A stretch of 64,000 nt of DNA from Pseudopyrenochaeta lycopersici (Eukaryota; Ascomycota; Dothideomycetes; Pleosporales; Pseudopyrenochaetaceae). The number at the start of each line of letters is the position of its first letter. Positions within the stretch are counted from its first letter, which is position 1. Shown here piece by piece: positions 1-64,000 of this stretch. The translations under genes were made by a program, and so were the position numbers. The stretch spans positions 186,001 through 250,000 of the forward strand of contig NHZP01000054.1 in assembly GCA_003313425.1 (NCBI GenBank), written 5' to 3'. The notes under the pieces were generated by a model. It made no database searches, was not told where the DNA came from, and saw only the letters and a program-made list of their open reading frames with translations.

Positions 1-879
1 TACGTTATTTTTATTTGATTTGTGGCGCATATAGACGAATACTAGTAACGGGTGCTTTTGGAGTTTCTCGAGTGAATCTTTAAACTGTTCTTTGAACCTC
101 ATGACACAGCTGGAGGTGCATGTATGCCTGCATAAGCCATTTAGCAGTCAGATTCGTCACCGGTTTACGTCTCCGAAACTGTGTGTGTCTGCAAGACGAA
201 GTAGGCAGGACAGCATCATCAGCGACCCTCTTTTTGGCTAAAGAGTATTCGTTAAGTTATGCTTGCATCAGCGGCGGAAGGCATGGAGACATTTGAACGC
301 TAGCGCCTCTAACGCAGCCTCGACAGGCTATTACCACACTTCCGTTCTCTGGTCGATTGCCCTGGCACGGTTTGGGTTCCGCGTTGGAACATTCTGCGCC
401 CGGGGTTGGTAAGGGCTGGCAGCCCCCTAGGACTCACGCTGGTTTCTTTCTCCTCGCGTGTGCTCTTGAGCCAAATTCCTGTCCGGTTGAGGGCAGAGAA
501 AGGCGGCAAAGCGATGGATTGTATACGACAAAAGGCCAGGGATGACGAAGCAGAATGCAGGCAGGGAATACCTGGGGAGCACTTAGCAGGCAAATGCCCT
601 GACTGACGCATTGAGAACCCCTGCGCATCCTCGCTGGCAGCTTATTCTAAAAGGTAAATGTGGTTTGCATGATTCAACCGCGGAAATCCTTCCGATTGTA
701 GTAGGAGTACTGAGAGTGTAATTTTCTTCCCTTCCATCCATCGCTTCTGCGCAATGAATCATCACCAAGGTCCTCTGCCAAAAGCCCCGCCCGCTCAGGC
801 CTACTGTTATTGCCTAAGGATAGAGGCTGCGTAAGCGCTGTAACCGTAATATCAGCGATCAGTCCATATGGAACAAACT
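1..879. repeat. Long direct repeat, copy 1
   Basis: The first 879 bases recur in the same orientation at 62830-63708 (constant offset 62829). By eye I see one difference, T at 859 against C at 63688. Homology stops abruptly after the shared ccatatggaacaaact. The left edge cannot be seen because the window starts here. No convincing gene lies in it; the short ORFs have no family features. It could be a segmental duplication, a terminal repeat of a large element, or an assembly effect. Confidence 0.93.
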
Positions 880-2520
880 ACTGCTTCTTCGCTAGACCCT
901 CCTGAGTTGGTGAGTCAAAAGCCTTCCGTTTTATCGCCGCTGAAGCTAGGCTAGGATCCGAATATTCTTGGAGCCCTGAAAGCGTAGCGTTGGCAGAAGA
1001 TGAACCATGTGTACGAGATTCTTCCGCAGTTTGATTGGAGCTGCATTTGAGAGAAGTCGATCCGCATGATATCGTTGTTCGCGATGCAGTCCCTTCCAAA
1101 TCGCTCGATTCGCAATATAAGGTTGAGGAGTTTTGGGTCATTATCGTTCTAGTCGACCACTGTGCTTGACAATCTTCTCTATGCGACTATCGTCTTTCTG
1201 TATCAAGGGCCGAAACTCGTTGTTTCTGAATGCAGGTATCTGCGTGTTTGAGGTGTTCAGCTTGTCGATGCATACCGACACAGATGGATGACAAGCGAAG
1301 CTAGCAAGACGACTGCACGCCACGTCAAGTTTGTCATGTTTCTTACGATGTTGAATGCGGTCTTTGTCGTTGTAGGCGGAATATTCGCACTTTGGATACA
1401 CGCAAGGATACTTAAACGAATCATCTGTGCGAAGTTAGATTTACGTCGTTTAGAAGAACCCTCGTCAGGCTGGGTTGTACCTTCGGAACTCGTTAGAGGC
1501 TCTGCTGTTGACGAAGGGGTATTTGGTCGCGCGATTGGACTGGTAGCCTTGGGTAGAGCGGCTTCTGCAGGCTCTACTGACTGTCGTATTACTTCAGGAA
1601 CTGTGGGAGCCGATACAATGCAACACTCGTAGAGTGTCTGCCCAGAAGAAGCATTTGATGTGCAGTCGCGGAGCTCTATTTGGGTCATCAGCATTCCGTA
1701 CACAGCTACGATGGCCAAAATCACTCGCGCAATGCGAGCATGGTAGAGATGAGTAGAAGCAACGTACGAGCTAGGTATGGAAATGAATTATCGAGATTGC
1801 AACTGATGCTGAGGCGGTCTGGGTCATCAGAACTCTCGGATGCGGTACTCGTGAAACAGGAAGTGATGGAAGATAAAAGTGATTTAAAAAAGCTGGAAGA
1901 CCTCTCATCTCCCTCAACTCTTGAGACGTCAAACCATCCAAGGCCGCTTTAACGACAATGGCGAGTGTTGTCCTCTATGATGGTCAGATCTGAACGCAAA
2001 GCCGACGGGCCTACATACTTGCGCCCTGCAGGTCGATGCAGGAGCTTGAGTCATTTTGCTTGGACGGGGATCCAAGCAAACAGCGATGCAGTGCTTTCCG
2101 GTGAACGACCAGAGAGGCGGTAAGGGAATGAACTGGAGGACCTCCTAGCCTTGTTGGGGAACGTACATGATATATCTTGGACATCAGCTCGGTCGTCAGC
2201 TCCTCTCAGATGTCGACTCCAGTAAAACGCGTGGAGCATCTTGGAAAATGCCCCTGAGCTTACTGGGAAGAACGAAGCAAAAGGGAAACGCGGATGCGGG
2301 TACGAAACAGCCCTCACCCTGTCAGTCCGAGAGTAAAGCTCAACCAGTCCCATGCTTTTCGAGGGCTCCATCTCTGCCGGGGCAGTGCCTCTGGCCGAAA
2401 AGGTTGGCGTGCTTTGCGACGATGTGCCGCAACATACGAACTAGCCATCGCTAGCGCATTTTCGTGATTGCTGGGCCGGACGGTCACAGCGCACGCTTGC
2501 ATGCATTAGCGAGGTGGACA
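880..2520. other. Intergenic stretch, no confident gene
   Basis: Just right of the repeat junction there is no ORF I can assign to a family. A 155-codon minus-strand ORF (1257-1724) begins with a hydrophobic segment, and an overlapping plus-strand ORF (1288-1632) also has one membrane-like segment, but the two exclude each other and neither has supporting features. A plus ORF at 1680-1952 is Ser/Glu-rich and could be the tail of a decayed gene. Confidence 0.4.
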
Positions 2521-2561
2521 GCCAAGAAAATTTCAGACATGATGTCTGAAATTTTCTTGGC
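2521..2561. repeat. Perfect 20-bp inverted repeat (hairpin)
   Basis: Arms 2521-2540 and 2542-2561 are exact reverse complements around a single G. The right arm runs into a T tract (atttttttc). It lies about 80 bp before the start codon of the next gene. It could form a cruciform or RNA hairpin; function is unknown. Confidence 0.85.
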
Positions 2562-2642
2562 ATTTTTTTCGCATCAGCAATGTGACCACTGCATCTCCTT
2601 CAGCTCTCATGCTGCAATGGCGCCTTGGACTGCTATTCCGAG

Positions 2643-4615
2643 ATGAGCACCTGCGCACCCGATGTGGAGGAGATAGAGTGTACGGTTAGTACTGGCCAAA
2701 GAATTCAGTGCAGCGCATCTCATGATGGTTTCATTACCATTGAGACTTCAACTGGTTCGATCGCCATTCGGTTGCGGCGAATCATCAATAAGAGAAGTGT
2801 TCCTTTCAAATATGTTGCTCAGCGACCTATCCAGACACCGCCATCTTCTTCTGTAAGTTTTTGGTTTGCAGGAAACAGGGATCCGGAGGAAGCACCACAA
2901 GAAGACGAGGACCACGAGAGCAACGGAGAAAGAGAAAGCTTAGCAAGTTCAGCAGAGAATCATGCTGGCTTCAATGAAGGGTGCAGAGAAGAAGAGGACC
3001 GAGAAGAACACGACCGAGAAGAACACGACCGAGAAGACGACCGAGAAGACGACCCTGACATGAGCATCGATGATGATTCCAACCAGAAAAGAACGAGGCG
3101 AAAAAAGCCGATTTCTGACGACGAATTGGCGAACTTTTGCCAAACACTCAAATCCAAAACTTTGAAACAATGGAACTCAAAGCAGCAGAAAGTAGATGAG
3201 AGCTTAACAGCATTATATATCGATCAGTCGGCTTTCTTTGGCACTATTATTCATGCCTCCAGCCCCCAATGGTCGTACCAAACTCTCAACAATTCAGACA
3301 GCTATGGGATCTTCCAGCAGCCCTTCCATAAAGTTAACCTTGCCAGCTGGTGGAATCGATCTTTACACAAAGTATCTGAGGTTAATACTACCACACGTAT
3401 AAAGGCAGCTATGTTAGAGGCCTTGGTGCCAGGTTTCAACAAGTTCGAGCCCAAAGCAAAGGCTAGGAAGCGAAAACAGATCGAGAGATACGTACTTCAG
3501 GGCGATATTCTCTTGCTAATGCGCACGAAAGCCCCTGGACTGATCATCACCGTCTCTGACTCCATCACAACAACAGAGTATACGCCCCACCTTCATTTGT
3601 CCTTCATCACTAACGTCACCAGCTACGAAAAATTATGGCAAAACAGGCATAGGTCACATGTTTCTGGGTTATGTTGGTTAGATGAAGAATTGGTCCAGGT
3701 TTCTCAGTCTTACTCAGACCTAGTAGAAAAACTCTTCAATTGTATGCTGTCTCACTTTGGTAAGTTGAAGACTCATAAAGTAAACCCTGCAACTTTCACT
3801 CATCCTCTTAGTGTCCATTCAAGGGTTAACTCAGGGGTGCCGGCACTGGCAACGAAACAACCACCTGTATAGGGACTCGTGCCAGCCGCAGGCGTTCGAA
3901 ACCAGCACAGTACAGAACCCAGTCGGTTCAATCCAAACTCATCCTCCGGGGTGTGTTATGCGAGTACAAGCCAACGTAAAGCCCGTACAATCCAACTGTT
4001 CCTCTCTACACGTCTCATCCATCCTTGATTCGCCCACAGAACAGACACTGGACCAAGAGCAGCCCATACCCAAGTGTGTTCCCGATCTGTCAGACGTGCG
4101 GATCATAGCACGATCAAATCCACCGAGTTCTGGCCTCGACGATAACCGAAGAGTGATAGAAGAGAGCGCCCACACTCGACCCCAAGGTACTTGTCTTTTC
4201 TGGTGTGACCTTGTCCTATCACTAAATTTTCACAGATGTTACACGCCGTGATTCCGTTCCGCATAGGACTTCAAGCACCCGGGCCATTGAGGGAGGCGAT
4301 GTATCTGTGCACGTCCAGAAGAGACCAAGATTAGATAGTAGTCCAGTTGGACATATAGGTGAGATGATTAGCGCTGATATGACAACAACCTCAACAAGGG
4401 AAGGGGAGGATAGATCAAATCTAGTCAAACATGCCACTTTTGCCACCCAAGATGCGAATTCTTCAACTGAAGCCAATTTAGCACACATCACTCTGGAAGA
4501 TAACACATCATCCGGTGGCTCAGGACGTGATCTCGACGAATTAGTGGTGGATAGTAAGTCACTAGGTTCTTATTCAACTTGCAGAGAGAGGGCTCTGCGA
4601 ACAGGAGATAACTGA
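2643..4615 (+). CDS. Hypothetical protein, three exons, acidic repeat
   Basis: No family recognised. Exon 1 is 2643-3759 (an in-frame ATG also exists at 2625), intron 3760-3811 (gtaagt...cttag, 52 bp), exon 2 3812-4186, intron 4187-4235 (gtactt...cacag, 49 bp), exon 3 4236-4615. Phases join without a stop, giving about 623 residues. The N-terminal third is acidic with short tandem repeats (DREEH twice, then DRED twice) followed by a basic RTRRKK stretch; the middle looks like a folded domain rich in aromatics; the C-terminal half is Ser/Thr-rich and probably disordered. A perfect gtaagt at 4554 with gcag ending at 4584 would give a 31-nt intron and a different, more protein-like tail stopping at 4781. 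Probably a real gene; function unknown. Confidence 0.6.
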
Positions 4616-4770
4616 CATGGTGATAGCGACACATAACCAACGTCCGTGGCAATCTCCACCGTCTAGTCGAGCCGGTGCAGAACCCCACAGCTATCTACTG
4701 CTATCCGGGGTACTACCAGATGATGACACTTTCATCCAGGAATGGGAGCATGTATGGGGAGGTGGAAAAA

Positions 4771-5315
4771 TCATTGTTTGATGTTAGACACTAGCGGAGA
4801 GAATGAGACGTCGTCCGGCGTAACGTAGTGGACATCTGGCAAGATTATATACAAGCCTAATTCTAACTTGATCCTCTCACGATCGCTGTCGCCTTCTTTC
4901 CAAAATTCCATTTCGTTTCCATGGATCCTTTCCGGGCTCATCCAAGGTAAGACGATATGCAGTTCCTGTGGTCCGGTTTTGATAGAGCCAGATAATTGAA
5001 TGAGTACCCTTGGCTCGGTGCGCGGGATCTGCAATTGTACGCCTTTCGCTGCGCCTTTCAGTGCGGCGTTGATTTTTGGGCCCTCAGACATGTTAACAGA
5101 AGCCTAAGGAACAACGTCCTTGAACGCACCATTCGGAAGATCTCTTGCCTCAATTCTTGTAATTTCTCAGCTGGTGCTTCATTTTGATATATGATCACTT
5201 GTCCCCGCTCGATGAAAGGACGGCGATCGCCGGGAATTACAGCAGCGACAAGTTCGGTGAGACGTTCCGTCGGAGGTACAAACACGTGCAATGGCATTGG
5301 GCAAATTTGTGGCAC
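4771..5315 (-). pseudogene. Hypothetical gene, frame broken
   Basis: Two overlapping minus-strand ORFs, 5315-5058 and 5091-4771, look like halves of one protein: the first begins MPQICPMPLHVFVPP, the second carries a beta-rich segment (RVLIQLSGSIKTG, IHGNEMEFWKEG). They are in different frames and no intron of usual size fits the 33-bp overlap; the upstream continuation of the second frame meets a TAG. It ends convergently with the preceding gene. Either a decayed gene or one whose splicing I cannot see. No family recognised. Confidence 0.35.
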
Positions 5316-7097
5316 TTAGGTGAAGAGAGAGTCGGAAAATACTAGAGAGCATAGCTTCACTTTATGACAACAGGTGTAGACAGGAAAGGACTAGTTTGAT
5401 TACATCATCGCTATCACATGTTAGGTTTTGCCAAGGCTATCGTGGCACCAATGCAAATGGAAAGCACCGCCCGCACTCACCCCGACCGAGGATCTGAGGT
5501 GGATGTATCAGGGCGTGCGTTCCACCTCCTTTCGTCTTCAGATGGTACAGTTGTCGTTGGAAGATGTTCAGTCAAACTAGCTACTCCACCGAGGTTGCCT
5601 AATTCATTCGATTAACCACAACTATTGACCGTTGTAGGGTGCCCATTTTCTCTACCTGAAGAGCTGGACGGAGTCGGAGCAGTTGTGTTAGATTGATGGG
5701 AGCTGGGCATGGTCGAATAGGCGGGGACTTGAAAGCATTAGTGGAGGAACGGCTCCAAACGGTTGGCTCAAGAGCTCGCGGACATTATTAATCTTACCTT
5801 CCCAATCTTAGACTATGAGATAGACGGAGTTTGTGTCGAATGTGTGGAAAATGTCGAAGACGATAGACTATTTGGGCAAAAAGAAGAGCTAGTGTCGTCA
5901 GCGGAGGAGTGAGGGTAGCATGATCAACTTGCGTTCAGTGGCCGCTCCCGGACGCTTGCAGGTGGTAGTAGATATAGTAAGAGCGCAACAGGCTATGCGA
6001 GTGCTGGGAGGACAGAGAGAATGGCGCTCGATGAAGTCTTCGACGTGGAAGGGTACTATGGGGACCAAGAGGCGTAAAGCATATCAGTAGGCACTATGCT
6101 ACTGTCGAAAGGAGATGGGATGGCTGGGATCTCGAAGATGTCGTGCGCTATCTCTAAGCATATGGTCGGATGAAAGCGTAGCGGGAGAGGCGAAAGTGCG
6201 TCGAGGAAGATGGCAATAGACAACAAATCCTGTGAAGCCGCCAAAAATGTGGAGTGCGGTGATACATTTAGCTAGATCTTCCATCATCTGCATCGATGCA
6301 TGTTCTCCCAAACATTACACGTACAGCCCTGAGGGCAGACCAAGGCTTATTTGGGGCGCTGTTGTACCTTATCAACAGCTTATATAGCCCGTTGCTGGAA
6401 TGACAGCAATGTAAAACAAATCAACTGCGGAGCAAATTGATTCATCTAGCTCTGTGGGTTTCTTGTGGACCTGGAAGCTCAGGGAAATTCGTGTGACGTC
6501 GGTCGTACGGGCAAGAAGGGGAATTCGGGGGCGAAGGTCAAATGGGGTATGCCGGAAAGGGCGTTGTAGACCTTAACGGGTAAGCGAAGTCATTGCACTT
6601 GTGGAATCGATTCATACTCCTATGCTGATCTCCAATTAACTGGTGGTTAGAGTAAGTCGGGCTATTGCGTGGTAGTTGTATCGAGAAGCGTAGTGGAAAG
6701 ATAGATCTAGGTTTGGCCTGTGCAGAATGACAAAGTGCAGGCACCCAATTGAGGCTATGGTCAATGCAGCTGACTAGCAACCCACGCACCACCTTACAAT
6801 TATTATTAGTATTGATCTGGTCCGAGCGCCAAACTCCAAACAATCCTCATCAACATGGATTTCTGTTGACATCAAGCTCAAAGCATTTGTTATGCAACCT
6901 TGCTGTCCAATGTATCCCGCAATTCCTGTGCCTATCTTTGTACTACTCTTCTGTCGTTGTGGGCCTGCGATGCCTCAGAGACTGCTGCTCGATCCTACCC
7001 CATCTATGGGCTTTATGAATCGGCGCTTAATGCCAGCCAAGCAAAAAGGGAGATGACACAGTAACTGTGCAGCTATACAGGCCTGTCCATGTCAGAT
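5316..7097. other. Intergenic stretch, no gene seen
   Basis: Only short ORFs of up to about 100 codons on both strands, none with motifs, signal peptides or plausible splice partners. Nothing I would call a feature. Confidence 0.5.
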
Positions 7098-7884
7098 TCA
7101 GCAGCAAAGAAAAGGAGAACATACCAGAAAAGTCCCCTGACGTAAGTGGGGGCCGATATTCCTATCGGCAAGTGTTAAACTGCAGAAAATAATCGCTCCA
7201 CTAAGCTGACACAACGCCGCAATCACGTTTGTGACGATGAACTCATTCAAAAACCGCATATACACTAAGTCACCTTGCTCTGATTCCAAGCTCTTATGAA
7301 TTTCCAGTAGCTTACGCAGAACTGTCAAAGATAGAACTGAAGCCATTGCAAGACGAGAAAGCAGTGCTGCCTCATATATAGAGCATGTAGTTTTGCCTCT
7401 GGTTGCGATCAGAAGAGTCAAAATCAAAGATCCAATCATCTACCTCACAATATAGAGAATATCCAGTGCTGTTAAGATAGTCATCACGTATACCGGTCGT
7501 ATGACCCAGGGAGCAAAGAAGAAAATGCGCAGAAGCCGGGCCAGCTGGTCATACCACAAGTTAGCGAGGCCCGTCACTTTATGTCCATAATCTTACATTC
7601 GTGCCAACAAGAAGCTGTAATGTGCATAGCATGCCTATGTGTAGCCAGTACAATTTACTCTTCGAGAAAAGCGCAAGTACGATTGCAGCTATACAAGCTA
7701 TCGATAAGCCTGCTTGACAGATGCCGAAGAGAACAGCCAAGACTCTCTCCCAGCAGTAGTCATATTCCGATACTCTATGTGTCCTATTGAAATGGTCTCT
7801 GACGTCGTGAAAAATGAACACGATACTTGACAGAAGGGCAACCAAGAAGCAAATGATGAAGCTGACGAGAAAAAAGGACGTCAT
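7098..7884 (-). CDS. Small multi-pass membrane protein, hypothetical
   Basis: Exon 1 is 7884-7597. It starts with the hydrophobic segment SFFLVSFIICFLVALLSSIV and has a second one around LAVLFGICQAGLSIACIAA. An intron at 7596-7545 (gtaag, branch gctaac, ccag; 52 bp, phase 0) leads to exon 2. A TAG at 7442-7440 interrupts the frame, but it coincides with the acceptor of a possible 54-nt phase-0 intron (7493-7440, gtatac...gaggtag), after which the frame continues to 7098 with two or three more hydrophobic segments. With that splicing the product is about 226 residues. If the intron is not real, the gene has a nonsense codon. Family unknown. A 124-bp mobile repeat ends 15 bp before the ATG, so the promoter or leader has been altered. 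Confidence 0.5.
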
Positions 7885-7898
7885 GTCGAAGAGGACCT

Positions 7899-8022
7899 TG
7901 TCAAAACTTTGGGGGTGTAAGAGTTATCTCATTAATCAAGCTGAGCCTGAGACTAAGTAATGACGCTAATTAGTCATGTAGCCAAGGTCACATGACCACT
8001 GCCTTCATCGCCCATCTTGACA
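7899..8022 (-). mobile_element. 124-bp TG..CA repeat (solo-LTR-like or MITE), copy 1
   Basis: This 124-bp unit is repeated in inverted orientation at 61259-61382, same length, with only a few mismatches. Each copy starts TGTCAA and ends TTGACA and is flanked by its own 5-bp direct repeat: gacct at 7894-7898 and 8023-8027 here. TG..CA ends with a 5-bp duplication are the signature of an LTR, so a solo LTR is the first reading; a small inverted-repeat element is the alternative. Confidence 0.85.
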
Positions 8023-8027
8023 GACCT

Positions 8028-10087
8028 ACGCGGAATCTGCACGGGAAGGCACCTCCTTATATGCTACATTCCGCCATGGTTTTCCTCAAAGGTTGGCACA
8101 TGAACTGTGAGCATCCAGTGCCAGGGTTTGAGAGATGTTTCGCATAAACAAGGCATTATTGGTGCTCTAGCGCCGTGGTTCACAACAGTGTGCTAGCATG
8201 GCTGTTCACGGAGTCGAAGGAAGGGAACGGCCAGGAAGTAATACACATCGCTGCATAATACGCTTCATCACACCTGGTAGAAACGCTTTGTAGAAGACCG
8301 CTGATGACGCTGGATATGGGTCCTTATACATGCGATGCGTCCGAACCATAATTCTGACATGGGAGGGAATGCCAATAGACACTCGGAATAGAAGGACCCG
8401 TATCTCGAGTGGCTGTAAAACCAACAGGACCTATGTTTGCTTCAAGCGGAGCGCGGGAAGTGAGTTATGAGCCGTGCGTTGGTTTCAAGGCGTTCTCCGG
8501 CTAGCAACCGTGGAAGACTGATTGCTTCACCATCTGGAACTTCAGAAAAGTTTGGTGGAGGGGCGGGGATGGCAACGAAGGCCGCTTTGGAACTAGGAGA
8601 AGTCGAACGGTTTAAAACGAGGGTGGCTTCGCGGTCAATGCACCTGGTAGCAGGCTCGTCTTGTGGATGGCATCAAAATGACACCGACTGCCTGAAGCAC
8701 ACCAGGTGGCTCCGGCCATCCAGATACTGTGCTGTACGGTGAGCCCAGTCGTAGCCCGAGCGGCGGGTATCCGGAACAGCAGTCATTAATTGTTTACAAT
8801 GATGACGGGACAACCGTTAAGGATCCATATTCGCACATTAAACGTCTGCCGCGCCTGGTAGTTGGGGTATACCGCTGGTGCTAGGTGAGCTCTTCATTAC
8901 CATCCGATTCATTGCTATACAACTGCCTGAAGCATCGTTAGATAGCATTTCCATTCTTGTAGGAGGACCAAAAGGAAATCATGCCAAGACCTCGCGCGGA
9001 CATGGATCTTGGACGTGCATGTCTCTATTGTATGGACTGCATGAATATTCCAAGAGTGTAGCGCCGGCTTAGCCGCAAGGGGATGCTGCTACTTGTCCCA
9101 TGACATCCAGGCCTGCCATGGAGTAACTCCCGAAATAGGTAAAGCTTGCGGATCGCCAAAAAAAAAGGCCTCGCGAGGCTTTGCAGGTACGAGCACTATG
9201 ATTAGGGTCAGGAGTGGCCACCGGATGCATGCGTGGAAGAGCATGAATTGGTATTGGCATATTGGGTCAAAAAGCGTGGCCACATTGCCTTCGCGCCTGC
9301 TCACGAAAGACAGAACCAGCAAGCCAGAGACAGAACTGGGTTACCTGTCCCAAGTACACCACCGTCGGCCGCTTCGAACAAGTTCTTGCTGTTCTATGAC
9401 GCTGAGGCGTAGCTAGCGTTAGCCTTTACTCGGTGCAGAAGACGGATAACACGACTGGTCGCTTGAGTAACACGTCGCGGTGTTGGATAGGCCTGCATAG
9501 TCTTCCGTGTCTAGGAAGGAATTAGCACCTACCAGTCGGTGGACTCAAGGCCACAAAGCGAGAAATCACATAAAGGCTGTTTTTGCTGCATGGACTCTGT
9601 CTGCGAACAGGGGGAAGAGCTGGACGTCACGAATCCCTGATTAGCGTTGTGCCGAACATCAGCTGGCCAGCAGGAAGCAGGATATAAAGAGGGGTGTCTC
9701 ACATCAGACTTCTGAAGTCCATCGCCTCCTTGGTCCGCTTTCCAAGCTATCTACCTTTGTTTTAGAGACCATCAAACGCTTCCACTACCTTTAGGATGAG
9801 TTCGCAAGTATCTGACTGTTAATGAATATGCTAGTATTATGAAGATAGTATCAAAGACCTGATTGGCACAGCTTGCCCCACTGAGGTATAAGACAGTCCG
9901 TATTCTTTCCTATCGGTTTCTTACACCTCATAGTTAACACCGGGCGATAGTGGCGGAAAAGAACCTGAAGCCTACAACTTGTGGGAAAGGGAGGATATGC
10001 AACAAGCTCTCTAGACGGACGAATTTCGAAGGTCCATTGAGGATGACCCACTGCCAGCACTTGGCCCAAGAACTACAGCTCCTAACT
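8028..10087. other. Gene-poor stretch with an orphan promoter-like site
   Basis: No convincing gene. Near 9680 a TATA-like ggatataaagaggggtg is followed by a pyrimidine-rich leader and an ATG near 9798 (ATGAGTTCGCAA), but that frame stops after eight codons. It looks like the promoter and 5' end of a gene whose body is lost or decayed. Confidence 0.4.
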
Positions 10088-10361
10088 TGTGGTTGGATCC
10101 ATAAAGGGCTCGAACTTACCCTTCTCTTACTCGTATGGCAATTGATATATTATCTATACCGCCTATGTCAGCTGAGCCCGAGAGAGTTCTCTCAGCGGCT
10201 CGAAGAACTATCTCTTTTTCTAGATTCAAGCTTGGTGCGGAGGTGATTGAGCGTGGAGAGTGTTTGAAGTAGTCGGCAAAGAGTAGGATTGTTAGTGAGC
10301 GGTGGGCAGAGTTTCTAGAGGAATCAGAGGATGAAGAAGCATCTGAAAATATACAATAGGT
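10088..10361 (+). pseudogene. hAT transposase relic, dimerisation domain
   Basis: The plus strand encodes ILSIPPMSAEPERVLSAARR followed by TISFSRFKLGAEVIERGE, closely resembling the C-terminal dimerisation region of the intact hAT in this window (ILSIPPMSDEAERVFSGVRR). Stops follow WLDP upstream and ECLK downstream. Only this C-terminal fragment remains. Hairpin-forming AT-rich DNA just after it (10390-10450, repeated gaattgaatt) recalls the subterminal DNA of the intact element. A dead DNA-transposon copy. Confidence 0.8.
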
Positions 10362-11709
10362 GAGATTTGGCACTCCTCAAGGCTGTATTACTAAGCTGAT
10401 TCGAATCTGAATTTGAATTTGAATCAGCCTAGGTTGAATTGAATTGAATCTGAATCACCTCTAAAAATTCAATTCTTTGATTATTAGGGCCTCTGCCGGG
10501 CGATGAGGATAAGGAGCATACGAAAAGACCGCCTTGAAAGCCAGCAGGGTCATCGCAAGGCTCTGAAATCGGTATGTTTATGCAGATACTCAGAAACACT
10601 GGCTCATTTAACAATGCCCCAAAGACAGCTCTGAGTTGGATGTTGTTCGGATTCGGCATTATTTCGGCGAGCTGAAGGAATGCGAGACGAAAATGGTGGG
10701 AGGTATCAGCTACTGATGAGACTTATAATTAGTGGATTGGCAGAAGAGTTTGGTAAAAGACAGGATGAGCGTCAGACTCAGGAATACCTCAAAAGAAGAG
10801 GGAGCTTCAAGAGATACAAGGATGAAGAACTTGGCGACGAAGATGGTACGTCACGGGCATCTAAGAATTTACGGCGAAACTAGAAAGACAATATATGGAC
10901 GAGGTCGAAGATCTGCGACGGTTATAGGGTATAGCCAAAGAGTAGCCTTTCCTAGCGCTTCCAGCCCCACAACATCTCAAGAGCCTGAATTGTATCTATC
11001 TTCCATTTTTCAAGATCGGTCAATGACGTGAAAACGGACTTGCTGGGTTTGCTTGTAGCTTTAAGCCCCTGTGGCATTCTCTCGTTCGGCAAGCTTCTGC
11101 AGGAGCAACCTCTGCACGTTCATAGTTTCCAAGGCTTGACATAGGTCTCCTTGTACTTGCTCTGCGGCTTCCTCAGGCTCCAGGCTTGCTTTTACTTTTC
11201 CGGCTCTTCCAATGTCAATTCTCTCGACTGTGGAGGGATCGCTACTGGGGCTTGCGGAGTGCCGTTGTTCATGTTTGAGGATGTCTCTCGGGGGCGTGTC
11301 TCTTCTTATATTTGTAGCATTACGCTGCATGGTGGCGACGTAGATTGTTGCGGCCTACGGTTTCGCATCAGTACAATGAAGGACGGGAAAAGGCGTAGGG
11401 CTTAGGGAATTGATCTCGCCGCACCTATAGCGTGACTAAGTTAGGTACCTAATGTCACATTATCATCGTTCAGCCTTAGGCCAAATGCGCTAAGTAAAGC
11501 ACTCGATTTCGCAGGGCCTATTTCGTTCGACCGAAAATCACCTTCAGCAAGTCTGAGGCTCGATTCTAACCTTGTTAGAAATTACTAAGAATCCGAACAG
11601 ATGATATCACATAAAATGGTCTTCGCATGAAGTGAAGTGGGTCAGCTGCCAAAACTGGCCGGAGGGCCACCTTTCGGAACCGAGGAAGCCATTTCGAGTC
11701 CCTGTTCGG
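10362..11709. other. Intergenic stretch, no confident gene
   Basis: Begins with low-complexity DNA holding a small palindrome (gctgattc...gaatcagc). A minus ORF at 11061-11330 is Glu/Gln-rich and could be a coiled-coil exon, but no partner exon is visible. A plus ORF at 10680-10883 is charged and unrecognised. Confidence 0.4.
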
Positions 11710-11717
11710 TATAAATA
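11710..11717 (+). promoter_or_regulatory. TATA box of the SUR7-like gene
   Basis: The sequence tataaata lies 35 bp before the ATG at 11752, in a plausible core-promoter position. It is the clearest core promoter in this part of the window. Confidence 0.55.
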
Positions 11718-11751
11718 CTATTAACAAGTACATGCCTCCTACAGACCAAGC

Positions 11752-12668
11752 ATGTTATCGAAAGCGATCCTGCTATCAGGCTTCACTGCAGCTGCGGTTG
11801 CGTTTGTTGTTCTGATAGCTAAGACGCAATCAGAACGAAACGCCAAGACCGGCATACTCACACTAAGTGTAAGAAGCAGCCATGTATTCTAACAGCATGC
11901 TCACTGACGAATGATTCCCAACAGCTGAACACAACAAGCTTCATACACGATGTTATCCCAGGCGCAGGCTTCCTCGGGCGCCGCGACATCCTCCAAGACA
12001 TCGAGAGCGCAGCTAAGAGCATTGCGAGTGGCGCGACAACGGCGGTTCCAGAGGCCGCTAGCCGGATCAAAAGCGCCGCAGGCTCTCTTGCCACTCCCAT
12101 TCGAGAAATAGAAGAGCATATCCCGAAAAATTGTTCAATAGGCACGCGGCAAGTGTGTGTCGGTTATTCATACAACACATCATGCTCTGGCCTGCCGCTG
12201 AATCTTTCTACTCTGGTATTAGGGATTCTTTCAGGCTTACCCGACTTGTTGGACGGTAATACTGAAGATGCGCTTCAAGATAAGGTAAGCCAACTTCAGC
12301 CTCTAGCAGACCGCCTTACAAAAGTCTCTGCATACCTTCGACAAGGGCTGGTCCTGGGCTCAGTACTTGTGGCAATTCTTGTTGTCATTTTCTTTTGCTC
12401 AGTCTTCGCCTCTCTGTTGAACATTGCAAGCGTTGTCCTTCGCCTTGGCGTTTGTTGGAGGGTGACAATTCTGGTGGTTTTAGGCTTGGCATGTTGCGCC
12501 CCCTTCATCCTGCTTGCAGCCTTATTTATGGTATTACAGACGAAGATGGAGGGGTTGCCGCCCTGGGTCGAGGTACACAGTGGCGAGGTCAGCAGATTAT
12601 GTTTCGGAGCACTCGGGTGCGCTGTGGTAATGACACTGCTTACTGCAATTACGCCAATTGCTACATAG
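11752..12668 (+). CDS. SUR7/PalI-like four-pass membrane protein
   Basis: Exon 1 is 11752-11868, intron 11869-11924 (gtaaga...caacag, 56 bp, phase 0), exon 2 11925-12668, giving 286 residues. An N-terminal hydrophobic segment (GFTAAAVAFVVLIA) is followed by a long extracytoplasmic-type region with a Cys-bearing stretch (CVGYSYNTSCSGLPLNL) and then three clear membrane segments near the C-terminus (VLGSVLVAILVVIFFC, VTILVVLGLACCAPFILL, FGALGCAVVMTLLTAI). This one-plus-three layout with a cysteine-bearing loop is typical of the SUR7/PalI family, which acts at cortical plasma-membrane domains or in pH sensing. Assignment rests on layout, not on a decisive motif. It appears intact and has its own TATA box. 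Confidence 0.72.
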
Positions 12669-12722
12669 ACGAATTGAGCCGAAGCGCGCAAAAGCCCAGA
12701 CTGCAGCTAGTGCAATAGCAGG

Positions 12723-13097
12723 TTGCGCGGGGTATGTGCTGAGAGTCATGCTTCTTCGAGTGCTATACACGGCTCAAATTTTCACAAACCTGAAGATACC
12801 TCGCCCTGCATCACCCACGGCCATACTACCACCGCCCCAACTAGTGTAGCCGGCTATGCTATAGCTACGGTCTCATCTGGCGTTGTCAATCTTACCAGAG
12901 ATTCGACTGCTAATCCATTCACATTCAATAACTCCACTGTAAACGCAACGACGGGCTCCCTTCCCCGGAGACCGTTTCCAACACAGGTGCCTACAGGTAT
13001 TAGTCTTTTCAGCAGCGAAGCTCTCTCGGGCAGGCACAGTGTTAGTAGGCTTCTTGGAGCCGCTTTGCTCCAAGCTAGTCTGATCTACCTACTGTAG
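12723..13097 (+). CDS. Possible tail of a GPI-anchored or secreted protein
   Basis: A 124-codon ORF with a Ser/Thr-rich middle, adjacent N-glycosylation sites (NNSTVNATTG) and a hydrophobic end (LLGAALLQASLIYLL) that would suit a GPI-anchor signal. It has no signal peptide of its own, so it would be the 3' part of a larger or decayed gene. Weak call. Confidence 0.25.
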   Translation: MRGVCAESHASSSAIHGSNFHKPEDTSPCITHGHTTTAPTSVAGYAIATVSSGVVNLTRDSTANPFTFNNSTVNATTGSLPRRPFPTQVPTGISLFSSEALSGRHSVSRLLGAALLQASLIYLL

Positions 13098-14043
13098 ACA
13101 TTTGAAAACGATAGACCTATAAGCGACAAGGCTTTGTAGCTAGAATAACAATCATTTTCGCAGTAGTATTAGTTTGCTGCTTCAGTACACCCGTGAAGAC
13201 CTCTGTCATTCATCAGTTTGAGATGGTTTAAGGCACTAAGTTACTCCACACAAGATATAGCGTCAAGAAATGTGTTTTCTAGCGGAGAGCAACGTCCCGC
13301 TAAGCGGCTGTCATCAGATAAGGGCGCAGCTCTGTGAACAGCCCTAAGTTACAACTTAACGTTAGAGGAGCCAGCGGACGCTGGAGGGAGATATATATCC
13401 AAGAGACAGTCCGAATGGTCTGACGAAGAAAGAGCAAGGCAGAATTCAAGGCACTATAAGCTAGAATTTGCCACTCTGTTGTCCCAGTTCTGGGCCAACT
13501 ATATCAAGCCAAGCGATTTTGAGAGTACTGCCCGATGACTTTTTGCAAAAGTGACCCAGTTCTGGACCACCTTAGATTCCTGGAACTCCTATCGTTCAGG
13601 CTCTTGATCGTCCATTGACCTGTCGTTCTTCTTCACCGGGTAATGACGCAAAAACATTATACGTGACATAAAAGTCCGTGCCAGCAAGACGGCAACCATG
13701 AATTGGGCGATCTGAAAGGTTTTCCTCCTTTTCCGCTCATAATTCCATGCAACTCCTCTGTATCAACCTTCCCCGGGAGGCACGCTTTGCTTATCTCCAA
13801 TTGCAGGTACAATCCACTGAGGGACAGCAGAAGAAAACTCATACCGTGTAACGGGCTAGGCCAGTGCTCGAGGCTGCGCCATCGTGCACGGATGTACACT
13901 CGTGTGGCACCCAATTCTCCTCTTTTCTTCCTATCTTGGTTGTAGATAGCATCTGTACTAGATAGCTGGAATCCAGTTACTAGAGACCGCTCACATACCG
14001 AACCAAGGGGCTACGCCGTCGAAGGACAGATGATTATGTTAGG
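13098..14043. other. Spacer before the Copia ORF; no 5' LTR found
   Basis: I searched this stretch for a copy of the DNA that follows the Copia ORF (20305-20500) and found none, nor a clear tRNA primer-binding site. Short ORFs only. Confidence 0.5.
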
Positions 14044-17000
14044 ATGACGCCACCGAGGCATCCATATCGGTGGCCGCTGTCCAGACTCTGGAAGAACATG
14101 GCTGCGGAAAAGACTAAGCCCTCACGATCGCCAGCAGATTCGAGTATGGTGGTCCTCCGGGATGGCCAGGAAAATTACCTTGCATGGAAGCGCGACCTGA
14201 AGTTCATCGCCGAGGCAAATAATGTCTGGAATATCCTTACCGGAGAAGAGACTATCCAAGACAAGCCAACGCGACCAACCCTCTCTGGGGTTTCGACTCA
14301 AGCCAAACCAGGCAAGAAGTCGAACGCCAAAGACGCTGACCCAATCGGCAGCAGTGTGGATGCTCAGACAAGCGATCAGCTGAGTCTGATCATCCAGTTC
14401 TACAAGCTCGATCTTGACGAATACGAAAAACAGCAGAAACGTCTTCGATATGCACGAGGCCTCCTCTCCACCACCATCAACACAGCCCTTCGAGGATGCA
14501 TCAAGGATGAAGAGAATCCACAGCTGGCAATGGAGAAGCTCAAGGGACTCTGCAAGATGAATGACGCTCGCGCCCTGGACATGACTCTAGGAAAAATCGA
14601 ACAACTCAAGTTCAAGGGATCAGTATCTGATCTTATCAACACTCTCAAAACCCTGCAACAAGACATCATCGACCTCGAGGGCACTTTCAGTGACGAACAA
14701 CTCATGTCAAAGGTCGTACGCTCCCTGCCGAACCGTTTCAACAGATTCCTAGATACCTGGAACCTCTTGGCTGGAACAGCTGCTCTTCCACGCGACCTGG
14801 TAACTCTTCACGGACATCTTCTAGGAGTGGAGGCACAGCTGGCATCAGAAAAGGATAACAAAGAGAGTGATGCAAAGAACAAGGGAAGAGAGAGAAAAGA
14901 CCGGCAACTCTGTGAAGGATGCAACAAGTGGGGCACCCACAACGAATCAGAATGCTGGATCGCGCACCCCGAATTCAGGGAGAACAAATTCAACAAACAC
15001 GAGGAAACCTCGAAACAGTTCAAAGGACAGGTTAATACCGTCAAAAATACGGGATCCAAGGATCACCACAAACCTCAGTCGCGACATGATCCCAAGCACC
15101 CAGGCAGAATTGTGGCCACTGCCATGCTCCACCGCAGCAAATGGGAGGCAACATGTGCAAATGCCGGATCAAGCGACAAGATAACGAACCTGGACAAACA
15201 TACCTCCATGAAGGACGAAGCCAAAGTCCCGGAATACAACAATCCAGGTGACTCTCTGTATCCAGGAAGGCCACGACTCATGGATGGTCTCAATCCACAA
15301 ACGATGATGCTGCTCAAGGATGACGCAGTGGAACGAAGCTCCAAATGGATTGTTGACTCAGGTGCAAATGTCTGCATTGCAAATGACAAAGCATGGTTTT
15401 CTGAATTCCAGAAAATCACATACACCGTTGGAACTGCAAATAACGGTGGCCTGCATATCGAAGGAGCTGGAACTGTACTTCTCCAGCTAACTACCGATGG
15501 AAATGAACCAGTCGAACTAGAGCTGCACAATGTGGCCTATGCTCAGGACGCCAGATGCAACATTCTGTCACTCTCTTGGATCGCTGAAAGGGCAAAACTC
15601 ACAGGAGTCTGGGGAATCAAAGGAATATCCATCAGAACTGCTGAAGGTTTTGAAATTGGCCATGCCAGCCTGATTGATGGACTCTTTCACCTACAAATCG
15701 ACCCACCGGAACACCCAAATGACCTCCAACCGAGTCAAGGGGAACCAATCTTACTACAAGCGAACAGCACAAGAGATGCTGAAGCAGTGGGAGAAGACTC
15801 TACGCGAACTCCGGACCAACAACTCCCACCAGGAGTTCAGCCACCTTTCGTTGTGTCTCTACTTGATTACGACGACCCAGTCTGGAAATGGCACAGAAGA
15901 ATGGGACACCTCAGCGTTCAGAGCTTGAGGGCTCTCCTCAAAGTAAGCAATGGCATTGATCTGACTGACAAACAATTACGGGCAAAATTGGGTACCATCT
16001 GTCCTGTCTGCGCTACCACCAGAGCAGTAAACAGAATCCCTAGAGATCCGGCAACTCGACGAGCCACGAATCCAGGAGAAATAATGCACGCAGATGCCTG
16101 GGGACCATATCCCATTGGCGCGTGGGATGGCACCATATATATTTTGGCCATAACCGATGATGCAACTCGTTTCACCTGGTCAGCAAGATATGCAACCAAG
16201 GACAAGATTCCGGAAGTTTTCCGACATCTTCATCGGACTATTGAAAAACGGAACAACATGACAATTCGCGCATACCGGCTCGACAACGAATTTCCACTAT
16301 ATGGAGAACTTCGAGACTGGTTCCAGCGACATGCAATCTCTCTGGAAAACTCAGTACCCTACACGCACCATATGAACGGTGTTGCGGAAAGAGGTTTCCG
16401 TACAGACAGAGAACGAGCTTCAGCAATGCTGCAAGAAGCAACAAACAGCGTCTCATCAACAATTTCCAAGATACTTGGTACACGCACAGAAGAAGCAATG
16501 AGGAACGTTTCCCTATCAGAAACACTGTGGGTTGAAGCTTTCTCACATGCAATCTGGATCAAAAATAGATCACCATCACGGGCCCTCGAGGGGAAAATAA
16601 CGCCGTGGGAGGCATTCTACAAACTCAAACCAAACCTCGACATCGAACGGATCTTCGGCAGTCGGGTCTATGTCACCTATCCACCAGAGCATAGACAGAA
16701 AACCCTTCTCCAACCACGAGGATGGATTGGGTACTTCGTTGGTTTCGAAACTGAAGCCGTACTGAGAGTTTGGCACCCAGATAAGAAACGCGTCGTACGC
16801 ATTACTGCACCACGTGTCGACGATGGCCAAGGCCAGACCGACGACCATGACGGCGAAACCCTCTCCAATCGAATTCCAATCGGTGACATAACTTTGGATG
16901 ACGATGCTTCAGACAACGAGTCGATCCTGGAAACAACCTCCCAACCCCACGCAAGTAGCCCAGGGAGTTTTCCTAATTCTACACAAACCGGTCCAGAAGT

Positions 17001-20000
17001 CCCTCGCTACTCAACCCGAAGTGTTTCCAAAACCTCTCCCTACTTCGCACAGATTGGTCACAATACTGTGCGCCACCCTGAGGAAGACAGTAACGACCAG
17101 GTACATCCATATTCAGACAGTCTATCTGAGACCCAAAGCCAGTCTTCAAGTACTTTTTCAGACATCGAACCAGACAATAACCAAGAAGAAGCACGCGAAA
17201 TGGGCCCCATACATAAAGCGTTTTCAGAAGCTGGCATTGACTATGATACATGGGACGATGCTTACGCCGTTTACGACTCCCGAAATAGAATTATGCCGCA
17301 AGTGAACATACTCACCAGGCAAGGCACATACTTCTCTAATGGTAGCACTCATGTGCGACATGTAAAACCAAGCGCATCACTGAAGAAAAGGAAAAGATGC
17401 CCCCGAGGTCAACCGTCACAAGACAAGTGCGAACGCTGTCGTAAGAACGGTCATGTTTGTAAACGATCCGATCCTACCTCGAGATGCGATCACTGCAACA
17501 CATGCGGCCTCATCTGCTCTTTTGCGCCGGATGACGACAGGCGAAAGGGACAACCACCACAAGACAAATGTGACCAATGTCGACAAGTAAGAGCCGTCTG
17601 TAGACGATCCAATCCCCACTCCAGATGCGATAAGTGCCAGTCGGTGAGCCGAGTTTGCTCTTTCGTGCCCGAGGACAACAAGGTACCAAGATGGTCAGAC
17701 ACATATCTTCCACCGGAGAAGAAATGCTACGCATGTACCAAAGAACGCCGCCGGTGCTACCTTACAGAGGGCCCCAAGACTTGCAGGAACTGCCCGATGA
17801 GAGGGTACAAATGCTCCTTCAGTGGAAATGTCCCACGGGGTACACAGGACCCAAAGGACAAATGCAAGCAGTGCAGGAAGACGAAGAGATGGTGTGAGGG
17901 GGGCTCAGCAGAGACAAGATGCATTCCCTGCCAAAAGGGCAGATTCAGGTGCTCCATGCTGGCTCCTCTAAACGATCCGGAATGTGTTGCCTGTCAGGGG
18001 AGCCGAAGATGGGGAAATGCCAGAAGATGTCAGGCAATACCATGCCTACACTGTCGAACGTCCGGAAGGACATCCTGCAGTTTCCGTGTCAATCCGAATA
18101 CTGCGGTGTATCACCCAATACTGCAGAACCTTCACCCCAAATCAATGTGGCACAGAATTCATGATCTTGGTATTCAGCATGAGTGCTGTGCCCGCTGCGC
18201 CGAACTTGGCCAAGACATTGACGCCATCTTTCATCCGGACTACGAGTTCCCATGCAACATATGTATCGCAAGGCAGGAGCTCCTTGGAACGAAGGAAGGC
18301 GCGACGTGTCTCCAGTCTAATGATGATGGAGGATATAAACGTTATTTCTTTCGTGGCATTCCGCGGGGCCCTCCACCGCAACGTCTGAGATCACCGCCAC
18401 CAATGACAGAGGCAGGCACGACGATGGGGGAAGACGAAGAAGATTGGCAAACGCTGGATGACTCCCTTGACGAAGATCTCGAAATCCAGGATAGCGAAGT
18501 GCTCATCGACCCTGCGCTGTTGGAGCCACAAGCCAATCTCGTCATTGCATCCTGCCTCAAGAAAGGAAATCATTCTCTGTCGCCTTTGCGTCTCCACAGT
18601 AGCTCAACAACCTCCACGTTTTCGTCGCCCGTCTCCCTTCGGGAAACGGCCGACAAGGGGAAGATTACCATGGAGGAAGCCAGTAGGCCAACCATCTGTA
18701 TGATGTCGGTCTCAGCCAACTCACTTGGTCCTGAACCACACAACAGGAAGACTGCCTTGGCCTCCACTGAATGGAATCAGTGGGAGCAAGCCATGCAAGA
18801 AGAGTACAACAGCTTGCTGGAAAACAAGACATGGGAAGTGGTGGATCGACCGACAAACCGCAAAGTACTCACCGGTCGGTGGGTCTTCAAGCGGAAACTT
18901 GGCTCAGATGGAGAAGTTGCTCGACACAAGGCAAGATTTGTCGTGCGAGGCTTCTCACAGATATATGGCCTTGATTTCGATGAAACATACGCCTCTGTCG
19001 TTAAGTCAGCACCTTACCGAATACTCTTTGCACTTCAAGCTCGATATGGCTGGAAGTGCCACCAAATGGATATCAAGACAGCATTTCTCAATGGCGACCT
19101 TGAACACGAAATCTTCGTCGAACCACCGGAAGGCTATCCTGAAGCAAGCAATCATGTTCTTAAATTGTGCAAGTCCTTGTACGGACTAAAGCAGGCACCG
19201 AGACAGTGGTACTTCAAACTCAGGGCTTTCCTCGAAGAAAATGGGTGGAGAGTCTCAAACTTTGATCCTTCAGTCTTCATCAAAGACGACGAGAACCTGA
19301 TCATGGAAGTTTATGTCGACGACATTAACATCTTCGGCCAAAATGAAGATCGTATCATAGCCATGAAACGTCAATTGGCTTCACGCTTTAACATGACAGA
19401 CCTTGGCCTCTGTGCTTACTACCTGGGGATGCACGTACATCAAGAGGCCAATGGCGATGTTCACCTGCATCAGGAATCATACATCCAGCAGATCCTCAAT
19501 CGCTATGGATTGCAGGACATTCACCCACGAAAGACGCCCATGCGAACAAGCCCGAAACTAACCAAATATGATGGTCCACCAAGAGCTCTTGACTTCCAAA
19601 GGCGATACCAATCAAAAGTTGGAGCACTCAACTACGCAATGGTGGTCACGCGGCCGGACATTGCAGAAGCAGTGGGAGTTGTCTCCAGATTCTGTGCAAA
19701 CCCAACCGAAGAGCATATGAAAGCCGTCGATGATATCTATGCGTATCTCAAATATACACCCAACCTCGGACTTCATTTCAAAAGGAACTGTGCAGATCGA
19801 GAACTGCATGCATATGTTGATGCCGACTGGGCCGGATGTCCAGACACTCGACGTTCTACTACCGGCTACGTTGTCAAACTTGCAGGGAGCCCTGTATCAT
19901 GGTCGTCCAGAAGACAAAGGACTGTGGCAATGTCAACCTGCGAAGCTGAATACGTGGCTGGATATAAGGCCACTCAAGAGATCATCTGGATCCAAAATAT

Positions 20001-20304
20001 GATCAACGACCTTCGCATCAAAGCCCTGGAAGCCACATCAACTCCGCTTCTGATTGACAACAATGCTGAACTTAAGCTGACTCGTAATCCTGAGTTACAT
20101 GACCGCACAAAGCACATTGAACTGAAATATCATTTTCTGCGAGAAATGACGCTCAGTGGGAGAATCAATACTCAAAGGGTCAGCACCAAGGAAAATCTGG
20201 CTGATCTCCTCACGAAGCCGCTCCCCAGGGATGCTCATGAGAATCTGGTGAATGGACTTGGGATGGACAAGAGCTCCTGTATTGGACTCGCCACCTGCAG
20301 TTAG
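14044..20304 (+). CDS. Copia Gag-Pol polyprotein with inserted Zn2Cys6 array
   Basis: 2086 codons, about 600 more than usual for Copia. An ATG at 14098 (MAAEKTKPS) may be the natural start. Gag occupies roughly the first 330 residues with one knuckle at C290 (CEGCNKWGTHNESECW). The protease motif WIVDSGAN has its Asp at residue 438. The pre-integrase HHCC motif (WHRRMGHLS ... CPVC) is followed by integrase with acidic residues in HADAWGPYP, YRLDNEFP and NGVAERGF. Residues 1129-1350 hold the Zn2Cys6 array (separate entry). RT begins near WVFKRKLG and has YVDD at 1757-1760; RNase H shows YVDADWAG and TCEAEYVA. All catalytic motifs look intact, so the protein could be functional even though the 5' LTR is missing. 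Confidence 0.93.
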   Translation: MTPPRHPYRWPLSRLWKNMAAEKTKPSRSPADSSMVVLRDGQENYLAWKRDLKFIAEANNVWNILTGEETIQDKPTRPTLSGVSTQAKPGKKSNAKDADPIGSSVDAQTSDQLSLIIQFYKLDLDEYEKQQKRLRYARGLLSTTINTALRGCIKDEENPQLAMEKLKGLCKMNDARALDMTLGKIEQLKFKGSVSDLINTLKTLQQDIIDLEGTFSDEQLMSKVVRSLPNRFNRFLDTWNLLAGTAALPRDLVTLHGHLLGVEAQLASEKDNKESDAKNKGRERKDRQLCEGCNKWGTHNESECWIAHPEFRENKFNKHEETSKQFKGQVNTVKNTGSKDHHKPQSRHDPKHPGRIVATAMLHRSKWEATCANAGSSDKITNLDKHTSMKDEAKVPEYNNPGDSLYPGRPRLMDGLNPQTMMLLKDDAVERSSKWIVDSGANVCIANDKAWFSEFQKITYTVGTANNGGLHIEGAGTVLLQLTTDGNEPVELELHNVAYAQDARCNILSLSWIAERAKLTGVWGIKGISIRTAEGFEIGHASLIDGLFHLQIDPPEHPNDLQPSQGEPILLQANSTRDAEAVGEDSTRTPDQQLPPGVQPPFVVSLLDYDDPVWKWHRRMGHLSVQSLRALLKVSNGIDLTDKQLRAKLGTICPVCATTRAVNRIPRDPATRRATNPGEIMHADAWGPYPIGAWDGTIYILAITDDATRFTWSARYATKDKIPEVFRHLHRTIEKRNNMTIRAYRLDNEFPLYGELRDWFQRHAISLENSVPYTHHMNGVAERGFRTDRERASAMLQEATNSVSSTISKILGTRTEEAMRNVSLSETLWVEAFSHAIWIKNRSPSRALEGKITPWEAFYKLKPNLDIERIFGSRVYVTYPPEHRQKTLLQPRGWIGYFVGFETEAVLRVWHPDKKRVVRITAPRVDDGQGQTDDHDGETLSNRIPIGDITLDDDASDNESILETTSQPHASSPGSFPNSTQTGPEVPRYSTRSVSKTSPYFAQIGHNTVRHPEEDSNDQVHPYSDSLSETQSQSSSTFSDIEPDNNQEEAREMGPIHKAFSEAGIDYDTWDDAYAVYDSRNRIMPQVNILTRQGTYFSNGSTHVRHVKPSASLKKRKRCPRGQPSQDKCERCRKNGHVCKRSDPTSRCDHCNTCGLICSFAPDDDRRKGQPPQDKCDQCRQVRAVCRRSNPHSRCDKCQSVSRVCSFVPEDNKVPRWSDTYLPPEKKCYACTKERRRCYLTEGPKTCRNCPMRGYKCSFSGNVPRGTQDPKDKCKQCRKTKRWCEGGSAETRCIPCQKGRFRCSMLAPLNDPECVACQGSRRWGNARRCQAIPCLHCRTSGRTSCSFRVNPNTAVYHPILQNLHPKSMWHRIHDLGIQHECCARCAELGQDIDAIFHPDYEFPCNICIARQELLGTKEGATCLQSNDDGGYKRYFFRGIPRGPPPQRLRSPPPMTEAGTTMGEDEEDWQTLDDSLDEDLEIQDSEVLIDPALLEPQANLVIASCLKKGNHSLSPLRLHSSSTTSTFSSPVSLRETADKGKITMEEASRPTICMMSVSANSLGPEPHNRKTALASTEWNQWEQAMQEEYNSLLENKTWEVVDRPTNRKVLTGRWVFKRKLGSDGEVARHKARFVVRGFSQIYGLDFDETYASVVKSAPYRILFALQARYGWKCHQMDIKTAFLNGDLEHEIFVEPPEGYPEASNHVLKLCKSLYGLKQAPRQWYFKLRAFLEENGWRVSNFDPSVFIKDDENLIMEVYVDDINIFGQNEDRIIAMKRQLASRFNMTDLGLCAYYLGMHVHQEANGDVHLHQESYIQQILNRYGLQDIHPRKTPMRTSPKLTKYDGPPRALDFQRRYQSKVGALNYAMVVTRPDIAEAVGVVSRFCANPTEEHMKAVDDIYAYLKYTPNLGLHFKRNCADRELHAYVDADWAGCPDTRRSTTGYVVKLAGSPVSWSSRRQRTVAMSTCEAEYVAGYKATQEIIWIQNMINDLRIKALEATSTPLLIDNNAELKLTRNPELHDRTKHIELKYHFLREMTLSGRINTQRVSTKENLADLLTKPLPRDAHENLVNGLGMDKSSCIGLATCS
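17428..18096 (+). other. Tandem Zn2Cys6 cluster array inside the Copia polyprotein
   Basis: Four consecutive units fit C-x2-C-x6-C-x8-C-x2-C-x6-C exactly, with first cysteines at residues 1129, 1176, 1228 and 1274. A fifth, starting at 1314 (ECVACQGSRRWG), has altered spacing, and a further Cys-rich stretch (CCARCAELG ... CNIC) follows. Each unit has the basic residues common in fungal binuclear clusters (KCERCRKNG, KCKQCRKTKRWC) and most end CSF. This spacing is the DNA-binding signature of Gal4-type regulators. Its place between integrase and RT corresponds to the integrase C-terminal extension, where other LTR elements keep targeting domains. A role in target choice is inference. Confidence 0.9.
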
Positions 20305-20504
20305 TGGGAGAGTTGTTTCTGAACAGCACATGACGAGGTGGCGTATGTGCCTATAGGCAAATACGCCACGATGGAGTCTGTGGCTTGTCTGCCTATGTAG
20401 ACGGGGACAGTCTACATGTATATAAGTACACACAAGCCCATAGGTCAATCTATACACTTGAAGAATCACATTTTCAACTCAAGGCTCCCCCTTATCACCA
20501 ACCC

Positions 20505-22384
20505 TATTCGCCTTCTTCAATGCAGACCTAGTGAACCAGCCGGTAGACACGAAGGGGGGAGCATCCGCATACATCGACGACTACTTCCGCTGGAGGGCCG
20601 GACCATCTGCGGAAGCGAACATCAAGAAGATCCAGGAAGAAGACATTCCACGCATTGAAGCATGGGCGAGGAGAACGGGCTCATGTTTCGCGACGGAGAA
20701 GACAGAGCTAATACACCTGACGAGGAAGAAGAAGGAGCTAGGTAAAGGGGAAATCACCATGAATGGACGAACCATAAAGGCATCTTCAACAGCAAAGCTG
20801 CTGGGAGTGATATTCGATCAAGAGCTGAGATGGAAACAGCATGTGCAGCAAGCGGTCAAGACTGCTACCACGACCGCTCTCGCCATGGGTGGCGTCAGAC
20901 ACCTTCGGCCGACCCAAATGAGACAACTGTACCAAGCATGCGTTACCCCAAGACTAGACTACGCGTCAACAATATGGCACAACCCCCAGAAAGACAAAGG
21001 ACATCTCAAGGTGCTTAGCTCGGTACAGAGAACAGCGCTGCTCAAGATACTTTCAGCGTTTAGAACAGTTGCTACTCAAACATTGGAAGTGGAGGCTTAC
21101 GTAACGCCAACAAGGCTTCGGCTTAAACAACGAGCACAGAATGTTATTACCAGCCTGTATACGCTTCCAGAAGGACATCCGATAAAGAACGTCCTAGAAC
21201 GGATGAAGAAGAGGTGCATACGGAAAGGGACATGCCCCAAGTTCCCGTTGGCAGAAGCTATCAAAACTATGGACCTAGACTATGCCCGAGACCTAGAGGA
21301 GATCGATCCTAGGCCTCTCGCGCCATGGAGGCCGCCTATCTTCGAAACAATTGACATCGGCGATAACGAGGGCGCAAAGCAGAAGATTATCGACCTCATG
21401 TCCGCGCCTGAAACGGTGGTCTTCTCCGATGCCTCAGGGAAGAAGAGCAACTTAGGCGCTGCAGCAGTTGTGCTAGACAGGCAGAACAAGATAAAAAGGT
21501 CATGGCAAACCAGCATCGGTCCAAATAAATACTGGTCTGTCCACGCTGCCGAGCTCATTGCAATCTATTACGCAATGGGTTCGGCTGAAAGCGAGCATAC
21601 GGTAGACCATAATGGATCACACCAAAACCGCAGAACCTTTACCATCGCAAGCGACAGCAAGTCGGCCTTGCAAGCTATAGCGAACCCGTCCAACAAGCCA
21701 GGTCAACGGATCGTGCGACGCATACTAAGTAGAGCGGAAAGCCTGCGAGCTCAAGGGATACTACTGCGCCTTTTATGGATACCCGCACACGAGGGAATCC
21801 CAGGAAACGAAGCAGCGGACAGGCTAGCGAAAGAAGCTATTGGTCCCGAGGAGGCACACGTGTTTCAACGTCTCTCCTCGTCACTAAAGAAGCTACACAG
21901 GGAGAAATTGCGAGAGGAATGGACAGCAGAATGGCAAGCCTCAGACAAAGGCAAACACCTTCGCCGGATTGACAATGGACTCCCATCTAAGCGCACGCAG
22001 AAGCTCTACGGTTCTCGGCAGAGAAACCGAGCATATCTACTAACACAACTCAGGACGGGACACTCGTGGCTAGCGGCACATGCCCAAATCTTCCGCTTCA
22101 GTGAGGAAGACAAGTGCGAATGTGGAGCGAGAGAAACGGTAGTACATGTGTTGGTGGATTGCCCGAAACTGAAAGAAATCAGGCAGCAGCTCCGGAGCAA
22201 GATAGGAGAGGCATTTAATAGCACCGCAGAAATGCTGGGAGGGGAACCCCAAGGACGAGTAAAAGGTACCTCGCGGAAGCGTCTGGAAGATTTACATCAA
22301 GGGCTCCAGGGCGGCCCCAGAACAGGGGTCGTAGGCAAGGTGATCATCACAGGCCATAACGAGGCTAAAATGTCGTGCATGTAG
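20505..22384 (+). pseudogene. 5'-truncated LINE ORF2 (RT end plus RNase H)
   Basis: The frame opens inside RT at LFAFFNADLVNQPVD and passes a YIDD-like AYIDDYFRW. It continues through the RT thumb (STAKLLGVIFDQELRWKQHV), an RNase H domain (VVFSDASGKKSNLGAAA, HAAELIAIYYAM, IASDSKSALQAI, LWIPAHEGIPGNEAADRLAK) and a C-terminal Cys-His motif (CECGARETVVHVLVDCP). Endonuclease and most of RT are missing. It is related to, but clearly different from, the full-length LINE at 27.1 kb. Its left edge abuts the Copia tail; no target duplication was found. Confidence 0.85.
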
Positions 22385-23627
22385 TAGATTACTGTAGAAT
22401 AGCTGTGAAAGGATAGACCATAGTAGTGGTAGCCTGCATATCCCACATTTTCAAGTACAGTGTGTTAAGATATCTCGATTTTTTTGAGGGGGGACAATTT
22501 TGGTGGGGTGGCCCAACGCTGGCGCGGCCCATCGCCACCGTGCCGAGCTTTACAACTGAACTGGAAAACGGGCTCGCAGCCTACGGAAATTTGCCTGCGA
22601 TGTATTGTGGAGAGGGAGACTGGAGCTGGGAGGGGCCACACCCAGTACGACGTATAGGGCGGATCCGTCTGAACAGCAATTGGCAGCGTGGCATCAGTCC
22701 CAGCTCCATTCGTCTATTTGAAAGACTGCGAGCGCGAGCCCAGATCTCCCCCTGGCCGGCGGGACATACGTCCAACGTAGCCCGATCGCGACACAGATGT
22801 CCGACGATAGACAAGCCATTCCTCGACCACGAGCTTTCGAAGACGCCTCCACTACCCTCTGCAGCCGCCCTCAACTGCCCAACAAGCCCCGCTAAAGTAT
22901 CACCGCGTCGCAGGATCGTGGGAGGACCGCGGCGGGGGTGACTCCCTCCTCCATCTGCTTCGCACATATTTAAAGCTGGAGCTTGAAATGAAATGCCTTT
23001 GAAGTCCTCTAATTACGGGTATCCCCTGTTACTCCAGTAGGGGGTTTGCAATTGCCGCAATTCTGGTCAAATCGATGTTCCCTACCATCATATTAGTGAT
23101 ATAGACTATCAGCTCAAGGCTGTCCCTACATTGCAACAATGTTTACGGGGCATCGTGTATAAGTCTTCTGATATTTGGTACACCACGCGCGCACCGTGTA
23201 ACGGACGTGGGAACATTTGTAATTCACCTCAGTATAATCGCACATGTCAAGCAAGCAGGGTGATATAAATGCTGCACTCGGTCTATATTCTTATATCGCT
23301 CCCAGAGCGGTTCAATGGACACAAAATATTTCGCATTATTTGAAATGACTGAAAGCATCTAAACGGCCTGGAGAGTTTTTGCATTACTTATTCTGCCAAA
23401 TCATCTACGCCATCTCTCTTAGCTCTACCGTGGACGCCGTTATCCCGGAATAACTTGACAGTGGCATTGAAAGCTTGGCCATTTACCGGAACATATCCCC
23501 TAACGCTATTGATGTGGGGTTTAGTGAGCCCATATGGCTTGTTTTAGCGACAGCTAGACGACACTCGTTTGCCGTCTTGCCTTTGTGCGTGGCGCTTATT
23601 CGGATCTTTTTAGCGGTCGTCACGAGG
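22385..23627. other. Spacer after LINE fragment, no confident gene
   Basis: Starts with probable LINE 3' UTR, then a GC-rich block (22480-22945) with a 171-codon ORF lacking recognisable features, then AT-richer DNA without ORFs of interest. Confidence 0.4.
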
Positions 23628-23690
23628 ACTAAACCTAATCTGTGAATTAAGAGCACGCATCGCGCTCTTAATTCACAGATTAGGTTTAGT
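23628..23690. repeat. Perfect 27-bp inverted repeat with 9-nt loop
   Basis: Arms 23628-23654 and 23664-23690 are exact reverse complements around the loop acgcatcgc. It is the longest perfect hairpin I see. No surrounding element boundaries are visible. Confidence 0.9.
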
Positions 23691-24591
23691 TCGGCTCTTG
23701 CAAGGATGAACTCTATGGTGTGGCGTATTCGCATATTGGCGGTTACCACTCCCAGTCACCTCCGTATCCGTCTTTCAGCCACCAGGGCAACAATTAAATG
23801 TTAAACAGCCCCGCTTTTCCAGTCCACCTGAGGACACGGAATTCAACAACAAGTCCTAAAAACGAGTGGAGAACGGAATGGGTTGCCTGTTCGATATATC
23901 ATGTACCTCATCCGCCAACAAGGCTAGGACGTCCTCCTTTCCCTCGCTTCCCCGCTTTTTTCAGGCATCTCTCGATTCTAGATGAATTTAGCGAACATTA
24001 AGAATTGAGTTTGAGATACGGCATTTCGCAGCGAGAAGACTGCGGGGCGCGATGATATCCCGAGTTTTCGTTGCGCCCCACCAAAACTGTAGAGAACACA
24101 CGACTGACATGAGGACTATCCTTAATAACAGTAATCCGGTTGCCATCTCCGCCGAAGTGACTAATGCAGCCATAGTCGACTGCGGTGCAGAATGCTGGAA
24201 ACCTAGTTCCACGGTGAACATCATTTGTCTGCAATGGGCTGTGGTAAGCACTGCAAAGATCCACCCACATGCAACACGCTCATTCTGGACAACCAAGCCT
24301 TTCTTAAATACCCACATAGTTGTTATCTGCCTCGCACTGGCAGTAAAATAGTAGAACCCTGCCACACGCACGCAATCTATTGGAAGGAGGTGCTAAAAAT
24401 CACGTTGGCAAGCTTTGTTTGTCCATATCAAGGGCAGGCTTCTTGCTTTGCCTTACGCTGTGGAAGGGAGAAAGCAAGTCTCAGTCGTACCTTGATCTTC
24501 ACTTTCTCAATAACTTTTACCGTGCTCATTCTAGTATTGAACTGCGCTTCAACTTATATTCGGCGGGCAGACTATACTTCCTGTAGTCATA
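23691..24591. other. Spacer, possible decayed membrane protein
   Basis: A minus ORF at 23988-24371 has hydrophobic stretches (AALVTSAEMATGLLLL, RIVLMSVVCSLQFWW) and could be an exon of a lost multi-pass protein, but flanking frames are full of stops. Nothing else supportable. Confidence 0.3.
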
Positions 24592-26509
24592 ATGGAAGGC
24601 AGCCGCGACACACTAGGACCGAAGAACAGGTACATCTTAAGTTCCATCCCCGGCCGTTGATGTTGAGGCTAACACAAGTGGTAGTGACATTGAAGACCGA
24701 GCATTGAACCCCCTGAGCAGGACCAGCGATTTGCGGCGCATAAGAGACAACATGCCGTGGCGATTGTGGATTGTGGCAGCCATAGGATTCTGGGAAAGAG
24801 CAGCGTTCTGGGGATTGACCGCGCCATGGCGTACGTCACGTTTTTGCTCACGCTGTTTCGGGCCTAAGCGGGATCAATGTTGCTGACTTCTCGTTGCTTA
24901 GAAAACTACATGGAACATCCGCTACGTCGCGATGGTGGACAAACGCCTGGAGCCCTCGGTCTTGGTCAAGCAAACGCAACACGTATGTACTGCGCCTTCT
25001 ACATCTTTTACTATACTACGCCAACCGTCTTCGCTGTCATGGCAGATAGCCATCTCGGTCGATACGCAACCCTTGTCATCAGCGTTGTGCTATATTGCCT
25101 CGGTTGTATGGTCCTGACCATGGGTTCTATACCGAGCAGCCTTGAGAAGGGATGGGGTCTTCCTGCACTTGTTCTTGCTATGATCTTGATCGGTCTAGGG
25201 GGAGGGGGTTTCCGTGCCACCACCATACCTTTCATTGCCGATCAACACACGGAAACAACGCCTCGGATCAAAACGCTCAAAACTGGAGAAAAGGTCATCA
25301 CAGACTATCAGCTAACCTTGCAATACATTTACAACCTCTACTACTGGTAAGCTCGAACCTATTCACTACACGTTACTAAACTGTTGAACGGTTTACTAGG
25401 ATCGGTAATGTGGGCTCGCTGTCCTGGTTTGCGACTGCGTACATAGAGATGCACTTCGGCTTCACAGCAGCATACGGGCTTACGCTGGGCTTCATGGTTA
25501 TAGCAACGTTGATGCTTATCATTGGCAAGCGTTGGTATGGTACGGCTGCCTCATATACTCGTACTTTGGATCGCCGTACTTATGTTTCGTAGTCAAGGTT
25601 CCTCACGGAGGTAATGCTCTCCCCGAAGCAGCCAAGATCATTACCTGCGCCTGTAGAAACGGCTTCAAAATGGCACATGCAGGCCCCGAGTACCAGCTTG
25701 AGCACCGTCACAAGACCGTTTCGTGGAGCGGCCAGCTTGTCGACGAACTAACGCGGGGTCTTCGAGCTTGTCGAGTTCTGTAAGATCACCTGGCCCCCAG
25801 CCGATCATCGCGTACTAAATCATCGTCCAGCATCGCTTTCATCATGTTCTATATTTGCTTCGACCAAATGCAGAATAATTTGATCTCTCAAGCTGGCCAA
25901 ATGGAGACCAACGGCACGCCCAACGACCTCCTGCCTGCAATGAACCAGGTTGGTTGCATTGTCCTTGGGCCCCTTATCCAGGAAGTTCTCTACCCTTTTC
26001 TTCATCGCCGACGCATTTATCTTATGCCAATAACGCGCATTGCCATCGGGTTCGGCTTCGTCACGCTCTCCATGCTGTACGCTACCATTGTACAACAGGT
26101 AATATACAATGCCCCGCCTTGTTACAACCAGCCAGGTCATTGCGGCCCCGGCCAAGTCAATGTTTGGGTCCAGGCGCCTCTCTATTTCCTAATCTCGACT
26201 GGGGAAATCTTCGCGTATGTAACTGCACTATAGTACGCATACGACCACTCACCCAAGACTATGAAAGTCATCGTGCAAGCGGTTGGTCTGCTCGCCGGTG
26301 GTGTAGGCTCGGCTGGCGCACTGGCATTAACCCCTGTTGCGCACGATCCTTATCTTGTCATCTTTTATGCTTCACTGACAGGCGGAATGGCCGCCGTGAC
26401 AGCTGTCTTTTGGCTTGTGTTTCAGAAGTACAATAAGCAGCAAGCGTTTATGGAGAACGAGGCACTAAGCAATGCCACAGTCAATCTAGAGAATTGTGGC
26501 TTCGACTAA
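24592..26509 (+). pseudogene. PTR2/POT-family peptide transporter, disrupted
   Basis: Family segments appear in order: LRRIRDNMPWRLWIVAA and FWERAAFWGLTAPW; then, after an intron at 24831-24901 (gtacgt...gcttag) restoring APWQNYMEH, the run YCAFYIFYYTTPTVFAVMAD. A further intron starts at about 25349 and ends with actag near 25400. Later come YICFDQMQNNLISQAGQME and ISTGEIFAYVTAL. Breaks: the N-terminus needs a frame change near 24656; the frame is lost after MLIIGKRWY near 25530; TVSWSGQLVDELTRGL ends in a stop near 25783; and a TAG at 26231-26233 sits where the family has L-E-YAY. Proton-coupled di/tripeptide uptake is the family role, but this copy should not make a full transporter. Confidence 0.85.
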
Positions 26510-27093
26510 CGTCCCCCACTGCGTAGCGAGACACACTGTGTGGCGAGACAAATGAGGGGTACTTTGACTTTCAGCAACAAGAAAACCCATGCGCACAAAG
26601 AGTATTGCTATAATTCGATGAAAATAATCTGCTGTAGCTAATCCTGAATGTTCATGATGCACTGTTTCCTAAAAATTACGATCGCATCGTCGCCTCCGAG
26701 CTGGATTTGTACAGCGCCTTCTTTCGTGGCGTAGCAGACCTTCCTCCCCACAGTGCCAACGTCAAGTCTTTATCGCTCCAAATTTTCGTAGAATAGCCTT
26801 GTCCGAGCCTCAGAACCTCCCTCTAATGCTCAGAAGCCATCATCAGCCTAGTGCGCGCTGTCGCGCGGCAAATTCATGCAGGGCCGCCATGTTGATTGGT
26901 ACTTCCACGGAAGCGAATCCCTAATTCTGGCTAATGCGAGATGACCCCGCACTTCTCAGCTCATACATCCGTGGGTAAGGTATGTGGCTGTGCGGGTCGC
27001 ACGTGCGCTCGGAATATGATTAAATCCGGCTTGGGATTAGGAGCAGTGCCAAGACCTGCACGGCCACGGCGCTTGTCAGTTAGCTAACGTGTT
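26510..27093. other. Spacer, no gene seen
   Basis: No ORF or repeat of note before the LINE target site. Confidence 0.5.
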
Positions 27094-27108
27094 TCCAGCG
27101 TCGAAGCG
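27094..27108. repeat. LINE target-site duplication, left copy
   Basis: tccagcgtcgaagcg here is repeated exactly at 33085-33099, directly after the element's aatc-repeat tail. This fixes both ends of the insertion. Confidence 0.93.
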
Positions 27109-27237
27109 AGAAAACACGACAACAGCGAGTATTTCAATTTTTGGAATTAACGCAGTATATCGCACGTAAAAGTCCGCTCAAGACGCCTAACGACTAGCCA
27201 GCACTTCAGAAGCAGCGCCCACTGCTACTGAGGCGTC

Positions 27238-28911
27238 ATGGCGACGCCGTGGCCTCGAAGGGCGACATGGCCTTCCCCGCTTCGCGAGCATGCTACCGCC
27301 CTCAGCGCATTTCTTCACGATGTGCTGAACACTATCGAGCGCAATGGTAGCCAGACCGTGCCAGCGGACCTTGCTGGAGATGTCATTCGCGGGGCACTGA
27401 CGTTCGTCTTGAAGACGCAGCACACGCCTGACCTTGGCACTATCTGCGACGCCCTCAGGGTCGCACAAACTGAAGCTAAAGCTACTGCGGAACACACCGC
27501 ACAAGCCCTCGATCAGATCAAGAGCGAGCTCAAGAACACTACAGAAATCATGCAACAGACAGCTGCAAGTATACAGCAGAATGGTAACACAGCAGAGGAG
27601 GCGAGGGCCGCTGCGAAAGAAGCAACAGAAGTAGGGAAAGCGACCCTAGAGATGGCGAGAGAGATCAAGAATAAAGCACCACAACAGCAGACGAACGGGC
27701 CAGTGTCATACGCTGCAGCGGCAGCTAGAGGTCCCCCACTAGCAGGTACATATAATACACAGAGTCGCAAAGCACCAATTGTGCAGACGCAACGTGAGGT
27801 CATCGTGAACATCAGAGATCCGCTCACCGTACAGGCCCTTCGGGCGATGAACCCCCGCAACCTTAAAGCCCACGTGGAGCGTGCAATCGAGCAAAGCGGG
27901 AACGAGAACATTGCAAGCGTGAAGATTGTGTCATCTAACCAGCTTAAGAGCGGAGACCTGAGCGTCAAGGCAGCCACTAGTACTGAAGTCGAAGCACTCC
28001 GACAGTTCGCAGACGATTGGGCCATGCGCATCGGCAACGGGGCCAGCATACAGATTCCGACGTACGGCGTCCTTGCTCACGGCATCCGCACTAACACGAT
28101 GGATATGGACAAGTTCGAAGAGAACAGGAACCAGATTCTGCAGGACAACAGACCGTTCATTCCCCAGGCTGAGATCCGACACATAGGATGGCTGACCAGA
28201 GACGCTGCCGTTAAGATCGCATCAACTATTACCATTGAATTCACCAAGCCAGAGGACGCAAACAAGATCATAGACGAGGGCCTAGTCTGGCAGGGCGAGG
28301 TCTTCCAGTGCGAGCGATACGAGAGACAGTGCCGCGTGAAGCAGTGCTTCAAGTGCCAAAAATACGGCCACATAGGAACCCAGTGCAAGGCACCAACAGC
28401 ATGTGGCTACTGTGCGCAGGAACACGACACCCGGGACTGCCCAACCAAGTCGGACCGGAACGCGCCCAGGAAATGTACCCTCTGCCGTGGCGACCACGAA
28501 GCTTGGAGCCGCCAGTGCCCAACCAGGAAAGACGAGATTGCCAAAGCAAAAATGGCATACGAGATGCGGCCTCACTACCACTATGTACCCGAATCCAGAG
28601 GAAGGACCGTGCAGCTGGAGATGCCTGCTACTGTGCGTAGAAGCAGATCCGGCCAGAACGCGGCATCAACACAGGTCGTCCAGCTCACCAGGAACCGATC
28701 GCAGCCCGGACGAGGACAGAAGCGAACCAATACTGGAACGACAATCAACCTAATGGACCAGGAAAACATGCCGCCATCAGGAGCTGGCAGCCAGCGACCA
28801 CAGAGGACCATCATGCCGAGCCGTAGAGCGCTAGAGGCGATTGGAGTCAACACACAACTGCCACAAAGCAGCACTCAGCATATGGAAATCGATTCTACGA
28901 CTGAAGCATGA
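27238..28911 (+). CDS. LINE ORF1, nucleic-acid-binding protein
   Basis: 557 residues. The N-terminal half has an Ala/Glu/Gln-rich probable coiled coil (about residues 75-150). A folded middle region follows, then three zinc knuckles near residues 365-425: CFKCQKYGHIGTQC, CGYCAQEHDTRDC and CTLCRGDHEAWSRQC. The basic, Ser/Arg-rich C-terminus is likely RNA-binding. It packages LINE RNA with ORF2 protein. Its stop overlaps the ORF2 start as ATGA (28908-28911), which suggests coupled termination and reinitiation. Confidence 0.93.
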   Translation: MATPWPRRATWPSPLREHATALSAFLHDVLNTIERNGSQTVPADLAGDVIRGALTFVLKTQHTPDLGTICDALRVAQTEAKATAEHTAQALDQIKSELKNTTEIMQQTAASIQQNGNTAEEARAAAKEATEVGKATLEMAREIKNKAPQQQTNGPVSYAAAAARGPPLAGTYNTQSRKAPIVQTQREVIVNIRDPLTVQALRAMNPRNLKAHVERAIEQSGNENIASVKIVSSNQLKSGDLSVKAATSTEVEALRQFADDWAMRIGNGASIQIPTYGVLAHGIRTNTMDMDKFEENRNQILQDNRPFIPQAEIRHIGWLTRDAAVKIASTITIEFTKPEDANKIIDEGLVWQGEVFQCERYERQCRVKQCFKCQKYGHIGTQCKAPTACGYCAQEHDTRDCPTKSDRNAPRKCTLCRGDHEAWSRQCPTRKDEIAKAKMAYEMRPHYHYVPESRGRTVQLEMPATVRRSRSGQNAASTQVVQLTRNRSQPGRGQKRTNTGTTINLMDQENMPPSGAGSQRPQRTIMPSRRALEAIGVNTQLPQSSTQHMEIDSTTEA

Positions 28912-31900
28912 ATCAGCACACCACATTAAGCATACTACAGTATAACGTGCGCAAATCGAGAGATACAGTGATGGCGACTCTGCTTCGGGATTCTAAAGTC
29001 CACGAGTACGACATTCTAGCCATCCAGGAGCCGTGGAGGAACCCGTTCATGGCGACAACTCACCACCCAGCGAAGGACGTTTTCCATCTCTGCTACCCAG
29101 CAGCAGCCGAAGAAGGCCCAGCCAGAGTCTGCTTCTTCATAAACAAGAGAATAGACCATAAGCAGTGGCGATTCAAGGAGCACACGAAAGACATCTGTTC
29201 TCTTATTATTGAGCCTAGCGAAGCACGACAGGAGCAGCAACGACTGACTATACACAATATATACAACCCTACAAGGAACAGTATTAACACCGGATCTACG
29301 CTGACGGATATTCGTACAGTCCTTAACGAGCACAGGGACAACGAGCAGATACTTCTTGGCGACTTTAACCTGCATCATCCCCTGTGGGGAGGGTTGAACG
29401 TCAGACGCATAGATCTAGAGGCGGAAGAGTTAATAGCGATCATAGAAGACTTTGACCTTAGCAATACACTGTCTCCGGGAACTATCACATACGAAGAAGC
29501 GGCTTGGCAATCTACCATCGACCTGTGCCTGGTCACCGTGGGCCTCAACGACAGGGTGATCAGAAGCCAGGTCGATCGCGATCTCGACCACAACTCAGAC
29601 CATCTACCGATATGCACCGTGCTGGATACGACTGTGCAGTACCTAGACAAGGCAGCTCAGAGGAACTGGAGGCGCATGGACGAGAAAGCATACACAAAAG
29701 CCCTGCAGCAAGCCCTGCCACCGACACGCAGACCCGCGACAAAGATGGCACTTGATAGCTACGTCCATGAAGTGATTACGGCGATCAGAAGCGCAATCGA
29801 CAAAGCAGTTCCGCAAACATGCTTCTCACCCCGAGCAAGGGAAGGATGGACTGCGGAGTGCAAGGCGGTACTCGCAGAAGCGAAAAGACTAAAGAGACTA
29901 CACAGCCAGTATAACACAGAGCAATCGTGGGAAGAGTACCGCGAAGCTAGAAACCGCAAAGCAAGAACGATCCGCAAAGCGATGACAAAGATGCATAGAG
30001 AACGAGTAGAAGACGCGGCACAGTCGCCAGACAAGCTCTGGAAGCTTGCTAGCTGGGCGAAGACCCGGGGCAACGTAGCGCCTCGGGTTACGCCTAGCAT
30101 ACGAAACCCGACAACACAGCGCGAGGTTACAGAGCCAGCGGACAAGGCAGACTTGTTCCGCGATGTCTTCTTTCCTCCACCACCAGAAGCAGACCTTGAA
30201 GACATCCGAGACGCTGAGTACAACGGCCAGATCGAGCTGCCACCCATCACAGAGAAGGAAGTGAGGGACGCCATCCGTGCAGCGTCACCGCGCAAAGCTC
30301 CCGGTCCAGATGGTATCATCAATCGAGCCTTACAGGCAGGATCGAAACTACTTACATCCCACCTGACGACCATCTTCAACCGCAGCCTACGTCTGGGATA
30401 CTGCCCATCACATTTCCGCGAATCGACTACGGTCGTTCTGCGAAAGCCCGGCAAAGACAACTACACCGTGCCAAAAGCATACCGACCAATCGCGCTACTC
30501 AACACAGTTGGCAAAACGATGGATGCAGTGATCGCCCGGCGGCTCAGTCATCTAGTGGAAACACATTGTGTGCTCCCAGCGACACACATAGGCGGCAGGA
30601 AGATGCGCTCCACTGAGCACGCGCTCCATGCCGTCACGAGCAAGATATACAGTGCATGGAACAGAGGAGCTGGTCAAGTGGCCAGTCTCCTGCTGCTTGA
30701 CGTCTCTGGAGCCTTCGACAACGTCTCACACACGCGGCTGCTGCACAACCTGCGGAAGCGAAGAGTAGACGAGAAGACGGCCAGGTGGATTGCAAGCTTT
30801 CTCAGTAACAGACATACCCGTATAGCTATCGATGGCTTCAAGTCACAAGAGTATAGCATAAATACAGGCATACCACAGGGCTCGCCGCTATCGCCTATCC
30901 TTTACCTCTTCTACAATGCTGACCTGATAGAGGAGTGCAACCAAGAGACGAACGCGATGTCGACAGGATACATAGACGACGTGGGCATCCTCGCATGGGG
31001 CAACACAACAGAAGAGACATGTAACACATTGAACCGCATTCTTAATAAAGCACAGCGTTGGGCTAGCACCCACGCTTCCATCTTCGCCCCAGACAAGTTC
31101 CAGCTGACTCACTTTACGAGATCGCGCACGCGCATCGATACAGGCAGACTAATCCAAACCGACTGGGGTGAAGTGAAACCCAAGACAACGTGCAAATACC
31201 TGGGACTGACCATGGACACGAAGCTGCAGTGGAAAGAACACCTAGAAGAGGTCAGACGGAAGGCGACAAAGACTGTTAGTGCACTCAGCTGCCTCGGAGG
31301 TTCGACCTGGGGCATAACCTTTGCAGACATGCGGAAACTGTACGAAGCTACTGCACTTCCCCAGATGATGTACGCGTGCTCAATCTGGTCCAATGCTAGC
31401 ATCAAGGGCAAGACATACACAAAGAAGACACTTAACGTCTTGCAAAGCATACAGGCAAGAGCGGCAAGAGCTATCTGTGGGGCGTTCAAGGCTACTTCCA
31501 GAGTGGCACTCGATGTCGAAGCATACCTTTTACCTATTGAACAACAGATCTGGAAACACAACACGGACGTCATCACCCGACTTCTCTTGTGCAAGGGTAT
31601 TGCAGATACAGCCGGCCTTCAGACAAGCAGCATGCAATCTATCACCGCAATAAGAGACCGCATCAGACACATCAACTCTTGGCAGAAGATCTACGACGAC
31701 ATGAAGAGCCAACACAGCCAGGGCTTCGACACGCAGGAGCCAATCCCACCCTTCATAACCCCGACATGGCAAACTGGCCCCAGGACATACATAGACAAGA
31801 ACGCCGACAAGGCACGGAGCCGGCACGACAGAGCGAATGAGACAGGTCAGAGCCTCAGCATCTACACAGACGGCAGCGGCATAGACGGTGAGATAGGCGC

Positions 31901-32768
31901 AGCAGCGGTATGCCCGCTCACCCAGCAGACTCGCACCGTACATATGGGATCAGACACAATCTCGACAGTATATGCCGCTGAGCTACAAGGTATAAGCCTA
32001 GCACTGCAGATAGCACGAACGTACGCAGAGCAAAGGGGCGAACGACGAAACGTCGCCATCTACACCGACAACCAGGCGGCCATCTGGTCTATAGCCAAAG
32101 CCGAGGGACGATCAGGAGCCTACATCCTCGAGGAGATCGCACGACAAGTCCAGGAGCTCCAGGATATGGGACGACCAGTAATAGTAAGATGGATCCCCGC
32201 CCACGTAGGAATCCCAGGAAACGAAGCTGCAGACAGAGCCGCCAAGGAGGCGACCGGATGGAGAGAAGATGGCCGCAGACGTCCGCCGGTAGGTGCGCCG
32301 CCTAGACTCCACCGGCTCAGAACAGCCGTCAAGCGATGGTGCAAGACCCAGACAGAACGAGCGTGGAGAGCCAAGTGGCGAGCAGAGACAAAAGGTCGCG
32401 CGACATATCGACACACACCACTGTCTACCAAGAAGGTGCTCCAGCTCCACGAGGGACTCAGCAAACGACAGAGCGCGATGCTGGTGCAGCTGCGCACCGA
32501 GAAAATCGGCCTCAACGACTTTCTTTTTAGTCGAAGAGTACCAGGCGTCGCCAGCTCTCGCTGCCCGTGCGGCGAGAGGCGGCAGACCGTCGCTCACGTC
32601 CTCCTCCGCTGCAGGACGTACAAGGACCTCCGGAACCAGGTATTCGGCAACCTCTCTGGACGATATAACCACCGGGCCATCCTGAGCAAGCCACAGCTAG
32701 CCACCAAAGCCATCCAGTTTATAGAGCAGACGCAGATCCTTGGGCAAGGGGGGATCACAGACGCGTAG
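28908..32768 (+). CDS. LINE ORF2: endonuclease, reverse transcriptase, RNase H
   Basis: 1286 residues. APE-type endonuclease: ILQYNVRKSRDTVM, ILAIQEPWRNPF, LLGDFNLHHPLWGG and HNSDHLPICT. RT: RKAPGPDGIINRAL, AYRPIALLNTVGKTMDA, LLLLDVSGAFDNVSHTRLL, IPQGSPLSPILYLFYNAD and the YIDD box in STGYIDDVGILAWG. RNase H: IYTDGSGIDGEIGAAAV, YAAELQGISLAL, IYTDNQAAIWSI and PAHVGIPGNEAADRAAKEA. C-terminal Cys-His motif: CPCGERRQTVAHVLLRC. All catalytic motifs are present and uninterrupted. The enzyme would nick target DNA and prime reverse transcription there. Confidence 0.95.
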   Translation: MNQHTTLSILQYNVRKSRDTVMATLLRDSKVHEYDILAIQEPWRNPFMATTHHPAKDVFHLCYPAAAEEGPARVCFFINKRIDHKQWRFKEHTKDICSLIIEPSEARQEQQRLTIHNIYNPTRNSINTGSTLTDIRTVLNEHRDNEQILLGDFNLHHPLWGGLNVRRIDLEAEELIAIIEDFDLSNTLSPGTITYEEAAWQSTIDLCLVTVGLNDRVIRSQVDRDLDHNSDHLPICTVLDTTVQYLDKAAQRNWRRMDEKAYTKALQQALPPTRRPATKMALDSYVHEVITAIRSAIDKAVPQTCFSPRAREGWTAECKAVLAEAKRLKRLHSQYNTEQSWEEYREARNRKARTIRKAMTKMHRERVEDAAQSPDKLWKLASWAKTRGNVAPRVTPSIRNPTTQREVTEPADKADLFRDVFFPPPPEADLEDIRDAEYNGQIELPPITEKEVRDAIRAASPRKAPGPDGIINRALQAGSKLLTSHLTTIFNRSLRLGYCPSHFRESTTVVLRKPGKDNYTVPKAYRPIALLNTVGKTMDAVIARRLSHLVETHCVLPATHIGGRKMRSTEHALHAVTSKIYSAWNRGAGQVASLLLLDVSGAFDNVSHTRLLHNLRKRRVDEKTARWIASFLSNRHTRIAIDGFKSQEYSINTGIPQGSPLSPILYLFYNADLIEECNQETNAMSTGYIDDVGILAWGNTTEETCNTLNRILNKAQRWASTHASIFAPDKFQLTHFTRSRTRIDTGRLIQTDWGEVKPKTTCKYLGLTMDTKLQWKEHLEEVRRKATKTVSALSCLGGSTWGITFADMRKLYEATALPQMMYACSIWSNASIKGKTYTKKTLNVLQSIQARAARAICGAFKATSRVALDVEAYLLPIEQQIWKHNTDVITRLLLCKGIADTAGLQTSSMQSITAIRDRIRHINSWQKIYDDMKSQHSQGFDTQEPIPPFITPTWQTGPRTYIDKNADKARSRHDRANETGQSLSIYTDGSGIDGEIGAAAVCPLTQQTRTVHMGSDTISTVYAAELQGISLALQIARTYAEQRGERRNVAIYTDNQAAIWSIAKAEGRSGAYILEEIARQVQELQDMGRPVIVRWIPAHVGIPGNEAADRAAKEATGWREDGRRRPPVGAPPRLHRLRTAVKRWCKTQTERAWRAKWRAETKGRATYRHTPLSTKKVLQLHEGLSKRQSAMLVQLRTEKIGLNDFLFSRRVPGVASSRCPCGERRQTVAHVLLRCRTYKDLRNQVFGNLSGRYNHRAILSKPQLATKAIQFIEQTQILGQGGITDA

Positions 32769-33084
32769 ACGACAGCCAAGCGCTGGGGGGAGACTGTAGG
32801 TATTGCAGCCGCAAAACACGAGGCAGCGTGCCTCTACGAGCCTAGAAGCACAGTATACTATTAGTAGAACCATTATCTAGATGAGCGAGCAAGGCAAATG
32901 TAGATAGCGGTTGAGGGGAAACGGCAGGCCTCTAGGAACAGCTGGCTCTTGTTTACGGAGTGACGTGGGGCGGCACGGATTAACGTCTGTGCCGCGTCGG
33001 CTGTTAGCTAAGCTAGCCAACCGGGCATAGCTGCGGAGAAAACGCGGCTGAAACCGAGTAGGACAAAATCAATCAATCAATCAA

Positions 33085-33099
33085 TCCAGCGTCGAAGCG
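33085..33099. repeat. LINE target-site duplication, right copy
   Basis: Exact repeat of 27094-27108 (tccagcgtcgaagcg). Confidence 0.93.
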
Positions 33100-33544
33100 G
33101 CTTTGGCACAGCTATCCTACACACTTCGAGATGCGGTCCAACGCACGATGACCTCGATGTCTTCCTCGCCCTCAAGCTCCGAAACCCACTGTTGTCCCTC
33201 CGCTGACCGAACGAAAGGCCTCTAGTCTCGGCTCGTAGAAGGGGAATACAATTATAAGATAGGATAGAGTGGGACGGCCCTAGTGGTGATACAGCTGTCG
33301 TATGGTCAAACGATGAACGGCTCCCTACATGAGCACTGCAATCTTTAGGGTTGTAGAGACGTGCTTTACTTTGACATGTGAGGGACATGAGGGGTTTGGA
33401 TCGTTCATGTTCGCGATGTATAGCAGAGCTGTAATGGTAGCTATGCTTGGCAAGGCACTACACTATCTAGGGCTCCATGCCGTTCTGTCACCGGAAACGA
33501 TGGTTATATCTCTTCCTAACGCCATTCATTCTAGACGTTCACGG
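33100..33544. other. Spacer, no gene seen
   Basis: Short ORFs only, up to the first terminal repeat. Confidence 0.45.
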
Positions 33545-33780
33545 CAAGGTCATGGTCGGAGCGGGTCGGCCGTCTTCCCTGCTAGCGTGATCGAGGCGTT
33601 CGTCTGCCTCTGGCCAGACTCAAGTGGCAAATATTTAACACGTAATTCTGCACGTGGACATCTTGTCACTTGATCTGGAGTTATGCTCGAAGCTTCGCTG
33701 TGGCAAATTGGCAAGCTATATATTCATGCTGATCCCCGGCCCTCTATGAAATAGAGAGAATAATAAAATACAGTAAGTAA

Positions 33781-36700
33781 TCATGAAAGCTCAACTTTGC
33801 ATATCCAGACCCTTCCAGTTCCAACACCAGTACCAATCATCTTCTCTGCCACCGCTGAACATGATGGTCGATACTCTGAGGGTAGCCATATTAGGTTCTC
33901 TGAATTGTATGTTATCCATACACCATCTGCGCTTAAGGCTAGGCCTTGATATTGAGGACTCTGAGGTTCTGAATGGGATAGAAGGGGTCTCGAACCTGAT
34001 AGAGCGCTGATTTCAATAGTGCCAATATCCGTTTGAAGATATGAGTCAGTGATGTCAAATGAGATGCGGAAGGGTGACTGGCCCTTGAGCGTCTGGAGGC
34101 AGTCGCCACTGCTTGCATCCCAGATCTTGACCGTCTTGTCGAACGACGCTGACGCTAGCCGGGCCGAGTCGTGGGAGAAGGCCACTGACCAGACCCTATC
34201 GCTATGGCCCTCGAGCGTCTGGAGGCAGTCGCCACTGCTTGCATCCCAGATCTTGACCGTCTTGTCGAACGACACTGACGCTAGCCGGGCCGAGTCGTGG
34301 GAGAAGGCCACTGACCAGACCGTATCGCTATGGCCCTCGAGCGTCTGGAGGCAGTCGCCACTGCTTGCATCCCAGATCTTGACCGTCTTGTCGAACGACG
34401 CTGACGCTAGCCGGGCCGAGTCGTGGGAGAAGGCCACTGACAAGACCCTATCGCTATGGCCCTCGAGCGTCTGGAGGCAGTCGCCACTGCTTGCATCCCA
34501 GATCTTGACCGTCTTGTCGACCGACGCTGACGCTAGCCGGGCCGAGTCGTGGGAGAAGGCCACTGACCAGACCCAATTGCTATGGCCCTCGAGCGTCTGG
34601 AGGCAGTCGCCACTGCTTGCATCCCAGATCTTGACCGTCTTGTCGCCCGACGCTGACGCTAGCCGGGCCGAGTCGTGGGAGAAGGCCACTGACCAGACCC
34701 TATCGCTATGGCCCTCGAGCGTCTGGAGGCACGCACTCCATTGATCCCCTATAGGTGGCTTTATTGAGATCCACTTTGGTTCTTCTTCCTTAAAATAACT
34801 CCTTATAAGGCCGCGGTTTGGACTAAATATAAGTGCAGATGCGTATGCTTGAAGAGGGCTGTTCTGTATTGCCTGAATGTGATACATTATAAACAGGCGC
34901 GCATCTTGAAGTAGTTTTATGAAGCTAGATGCATCTGCTCTTCTCTGAGTTATATTAGCATATATTATATAGAGCGTTGCTACTTTAGTAGTTACCTGGG
35001 CTAAAGCATTAAGTTTTACCATTGCAAGCACACCCTCTGACATGCTTCTATAGAGGCTTAGAGCCTCGAGCCAGTAAAGGTATTTCTTTCTGATGAAATT
35101 CTCGATATCGCTTTTGTCCTGAGAGTCGATCGCGTGGTTTGCAAATGAGTTGGAATTCCAGTCATGTAGGTGATCGACCCAATAGATACTTGAGTAGCGT
35201 AACGCCACTAACGGGTCTGGATCTGGCTGTTTCACCCGGTCGATAGGGCAGCCCAAGGCACCTAACCTGTAGATGTCTCGTCGCAAAGTCCTAGACATGA
35301 CCTTAAGTGATCTTGAGAAGATTTCATGGTGGGTCTCTTCTTTCCCAGACGGAAAGATCTCATTAGATGCCTTTTCGAGTAGAAAATCCTTTGCCGATTG
35401 ATGAACAAATGATATGGTGCGTTCCCGAAGTGTCAGAAAGGATCCACAAAGCTCTATGATCTCGGATAGAGCTTTGTATTCGCCAGCGACTCCGTCGGGC
35501 ATGTCGACCAAAGATGCTAACTCGTCCAATGTGACGGGGCGGTACACAGCCGAAATAACAGCCAGTATGCGTTTGCAAAGGTCTGAATCCCTGATCTGGC
35601 ATATCATCCGCCTGTACAAGCCATCGAGTCCAGGCGGAAACGCCGTCAGCTTCTGCTGAGCCTCCCATCCGGAGATATTAGACATTTCCTGGCAGACCAA
35701 GGCTACCCAAAGAAAAGTGTCGTTTGCATTCAGCGACAAGTAACGCTGGACAGCGTCTCGTGTATCAGTAGTATATCTATTTCGCTTTGCCAGCCAATCC
35801 ACCTTGAACTGGATATATGTCGCAACAGCACCGGAGATTGATTTTTCATTAAGCTCAAGACATAGTATCACCTTCTGCATTGCAGTGTCGAGGTCTTTCT
35901 CGATACTCGGCCAGTTTCGACTAGAGACGATCCACTTAATACGGGGAGATACAGACGACATCCACGAGATGAACTCTAACAATTTCGGTAAGCCTACTAC
36001 ACATTCGTCAAGCGCATCGACAATTAAATAGGTGCTGCTCAAATTGGGGTCTTGTAGAACATTGGTAAAGATCTCAGACAAAGCGACCCAGGCATTCGTA
36101 TCCTCGAAGAGTGGTTTTCCAGCGTTATCGTACTTCTTCCGTACATGCGAGATGAGAGATGGCTGTTGGTAGACAAGCAAGTAGAGGAGGCCTCGTAGCA
36201 CGGCCGTGGCGTTGTTGATGCGGGAGTCCGTGGCCTGGCAGAAGAAATAGGACAGGAGATCCGTCTTTGATATCGACTTATTCAGCTCGTTGACAATGCC
36301 GCAGAGCAACATCGTCTTGCCTTTACCAGGATCGCCCTTGATCCAGAGCAGTGGGCCGTGTTTGTCATTATGCCACTGTTGGAAGTCGGAGTTTTTGAGG
36401 ATCCAGCTGTACAAGTCCTCTAGCAAACCACCCTTGGTGTCTTCAATGCGCTTCTTGTCATCACGGGGATCGGTCGGGCGTAAGTCTTGGAGGCATTTGT
36501 TCAGCTTGTCGATCTCCTCCTCGAGCCGTTTGAATGCATCCGCGGATCCTTCTCCATAGCGAAGAGGCATTTCGACGTCGAAAATACCAAGTAGTGAGTA
36601 CGCTTCGTCTTCTTCGACCTTTGTCTGGCGGCACCGTATCCACGAAAATCGCTCTTTGTCGCTGAACTGAGATAAAGGTGTTCCTTCAAGCGCTGCATCA

Positions 36701-37308
36701 GGAATTCCTGTGATTTCGCGGATTTGTCGCCTCAGCGATCGTTTGTCGCCAAGTTTCTTCCGTTCTCGGGAGAAGAATTCGACCGAACTTGGGGCAAGAA
36801 GCTCTTGGAGCGTCCAGCCCCGAGTGAACCATTTGCTTTTCTGGAAATCCGATTCCCATAGCAATGGATTGCACTTCTCATCGCTGACTCCTACCGTCTT
36901 TGCCCAGTTGGACGGCAAAGGCATATATTCCGTCCATTTCCTTTTCCTGTTCGACGTGATGGAAGTTGTGGACACATCCAATAAATAGACGTAGCATCGA
37001 GTCGCGTTACGGTACCAGCGAAACATAGAGTTGATAGCCTGGGAGAGTTCGGCCTTGTTTGCTTTGTTGATGCAACAGGTGTCAATCCAAAAGTATTCCA
37101 AGTCGTCTAGTGCAGCTTGTTCTCTGCAGAACTGGATCTTCTCATAGCCAGACTTATCCTTGCCAGTGCCATTCGTCAGGTCTTCGAAGGTGACCTCCTC
37201 GGTGTCCGCTCCCCACGTATGCGAAAGTATCGCATAGGGAGGAATGCCCTCGTTGCCAAACTGAGTAAGACTGAAACCGCCAGTGTCGCAGCGTCGCAAA
37301 AGACGCAT
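33781..37308 (-). CDS. HET-NACHT-WD40 (HNWD) NLR-type allorecognition protein
   Basis: 1175 residues in one open frame. HET domain at about residues 25-130: YAILSHTWGADTEEVTFEDL and FWIDTCCINKANKAELSQAI. The linker includes SKWFTRGWTLQELLAP. NACHT: P-loop GDPGKGKTMLL near 325 and Walker B YLIVDALDEC near 427. From about 860 to 1070 come five nearly identical 42-residue WD40 units, then a degenerate C-terminal part. This is the architecture of Podospora HET-E/HET-D/HET-R, in which WD repeats sense, NACHT oligomerises and HET triggers cell death in heterokaryon incompatibility. Only five high-identity repeats suggests a short or contracted allele. No stops or frameshifts, so probably functional. 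Confidence 0.95.
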   Translation of the reverse strand: MRLLRRCDTGGFSLTQFGNEGIPPYAILSHTWGADTEEVTFEDLTNGTGKDKSGYEKIQFCREQAALDDLEYFWIDTCCINKANKAELSQAINSMFRWYRNATRCYVYLLDVSTTSITSNRKRKWTEYMPLPSNWAKTVGVSDEKCNPLLWESDFQKSKWFTRGWTLQELLAPSSVEFFSRERKKLGDKRSLRRQIREITGIPDAALEGTPLSQFSDKERFSWIRCRQTKVEEDEAYSLLGIFDVEMPLRYGEGSADAFKRLEEEIDKLNKCLQDLRPTDPRDDKKRIEDTKGGLLEDLYSWILKNSDFQQWHNDKHGPLLWIKGDPGKGKTMLLCGIVNELNKSISKTDLLSYFFCQATDSRINNATAVLRGLLYLLVYQQPSLISHVRKKYDNAGKPLFEDTNAWVALSEIFTNVLQDPNLSSTYLIVDALDECVVGLPKLLEFISWMSSVSPRIKWIVSSRNWPSIEKDLDTAMQKVILCLELNEKSISGAVATYIQFKVDWLAKRNRYTTDTRDAVQRYLSLNANDTFLWVALVCQEMSNISGWEAQQKLTAFPPGLDGLYRRMICQIRDSDLCKRILAVISAVYRPVTLDELASLVDMPDGVAGEYKALSEIIELCGSFLTLRERTISFVHQSAKDFLLEKASNEIFPSGKEETHHEIFSRSLKVMSRTLRRDIYRLGALGCPIDRVKQPDPDPLVALRYSSIYWVDHLHDWNSNSFANHAIDSQDKSDIENFIRKKYLYWLEALSLYRSMSEGVLAMVKLNALAQVTTKVATLYIIYANITQRRADASSFIKLLQDARLFIMYHIQAIQNSPLQAYASALIFSPNRGLIRSYFKEEEPKWISIKPPIGDQWSACLQTLEGHSDRVWSVAFSHDSARLASASGDKTVKIWDASSGDCLQTLEGHSNWVWSVAFSHDSARLASASVDKTVKIWDASSGDCLQTLEGHSDRVLSVAFSHDSARLASASFDKTVKIWDASSGDCLQTLEGHSDTVWSVAFSHDSARLASVSFDKTVKIWDASSGDCLQTLEGHSDRVWSVAFSHDSARLASASFDKTVKIWDASSGDCLQTLKGQSPFRISFDITDSYLQTDIGTIEISALSGSRPLLSHSEPQSPQYQGLALSADGVWITYNSENLIWLPSEYRPSCSAVAEKMIGTGVGTGRVWICKVELS
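34102..34731 (-). repeat. Five near-identical 126-bp WD40-coding repeats
   Basis: Units of 42 codons (CLQTLEGHS..V.SVAFSHDS) are almost identical at DNA level and differ mainly at a few codons: DR/NW/DT after the GHS, W/L before SVAF, and G/V/F before DKTVKIW. Near-identity with variation at fixed sites is typical of rapidly exchanging sensor repeats. Confidence 0.95.
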
Positions 37309-37678
37309 TGCTTCGCATGGAGCTGGACGGGGGCAAGCGCTAGGGATGGATCTCGATCGGGTTTAAACGTGGCAGCCTAACTGAAGAGATGAGCAGCGCA
37401 ACTCGCTCGTCCGATGAGAATATCAGTCCTAGCTACTAACGTTAGCAGCATATAGGAAGATAGGATGCTGAGCTATACCGAAGAGTTGCATCTGAAAGTG
37501 AGACAGCATCAGATTGCACAGCCTACAGTGTGGCGCGGTAAGGCTGAGATGCAGCTGTCACACTGCAGGAGGCGAATTTGCAAGCGATTGACTGATTATG
37601 CTTATATCTTGAGAAGCGGACGAACACCTCGATCACGCTAGCAGGGAGGACGGCCGACCCGCTCTGGACAGACTCTTG

Positions 37679-38304
37679 CGCGAGAGGCGCTATTTTCTGG
37701 CATTGATGAGAAGAGAGGTTGGATGGGCGTTGTTGCCACCGGGTAGAGTGGTGGATGCCAAGAGATGCCGAGCACAGGGGTCTTTCTGGTTCCCGCTGTA
37801 GGGGCCCGTTTCCAGTGAGAAAGGGCTAGTATGCCTAGTCACATGATCATGTTTGTTCAGCGAGCAGCTGCAAAATTAAACCTGTTTTTGGTCAGAGGCG
37901 CCTTGGCGAAGCTAATTTTATTCTTGCCGATGATGGTCAGTCAAGTGGAACCATTTTGAAGCACTGACTTATGAACAGATGAACCTTGAAATACTTGTAG
38001 GAAGTGGCCGAAGCCAAAGCGGACCAGTTTAGAGCCCGCAGTGGGTCCGAATTTCCGTAGATTGAACCTCTGGAAAGGAATGTTGCACTAGGCACTCAGA
38101 ACAGGGCCCCACTGCGGGAACCAAAACAGGACCCATAGCTAGCCAAGCAGCTTGGACCAGATCTCGCATTGGAGGAACTGGGGTTAGCAGATGTGGCAGT
38201 GCTTGACCGCCACAACGCCACACCTAAGCCGGTTGTTGCGAGCGCCAACAACAGCTTCCCATCTTCCTCTTCTTTCTCTACTCCAAACTCAAATGTAGAT
38301 CTTC
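37679..38304. other. Spacer between modules 1 and 2, diverged repeat arms
   Basis: No gene. Weak similarity links blocks here to DNA beyond the right end of module 2: gttgttgccac near 37730 and 49590, ttcccgctgt/ttcccgttgt near 37790 and 49640, and the reverse complement near 38105 (cactgcgggaacc). The terminal repeat family may therefore be a few hundred bp long, with the outer part poorly conserved. Confidence 0.4.
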
Positions 38305-38467
38305 ACAACCCTATAGCCGGAGCGGGTCGGCCGCCCTCCCTGCGAGCGGTGGCGATATCTAGTGCCAAATCACTTAGATTACAGTTAGATATCACTCATA
38401 ATCATGCTTACACAACTCATGCTATTCCACACTTGCACTGGCTCTCTTATCTACAATTAAAGCAGCA

Positions 38468-38719
38468 TCAAAATCCTGTCTCTGTGTTCTCCATCTGCCA
38501 CTCATTTAAAGTTTCAAGTGAAGACTCCGTGTCAGGATGATGGCGGCCAAGCAACCTCTCTCTCATCTCCATCACTTGCACCTCCATTTCATCGGCCTCC
38601 TTCCACCGCCTTTGACTCCACAAAGTTGAGGCCAGGTTGGCTAATACTAGCGAACTTGTCTGGGTGCTCTGGCCCAAGGATAATGCGCGGCGCAGCGCGA
38701 GGCGGATTGCGTGGAGCAA
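38468..38719 (-). pseudogene. TPR (kinesin-light-chain type) relic
   Basis: The minus frame reads LANLASTLWSQRRWKEADEM, then EVQVMEMRERLLG and HHPDTESSLETL. This is the 42-residue TPR unit typical of fungal NB-ARC-TPR proteins (QGRW.EAE.L, LG..HPDTL). Only about one and a half units remain, with no NB domain nearby. It lies just inside the left end of module 2 and suggests a former NLR at this site. Confidence 0.7.
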
Positions 38720-39121
38720 CGCTTGTTCAGCCTTGCTACAGCCACGCCTCCTCTATAAGCGACCGCAACGTCGGTCCCGTCTGCCTTCATTGTACCCTTG
38801 TCTCCTGTCGCGCCTCTGTACGTTTTCACAATCTCCGCCCAGTTGCTCCATGGAACCGCTCAACGCGACGGCTAGTATAATTGCTATTCTCCAGCTCTCG
38901 AGCAAGGTCGTCGGGTAGTTAAATGATGTCAAAGATGTAGTTTAGTTAAGTTATTACACACGTCATCTTCAAGGGGCACGTGATGGGTAAGGCTGCAAAA
39001 CGCCAAGCGTTGCCTGGCATTATCCCACTCCACTTCGAACTCTGAACTTTTAAACCAATGGCTTTTTGGCGGCATCAGATTATCCCCTCCTGTTCGTCAT
39101 CATTCAGTTTATCTCTGCAAC

Positions 39122-40624
39122 ATGCCAGCTCCCCAAGTCCCTCAGTCCCGTAATAATAATGCTGCTCACGCTCAGCAGCTTCAGGGTGGCCAGACCGTCA
39201 GAGCCGACAGGCTCCAACAGCTGCGCAAGGACCTAGCGACAGAGATAGGATTCCAGAACGTCGAATCAGCCACCGCATTTCTCAATCTTTGCGAAAACCT
39301 GCATTTGGGCGACGGCCTCGACCATTATCTGGATCTTTTTCTGCGTACCGTACAGACTTTCTCTGTCCCGAAACCAACCCCGCCACGCAATATTCAGTCA
39401 TGGATAAACGCGCTAATTGCAGATAACAGTGAACCGTTATTCGCGCATACGACTGATAATGCAGAGAAGAGAAGGAAGCTCGTGGTCGACAAGGTATTGT
39501 ACATCATGGGGTTGTGGATTGCCATGTTGACCTACACTATCGAAGCGCCTGGGCATTATAGGCCGATTGTCTATGCATACTGCGTATCTCAGGAGAGATG
39601 TGATCTCTTGAACTGGGAAGATCGTACAAATGCCGCATTGGCGGAAACATTGCCGGATCTGATAGACAAGAGCCGTCTATTCAAGTCGCCTGAGACAGAC
39701 GACCCAATAAATCGATACGCTCGGACGCGCAAAATATCATATGGCTCGAGCACAATCGCCAGCGAAGTCTCTACGACCACTTTATCTGCTCCACCACAGC
39801 AGTTCAATGACGGGTATTCTCCGCTCTTGCTCCACAGCTCCTTGGACTTCCTCGAGTCCGCTTTTGTCCAATCGAACGTGCTCAACGCCCACACACTCTT
39901 CATCTTTGCCGGCGTGCGCATCAAATGGACGGTGAATCTCTCCCGTCACCTCATCCTCTCCTTTTCCGCGGGAAACCACGTACTCGAACTCTTCGCTCTA
40001 CCCTCTCTCCTCTATTACGGGAGGAAGTCGCTCCAAGTGGCTGGCGTGTCCAATGCCTTCATCCAAGAAGTACTGGAGTCGTATTCCGTTCTGTTCAATC
40101 CCAAGGGAACCAAGGACCCGCACGGTAATCTCGGTTTCCTTCGGCGAGGGTGGTGTTGGTGCCTATCGTGTTCGTGCCGTCGCTTGCGATCCAGGGAGCT
40201 CGCAGAATTGAGTGGTACCATCTCGACTCTGAGCAGAGCGCGGATAACCAGAAGCAAGAATGCCAAGAGCGAATTTGATCCATGCTTATCTGACGTTATG
40301 ACCAATGCTCTACCGGGCCACTGGAGTCCAAACCGCTTCCCCACGCTGTGGCCGAGGGTGGCGGCGGCGAATGAGCATCTGCGGAATGCCAAGCCGTGGA
40401 ACTTTTGGGTTTTGTTTCGGGATCGGAGGGATTCGCTGCCGTTCTGGACTTTCCTGTAAGCTGTATCCAATTTTCATTTTGCGTCGTCGCAGGAGAAGAT
40501 TAAGCGTGTTATCTGACTTTGACTGATACGATTCACGTCCTACAGTTTCGCCATATTTGTCGTCATCTTGACAGCCGTTCAAGTCGGTCTGGGAATTGCA
40601 CAAGTGGTGGGCTCGTTCAAGTAA
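39122..40624 (+). CDS. Fungal protein with C-terminal membrane anchor, unknown
   Basis: Exon 1 is 39122-40455, intron 40456-40545 (gtaagc...tacag, 90 bp), exon 2 40546-40624. The join reads FWTFL then FAIFVVILTAVQVGLGIAQV, a single C-terminal membrane segment; without splicing the stop at 40457-40459 would remove it. Product about 470 residues. Notable stretches: GLWIAMLTYTIEAPGHYRP, a Cys-rich GWCWCLSCSCRRL, and NFWVLFRDRRDSLPFW just before the anchor. I recognise it as a recurrent Pezizomycotina hypothetical type but know no function. It is convergent with the ankyrin/protease-like gene inside the same repeat-bounded module, so the two may work together; that is inference. Confidence 0.8.
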
Positions 40625-40806
40625 TGTCATTGTGTAAAATTCCGATAAGTCAATGTCCATACATTTACATTGAAGTGCAAATCATTGGGCCCAAGCGGTT
40701 CACGGGTGGACTTCTTCTTACAACAAAGAAAATATTACTACTAAAACACAAATTTCACTCTTGCAGCTCTAGTAAAAACAACGTTGCGGACCTGTGCAAG
40801 CCAGTT

Positions 40807-43800
40807 CTAGGCAATCTTGTGGCTCTCTCTCATCTTTTGCGGGGCTTGGAAGGCTCCATAGAAAGCTACTCGTCCACTTTGCAGTCTTTGTCTCACTGTT
40901 TCTGCAGCACTGCCGATTGGCGGCTGTATGGCGTCGCACTTCTGTACGAATGTTTGAAAACCTGCCAGGCCTGGCCCAAATGAACGATCTTCTCTCAATC
41001 CATTGGTGTAGATGCCTACCCCGCTGTTGCCAGTAGGTAAATTAGGTGAAACGCGATACAAAAGCACACGGGAGAGAATGTTTTTCATGGCTTCGGGATC
41101 TAATATTTCGGGGCCCAATTTCTTGGGATCCTTGAGCTCGTAATGCAGGAGCAAGCCTTCCCCGACGGCCTTCCGATGCGTTAGCAAGGCCCGGGCGCAT
41201 AGTTAGATGACGCGCAACTTACAACACACTCCGATTCCCTCGCAGTAGGTAGAGATTCAGCTTCAGTGTTTTGTACATCTTCAAGTACTTTGACTGAGAA
41301 GATGTCTTGCCGCAGATTGTGCCAACCGGATTCGGAAAGCCAACCCAAACCATTTACAGGGCACGTAACTGTGGCAACGCACCCGGTATTGGTAGGCCTA
41401 ACCAGCGTTACATCGTGCCGAAACCCAGTAGGGTAGTCGCAAGCCTCCGGATCGAACGAATCGTAGATTGTGCCAATCTTCATATCTAGCATTAGCCATA
41501 CGTCATCCTATTGGCAGAGGGATTCGTCGCAAACCTTGGCACCTTGCACATAGACATGTACGTCGTCTTTCCAATTTCCGGTCAAGTAATGATTTACCGC
41601 CTTCTGTGCTCGAGGGAACCGTGCTCGAGGGAACCGTGCTCGAGGAAACCATGCATGTTTCTTCTTCGAAACATCTAATGCGTCCGTAATGACATGCGTT
41701 GGCATGGTAAGATATATCTCATTGTCGTAAATTGTCTTCAAGCCTATCCTTCCTTTGCTACCCTTATCGAACTCAATATCTTTTACTCTGACCTCAACTT
41801 TGTCATTCAGGCGAAGCTGTACCGCCGGGATGTTAGTTGGAGGCTGCGGACCAAGAGACGCTGTTGGGGTTATTGTCTGGTGGATATAGGTGACTTTAAG
41901 ACCGCCATACACATGTGGCTGGGTTTTTAACGCCCGGCCAAGGTCAAATTCTAATGGTACGAGGACCTGAAGCCAACCGTTGATCAAAATGTAGAATCCA
42001 AGTGCGCCTTCGAAAGTGCGGACGAGAAGCCTTATGAGTTCGGACGTTATAGGGGCCCGGGGATCTATTGCACGTCGTAAGGGATCTCCAGGAGTGGCCT
42101 CATCCGCCATTAAGGGGTATCTAGATTCGACCGGAATGACCACGGGGCTTCCAGCAATGCTTAGCGGAACGCTGTCTGCTGATAGAGTGGTGAAGGGAGT
42201 AAACGTCCAACAGGAGAATCGCTCCTCGTATTCGATGTCGTCGTGTAAATGCTTAGGCAGATTCTTAACTAGTCCTCGCCAATTATTGGCCGAAGCTGAT
42301 AGATCTTTCAAGAGGTGGCGACTGACGATATGTTCAAGCTCCAGGAGACTTTGTGGATCAATTAGGCAATCCCCAAGACGTTGCGTATCAGAAAGGGGGA
42401 TCATCCCGAGCTCCCTGTGTGTCATCCATAAACGGTAGTTTTCCTTCGGTAAATCTGATTTTTGCTGGAGTAGGGTCCAAATACTACTCACAGCGTCGGA
42501 GTGCACCACTTCTAGTGACACTACATTACGACTGGGTAATCGAACGAAGATCAGGTACGGCTTCTGGGATAACTTCTCTATTAAGATGTGATCAGCTTTT
42601 TAAACCCCCAGTTTACGGAGTGAGGCGTGCCATGGCTGGACAAAGGATCCTTACCTGTGTTGAGAGTATTACGGTGCCCACTACTCAGCATTCCCTGCCT
42701 TCTATCCATTATATTCTCATTTCGTTCCATCGCCTCCAGCATGCCTCCTAGACCGAGGGAACTGTTATAGAGCCTCCTTATAGCACTAAGACGGTGGGGG
42801 TGCTTGCTGTCCAGCATCTTCTGCCTTATCTCACGGAGGGGTGTCTGCCCATCCTTGTCAACTGCCTTGACGTCTGCACCCTTCTTAATCAGCATCTGTA
42901 TGGTCTCTGCAGCGTCTTTTGAGCCTGATCGGGTGGCATCGTGGAGGGGTGTCCGCCCGTCCTTGTCAACTGCCTTGACGTCTGCACCCTCCTGAATCAG
43001 CATCCGTATGGTCTTTGCAGCGTCTTTTGAGTCTGATTGAGCGGCATCATGAAGGGGTGTCCGCCCGTCCTTGTCAACTGCCTTGACGTCTGCACCCTCC
43101 TCAATCAGCATCCGTATGGTCTCTGCAGCGTCTTCTGAGTTTGATTGAGCGGCATCGTGGAGGGGTGTCCGCCCGTCCTTGTCAACTGCCTTGACGTCTG
43201 CACCCTCTTCAATCAGCATCCGTACGGTCTCTGCAGCGTCTTCTGAGTTTGATTGAGCGGCATCGTGGAGGGGTGTCCGCCCGTCCTTGTCAACTGCCTT
43301 GACGTCTGCACCCTTCGTAATCAGCATCGGTAAGGTCCATACAGCGTACTTTGAGCCTGATCGGATGGCATCGTGGAGGGGTGTCCGCCCGTCCTTGTCA
43401 ACTGCCTTGACGTCTGCACCCTCCTCAATCAGCATCTGTATGGTCTCTGCAGCGTCTTCTGAGTTTGATTGAGCGGCATCGTGGAGGGGTGTCCGCTCGT
43501 CCTTGTCAACTGCCTTGACGTCTGCACCCTCCTCAATCAGCATCCGTATGGTCTCTGCAGCGTCTTCTGAGTTTGATTGAGCGGCATCGTGGAGGGGTGT
43601 CCGCTCGTCCTTGTCAACTGCCTTGACGTCTGCACCCTCCTGAATCAGCATCCGTATGGTCCATACAGCGTACTTTGAGCCTGATCGGGCGGCATCGTGG
43701 AGGGGTGTCCGCCCGTCCTTGTCAACTGCCTTGACGTCTGCACCCTCCTCAATCAGCATCCGTATGGTCTCTGCAGCGTCTTCTGAGCCTGATCGGGCGG

Positions 43801-46800
43801 CATCGTGGAGGGGTGTCCGCCCGTCCTTGTCAACAGACTTGTCGGCAATATGTGCTTATCAATGTTCTTATCAATCAATATCAATATTCATCCAAGTAGG
43901 CAATATCAATATGGGATATCGTTATCAATTCAATATTGATAAGTATTGATAAGGGCACGTGCACACCCACTTCTCACCACCTTTTTGCTTTTTTCGCCTT
44001 TTTTCGCCTTTTTTGGTGTTCTTCCGCGCCCTTTCGCGTCCTTTCGCGTTTTCCTTTTTTGCACCTTTTGCGTGCAAATCCCAGGGTATCTACCGGTTTA
44101 TCTCTCTGCTGCATGCTCCACAACCACCGCCATAAACCATTCTACAACGTTATGGCCTCCCAGAACTCCCAAGGTCGGCCTATCCGACCTCCTTCCTCCT
44201 CATCCACACCCTCTCTACCCACTACGCCTTCCTCCAGAGCCTCTCCTAGTCCATGGCGCTTCCTCAATGACAAACCACATCGACCTGACCGTAGCCGTGA
44301 GGACGTAAAGTCAAGAAAGAGGCGTGCTGCTGATATATGGACACACTTTCGGAAGCCAGAGAATGATGAGGCAATGCGCGATAAGTCAGGGCAATCACTG
44401 ATGTATTGTAAGGACTGTGACGGCTATGGGAAACCCTGGGCTACTGCTATTACCACTAACGCTAGGACTCATATGGCGAATCTACATCAAGTCTACGTTG
44501 ATGTTGAAGAGCCGAAGGGAAAGAAAGTACGGCAAGTCTCTCTCCAAGCAGCCCTTCAAATGTCGGTAAAGAAGCAGGTAGAGAAGAATACCGAGGATGT
44601 GGAGGAGGTTCTTACGAAGGCGCTTAACAAAGACGCCTTCTACGAGGCACAAATCCAGCTTGTTACTCGCCGCCGCTTGCCTTTCAACTGTGTTGAATGG
44701 CCAGAATACCAAGCGCTCCTAATGGCAGTTAATCCAGAGGTCGAAAACCTACTTATCGAGTCACACACTACTATACCTGTCCACATTGAGCGAAGCTTTA
44801 AAACACACTACGCTACCATTAAGGAGCGCCTACACAGGGCAAAGTCTCAAATCCACTACTCTATCGATCTCTGGTCATCGGCAAACCGGAAATCATTCCT
44901 TGGCATCTGCGCGCAATTCGTTGGACACGACTACACCCTCCGCAAAGCTCTCCTCTCCCTCCCACAGTGTCGCTTCTCTCACAGCGGCGAGACGATGGCA
45001 AGGCATATTCTCGAGACAATACAAGCCTATGAGGTTACGGAGAAGACAGGCTATATTATTGGGGATAATGCTTCCAGTAACGACACTTGTTGTAGGGCTA
45101 TTGCAAATGCTCTTACAAAAATTGGGGTGGAATTCAATGCAAAAAAGAGGCGGATTCGATGCAGCGGTCATATAATCAATCTATCTCTTGATGCCTTCCT
45201 CTTTGCAACTACAGTAGAAGCCCTTGAGGCTGCCATTGAGGCTGCAAAAGAGGAGTCTGATATCACTGTGGTTGAAGCATTGCAAGAGCAGCTTCGTGAG
45301 AAGAGAGGCGACAAGAAAGGCAAAAGAATGCGACTCCTTAACGAGGCTAGGTGGCAGTCCAATGGAGCGCTTGGGAGCCTCCATGGTATCGCTGTCTATA
45401 TTCGCTCCTCCACTATATTGACTGATGAGTGGGAGGCACTTGCTGGGAAGCTTCTGGGCATCGATAACGCAACACGCTGGAACTCCTGGTACAAGTTGAT
45501 TGCATTGGCCGTTGAGAAGCAGGATGCTTTGAATAAGTTCTGTCAAAAGCATCATAGAGCCCTTGGTGGCGCTGTTCTTTCTGCGGAAGATTGGGAGACT
45601 CTTACAATGACTCTTGAATTCTTACAGCCATTTAATCAAGCAACACTTACACAGGAAGCTAACTGGTCATCGCTTGACCAAGCTCTCTGGACAATGGATA
45701 TCCTCTTTAAACACTACGAGGAAGCAAAGGTATGTTGCTGATAAAAAACTTATTTATACTGCTAATCTTAAGTAGATTCAATATAAAAACAACTCCCATA
45801 TAGTCAACTCCATTAATATGGGGTGGTATGTCCTTGACAAGTATTACAAATCCTCTGACGAAGCGCCTGCCTATACCACAGCCCTCCTCCTCCATCCCCG
45901 ACGCCGCCTCAAGTATATTGATATCAATTGGGTATCCTCCTGGAGAGAACCGGCCCTTACTACCGCAAGAGAGATTTGGGCAAATTATAAGGATCTGCCT
46001 CTTCTAAAGTCGCAGAAGGAGGCGGATAATTCACAACCAGAACTCTCAAAATTTGAGAGGCTTGCGGCGGAGCTTGACGTTATGGAAGAGGAGGAAGAGG
46101 AGGATGAATTCGAGAAATTTGTGAACGCAAAGCCTTGTAAGATCACTTGCTCTCCTTTGGAGTGGTGGTGTAAAGAGGAGCAGCGACTAGAATACCCTCG
46201 GCTTCATCAAATGGCGATGGATATCCTTTCTATTCCTCCAATGTCTGATGAAGCCGAGCGCGTCTTCTCAGGCGTACGGAGAACTATCTCATGGGACAGA
46301 GCTAGGCTAGGAGCATGGATTGTGGAGATGACAGAGGTTCTGGGTAATTGGAATAAGAACGGGCTTATCCAGACACTCTACATACCGGCAGAAGATCCTG
46401 GCAATATCACAGCCGAAGTAGAAAGCGATGACAATGGGCTTTCCGGACTATAGGTGCCCAAAGTGTCTGAAACACCATAGATTCTATATGCTAGTCCCAA
46501 TCGGGTGATTCTTGGCAATATTATCAATTCAATATCAATCTTGGGTCTGGATATCAATTCAATATCAATATCACCCTTATCAATCAATATTGAATTGCCG
46601 ACAAGTCTGCTTGTCAACTGCCTTGACGTCTGCACCCTCCTCAATCAGCATCCGTATGGTCTCTGCAGCGTCTTCTGAGTTTGATTGAGCGGCATCATGA
46701 AGGGGTGTCCGCCCGTCCTTGTCAACTGCCTTGACGTCTGCACCCTTCGTAATCAGCATCGGTAAGGTCCATACAGCGTACTTTGAGCCTGATCGGGCGG

Positions 46801-48619
46801 CATCGTGGAGGGGTGTCCGCCCGTCCTTGTCAACTGCCTTGACGTCTGCACCCTCCTGAATCAGCATCCGTATGGTCTCTGCAGCGTCTTCTGAGTTTGA
46901 TTGAGCGGCATCGTGGAGGGGTGTCCGCTCGTCCTTGTCAACTGCCTTGACGTCTGCACCCTCCTCAATCAGCATCGGTAAGGTCCATACAGCGTACTTT
47001 GAGCCTGATCGGATGGCATCGTGGAGGGGTGTCTGCCCATCCTTGTCAACTGCCTTGACGTCTGCACCCTCCTGAATCAGCATCCGTATGGTCCATACAG
47101 CGTACTTTGAGCCTGATCGGATGGCATCGTGGAGGGGTGTCCGCCCGTCCTTGTCAACTGCCTTGACGTCTGCACCCTCCTCAATCAGCATCCGTATGGT
47201 CTCTGCAGCGTCTTCTGAGCCTGATCGGGCGGCATCGTGGAGGGGTGTCCGCCCGTCCTTGTCAACTGCCTTGACGTCTGCACCCTCCTCAATCAGCATC
47301 CGTATGGTCTCTGCAGCGTCTTCTGAGTTTGATTGAGCGGCATCATGAAGGGGTGTCCGCCCGTCCTTGTCAACTGCCTTGACGTCTGCACCCTTCGTAA
47401 TCAGCATCGGTAAGGTCCATACAGCGTACTTTGAGCCTGATCGGGCGGCATCGTGGAGGGGTGTCCGCCCGTCCTTGTCAACTGCCTTGACGTCTGCACC
47501 CTCCTGAATCAGCATCCGTATGGTCTTTGCAGCGTCTTCTGAGTCTGATTGAGCGGCATCATGAAGGGGTGTCCGCTCGTCCTTGTCAACTGCCTTGACG
47601 TCTGCACCCTCCTGAATCAGCATCCGTATGGTCCATACAGCGTACTTTGAGCCTGATCGGGCGGCATCGTGGAGGGGTGTCCGCCCGTCCTTGTCAACTG
47701 CCTTGACGTCTGCACCCTCCTCAATCAGCATCTGTATGGTCTCTGCAGCGTCTTCTGAGTTTGATTGAGCGGCATCATGAAGGGGTGTCCGCCCGTCCTT
47801 GTCAACTGCCTTGACGTCTGCACCCTTCGTAATCAGCATCGGTAAGGTCCATACAGCGTACTTTGAGCCTGATCGGATGGCATCGTGGAGGGGTGTCCGC
47901 CCGTCCTTGTTAACTGCCTTTACGTCTGCACCCTCCTGAATCAGCATCCGTATGGTCTTTGCAGCGTCTTTTGAGTCTGATCGGGCGGCATCGTGGAGGG
48001 GTGTCCGCTCGTCCTTGTCAACTGCCTTGACGTCTGCACCCTCCTGAATCAGCATCCGTATGGTCCATACAGCGTACTTTGAGCCTGATCGGGCGGCATC
48101 GTGGAGGGGTGTCCGCCCGTCCTTGTCAACTGCCTTGACGTCTGCACCCTCCTCAATCAGCATCTGTATGGTCTCTGCAGCGTCTTCTGAGTTTGATTGA
48201 GCGGCATCGTGGAGGGGTGTCCGCCCGTCCTTGTCAACTGCCTTGACGTCTGCACCCTTCGTAATCAGCCTCGGTAAGGTCCATACAGCGTACTTTGAGC
48301 CTGATCGGGCGGCATCGTGGAGGGGTGTCCGCCCGTCCTTGTCAACTGCCTTGACGTCTGCACCCTCCTCAATCAGCATCCGTATGGTCCTTGCAGCGTC
48401 TTCTGAGTTTGATTGAGCGGCATCGTGGAGGGGTGTCCGCCCGTCCTTGTCAACTGCCTTGACGTCTGCACCCTCCTCAATCAGCATCCGTATGGTCCTT
48501 GCAGCGTCTTCTGAGTTTGATTGAGCGGCATCGTGGAGGGGTGTCCGCTCGTCCTTGTCAACTGCCTTGACGTGGTGGATGTTGCGGCGGAGCCAACTGG
48601 ATCCTTTATGCGAAGCCAT
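40807..48619 (-). CDS. Ankyrin / ubiquitin-like / trypsin-like gene, split by a hAT
   Basis: Parts, minus strand: 48619-46610 (ankyrin), hAT insertion 46609-43834, 43825-42655 (ankyrin; 43826-43833 is the duplicated target), intron 42654-42578 (gtaagg...taatag), 42577-41223, intron 41222-41170 (gtaagt, branch gctaac, ggaag), 41169-40807. The frame agrees across the insertion and both introns, about 1630 codons. Roughly 28 near-identical 36-residue ankyrin units lead to a ubiquitin-like domain (IFVRLPSRNVVSLEVVHSDA, LPKENYRLWMTHRELG, IPLSDTQRLGD). The C-terminal part has candidate trypsin-like residues: His in TMPTHVIT (41694-41696), Asp in FRHDVTLVRP (41412-41414) and Ser in TGNSGVGIY (41023-41025). 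A TAG at 41508-41510 is either a nonsense codon or the end of a 90-nt phase-0 intron (gtaaat...caatag). As it stands the allele is broken by the hAT. Confidence 0.75.
43826..43833. repeat. hAT target-site duplication, left
   Basis: cttgtcaa, repeated exactly at 46610-46617. Eight bp is the hAT hallmark. The motif lies in the VDK codons of an ankyrin unit. Confidence 0.95.
43834..46609 (+). mobile_element. Intact hAT DNA transposon inside the ankyrin gene
   Basis: 2776 bp with perfect 16-bp terminal inverted repeats (cagacttgtcggcaat and its complement) and a perfect 8-bp target duplication. Subterminal DNA on both sides is packed with short tatcaat/attgata motifs, likely transposase sites. 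It encodes a complete transposase, so it may be autonomous. It lies antisense to the ankyrin gene. A related relic is at 10088-10361. Confidence 0.96.
44152..46453 (+). CDS. hAT transposase
   Basis: I start at 44152 (MASQNSQGRP); the frame is open to 43936, but that part is AT-rich terminal DNA. Exon 1 44152-45729, intron 45730-45775 (gtatgt...agtag, 46 bp, phase 0), exon 2 45776-46453; 751 residues. N-terminal BED-type zinc finger (DIWTHFRKPEN, YCKDCDGYG, NARTHMANLHQ). The catalytic core includes YSIDLWSSANRKSFLGI, IGDNASSNDTC and RRIRCSGHIINLSLDA. The C-terminal dimerisation region reads MDILSIPPMSDEAERVFSGV then RRTISWDRARLGAW. It cuts and pastes the element through the terminal repeats. 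No break seen. Confidence 0.95.
46610..46617. repeat. hAT target-site duplication, right
   Basis: cttgtcaa, the second copy of the 8-bp duplication. Confidence 0.95.
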
Positions 48620-48915
48620 AGTGAAATAATTGCCTAAGCGACATGTGAAAGAGCGCTGCTGGATGCACGAAGCAACGACCGAACGTTGAGAAGATTATGG
48701 AATGTTTCGGGCTTAACCTAGGGTTTTTGTTACAGGTGAAGAACGCAGAAACAAGGAATTGCGCGGTGGTAAAAGCAGTAATTCTGGAAGATTGGCCACG
48801 AGGGTGAACATGCAATGGAAATATCGATTGGCTAACGAGGTGGTGGATGTGAATAGAGAACGCGGGGTAGAGGCTACATGTGATTTCGTCTGTCATATCA
48901 GGCAAGATTATATGG

Positions 48916-49371
48916 TACGGTGGATTGGATTGGATTGGATTTGTCCTACTCGGTTTCAGCCGCGTTTTCTCCGCAGCTATGCCCGGTTGGCTGGCTTAGC
49001 TAACAGCCGACGCGGCACAGACGTTAATCCGTGCCGCCCCACGTCGCTCCCTAAACAAGAGCCAGCTGTTCCCAGAGGCCTGAATAGCTGCGCAGTACGC
49101 GGCTGAAACCGAGTAGGAATGAATCCAATCCAATCCAGAGGCCTGCCGTTTCCCCTCAACCGCTGTCTACATTTGCCTGGTCCGCTCATCTAAATAATGG
49201 TTCTACTAACAGTATACTGTGCTTCTAGGCTCGTAGAGGCGCACTGCCTCGGGTTTTGCGGCTGCAATACCTACAGTCTCCCCCCAGCGCTCGGCTGTCG
49301 TTTACCCGTCTCTGATCCCCCCTTGCCCAAGAATCTGCGTCTGCTCTATAAACTGGATGGCTTTGGTGGCT
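48916..49371 (-). mobile_element. 5'-truncated LINE copy, minus strand
   Basis: Read on the minus strand it matches the 3' end of the LINE at 27109-33084, from the last ORF2 codons through the 3' UTR, and ends in tandem aatcc units (seen here as tggat repeats at 48921-48940). The target duplication caagattatatgg is at 48903-48915 and 49372-49384. Removing the nested insert (49083-49134), it is about 400 bp. A typical incomplete reverse-transcription product from a slightly different subfamily. Confidence 0.93.
49083..49134 (+). mobile_element. 52-bp nested LINE 3'-end insertion
   Basis: Inside the truncated LINE a 52-bp piece in the opposite orientation carries the LINE 3' terminus (gcggctgaaaccgagtagga) and its own aatcc tail. 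It is flanked by ccagaggcctg at 49072-49082 and 49135-49145. The full-length LINE has a single uninterrupted equivalent of that site (near 32930), so this is an extremely 5'-truncated later insertion. Confidence 0.93.
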
Positions 49372-49537
49372 CAAGATTATATGGCGGCTATGCAGATCAC
49401 GCCACAAAGGTCGCTAGTGTTCGGCCTGCGTAAGCATACTTACGAATGATATTCAACGGTAATCTAAGTGATTTGGCACTAGATATCGCCACCGCTCGCA
49501 GGGAGGGCGGCCGACCCGCTCCGGCTATAGGGTTGTG

Positions 49538-50302
49538 CGAGAGGCGTTGAACTTATCTGAAGCAAATGCTACAGTATCTGAGATTGTGGTGGTTGTTGCC
49601 ACGTACTTGGACTGGCAGTGGTGTTCGTATTAGTTCCCGTTGTGGGGTCCGCTAGTGATCGCCCCTCGCTTCCGATCTAGGTAACCTATTACGGCATAGC
49701 GGGGCGGGGTTCGAAACTCACGGTGCGCGACACCGTCTGGAAGCTCTCAGTGGCAAGCACGCACACGCACACACCATTATCATTCTTCAAAATAGTCAAC
49801 GCTTCTCGCACTTGTGAGAGCCTTTTTTTTCTGCAGTAGTCAAATAGAGAGAGCTATGAGAATGTGTGACTGTGGTTAAGATCAGTTTCTCCGTTGTGGC
49901 GTTGTGGCGTTGTGGCGGTGCTACCAATCCAATGCTATCTAATCACCCACTGTTGTGGGAACAGTGCGAAAAGCCCGAACCATAACCGACAAGCATTGCG
50001 AAGTGCCCAACTTTCATCTGCTTCGGGTCCTGTTTAGTCCCCAACTAGAGGCCCGTTCTGGTATCTGTGTCGGCCCTGATTTGGTTTCATGGTCTTAATG
50101 CGTGCACGTCGATCATTAGCAAGGAGCCCAATTTTGGTTACCGCAGTGTGGGCCCGTTGGCGAACCCCTCGCTTACGATGCCGTGGTAAGGCTGTGCACG
50201 ACCCACGCTTAGCGCTCCCCGCTTCACCGATACCTCAAGTCCTAGTGACAACCACGAACCCTTCTTTGGATGTCGCAAAAAAGAATTCCAACGCCTCTCG
50301 CA
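49538..50302. other. Spacer between modules 2 and 3
   Basis: No gene. Contains diverged outer-arm similarity to the spacer before module 2, a short tandem ttgtggcg run near 49900 and CA-rich simple sequence near 49760. The motif cgcctctcgc(a/g) occurs just outside three terminal-repeat copies (37679-37688, 49537-49546, 50292-50302). Confidence 0.4.
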
Positions 50303-50451
50303 CAAGGGTGTGGCCGGAGCGGGTCGGCCATCCTCCCTACTAGTGGTGGTGAATTGAAGTATTTTATGTTGTAATTGTCTGCCTGTAAATGCCGCCAATT
50401 ATACTGTCGCTAAACCAGTCCTAACGATTTTGTGGATGTATTTTCTCGCTG

Positions 50452-50502
50452 CCTTACAAGAGTGTGGCTGGAGAGGGTCTGCCATCCCTACTAGCGGATT
50501 GG
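50452..50502 (+). repeat. Lone copy of the module terminal repeat
   Basis: ccttacaagagtgtggctgg followed by agagggtctgccatcccta is a diverged, slightly deleted copy of the same core, about 100 bp inside module 3. No inverted partner is obvious other than the module's right end. Confidence 0.6.
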
Positions 50503-50910
50503 GGTGTTAGAATCTTAAGTGTCGCCTAGCGCCAATCATGCACTGCTATTCATAGAGTGGGCTGTGCAAAACTTCAAAAACTCTGTATTTCAAGAATCCG
50601 AAATCCTTCCTTTGGAGGTAACTTACTTAGTATGTTCTAAGTCTTTGTACTGCTAAGTATTTACCCCTTGCATAAAACCGACCGCCAGGCAATCCACTTC
50701 CATCGTTCACTCTGAGGGATTTGTCGACCTCAACTGCGTTTCTGGGGAAAAGTAAAAGAGTGGTAGGTAACAGCATATTCGCGAATGCATAGGCTGCCTT
50801 CGCTTCGTCTCAACTATTTACTCTGATGATACTACCGCATTCACACCAACCTTTTGATTTTTCAACCGCTGACAGGTGAAATCAAGGTTCAACCGGTACA
50901 TGAATATCAG

Positions 50911-52776
50911 ATGTCCGACGCAGAAAGTGGTCACGAGTATCAGCCACTGGATCTTTCAACGGACGAGATCCGGTTACTTACACTTCATCCTGGAAGAGAC
51001 GGTGATAAGATCAGCTCCACATTGAGTCATCACAACCTCACGGACAACATAGAGTACGAGGCGCTCTCATACACATGGGGAGATAATGCGAACCTACGGA
51101 CTATTATCTTAGATGGCGTTCCTTTCCAGGTCACAGCAAACCTTGAAACTGCCTTGCGCCATCTTCGGTACCCGCTTTCGAGTTTACAGTCACATGGAGA
51201 GGGAAGGCTACACACCGGCAATCAACATAAAGATAGGGCATTATGGGTTGATGCACTCTGCATCAATCAAAATGACAATGCAGAGACAAGTCAGCAAGTA
51301 GCAATTATGGCCAAAATATATTCGCATGCTAGCCGAGTACTGATATGGCTGGGCGAGGAAACAGAAGAAGTGAGTGACGCGTTTGCGTCAATAAAAAGAG
51401 CGCTATCTTACTTCCCGCCCGAAAGCGGCTTGCAAGTAGAAGGGAATCCAATCCAGCGGCTTACGCATATCCTAACGACATCCCACAATGGACTTGGCAA
51501 ACTATTTTCGTTTAATTGGATTCCGCTCGGAAATCTGCTTGCTCGGGCCTGGTTCCAACGCAAATGGGTTATTCAGGAGGTAGCTCACGCACGAGAAGCG
51601 TTGCTTATATGTGGGCATCAGACCCTCCCGTGGGATTCCATCGCCGATCTCACTAGCCGCTTGCATTACTTTAGCATGACACACACGGTTTCTGCGAATC
51701 TTGGATGTGTCAATGACGAGGCGCAAATAGCATATCAGCATCTTATCATAATGAGGGCTTTCCGGGCCATGCAGGAACCAGACGGTTCTCCTAACCCTAC
51801 CCTGCTCGATCTACTGCTACTGGCCCGACAATTCAAGTGTACCGATCCCAGAGACCACATATTCGCAATACACAGTGTCTCCTCAGAACGAGAAAGTCAC
51901 GAGCATAACTTCCCCATCGATTATACTCAAACCGCGGAAGAGACGTACCGTAGGTTTGCAGCCTGGAGCATTTTTGGGAAGAGCAGTCTGCGGTTATTGT
52001 CAGTACCCACCGATCCCTCTCAGCAGTCAGAATTAAGTTTGCCGTCGTGGGTACCAGATTTTACTCGGCTTGATCGGGTAAACCCTTTAATATCGTATGA
52101 GGTCTCTCCATATAAGGCAACCGCGGGTACATCTCCGATCGTGCGACTCTCTTACAACGACAGTGTCCTACATACAAGTGGAAAGGTTATCGATCGAGTA
52201 CATATTCTAGGGAGTACGTACGAAGACACCTTCCCAGGGATCGCAGATCCGAACCCAGTTACCAGATTCCGCCGGCAACAGCTGTGGTTCCTTGAATGTC
52301 AAGATATCGCTCTGGGTGACGATGTGATCATGTCCCCTCAACGGTTCGAAGAATTCTGGCGGACAATGCTATGCGATGCGAAAGGCTTACCAGACACACA
52401 CGAACGCGCAACAGCAGAGTATGCCAGCTACTTTTTACAGTTTTCCGATACCATACATGCTGAACCTAGGGAGAAGAACTCGAATTGGTACAAGGACCGT
52501 ATGCAGGGTATCATCGCGGTCGAACAATCGCTGCACGCCCATGCGAGTCGTCGCCGATTCTGCGCTACGAGCGGTGGGCGCCTCGGCCAAGTTCCCCGCG
52601 GCGCAGCCATCGGAGACTTGATATGCATTTTTTATGGCGGTAGTGTCCTCTACGTCATACGCCCCGTCGACACTGGCTTCTTCACGTTCGTTGGGGAATG
52701 CTACGTCCACGGACTTATGGACGGAGAAGCAATGGAGATAGAAGAACTCCGGGAGCAGGAGTTTGCTTTGCGTTAG
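50911..52776 (+). CDS. HET-domain incompatibility protein
   Basis: 621 residues from the ATG at 50911 (MSDAESGHEYQPLDLS); the frame stays open upstream to 50854 without an ATG. The HET domain occupies about residues 50-200: YEALSYTWGDNANLRTIIL, RALWVDALCINQNDNAETSQ, KIYSHASRVLIWLGEET, then WFQRKWVIQEVAHAREALL. A conserved downstream segment reads FKCTDPRDHIFAI and IDYTQTAEETYRRFA, the usual C-terminal body of stand-alone HET proteins. No intron, stop or frameshift. HET proteins trigger heterokaryon-incompatibility cell death, usually in response to an allele-specific partner that I cannot identify here. It is the sole gene of module 3. Confidence 0.92.
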   Translation: MSDAESGHEYQPLDLSTDEIRLLTLHPGRDGDKISSTLSHHNLTDNIEYEALSYTWGDNANLRTIILDGVPFQVTANLETALRHLRYPLSSLQSHGEGRLHTGNQHKDRALWVDALCINQNDNAETSQQVAIMAKIYSHASRVLIWLGEETEEVSDAFASIKRALSYFPPESGLQVEGNPIQRLTHILTTSHNGLGKLFSFNWIPLGNLLARAWFQRKWVIQEVAHAREALLICGHQTLPWDSIADLTSRLHYFSMTHTVSANLGCVNDEAQIAYQHLIIMRAFRAMQEPDGSPNPTLLDLLLLARQFKCTDPRDHIFAIHSVSSERESHEHNFPIDYTQTAEETYRRFAAWSIFGKSSLRLLSVPTDPSQQSELSLPSWVPDFTRLDRVNPLISYEVSPYKATAGTSPIVRLSYNDSVLHTSGKVIDRVHILGSTYEDTFPGIADPNPVTRFRRQQLWFLECQDIALGDDVIMSPQRFEEFWRTMLCDAKGLPDTHERATAEYASYFLQFSDTIHAEPREKNSNWYKDRMQGIIAVEQSLHAHASRRRFCATSGGRLGQVPRGAAIGDLICIFYGGSVLYVIRPVDTGFFTFVGECYVHGLMDGEAMEIEELREQEFALR

Positions 52777-53148
52777 TCGTTTGTATTGTAGTCGAATGTC
52801 GCTTTTGTCCTGCTCATAAAATAGCCGCTCAACTCCTCTAGGGATATATCTGATGCCCTTAACCTTCTTCTGGAGGCGTCCAACGTCTTCCTTGGCATTC
52901 ATAATAGCTTCGTCTACCTGTATAGCGATTTGACTACGGGTAAGGCTCAATGCCAAGACCGCTACGAGGGTGAGTCTGAGTAGTTTGCCACATACTCGGC
53001 AATGCACTTCGTCTGCGCACAAGACAGGTTCAGCTGCAACTTAATTAGTGGTATTTACTGCTAGTCAGTTAGTTAAAACATAACTACTTCAACGCGCCAC
53101 CGCTAGCAGGGAGGACGGCCGATCCGCACCGGACACACCCTTGTAAGG

Positions 53149-54345
53149 TGGCGAATTCTGTAAGAGGTGAGTTGGTTGACTGGAGGCGTGGCCGAGGTCG
53201 AGTTTGAATCGCAAGGCTGCGGGGCTAAGGTCGGCCCGCTTGCCAAGACTTCACACAGCCACAGACATGGCAGCCACCGTAAGTAAACTACAGCTGTGAT
53301 GATTATGTGGCTGTTTCGCACTAGCCAGGACTGGTAATCGTTCCGGTTGGAGGTACCAACCGGGGTGGCGACCCTACATGAATTTGCGTGCGACAGCAGG
53401 CACAAGGCTAGTGATAACTCCTAAGCGTCGTGGCAAGGTTCTAAGGGTTAGATAACACCGTTACAAGTATTATAGAGTGGTAAGAGTTTAACGGTGGTGC
53501 CATAGGGAAGGAACGCTGTTTCACCAAAGAATAAGGCTTCCTGCGAAACAGGCGCGAAGGCGACGATGCGCAACGTAATTTTTAGATAGAAAGGGTTCTA
53601 GATGTCTAGGAATAGCTGCAGCACATGACCTCTAAGTTAATATAGATACCTAGATGTAAGGAAGAGTTATTGCTGCTTTGAAGTCTAAGTACCTATAGTT
53701 TTTCTCGTTACGGAGTGGTTCTCGTTACGTAGCGGGGGATGTTACTCAGCGAACCGAGTGTCAGAGACAGCACCGATTATAGGGCCTATTGAAACGGGCG
53801 GCCGCATCGAAATTCCCAGTACAATTAGTTCGCGCGCATCCAGCGCCACCCAGCCAGGAAGTCAAGTCCCAAGCCAGGCACCTACGATACCCCGAAAGAG
53901 CTCGCGGCGGAAATGATTGATAGATGTGATCGGTTTTAATAGAACACGGCTTTCAATAGTGATAGGCTCGCCGAACCTTCCACCACATGGTCAAGGCCAA
54001 GTAATCACAAATTGTAAAGTGGTTTATGAGTGCAGCTGATCATGGTATGCAGTGACTCTTTCTGCAACGCACTAACACAGACTCGGTGATCCCTTATTAG
54101 TGGGCTGTGCGCTGAGAACAAAGAGAAAGCAACTTCCGGAAACCGGTTGTGGCCACAGCTGTATCATGGGGTTGAGACTAGAACCGAATCGGTAGTTATT
54201 TATGGTCGTATGCATCGGCTATGGAAGATGAGATAGCTCCGGGGAGTAGCACGATCTTCACTTTTCGCCGTGCAACAGACACGCCTGGAACAAGAGAAAC
54301 GATTAGCAACAGAGCAAGAATTTCGAGTTATTCTATACTGCTTAG
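53149..54345. other. AT-rich spacer, no gene seen
   Basis: Contains runs of TA/AT-rich DNA (53440-53700) suggesting a mutated repeat. A purine tract followed by TGTTAC near 53740 could be the start of an LTR, but no partner is visible. No supportable gene. Confidence 0.4.
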
Positions 54346-55357
54346 CACTCAGCGTTCACCAAAACAACGATTCTGAAGGCTTTTCAGGGTACAGGGCTCG
54401 CACCTTTTGATCCTAACATTATACTCAAAAAGCTTATTGGTGCGATTCTGGTACTGCTGTCCGCACTTGCCGTTGGTGAGTTGTTCTCCTGCAAAACTGC
54501 TGGCGGCGGGCAGCTCTTCCTGACTTGTCGACAGGCATTATTGCCAGCAGCAATGGCCCGGCACCATCGGTTGAAGCCTACTACGGATCGTGGGAGTCGC
54601 GCCTCGGATATCGACTCGTCCTAAGGAACACAAGACATTGTGGATTATACGCCAAGGGCCAGATTTCACCCTTTCCCATTTCTACAGCACAGCGCGCTAT
54701 GGAAGAAAAGCTATACGAGCGACTTGGCCTGAAGCCGGGAGGGAAAGTACTCGATGCCGGGGCGGGTTCAGGCTACGTTGCCATGACCATGGCCCGACAC
54801 GGTCTACAAGTGCAGGCTATCGATATCACGCCACATCATCTTGCTGACGCACGGAAAAATGTCAAGAATTACGGTCTCGAAAGCAAGATTAACTTACAGT
54901 GAACTACGGAAATTACCATGACCTCAGTGCGTTTCCTGATGAATCTTTTGACGGCATTTACACCATGGAGACGTTCGTACATGCCGATGATCCGCTCAAA
55001 GTCCTCAACAACTTCAAGCGTCTGCTCAAACCAGGCGGTGTTCTGGTTCTTCACGAAGCTGACTTTGACCGCGACTCGAAGACACTGCAAGACGTACTTC
55101 GGCTGTCCCACTGTCAAAACACGCTTCCTCAAGGTGGTTATCAGGAACTTCTAGAGAAGACGGGCTTCAAGGACTTTTCGCTTGAGGATCAGATTTTCAA
55201 GCTCCTTAGTATTCAAGATCGCTTCATCAACGTCTACCCTGTGTGTCTCTACCTAGGTTTTTCTCCACCCTTGAATATCCTTTCCTCTGAAGATTGGCGT
55301 GACCCGAGCACTAGGCTCTACGAAGGTCTGTTCTTGCACGAACTTTCCGGGAATTGA
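54346..55357 (+). pseudogene. SAM-dependent methyltransferase, one frameshift
   Basis: An N-terminal exon (54346-54475; membrane segment LIGAILVLLSALAV), intron 54476-54534 (gtgagt...gacag), then AYYGSWESRLGYRLVLRNTR, the SAM-binding motif I KVLDAGAGSGYVAMTMARHG and VQAIDITPHHLADAR. At 54897-54902 the frame ends in TGA, and the adjacent frame continues with family sequence: NYGNYHDLSAFPDESFDGIY, TMETFVHADDPLKVL and RLLKPGGVLVLHEADFDRD. One missing base explains this, so it is either a recent frameshift or a sequence error. It resembles the sterol C-methyltransferase-like class with an N-terminal anchor; the substrate is unknown. No ATG is evident in the first exon, and the 3' end overlaps the opposing gene by about 105 bp. 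Confidence 0.75.
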
Positions 55358-55942
55358 TAACCTGATTAAGCAGATTGGAGAAATATCCTTGAGCCGGGTC
55401 ACCTCCCCTCCAACCCCAACTATCTTCGGCCGCTTAGTAGTTCTGAGTTTCCGTTCATCATCATTCCAAAAGCAATAGGCAGTTCGGAGTTTCCTTCTGT
55501 TGAACAGCACTCGAAGGTTTGCTATCTCTATCTCTTCACAGCCTGTTAAGACTTGGGCGATGTTTATGGTAATACCACAATCGAACGAAATTTCGTGTGA
55601 GGCGCTGTTATACTCATGTTCCTGTAAACTTGCAAAGAATCTAGCTTGCTCATAGTACAGATCTCCATGTATATCGTCCGCGAGCAAAACCAGGTAAATA
55701 TCGTGGTGTCCATCGGATTTGTTGTAGTATTCGTGTAAGCTAGGGCCAACAAGAACCGGGTTTACATTAAATTTCTCTACTGCGAGCTGAAGCCATCTTT
55801 CGTCTTTAAAGATTGCTCTCCAGAGAAACTCATGGGACTTTTGGTTTTTTGTGCGCTTGAAATGGAATGCTTCGGCCGCATTTCCCGCTGAAAACGCTGG
55901 CAGATACGATGAAATAGAATCCCAGATCTCTTGTACGTGCAT
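55253..55942 (-). CDS. F-box-like hypothetical protein
   Basis: 230 codons starting MHVQEIWDSISSYLPAFSAG, reminiscent of the short F-box-like start of many fungal hypothetical proteins (E.W..I.SYLP), followed by FLWRAIFKDERWLQLA and a beta-rich body. Single exon, no break. The tail overlaps the methyltransferase 3' end on the other strand. Function unknown; the F-box reading is weak because only helix-like spacing supports it. Confidence 0.55.
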   Translation of the reverse strand: MHVQEIWDSISSYLPAFSAGNAAEAFHFKRTKNQKSHEFLWRAIFKDERWLQLAVEKFNVNPVLVGPSLHEYYNKSDGHHDIYLVLLADDIHGDLYYEQARFFASLQEHEYNSASHEISFDCGITINIAQVLTGCEEIEIANLRVLFNRRKLRTAYCFWNDDERKLRTTKRPKIVGVGGEVTRLKDISPICLIRLSIPGKFVQEQTFVEPSARVTPIFRGKDIQGWRKT

Positions 55943-57011
55943 AACGGCAAACTTAGACAGGATTGTGATATACTAGTTTTGGTCCAGGCGAAGCAGTTCT
56001 CGTTGTGATATACTCGTTTTGCGACCCAGTTTTGGCCCCCGGTACCATAGAATATTTTGACCCCAATTCAGGCCACCAATTCGGGCCACAAAGTCAACAG
56101 ACTATGTACTAACTTATGTAGGCAATCTAATTTGGTCAGAGTAGCTCGAATCCGCCCCATAGCAGCGTCCTATTTTGGGCCAATGCATTGTCTTTGGTAA
56201 ACAGAATCCGGAATGTAATAGCAATAATAGCAACCAGGGGAGCGGCGAGGATGGCGACTAGAACAATGGGGCATATAACTTTCTTCGGCATGGCAAGAGT
56301 TTTGGAGGGCGCCTTTGGTGTGGCCACAGAGAGGATATTTCGTGACTTATAAATAGGCCTTTCCATATTGGCTTGTTGAGGGGACCAGAAATGGAGCTGA
56401 CTCCAAGCTTTCCCTTAGCTTGGGTACCGAGCATGGGTGTCAGAATCAGGCCCAGCAAACAAGAATAGCGCTTATACATATTATGTAAAGCTGTCAGATA
56501 CAAGCGAGGGTATGCGAGGTTCATTGAGGCCTTGGTGCATGAATGATGTTGATCGTATTACCACTTCCGGATGCTGTTGCGCCTGGTCTACAGAGTGTGA
56601 GCGAATAGCTACCTGTGCAGCGATTCATTGTAGTGCACACATGATGGCTGCATAGGCAGGGTGAGCCTTGTCTCCATATAACAGGCATGTCAAGGGACGA
56701 CATGGTCAGGGGTTGCGTTGTTCGGAGGCTCTGAAGAGAGCTGTCCTCTGTGTGCTGAGAGGTGAGGTGTTGCCTCATGTATGTAAGCCCACGATGAGCC
56801 TGTATAGACAGTGGCGGTGAATCCTTGCTTGTAGCTACACAGGGATACTGCGCATTGTTACTTCATAACAGAGGAGGGATTGATGATCTGCTATGTGACG
56901 AGCTAAGGTATCGCTTATTGCTTCGACAGAAGCTGAGGGCATGCAGCAATCCCCTGCTACGTACAAGCTTTCCATGAAGGCTCATCAGTCACACTGTCCG
57001 TCAACTCTTCA
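55943..57011. other. Spacer, one possible small membrane ORF
   Basis: Two short similar motifs (gtgatatact(a/c)gttttg) lie near 55965 and 56005. A minus ORF at 56136-56366 contains one strong membrane segment (VLVAILAAPLVAIIAITF) and could be an exon of a small membrane protein, but no partner exons are evident. Confidence 0.35.
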
Positions 57012-57233
57012 ATGACTGAGCCCGCAGCAGAAGCGTTCGCAAGAAGTCGTAACCGACAGCGACGGTGTATAGTAACTTCATTTACTCTCCAAGAAGTAAC
57101 TAGTGAGACCTCACACCTGGGGGCAGATGTGGAGGAGATCACCTTCCAAGACCTCATGAACGGCGATGGCAAGGCGAAGCTAGGATATGAGAAGATCCGC
57201 TTCTATGAACAAAAGGCACTGACTGAGGCATAA
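57012..57233 (+). pseudogene. HET-domain relic
   Basis: The segment HLGADVEEITFQDLMNGDG, then KAKLGYEKIRFYEQKAL, aligns with the start of the HET domain in the HNWD protein of this window (HTWGADTEEVTFEDLTNGTG, KDKSGYEKIQFCREQA). Only about 40 residues remain before a stop, with unrelated sequence on either side. A dead fragment of an HNWD-type gene. Confidence 0.75.
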
Positions 57234-58557
57234 CGATATACGGCAAGCTTCTGTTGACAGGTCTAGAAAGTACGGTGATATCTGATCGGAGAGACCGAAA
57301 TTTTAGACTTTCGGTGAGACCGAGAATATCGGATTGACCGTCGGCCAGTCCGAAGAGCTGAAGTTGAGACCGCAGATATAAAGACTAGGTTGCGCTCTGT
57401 AGAAGAGAGAGAGAGACAACTCAAAAGAGAGATAATTCCAAGCCTATTGAGAATTGCATGACATGTGCCACGTATTTGAGTACTCATAACAACAGCTTCG
57501 CTGGGGGTTTACTTGTGAAAACAGTATTGAAAAGGCTTCTAAGTCCTGGAGGGGGATTCAAAAACTTTGTAACAGAATCTTACTATGAGAGTCGTTATTT
57601 ACAGATATGTATGCGCGAACGTTTATATGCGGCTGAGTATTGAACATAGGTATCCATCCTGAAATTGGGCGTAGCACATTCCAGCTAAATGAGGCGCACA
57701 AGGAATCTATTTAGATATTTTAGCGAGTTCACACGCTCTCACCGGAGTCCGATTCTTGAATCATGACCCACTGTGTTAATGCGACCATCTTAACCCAGCA
57801 CATTTATAACTAACATTAATCCTTATTTCCTACGTAAGTTAAATAATTAAATCTAGATTACTTCTAAGTTATCGAGGGAGTTAATAGTATTGTCAGCATT
57901 TAATTAATGTTTTGGTCAGAATGGATGAGAATTGATGGGGGTCAGGTTATTTTATTTATTTTTGTCGTTTTCGTGATCGTGTTCTTTGGTTCTGTTCTCT
58001 CTCCTTTTTAAACACAGACCTGATACATCGGTGATATATCGGTGATACCGTCCACGATGCAGTATTCGTAGCTTTTTATGCCTATTATCTGACAAGTATC
58101 CTAATTTATTTACGCCAATTACTACTTAAGGCACATATTATAGCTCCTACTTAAATACATCGCTCGTTTACGCCTTATTAGATATACTAGCTTACTACAT
58201 AGGCTAGACATTATTTGTTATTTTTATATTTAGAAAGGTAAAAGTTTAAGGAGAGAATTTAGATCTATAAGACAATTTTAGACCTACTTCTCTAACTTAA
58301 AATGTAGTTTCTCCCAGATTGCCTCTATCTGTCTCTTTAAATAACCTTTAGCGCACTGTCTAGACAATTTCTTTCAAAGAAGTAGAGAAAGCTCGATAGA
58401 AAAATCTCAAGATTTTATTCTGCTAGTCCAATATCCTAACTACCTTGATACCGGATGATATTGGGAATGCTACTCTCAGAGCTGATTCGAGTAGCTAGGG
58501 CAAGACGACTCGTGACATCCGTCACATCTCAACTCGGCTCATGCCTCTTGCCCTCTC
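57234..58557. other. AT-rich decayed DNA
   Basis: From about 57700 to 58440 the sequence is strongly TA-rich with many stops in all frames, as left by repeat-induced point mutation of an old element. No gene or identifiable element remains. Confidence 0.5.
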
Positions 58558-60489
58558 CTATCTCCTCACAATGCCCCTACAACCTTCTCCTAACTCAGTA
58601 GATGGATAGGATAAGGGGAACAGAGGGGGCAGCGCGGGGAAACCGTTGTCTATGCTCAAATAAACTGTTGGAAGGCCATTCAGGCCGATCGTTGGCATGG
58701 GGTTCGTTAAGGCAAAGCTGGGTAAGACCTGTGAGAGCTTGGTAACAAGTCGTGGTAGATACCGAGACTCACCACCGCAAAGCGTGGAGATCAGGGTCAG
58801 GAAGTAATAAATCAAGTCGTGAGAGCCAAGGGTGGATGCATCTGGTTGAGAAGATGTGCAAGCAACGACATCAATAAGACAACAAGCGACGTCGAACAGC
58901 TTTTCGATCTGCGGTAATATTAGATCAATTTCCACCTCCAGTATGGTCTTACTAGGTAAGTGTGCAGGGGCAAGAAGGGAGCGATCATCAGAGATAGACG
59001 CTGCTAGAGTGGGCCCATCTACGCGATGCAACAGGATTTGGGTTGAAATGGGTAGGAATCCGAGTGCTTTGCATGAGGAACCTAACAGGAGTTTGGAATT
59101 GAAGAATACGCTTTCATAGTACTCACCAGTCCAGCACCGTGCACTTCCATAGCTGGTTGTGAAAAATAGGCGGTCATTGCAAGCAAGTCCCTTGAGATCT
59201 GAATAGGGTAATTCACAGTCATTGAGCTGTCACTCGACACGCCGCTTCCTAGTCCTTGATCCAGACATTGTTGCCAAATCATCGCCCGTAGCCATTGCTG
59301 AGTGACGCGGATCTCGACAGCCTGGGCTTCTGTGCATTCCAGATATGCTGGAATCGCTTCAGAAAGCTGCGTTTGCAACTGTGCTATTTGAGTTGGATCT
59401 ACATACGAATGGACTCCGCTCCAGAGGTTAATAAAACTATCGTCAATGGTTTTGTACAAGTTGATGAGAAGTTCGAGTCCCATCGAAACGGGTCTATCGG
59501 ATGGCACCTCGTCCAAGGAAGGTGGATCAACGATTTGGAAGAGCGAGACTGGGCGGCGCTTGTGAAGAGCATATGTCCTGCAATACATGTGAGCTGAAAT
59601 GGTCAAGAAATTAATATGTCGAAAGACAGTACAGAACCCATACCTTTCCGCCATGAAGAGAAGCCAGTACAGAACCCGGTTCCGAGAGATGTCAAGGGGA
59701 TCGTGCTTGTACGTTTCCTCATCGTGCATTCCAAGGAGTTGCGCTTGCGTTATGGCTTCCCGTAAATAGGACCAAGCTGTGTTCTCCTTTGCCAATCCAA
59801 AGTAGCTGCCACAGTAAAACCACGATGTAAGAACCGTGTAGTGTGTGGGACTTTCACGATAATCGTAGCCTTTCCGTACTCGAATTGACTCTTCGAGAAG
59901 AACATGCCCAACGCTTACGTTCGACTTCTGGGCCATCCAAGGCCGCGACAGCACGCTTGGCGACGCCTTCATGTTGGCTCCTATCATAACGTACGCACAC
60001 AGCGCCACGATCATGCAGTAAGCTTCCGTGGAACGTTCCATATTCACGACGGCTTCTTGTGCTCTCGGTTCGTGAAGCACAGGCTGTGAAGGATATACAT
60101 TAGCGAAAAAGAACTCCAAGCAGCTCTGGACGAGCGCTGGAGGTAATAGGCCGGGTGTGCGTGTACATGCCGAAGAAAGTGTACCTCTGTCGATCCCCGG
60201 TTCTGGAGAGAATACTGCACCGAGCTGGGCGTTCCGTTGGTTTTCGTGGAGCTCAAAGATCACTTTGCCTCGGGTCCCTTTTGGTCCTGGTTTCAGTCGG
60301 GTGGCATTGTATGTGCATGCAAGACCAGCGGAAGCGCACTTTGTGCACGGATTGGTGCCATTGTTGATGCATTTTGTCTTTCGTCGGCGGCAGCTGCGGG
60401 AGGTAATGTGAGCGATTATGTTAGTGGGAATGGCGTAAGCATACACACCTGTCGCATGAGCGCTGGGTAGTGCTAGTAAGGGAAGCCAT
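58558..60489 (-). CDS. Zn2Cys6 fungal transcription factor
   Basis: Start ATG at 60489; exon 1 60489-60449 encodes MASLTSTTQRSCDS. An intron at 60448-60394 (gtgtgt...cgcag, 55 bp) joins it to CRRRKTKCINNGTNPCTKC, completing the six-cysteine cluster (C-x2-C-x6-C-x7-C-x2-C-x6-C). Exon 2 runs to 59644; intron 59643-59578 (gtatgg...tgcag, 66 bp, in phase) joins MAE to RTYALHKRRPVSLFQ. The middle-homology region is typical of sugar- or amino-acid-responsive regulators (PPALVQSCLEFFFANVYPSQ, AWSYLREAITQAQLLGMHDE). After HGAGL near 59125 a gtgagt donor begins another intron ending near 59068; the next exon (to 58558: LFDVACCLIDVV, SRYLPRLVTKLSQVL) needs a junction I could not phase cleanly. Probably functional; a frame error there cannot be excluded. 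Target genes unknown. Confidence 0.87.
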
Positions 60490-61258
60490 GATGGGGCTGG
60501 GTGCTAGTAGACGGAACTCTCGTCCACCGTGTGGAAAATCGAGCAATCGACAAGCGAACCTATTAGTACTTATCGCACAGCGGTTCTTAGCAGGCAGAGT
60601 AGATGTACGGCGTATTGTGATGTACTTGGGAGACTGTAAGCGCCGGGTTTATATAGGGTAGAGCCAAGCGATAGCTTGGCCGATCGAACTACTTTGGGAT
60701 GGAAGGATGAAGGTTAGTTCCCCTGAAGGCTGTCTGAGGCGTGGGAAGCTAATACTGATATACCAGCATATCGGGTCTAATGACGTCCATAAATTACGAC
60801 ACTCACGACACCGATAATGAGAGACAGTTCGTGCAAAGAATGGTGCATCACTTGGGAGGTATTGCCTGTGAAACACAACTAGGTGAGCTCATTCAAAATA
60901 ATCCAATGGCAAATAGAGACCTAAAGAACTAAGTCGCAAGCATGTTGCACAGAAGGCAAAGGCTAAAATGTGAGAATAAGCATGTTGGAAGAAAACATCT
61001 TATTATGCAACGTGCGGCTGCTCGTAAATGCGCAGCCTTCACTCGCAACCTGCAGTCATACGCAATCTTCATTGCAGGTGACTATTGAAGCGCTTCTCAA
61101 TCTCTTGAATCAATCCTAACCCCACCACCCCGATTCGGCCAAATCTTCATGGGCGTCATCAAGTTCTGACGTTGTCGCTTCGGCTTTGACCGAGTGTCCC
61201 AATCTCACGAACCGAGAACGTATCAGAGTAGGGAGAAATGATATTTGCCACATGTTCC
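60490..61258. other. Promoter region and spacer, no gene seen
   Basis: Upstream region of the transcription factor. No gene. A TATA-like gtttatatag lies near 60650 on the plus strand without an associated ORF. Confidence 0.45.
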
Positions 61259-61382
61259 TGTCAAGATGGGCGATGAAGGCAGTGGTCATGTGACCTTGGC
61301 TACATGACTAATTAGCGTCATTACTTAGTCTCAGGCCCAGCTTGATTAATGGGACAACTCTTACACCCCCCAAGTTTTGACA
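61259..61382 (+). mobile_element. 124-bp TG..CA repeat (solo-LTR-like or MITE), copy 2
   Basis: Second copy of the 124-bp unit at 7899-8022, in inverted orientation, with its own 5-bp duplication gttcc at 61254-61258 and 61383-61387. Identical length and nearly identical sequence point to recent movement. Confidence 0.85.
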
Positions 61383-61502
61383 GTTCCAGAAGGCAGGTAG
61401 TATTTGGAACGCTATAAGTATGAAAGAGAGGATGTTGAATCCTAACAACGTAACAACTCCAGCAGAACGATGTTGGATCACTTCAAACTGGAAAAGGGCA
61501 GC

Positions 61503-62408
61503 CTACGTCGATTTCTCTTCTTGAGCCGTGCAGTCAAGAGGCAGTACAGATCCCCCCTTAGCATCCTTGTGCCTCATGCTGGCTGACCCGTCCGAAAAAG
61601 ACGACCATGGTACCTTAACGTCCCACAAATCTGCTCCACTAATCCTCAGCAACAGATACCCATCAGTTGTACCTCCCTTTGATTCGCCCCCTTCAAATAT
61701 GCCTTGCTTTTCTACGCCTTCTTGAGAGAAAATGACCTCCTGGTGAAGCAACCCAACTAATTGTTCCCCACGATATCGGACTGCACTTGTCTCCTTGTTT
61801 GGAGTCGCTAAGGATTGCAGTTGAGGCAGAAGCCACCTAGATAATATAGCGACTCCGCTATTCTTCTTTCGAGCCGACAGACCAACCATACCTGCAAAGT
61901 CGAACAGCGCCAGGCGATAAGAACCGTCAGGGTCTCGCAACCCAAAGTAAAAGGGAGCTTCACCTTCATGGAACAAAGCCCATTGGAATGGGGTAAGTTT
62001 AATTCTACCGCTTTGATCCAAACTCAGATCGCCGAAATTGACAGCATGTTTTACCTCCAACAGCGTTTGTGGAGACGGTGGAGGTGAACGTGGAGGGGGA
62101 GCTGAATCGAACACCGGCGGTGGAGGGGGAGGTTGACGCGACGGTGGTTGGTTGGCTCTGAGAAGCTCGGAGATGCATTCAAGCTGAAGCGCCACTCCTG
62201 TAGTTGACCTGAGGAAAGGTTAGCAATGTACAGTTTCAATCAAATTTCTGGCCTACTTTGTCCATACTCTCCAGAGTAGAAGCCCTACGCAGATCAACAG
62301 CAGCAGTACGCTGCTTATGGACCAAGTGGTTGTTGCTTGTTTGTAAGAAATAAGAGAAGAGAGCTGTTCCACAAGCTTTTCTCCAGCCTCTTCGTTAAGT
62401 GGAGCCAT
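61503..62408 (-). CDS. Proline-rich single-pass membrane protein, unknown
   Basis: Exon 1 62408-62268 encodes 47 residues ending in a membrane segment (WSISSVLLLLICVGLLLWR). Intron 62267-62184 (gtatgg, branch gctaac, cttcag) then exon 2 62183-61503; about 273 residues. After the anchor comes a proline-rich linker (RQPPPPPPVFDSAPPPRSPP) and a globular part (GRIKLTPFQWALFHEGEAPF, FYFGLRDPDGSYRLALFDFA). The acceptor choice is mine: a nearer one (cctcag) would shift the frame to an early stop. Layout suggests a short N-terminal tail, a membrane pass and a soluble domain. No family recognised. Confidence 0.6.
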
Positions 62409-62829
62409 CTTAAAGCTTCTTGTTGACAAACAGCATGAATGGAGGTAGATATCAAACGGAAGATACTGAGCCTTTGTACTGTGGATGCAACGTGCTTCAA
62501 GGTAATTTTAGGTGTTTGCCTTCCTATCTGTATCGCCTCATTTGCCTCTTTTTGCCACCGAGGCTCGGCTTCGATTGTCCAGGGGCGGCGCGGATTGGGG
62601 ATGCATCAGCGCGATTCGTCCGGGAAGGTGAAAGTTTGGCGAGTTGCATGTATCGAAGAGCCTGGGTCCAGCCGTTGCTTAGCCCGAGAGCATGGTCCAA
62701 GAGTGTGCCTCTATGAAGCCACTTAGCAAACCCCTTGACGGATGCACCTTCTTGGGTGTTGTCCCGCATCCAGCCACTCGCATGGCTTAGGACCATAGAG
62801 GAACTCTATTTCCATGCAGTTGAATTGTG
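62409..62829. other. Spacer before second direct repeat
   Basis: Short ORFs only; includes the promoter of the preceding minus-strand gene. Nothing else seen. Confidence 0.45.
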
Positions 62830-63708
62830 TACGTTATTTTTATTTGATTTGTGGCGCATATAGACGAATACTAGTAACGGGTGCTTTTGGAGTTTCTCGA
62901 GTGAATCTTTAAACTGTTCTTTGAACCTCATGACACAGCTGGAGGTGCATGTATGCCTGCATAAGCCATTTAGCAGTCAGATTCGTCACCGGTTTACGTC
63001 TCCGAAACTGTGTGTGTCTGCAAGACGAAGTAGGCAGGACAGCATCATCAGCGACCCTCTTTTTGGCTAAAGAGTATTCGTTAAGTTATGCTTGCATCAG
63101 CGGCGGAAGGCATGGAGACATTTGAACGCTAGCGCCTCTAACGCAGCCTCGACAGGCTATTACCACACTTCCGTTCTCTGGTCGATTGCCCTGGCACGGT
63201 TTGGGTTCCGCGTTGGAACATTCTGCGCCCGGGGTTGGTAAGGGCTGGCAGCCCCCTAGGACTCACGCTGGTTTCTTTCTCCTCGCGTGTGCTCTTGAGC
63301 CAAATTCCTGTCCGGTTGAGGGCAGAGAAAGGCGGCAAAGCGATGGATTGTATACGACAAAAGGCCAGGGATGACGAAGCAGAATGCAGGCAGGGAATAC
63401 CTGGGGAGCACTTAGCAGGCAAATGCCCTGACTGACGCATTGAGAACCCCTGCGCATCCTCGCTGGCAGCTTATTCTAAAAGGTAAATGTGGTTTGCATG
63501 ATTCAACCGCGGAAATCCTTCCGATTGTAGTAGGAGTACTGAGAGTGTAATTTTCTTCCCTTCCATCCATCGCTTCTGCGCAATGAATCATCACCAAGGT
63601 CCTCTGCCAAAAGCCCCGCCCGCTCAGGCCTACTGTTATTGCCTAAGGATAGAGGCTGCGTAAGCGCTGTAACCGTAATATCAGCGACCAGTCCATATGG
63701 AACAAACT
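62830..63708. repeat. Long direct repeat, copy 2
   Basis: Same orientation as 1-879, one difference seen (63688). After 63708 the sequence departs from copy 1 (ttctgcagcctaacg here, actgcttcttcgctag there). No gene recognised. Confidence 0.93.
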
Positions 63709-64000
63709 TTCTGCAGCCTAACGCCTCACGTAAAGAAAGCCCTAGCATGCACTGTCTATCGAGGCGGGGCGAGCCAAGTCATGTCAACCGGCAAGCGCAT
63801 CGCCTGGCTTACCGGAAGTATGGGAGCTCGGACACATCAGTAGTCAGTAAAAGGCGCAGAAGCATATGGATGATATTTCCATTCTCGTCCACAGTCAGAA
63901 GCTCCTACACGGTAACTCATTACATACACCATTCCCCGTTCTCTGCTTTCTGATATTGCTTTGACCTTCACAACACGCGAGGCAGGTCTTCTCCCGCGCT
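63709..64000. other. Right edge of window, no gene seen
   Basis: Unique DNA after the repeat junction; a 104-codon plus ORF (63639-63953) spans the junction but has no features. Confidence 0.4.

Follow-up and report, generated by a model that had tools for sequence, protein, structure and literature searches.

The window, i.e. the whole stretch of 64,000 nucleotides analysed here, contains three neighbouring gene modules within 27.2 kb of sequence, delimited on one side by an A-type and on the other by a B-type terminus of long terminal inverted repeats (TIRs; Table 1). Each module is bounded by two copies of a core repeat. The initial annotation had called six cores in three inward-facing pairs, and all were recovered at their sites (33545+/37679-, 38303+/49537- and 50303+/53143-). 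It had also described inner extensions peculiar to each pair; these are indeed shared within each pair of the window, but they are not unique to it, since TGATCGAG also follows cores at the loci L040, L049 and L052.

Pfam searches bear out the proposed gene content of module 1 (HET-NACHT-WD40, in an open frame of 1193 aa from stop to stop), of module 3 (HET) and of the ankyrin ORFs of module 2. The 'ubiquitin-like/protease-like' assignment was not confirmed: at E 0.001 the ORFs at 38984-40456, 40504-40980 and 41511-42599 have no Pfam match. The ankyrin gene contains an array with a 108-nt repeat, in which a 300-nt reference matches 27 times in register. The hAT transposon is probably nested in this gene (candidate 8-bp duplications ATCAATTC, both included in the tabulated span; TIR match 11/14). 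The LINE retrotransposon within the A arm has a 15-bp target duplication (TCCAGCGTCGAAGCG) and an (ATCA)n tail, and RVT_1, endonuclease and RNase H domains are encoded in its ORF (28905-32765). The terminus of this arm is the one matched at C54:212507. Module 3 has a 99.9% copy at C1:1808905-1811745.

Table 1. Features of the three modules and their flanks, in window positions.
Feature	Position	Strand	Basis
A-type TIR arm, outer part, terminus TAACGTCCCCCACTGCG at 26507	26507..27108	+	100% over 602 bp to C51:268914 A arm
LINE retrotransposon inside A arm	27109..33084	+	arm alignment interrupted between A602 and A588
A arm, inner part, ending in linker and core 1L (33545-33587)	33085..33587	+	98.8% to C51 A arm
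Cargo 1, HET + NPHP3_N/NACHT + WD40 (HNWD type)	33784..37362	-	Pfam
Core 1R and linker	37636..37679	-	core searches
Spacer between modules 1 and 2	37680..38303		C-type flank adjoins core 1R
Linker and core 2L	38303..38348	+	inverted partner 93% over 111 nt
Cargo 2, ankyrin-repeat gene, probably split by hAT	42584..48694	-	repeat comparison, ankyrin ORFs
hAT transposon, probably nested in ankyrin gene	43924..46530	+	Dimer_Tnp_hAT in 45776-46450; junctions
Core 2R and linker	49493..49537	-	core searches
Spacer between modules 2 and 3	49538..50303		C-type flanks at both ends
Linker and core 3L	50303..50345	+	degenerate same-facing copy, the seventh core, follows at about 50457 (+)
Cargo 3, HET-domain open frame, 648 aa stop to stop	50830..52773	+	Pfam
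B-type TIR arm, core 3R (53101-53143) to terminus TAACATCCCCCGCTACG at 53744	53101..53744	-	83% over 651 bp to C42 B arm

The core as the inner end of long inverted repeats

Searches of the genome confirmed that the core is more frequent than expected by chance. For the sequence GAGCGGGTCGGCC there are 78 exact matches, compared with 2 for a reversed control. When up to 3 mismatches are allowed in a 30-nt core the figures are 89 and 0, and for a less strict IUPAC form they are 147 and 0. The exact pattern gave no match in the viral_contigs and genome_contigs collections (viral, bacterial and archaeal, weakly informative on other fungi). The two ends of a pair resemble each other more than they resemble those of other pairs, in the linker, in the core and in the inner extension (none of 10,000 permutations for each; 17 pairs, including some related copies).

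The long TIRs of a DNA-transposon family have the core at their inner end, and the element ends lie 0.2-1.2 kb outside the cores. Arms of types A, B, D and E are present, together with a short and diverged type C; those in C51, C34 and C46 are 625-1164 bp long and 98.8-99.9% alike. Three of the four arm types with known ends (A, B and D) start with TAAC(A/G)TCCC, while the E-type end differs, starting with TTTAAC (TTTAACTTGTC). TAAC termini number 249 in the genome against 0 in the control. At 34 of the 100 listed, a same-facing core follows on the inward side at no more than 2.6 kb, at 1 an opposite-facing core does so, and at 1 there is any core on the outside. No TAAC terminus was found in the spacer between window modules 1 and 2 at up to 5 mismatches. 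A TA target duplication is seen where one element has inserted into a minisatellite in C51, the only insertion with a clear empty site; the TA present at the other TAAC ends would fit a duplication but does not prove one.

Several copies of the D arm break near position 380, and two nested layers, in the manner of a Russian doll, were considered and rejected, as uninterrupted copies exist. When the genome was searched with the arm in full length, they were found in C66 (98%) and C33 (78%) over 1-630, and in C27 (82%) over 28-630. Because of these copies and of MULE-like sequence at the break in L056, we regard D as a single arm with insertions.

Pairing and cargo across the genome

The catalogue of core ends in the window's own genome, probably that of Pyrenochaeta lycopersici ER1518, a pathogen of tomato roots, is incomplete and holds 156 ends, which is a minimum. 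Of 49 pairs of neighbouring cores no more than 13 kb apart, 32 are inward-facing, 13 outward-facing and 4 same-facing, an arrangement found in none of 10,000 permutations (p-values count related loci as independent). Outside inward pairs lie 92 of the 156 ends of the incomplete catalogue. Immune-type sequence is present in 21 of the 23 inward pairs inspected. L052 and L053 lack typical cargo; an ORF of L053 combines a homeobox with the DNA-binding domain of a Tc5-type transposase and has no DDE domain. HET matches are enriched between inward pairs, 9 of 150 scored matches lying inside the 32 pairs where 0.39 is expected by length.

Cargo-like homology was scored at 35 end-centred loci, both paired and unpaired, and is found on the inner side at 24 and on the outer side at 1. 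With the 10 loci that overlap or copy a query source removed, the contrast is 15 of 25 against 1 of 25. Cargo of the HNWD set is related at 54-96%, and because the cargo families are related the independent captures will be far fewer than the elements. Neither a DDE_1 nor a tyrosine-recombinase domain was found among the cargo ORFs scanned (a subset of ORFs; for the recombinase, in cargo only). The scanned cargo ORFs conform to the Pack-TYPE pattern, i.e. host-gene sequence between TIRs with no transposase of its own. The inward pairs throughout the genome, the inner-side cargo and the lack of DDE_1 in the scanned cargo ORFs uphold the original proposal of related units, mobile now or once, that carry allorecognition-type genes. 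Two modules also lie next to each other at C46.

The association could in principle be a coincidence, with HET/NLR-type genes residing in transposon-dense compartments and the core being a common repeat nearby. The published genome analysis places 42 HET genes near repeats by position alone (PMC6034849), and those of the top-150 HET matches that lie within 6 kb of the 91 unpaired ends tested are not inner-biased (beside 8 ends on the inner side and 6 on the outer). Coincidence would not, however, lead one to expect the excess of inner cargo at the 35 loci, the inward pairing with pair-specific ends, or TAAC termini outside same-facing cores, and we consider it highly improbable.

Mobilisation of the elements and exchange of cargo

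A DDE_1 element at C54:160468-167067 (DDE_1 E 1.1e-30) has TAAC ends, and at its right terminus 67-74 bp resemble several B arms at 87-93%. Thus the B-type terminus is common to a resident element with a transposase; among the arm types A, B, D and E this sharing covers B only. The TIR of the DDE_1 element is 50 bp, compared with arms of 0.2-1.2 kb here, and it has no catalogued core. We take the DDE_1 (PF03184) transposase to be of the Fot1/pogo type within the Tc1/mariner superfamily, which the present elements resemble in their TA duplication (one case) and in the B terminus. A DDE_1 (Tc1/mariner-type) transposase therefore probably moves the elements in trans.

The initial annotation had favoured a hAT transposase, moving the core-bounded cassette itself. 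The ends of the cassette start with CA, and both window module 2 and L052 contain a hAT transposase. Yet the cores are not element ends, for the termini lie outside them and begin TAAC or TTTAAC, the duplication is TA and the B terminus matches DDE_1; inspection of printed flanks by eye found no 8-bp duplication beside cores or TAAC ends. The L052 hAT has a perfect TIR of its own (16/16) and an 8-bp duplication and is thus nested, and that in module 2 interrupts the ankyrin gene. A hAT as mover is rejected on account of the outer termini, the TA duplication and the nested hATs, and a mobile core-bounded cassette, largely refuted, is the least probable of the readings considered. A Mutator-like mover is brought to mind by the long TIRs and gene capture, which recall Pack-MULEs, and by L065, where an ORF with a MULE domain is flanked by two partial D-type arms. 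This is very unlikely: the C51 duplication is TA and not 9 bp (one element), and the MULE looks to have been inserted into the D arm because the cut D arm in L056 adjoins sequence that corresponds to the end of the MULE region in L065.

Closely similar cargo is found in different arms in window module 3 and L039 (99.9%), in L045 compared with L056 and L058, in L018 and L057 (97.4%), and in L021 and L013 (94%). For module 3 and L045 the cargo, linker and core all lie in different arms and the break is just outside the linker, while for L018 and L057 the changeover falls inside the core. Because similar cargo occurs in different arms with the changeover at the core block, we infer, with less certainty, that cargo is exchanged by core-anchored gene conversion. 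The breaks outside the linker, and the long inverted-repeat arms on both sides, would also be explained if the cassettes were movers that enter the centre of palindromic arms without duplication (by an unspecified mechanism), the arms being targets. We think this unlikely, since the break inside the core in L018 and L057 is as homologous exchange predicts, and no empty A or B palindrome with a centre of up to 30 bp was found by exact pattern (although short-loop palindromes may drop out of the assembly).

We propose that the elements are non-autonomous DNA transposons with long TIRs, the usual cargo in those inspected being allorecognition-type genes, which would be mobilised in trans by a DDE_1 transposase of Tc1/mariner type. 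Breaks, for example after excision, would be mended with other members of the family as template, by way of the core that they have in common; such repair could copy cargo from one arm pair (or shell) into another, and would keep both arms of one element alike. Taken jointly, TIR-end cores, allorecognition cargo, DDE_1 mobilisation and core-based repair and exchange provide the best explanation, and one that we regard as probable.

More tentatively, and with rather more doubt than confidence, we suggest that this could be a transposon lineage specialised for immune genes. The core would act as a recombination handle copying NLR/HET cargo between shells, and neighbouring modules (three in the window, two at C46) would build multi-gene arrays. 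A largely asexual fungus might thereby duplicate, move and reshuffle its allorecognition repertoire, diverged cargo escaping RIP.

Relation to known mobile elements and to other genomes

We found no earlier description of such elements in the literature searched. Pack-TYPE elements of plants (Pack-MULE, Pack-CACTA and Pack-Mariner) are described as non-autonomous TIR elements with host coding DNA, neighbouring copies of which can fuse when mobilised together (PMC8903248). The present elements are alike in being non-autonomous and in carrying host coding DNA between TIRs, but they are fungal, have long arms and a common core at the inner end, and hold open frames that are often long and belong to one functional class; closely similar cargo, moreover, occurs in different arm types. 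Starships have a captain tyrosine recombinase and, to our knowledge, lack long TIRs. These giant transposons are also fungal, and an association with NLR genes has been reported for them (PMC9815663), whereas the units here are of about 3-11 kb and have TIRs.

In Pseudocercospora, another DNA transposon of a fungus, a hAT, has captured a host gene and multiplied it; this is the single housekeeping gene for histone H3, copies of which were inactivated by RIP (PMC6710886). Here, by contrast, the genes are different ones of immune type, and no RIP-like composition was seen in five gene stretches sampled. Galileo and other Drosophila foldback elements have long TIRs and undergo TIR exchange; they belong to a different superfamily from the present elements, and we know of no immune-gene cargo in them. 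Ectopic recombination between copies is described for Galileo (PMC2775673), and may be compared with the core-anchored exchange of cargo that is suggested here.

It is an open question how large, fast-changing HET/NLR sets arise in fungi, particularly where recombination is infrequent. If our explanation is true, a part of the HET/NLR repertoire is mobile DNA, the movement of which could be counted strain by strain. The succession of TAAC terminus, long arm, core and gene would then be a signature for mobile immune genes, distinct from Starships, that can be searched for in other fungi.

The best 120 of 7490 matches to cargo 1 lie at 63-78% in many fungi, and therefore give no hint of transfer. 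Among the best 120 of 3099 matches to cargo 3 the nearest are at 89% (in a 12.3-kb contig), 86% (Lentithecium fluviatile) and 71%, followed by 39%; these identities are suggestive of horizontal transfer of cargo 3.

Paired cores and their arms

Six cores lie in the window where the initial annotation had placed them, in three inward-facing pairs (see table). Each core, or end, is the short conserved sequence at the inner end of a long terminal inverted repeat (TIR, or arm), and arms are classed by the sequence outside the core as A, B, D, E or the short diverged C. All three modules lie between an A-type end at 26507 and a B-type end at 53744, separated from one another by 624 and 766 bp; two modules lie similarly between two B ends in contig C46 of the same genome.

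The window corresponds to C54:186001-250000 in a genome of 62,731,430 bases and 188 contigs, which was searched with three versions of the core. The exact core gave 78 matches (2 for the reversed control), a 30-nt core with up to three mismatches gave 89 (0 in the control) and a looser pattern gave 147 (0 in the control; about 100 positions listed). Merging the match lists gave a catalogue of at least 156 distinct ends. The pairing proposed from the window extends to these copies: among 49 neighbouring pairs up to 13 kb apart 32 face inward, 13 outward, four are '--' and none '++', an arrangement reached in 0 of 10,000 permutations. Within the catalogue 92 ends have no inward partner, some perhaps because divergence hides the partner from the search pattern; a C19 locus, where two D-type ends come with a single listed core, is an example.

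The flanks outside the cores form long inverted repeats (see table). The outer edges of A, B and D arms start TAAC(A/G)TCCC and that of the E-type arm starts TTTAACTTGTC; no terminus was found in the C-type flanks searched. The terminus pattern has 249 genomic matches (0 in the control). Among 100 listed termini, a core within 2.6 kb inward faces the same way in 34 cases and the opposite way in one, and one terminus has any core within 2.6 kb outside. The C51 element lies inside a minisatellite, and comparison of its flanks with neighbouring repeat units reveals a TA duplication. These elements are a real, family-wide feature.

Coordinates of features (window positions unless a contig, C, is named; L numbers are extracted loci)
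Feature	Location	Detail
Module 1 cores	33545+/37679-	HET, NPHP3_N/NACHT, WD40 (Pfam)
Module 2 cores	38303+/49537-	ankyrin repeats (Pfam)
Module 3 cores	50303+/53143-	HET (Pfam)
Module 3 HET protein	50830-52773
A arm	starts 26507, resumes 33085	interrupted by LINE with 15-bp duplication
B arm	53101 to terminus 53744
Copia-type retrotransposon	13984-22381	RVT_2, integrase core, then RNase H ORF
Direct repeat	1-879 and 62830-63708	879 bp, 99.9% identical, ~62 kb apart, at both window edges
DDE_1 element	C54:160468-167067	TAAC ends; 50-bp TIR (92%); DDE_1 domain (E 1.1e-30) in a 649-codon open frame
Inverted arms	C51	1164 bp, 99.9%
Inverted arms	C34	694 bp, 98.8%
Inverted arms	C46	625 bp, 99.7%
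Inverted arms	C37	654 bp, 96.5%
Inverted arms	C43	661 bp, 84%
Inverted arms	C1	353 bp, 90%
D-type ends	C19:773462-777558	two ends, one listed core
L053	C96:59912-68255	PLP enzymes, homeobox/Tc5-type HTH ORF, one ankyrin ORF
Core back to back with L053 core	C96:68280	only a short junction between
L040	C12, locus positions 653+/2530-	extra close inward core pair, 1.9 kb apart, outside catalogue
L023/L024	C25:830939- and C25:852429+	D-type partial arm plus 1.5 kb identical flank; outward-facing, 21 kb apart
Same D-arm match as L023/L024	C115:1781
L065	C34:570428-574211	two D-type half arms, inverted order, flanking MULE-domain ORF with tandem subterminal repeats (TGAGATTTGTCCCCAA)
L059, L033, L054, L034, L060	C42:355502-369800	giant palindrome enclosing B/B element with ankyrin cargo; its arms measure 5.8 kb or more (99.97%); reaches past element ends to edge of DNA examined
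HET/NACHT-type pairs		window 1, window 3, L039, L041, L042, L043, L044, L045, L047, L048, L049, L050, L051, L055, L056, L057, L058

Cargo of the elements

The gene content proposed for the window holds for the HNWD, ankyrin and HET genes; a ubiquitin-like/protease-like reading of module 2 is unconfirmed, because its three other scanned non-transposase ORFs match no Pfam family. Twenty regions were chosen before their content was known; 19 of them cover one inward pair each (for L055, all but the final 0.2 kb), and C11 was added later. The C1 region was picked for a core spacing identical to that of module 3. Together with the three pairs of the window, the survey took in 23 of the 32 inward pairs in the catalogue. 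Immune-type genes predominate: HET or NACHT-type domains occur in 17 (L039 being counted through its identity with module 3), and three (window 2, L054 and L046) have ankyrin or DUF7104 repeats only. L066 has DNA-level similarity to the HNWD gene without a long ORF, and the exceptions are L052 (a nested hAT and ORFs without a family) and L053. These are not 23 independent captures, since L039 nearly duplicates module 3 and several of the cargo sets are related to one another. By position, 9 of 150 scored HET matches (from 520 first-look candidates) fall inside the 32 inward pairs, where 0.39 are expected by length.

Around 91 ends outside inward pairs, the HET matches within 6 kb (among the 150 scored) number 8 for the inner side against 6 for the outer, so this count does not support the pattern. 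A second control compared 17 cargo ORFs with 1.5 kb on each side of 35 end-centred loci (38 minus 3 duplicates), partly non-independent because some are two ends of one element. Cargo homology was found on the inner side in 24/35 and the outer in 1/35; without 10 loci overlapping or copying the query source, the fractions are 15/25 and 1/25.

By the generally used cut-offs for RIP indices, two B arms are RIP-like (TpA/ApT 1.6-1.9), as are the non-gene interiors of L051 (1.71) and L042 (1.64); a sampled A arm (0.82) and five cargo gene stretches (0.63-0.75) are not.

Probable mobilization and inferred exchange of cargo

Mobilization by a hAT had been suggested. The hAT in L052 has its own perfect 16-bp TIR and 8-bp duplication, and that in module 2 is flanked on both sides by parts of the ankyrin array and has a weaker junction; the former is therefore clearly, and the latter probably, a passenger, which argues against a hAT as the mover. 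From its sequence, the DDE_1 element of C54, read over ~4.2 of its 6.6 kb, is a likely mover. Several B arms match its right terminus at 87-93% across 67-74 bp, and none of the catalogued cores (at least 156 ends) lies between its ends. DDE_1 matches are abundant in the genome (150 scored of 742 candidates). We infer that the core elements are mobile in trans.

Similar cargo is found in different shells. Over 2856 bp, module 3 (C/B arms) and L039 (E/E arms) show 99.9% identity. L045 (D/D) is ~96% like L056 (D/C) as far as the right linker (the sequence adjoining the core), and ~85-91% like L058 (A/A). The cargo of L018 and L057 is 97.4% identical while linker and outer core differ, with the changeover inside the core; that of L021 and L013 is 94% identical and the flanks differ past ~25 bp. 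Homologous exchange accounts better for changeovers scattered across the core block than would a site-specific integrase. A genome search with an exact pattern for empty A or B palindromes had no match. These comparisons suggest that cargo has been exchanged between core elements; the core would anchor the gene conversion or gap repair that copies cargo from one shell to another.

Relation to known elements

The family is probably a fungal, Tc1/mariner-type relative of the Pack-TYPE elements described in plants (PMC8903248), differing from them in its strong immune-type cargo bias and unusual shared inner core. In earlier work, 42 HET genes are placed near repeats, by position only, in Pyrenochaeta lycopersici ER1518, a species with predominantly asexual reproduction (PMC6034849); a fungal hAT carries histone H3 (PMC6710886); and transposon-carried NLR genes are reported, citing Starships (PMC9815663). 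Podospora HNWD diversification has been ascribed to repeat shuffling, selection and RIP (PMC1805685), in a paper where the term 'inverted repeat' is absent, and the available text of a 2025 Podospora NLR paper raises transposable-element association only as an assembly problem (PMC12222747). No description of this family of HET/NLR-carrying TIR elements was found in the titles and opening abstracts listed in searches of mainly open-access journal literature.

Among the best 120 of 3099 matches to the module 3 HET protein, the nearest relatives lie at 89% identity (on one contig), 86% (in Lentithecium fluviatile) and 71%, after which identity falls to 39%. On these matches the distribution is patchy, possibly through transfer.
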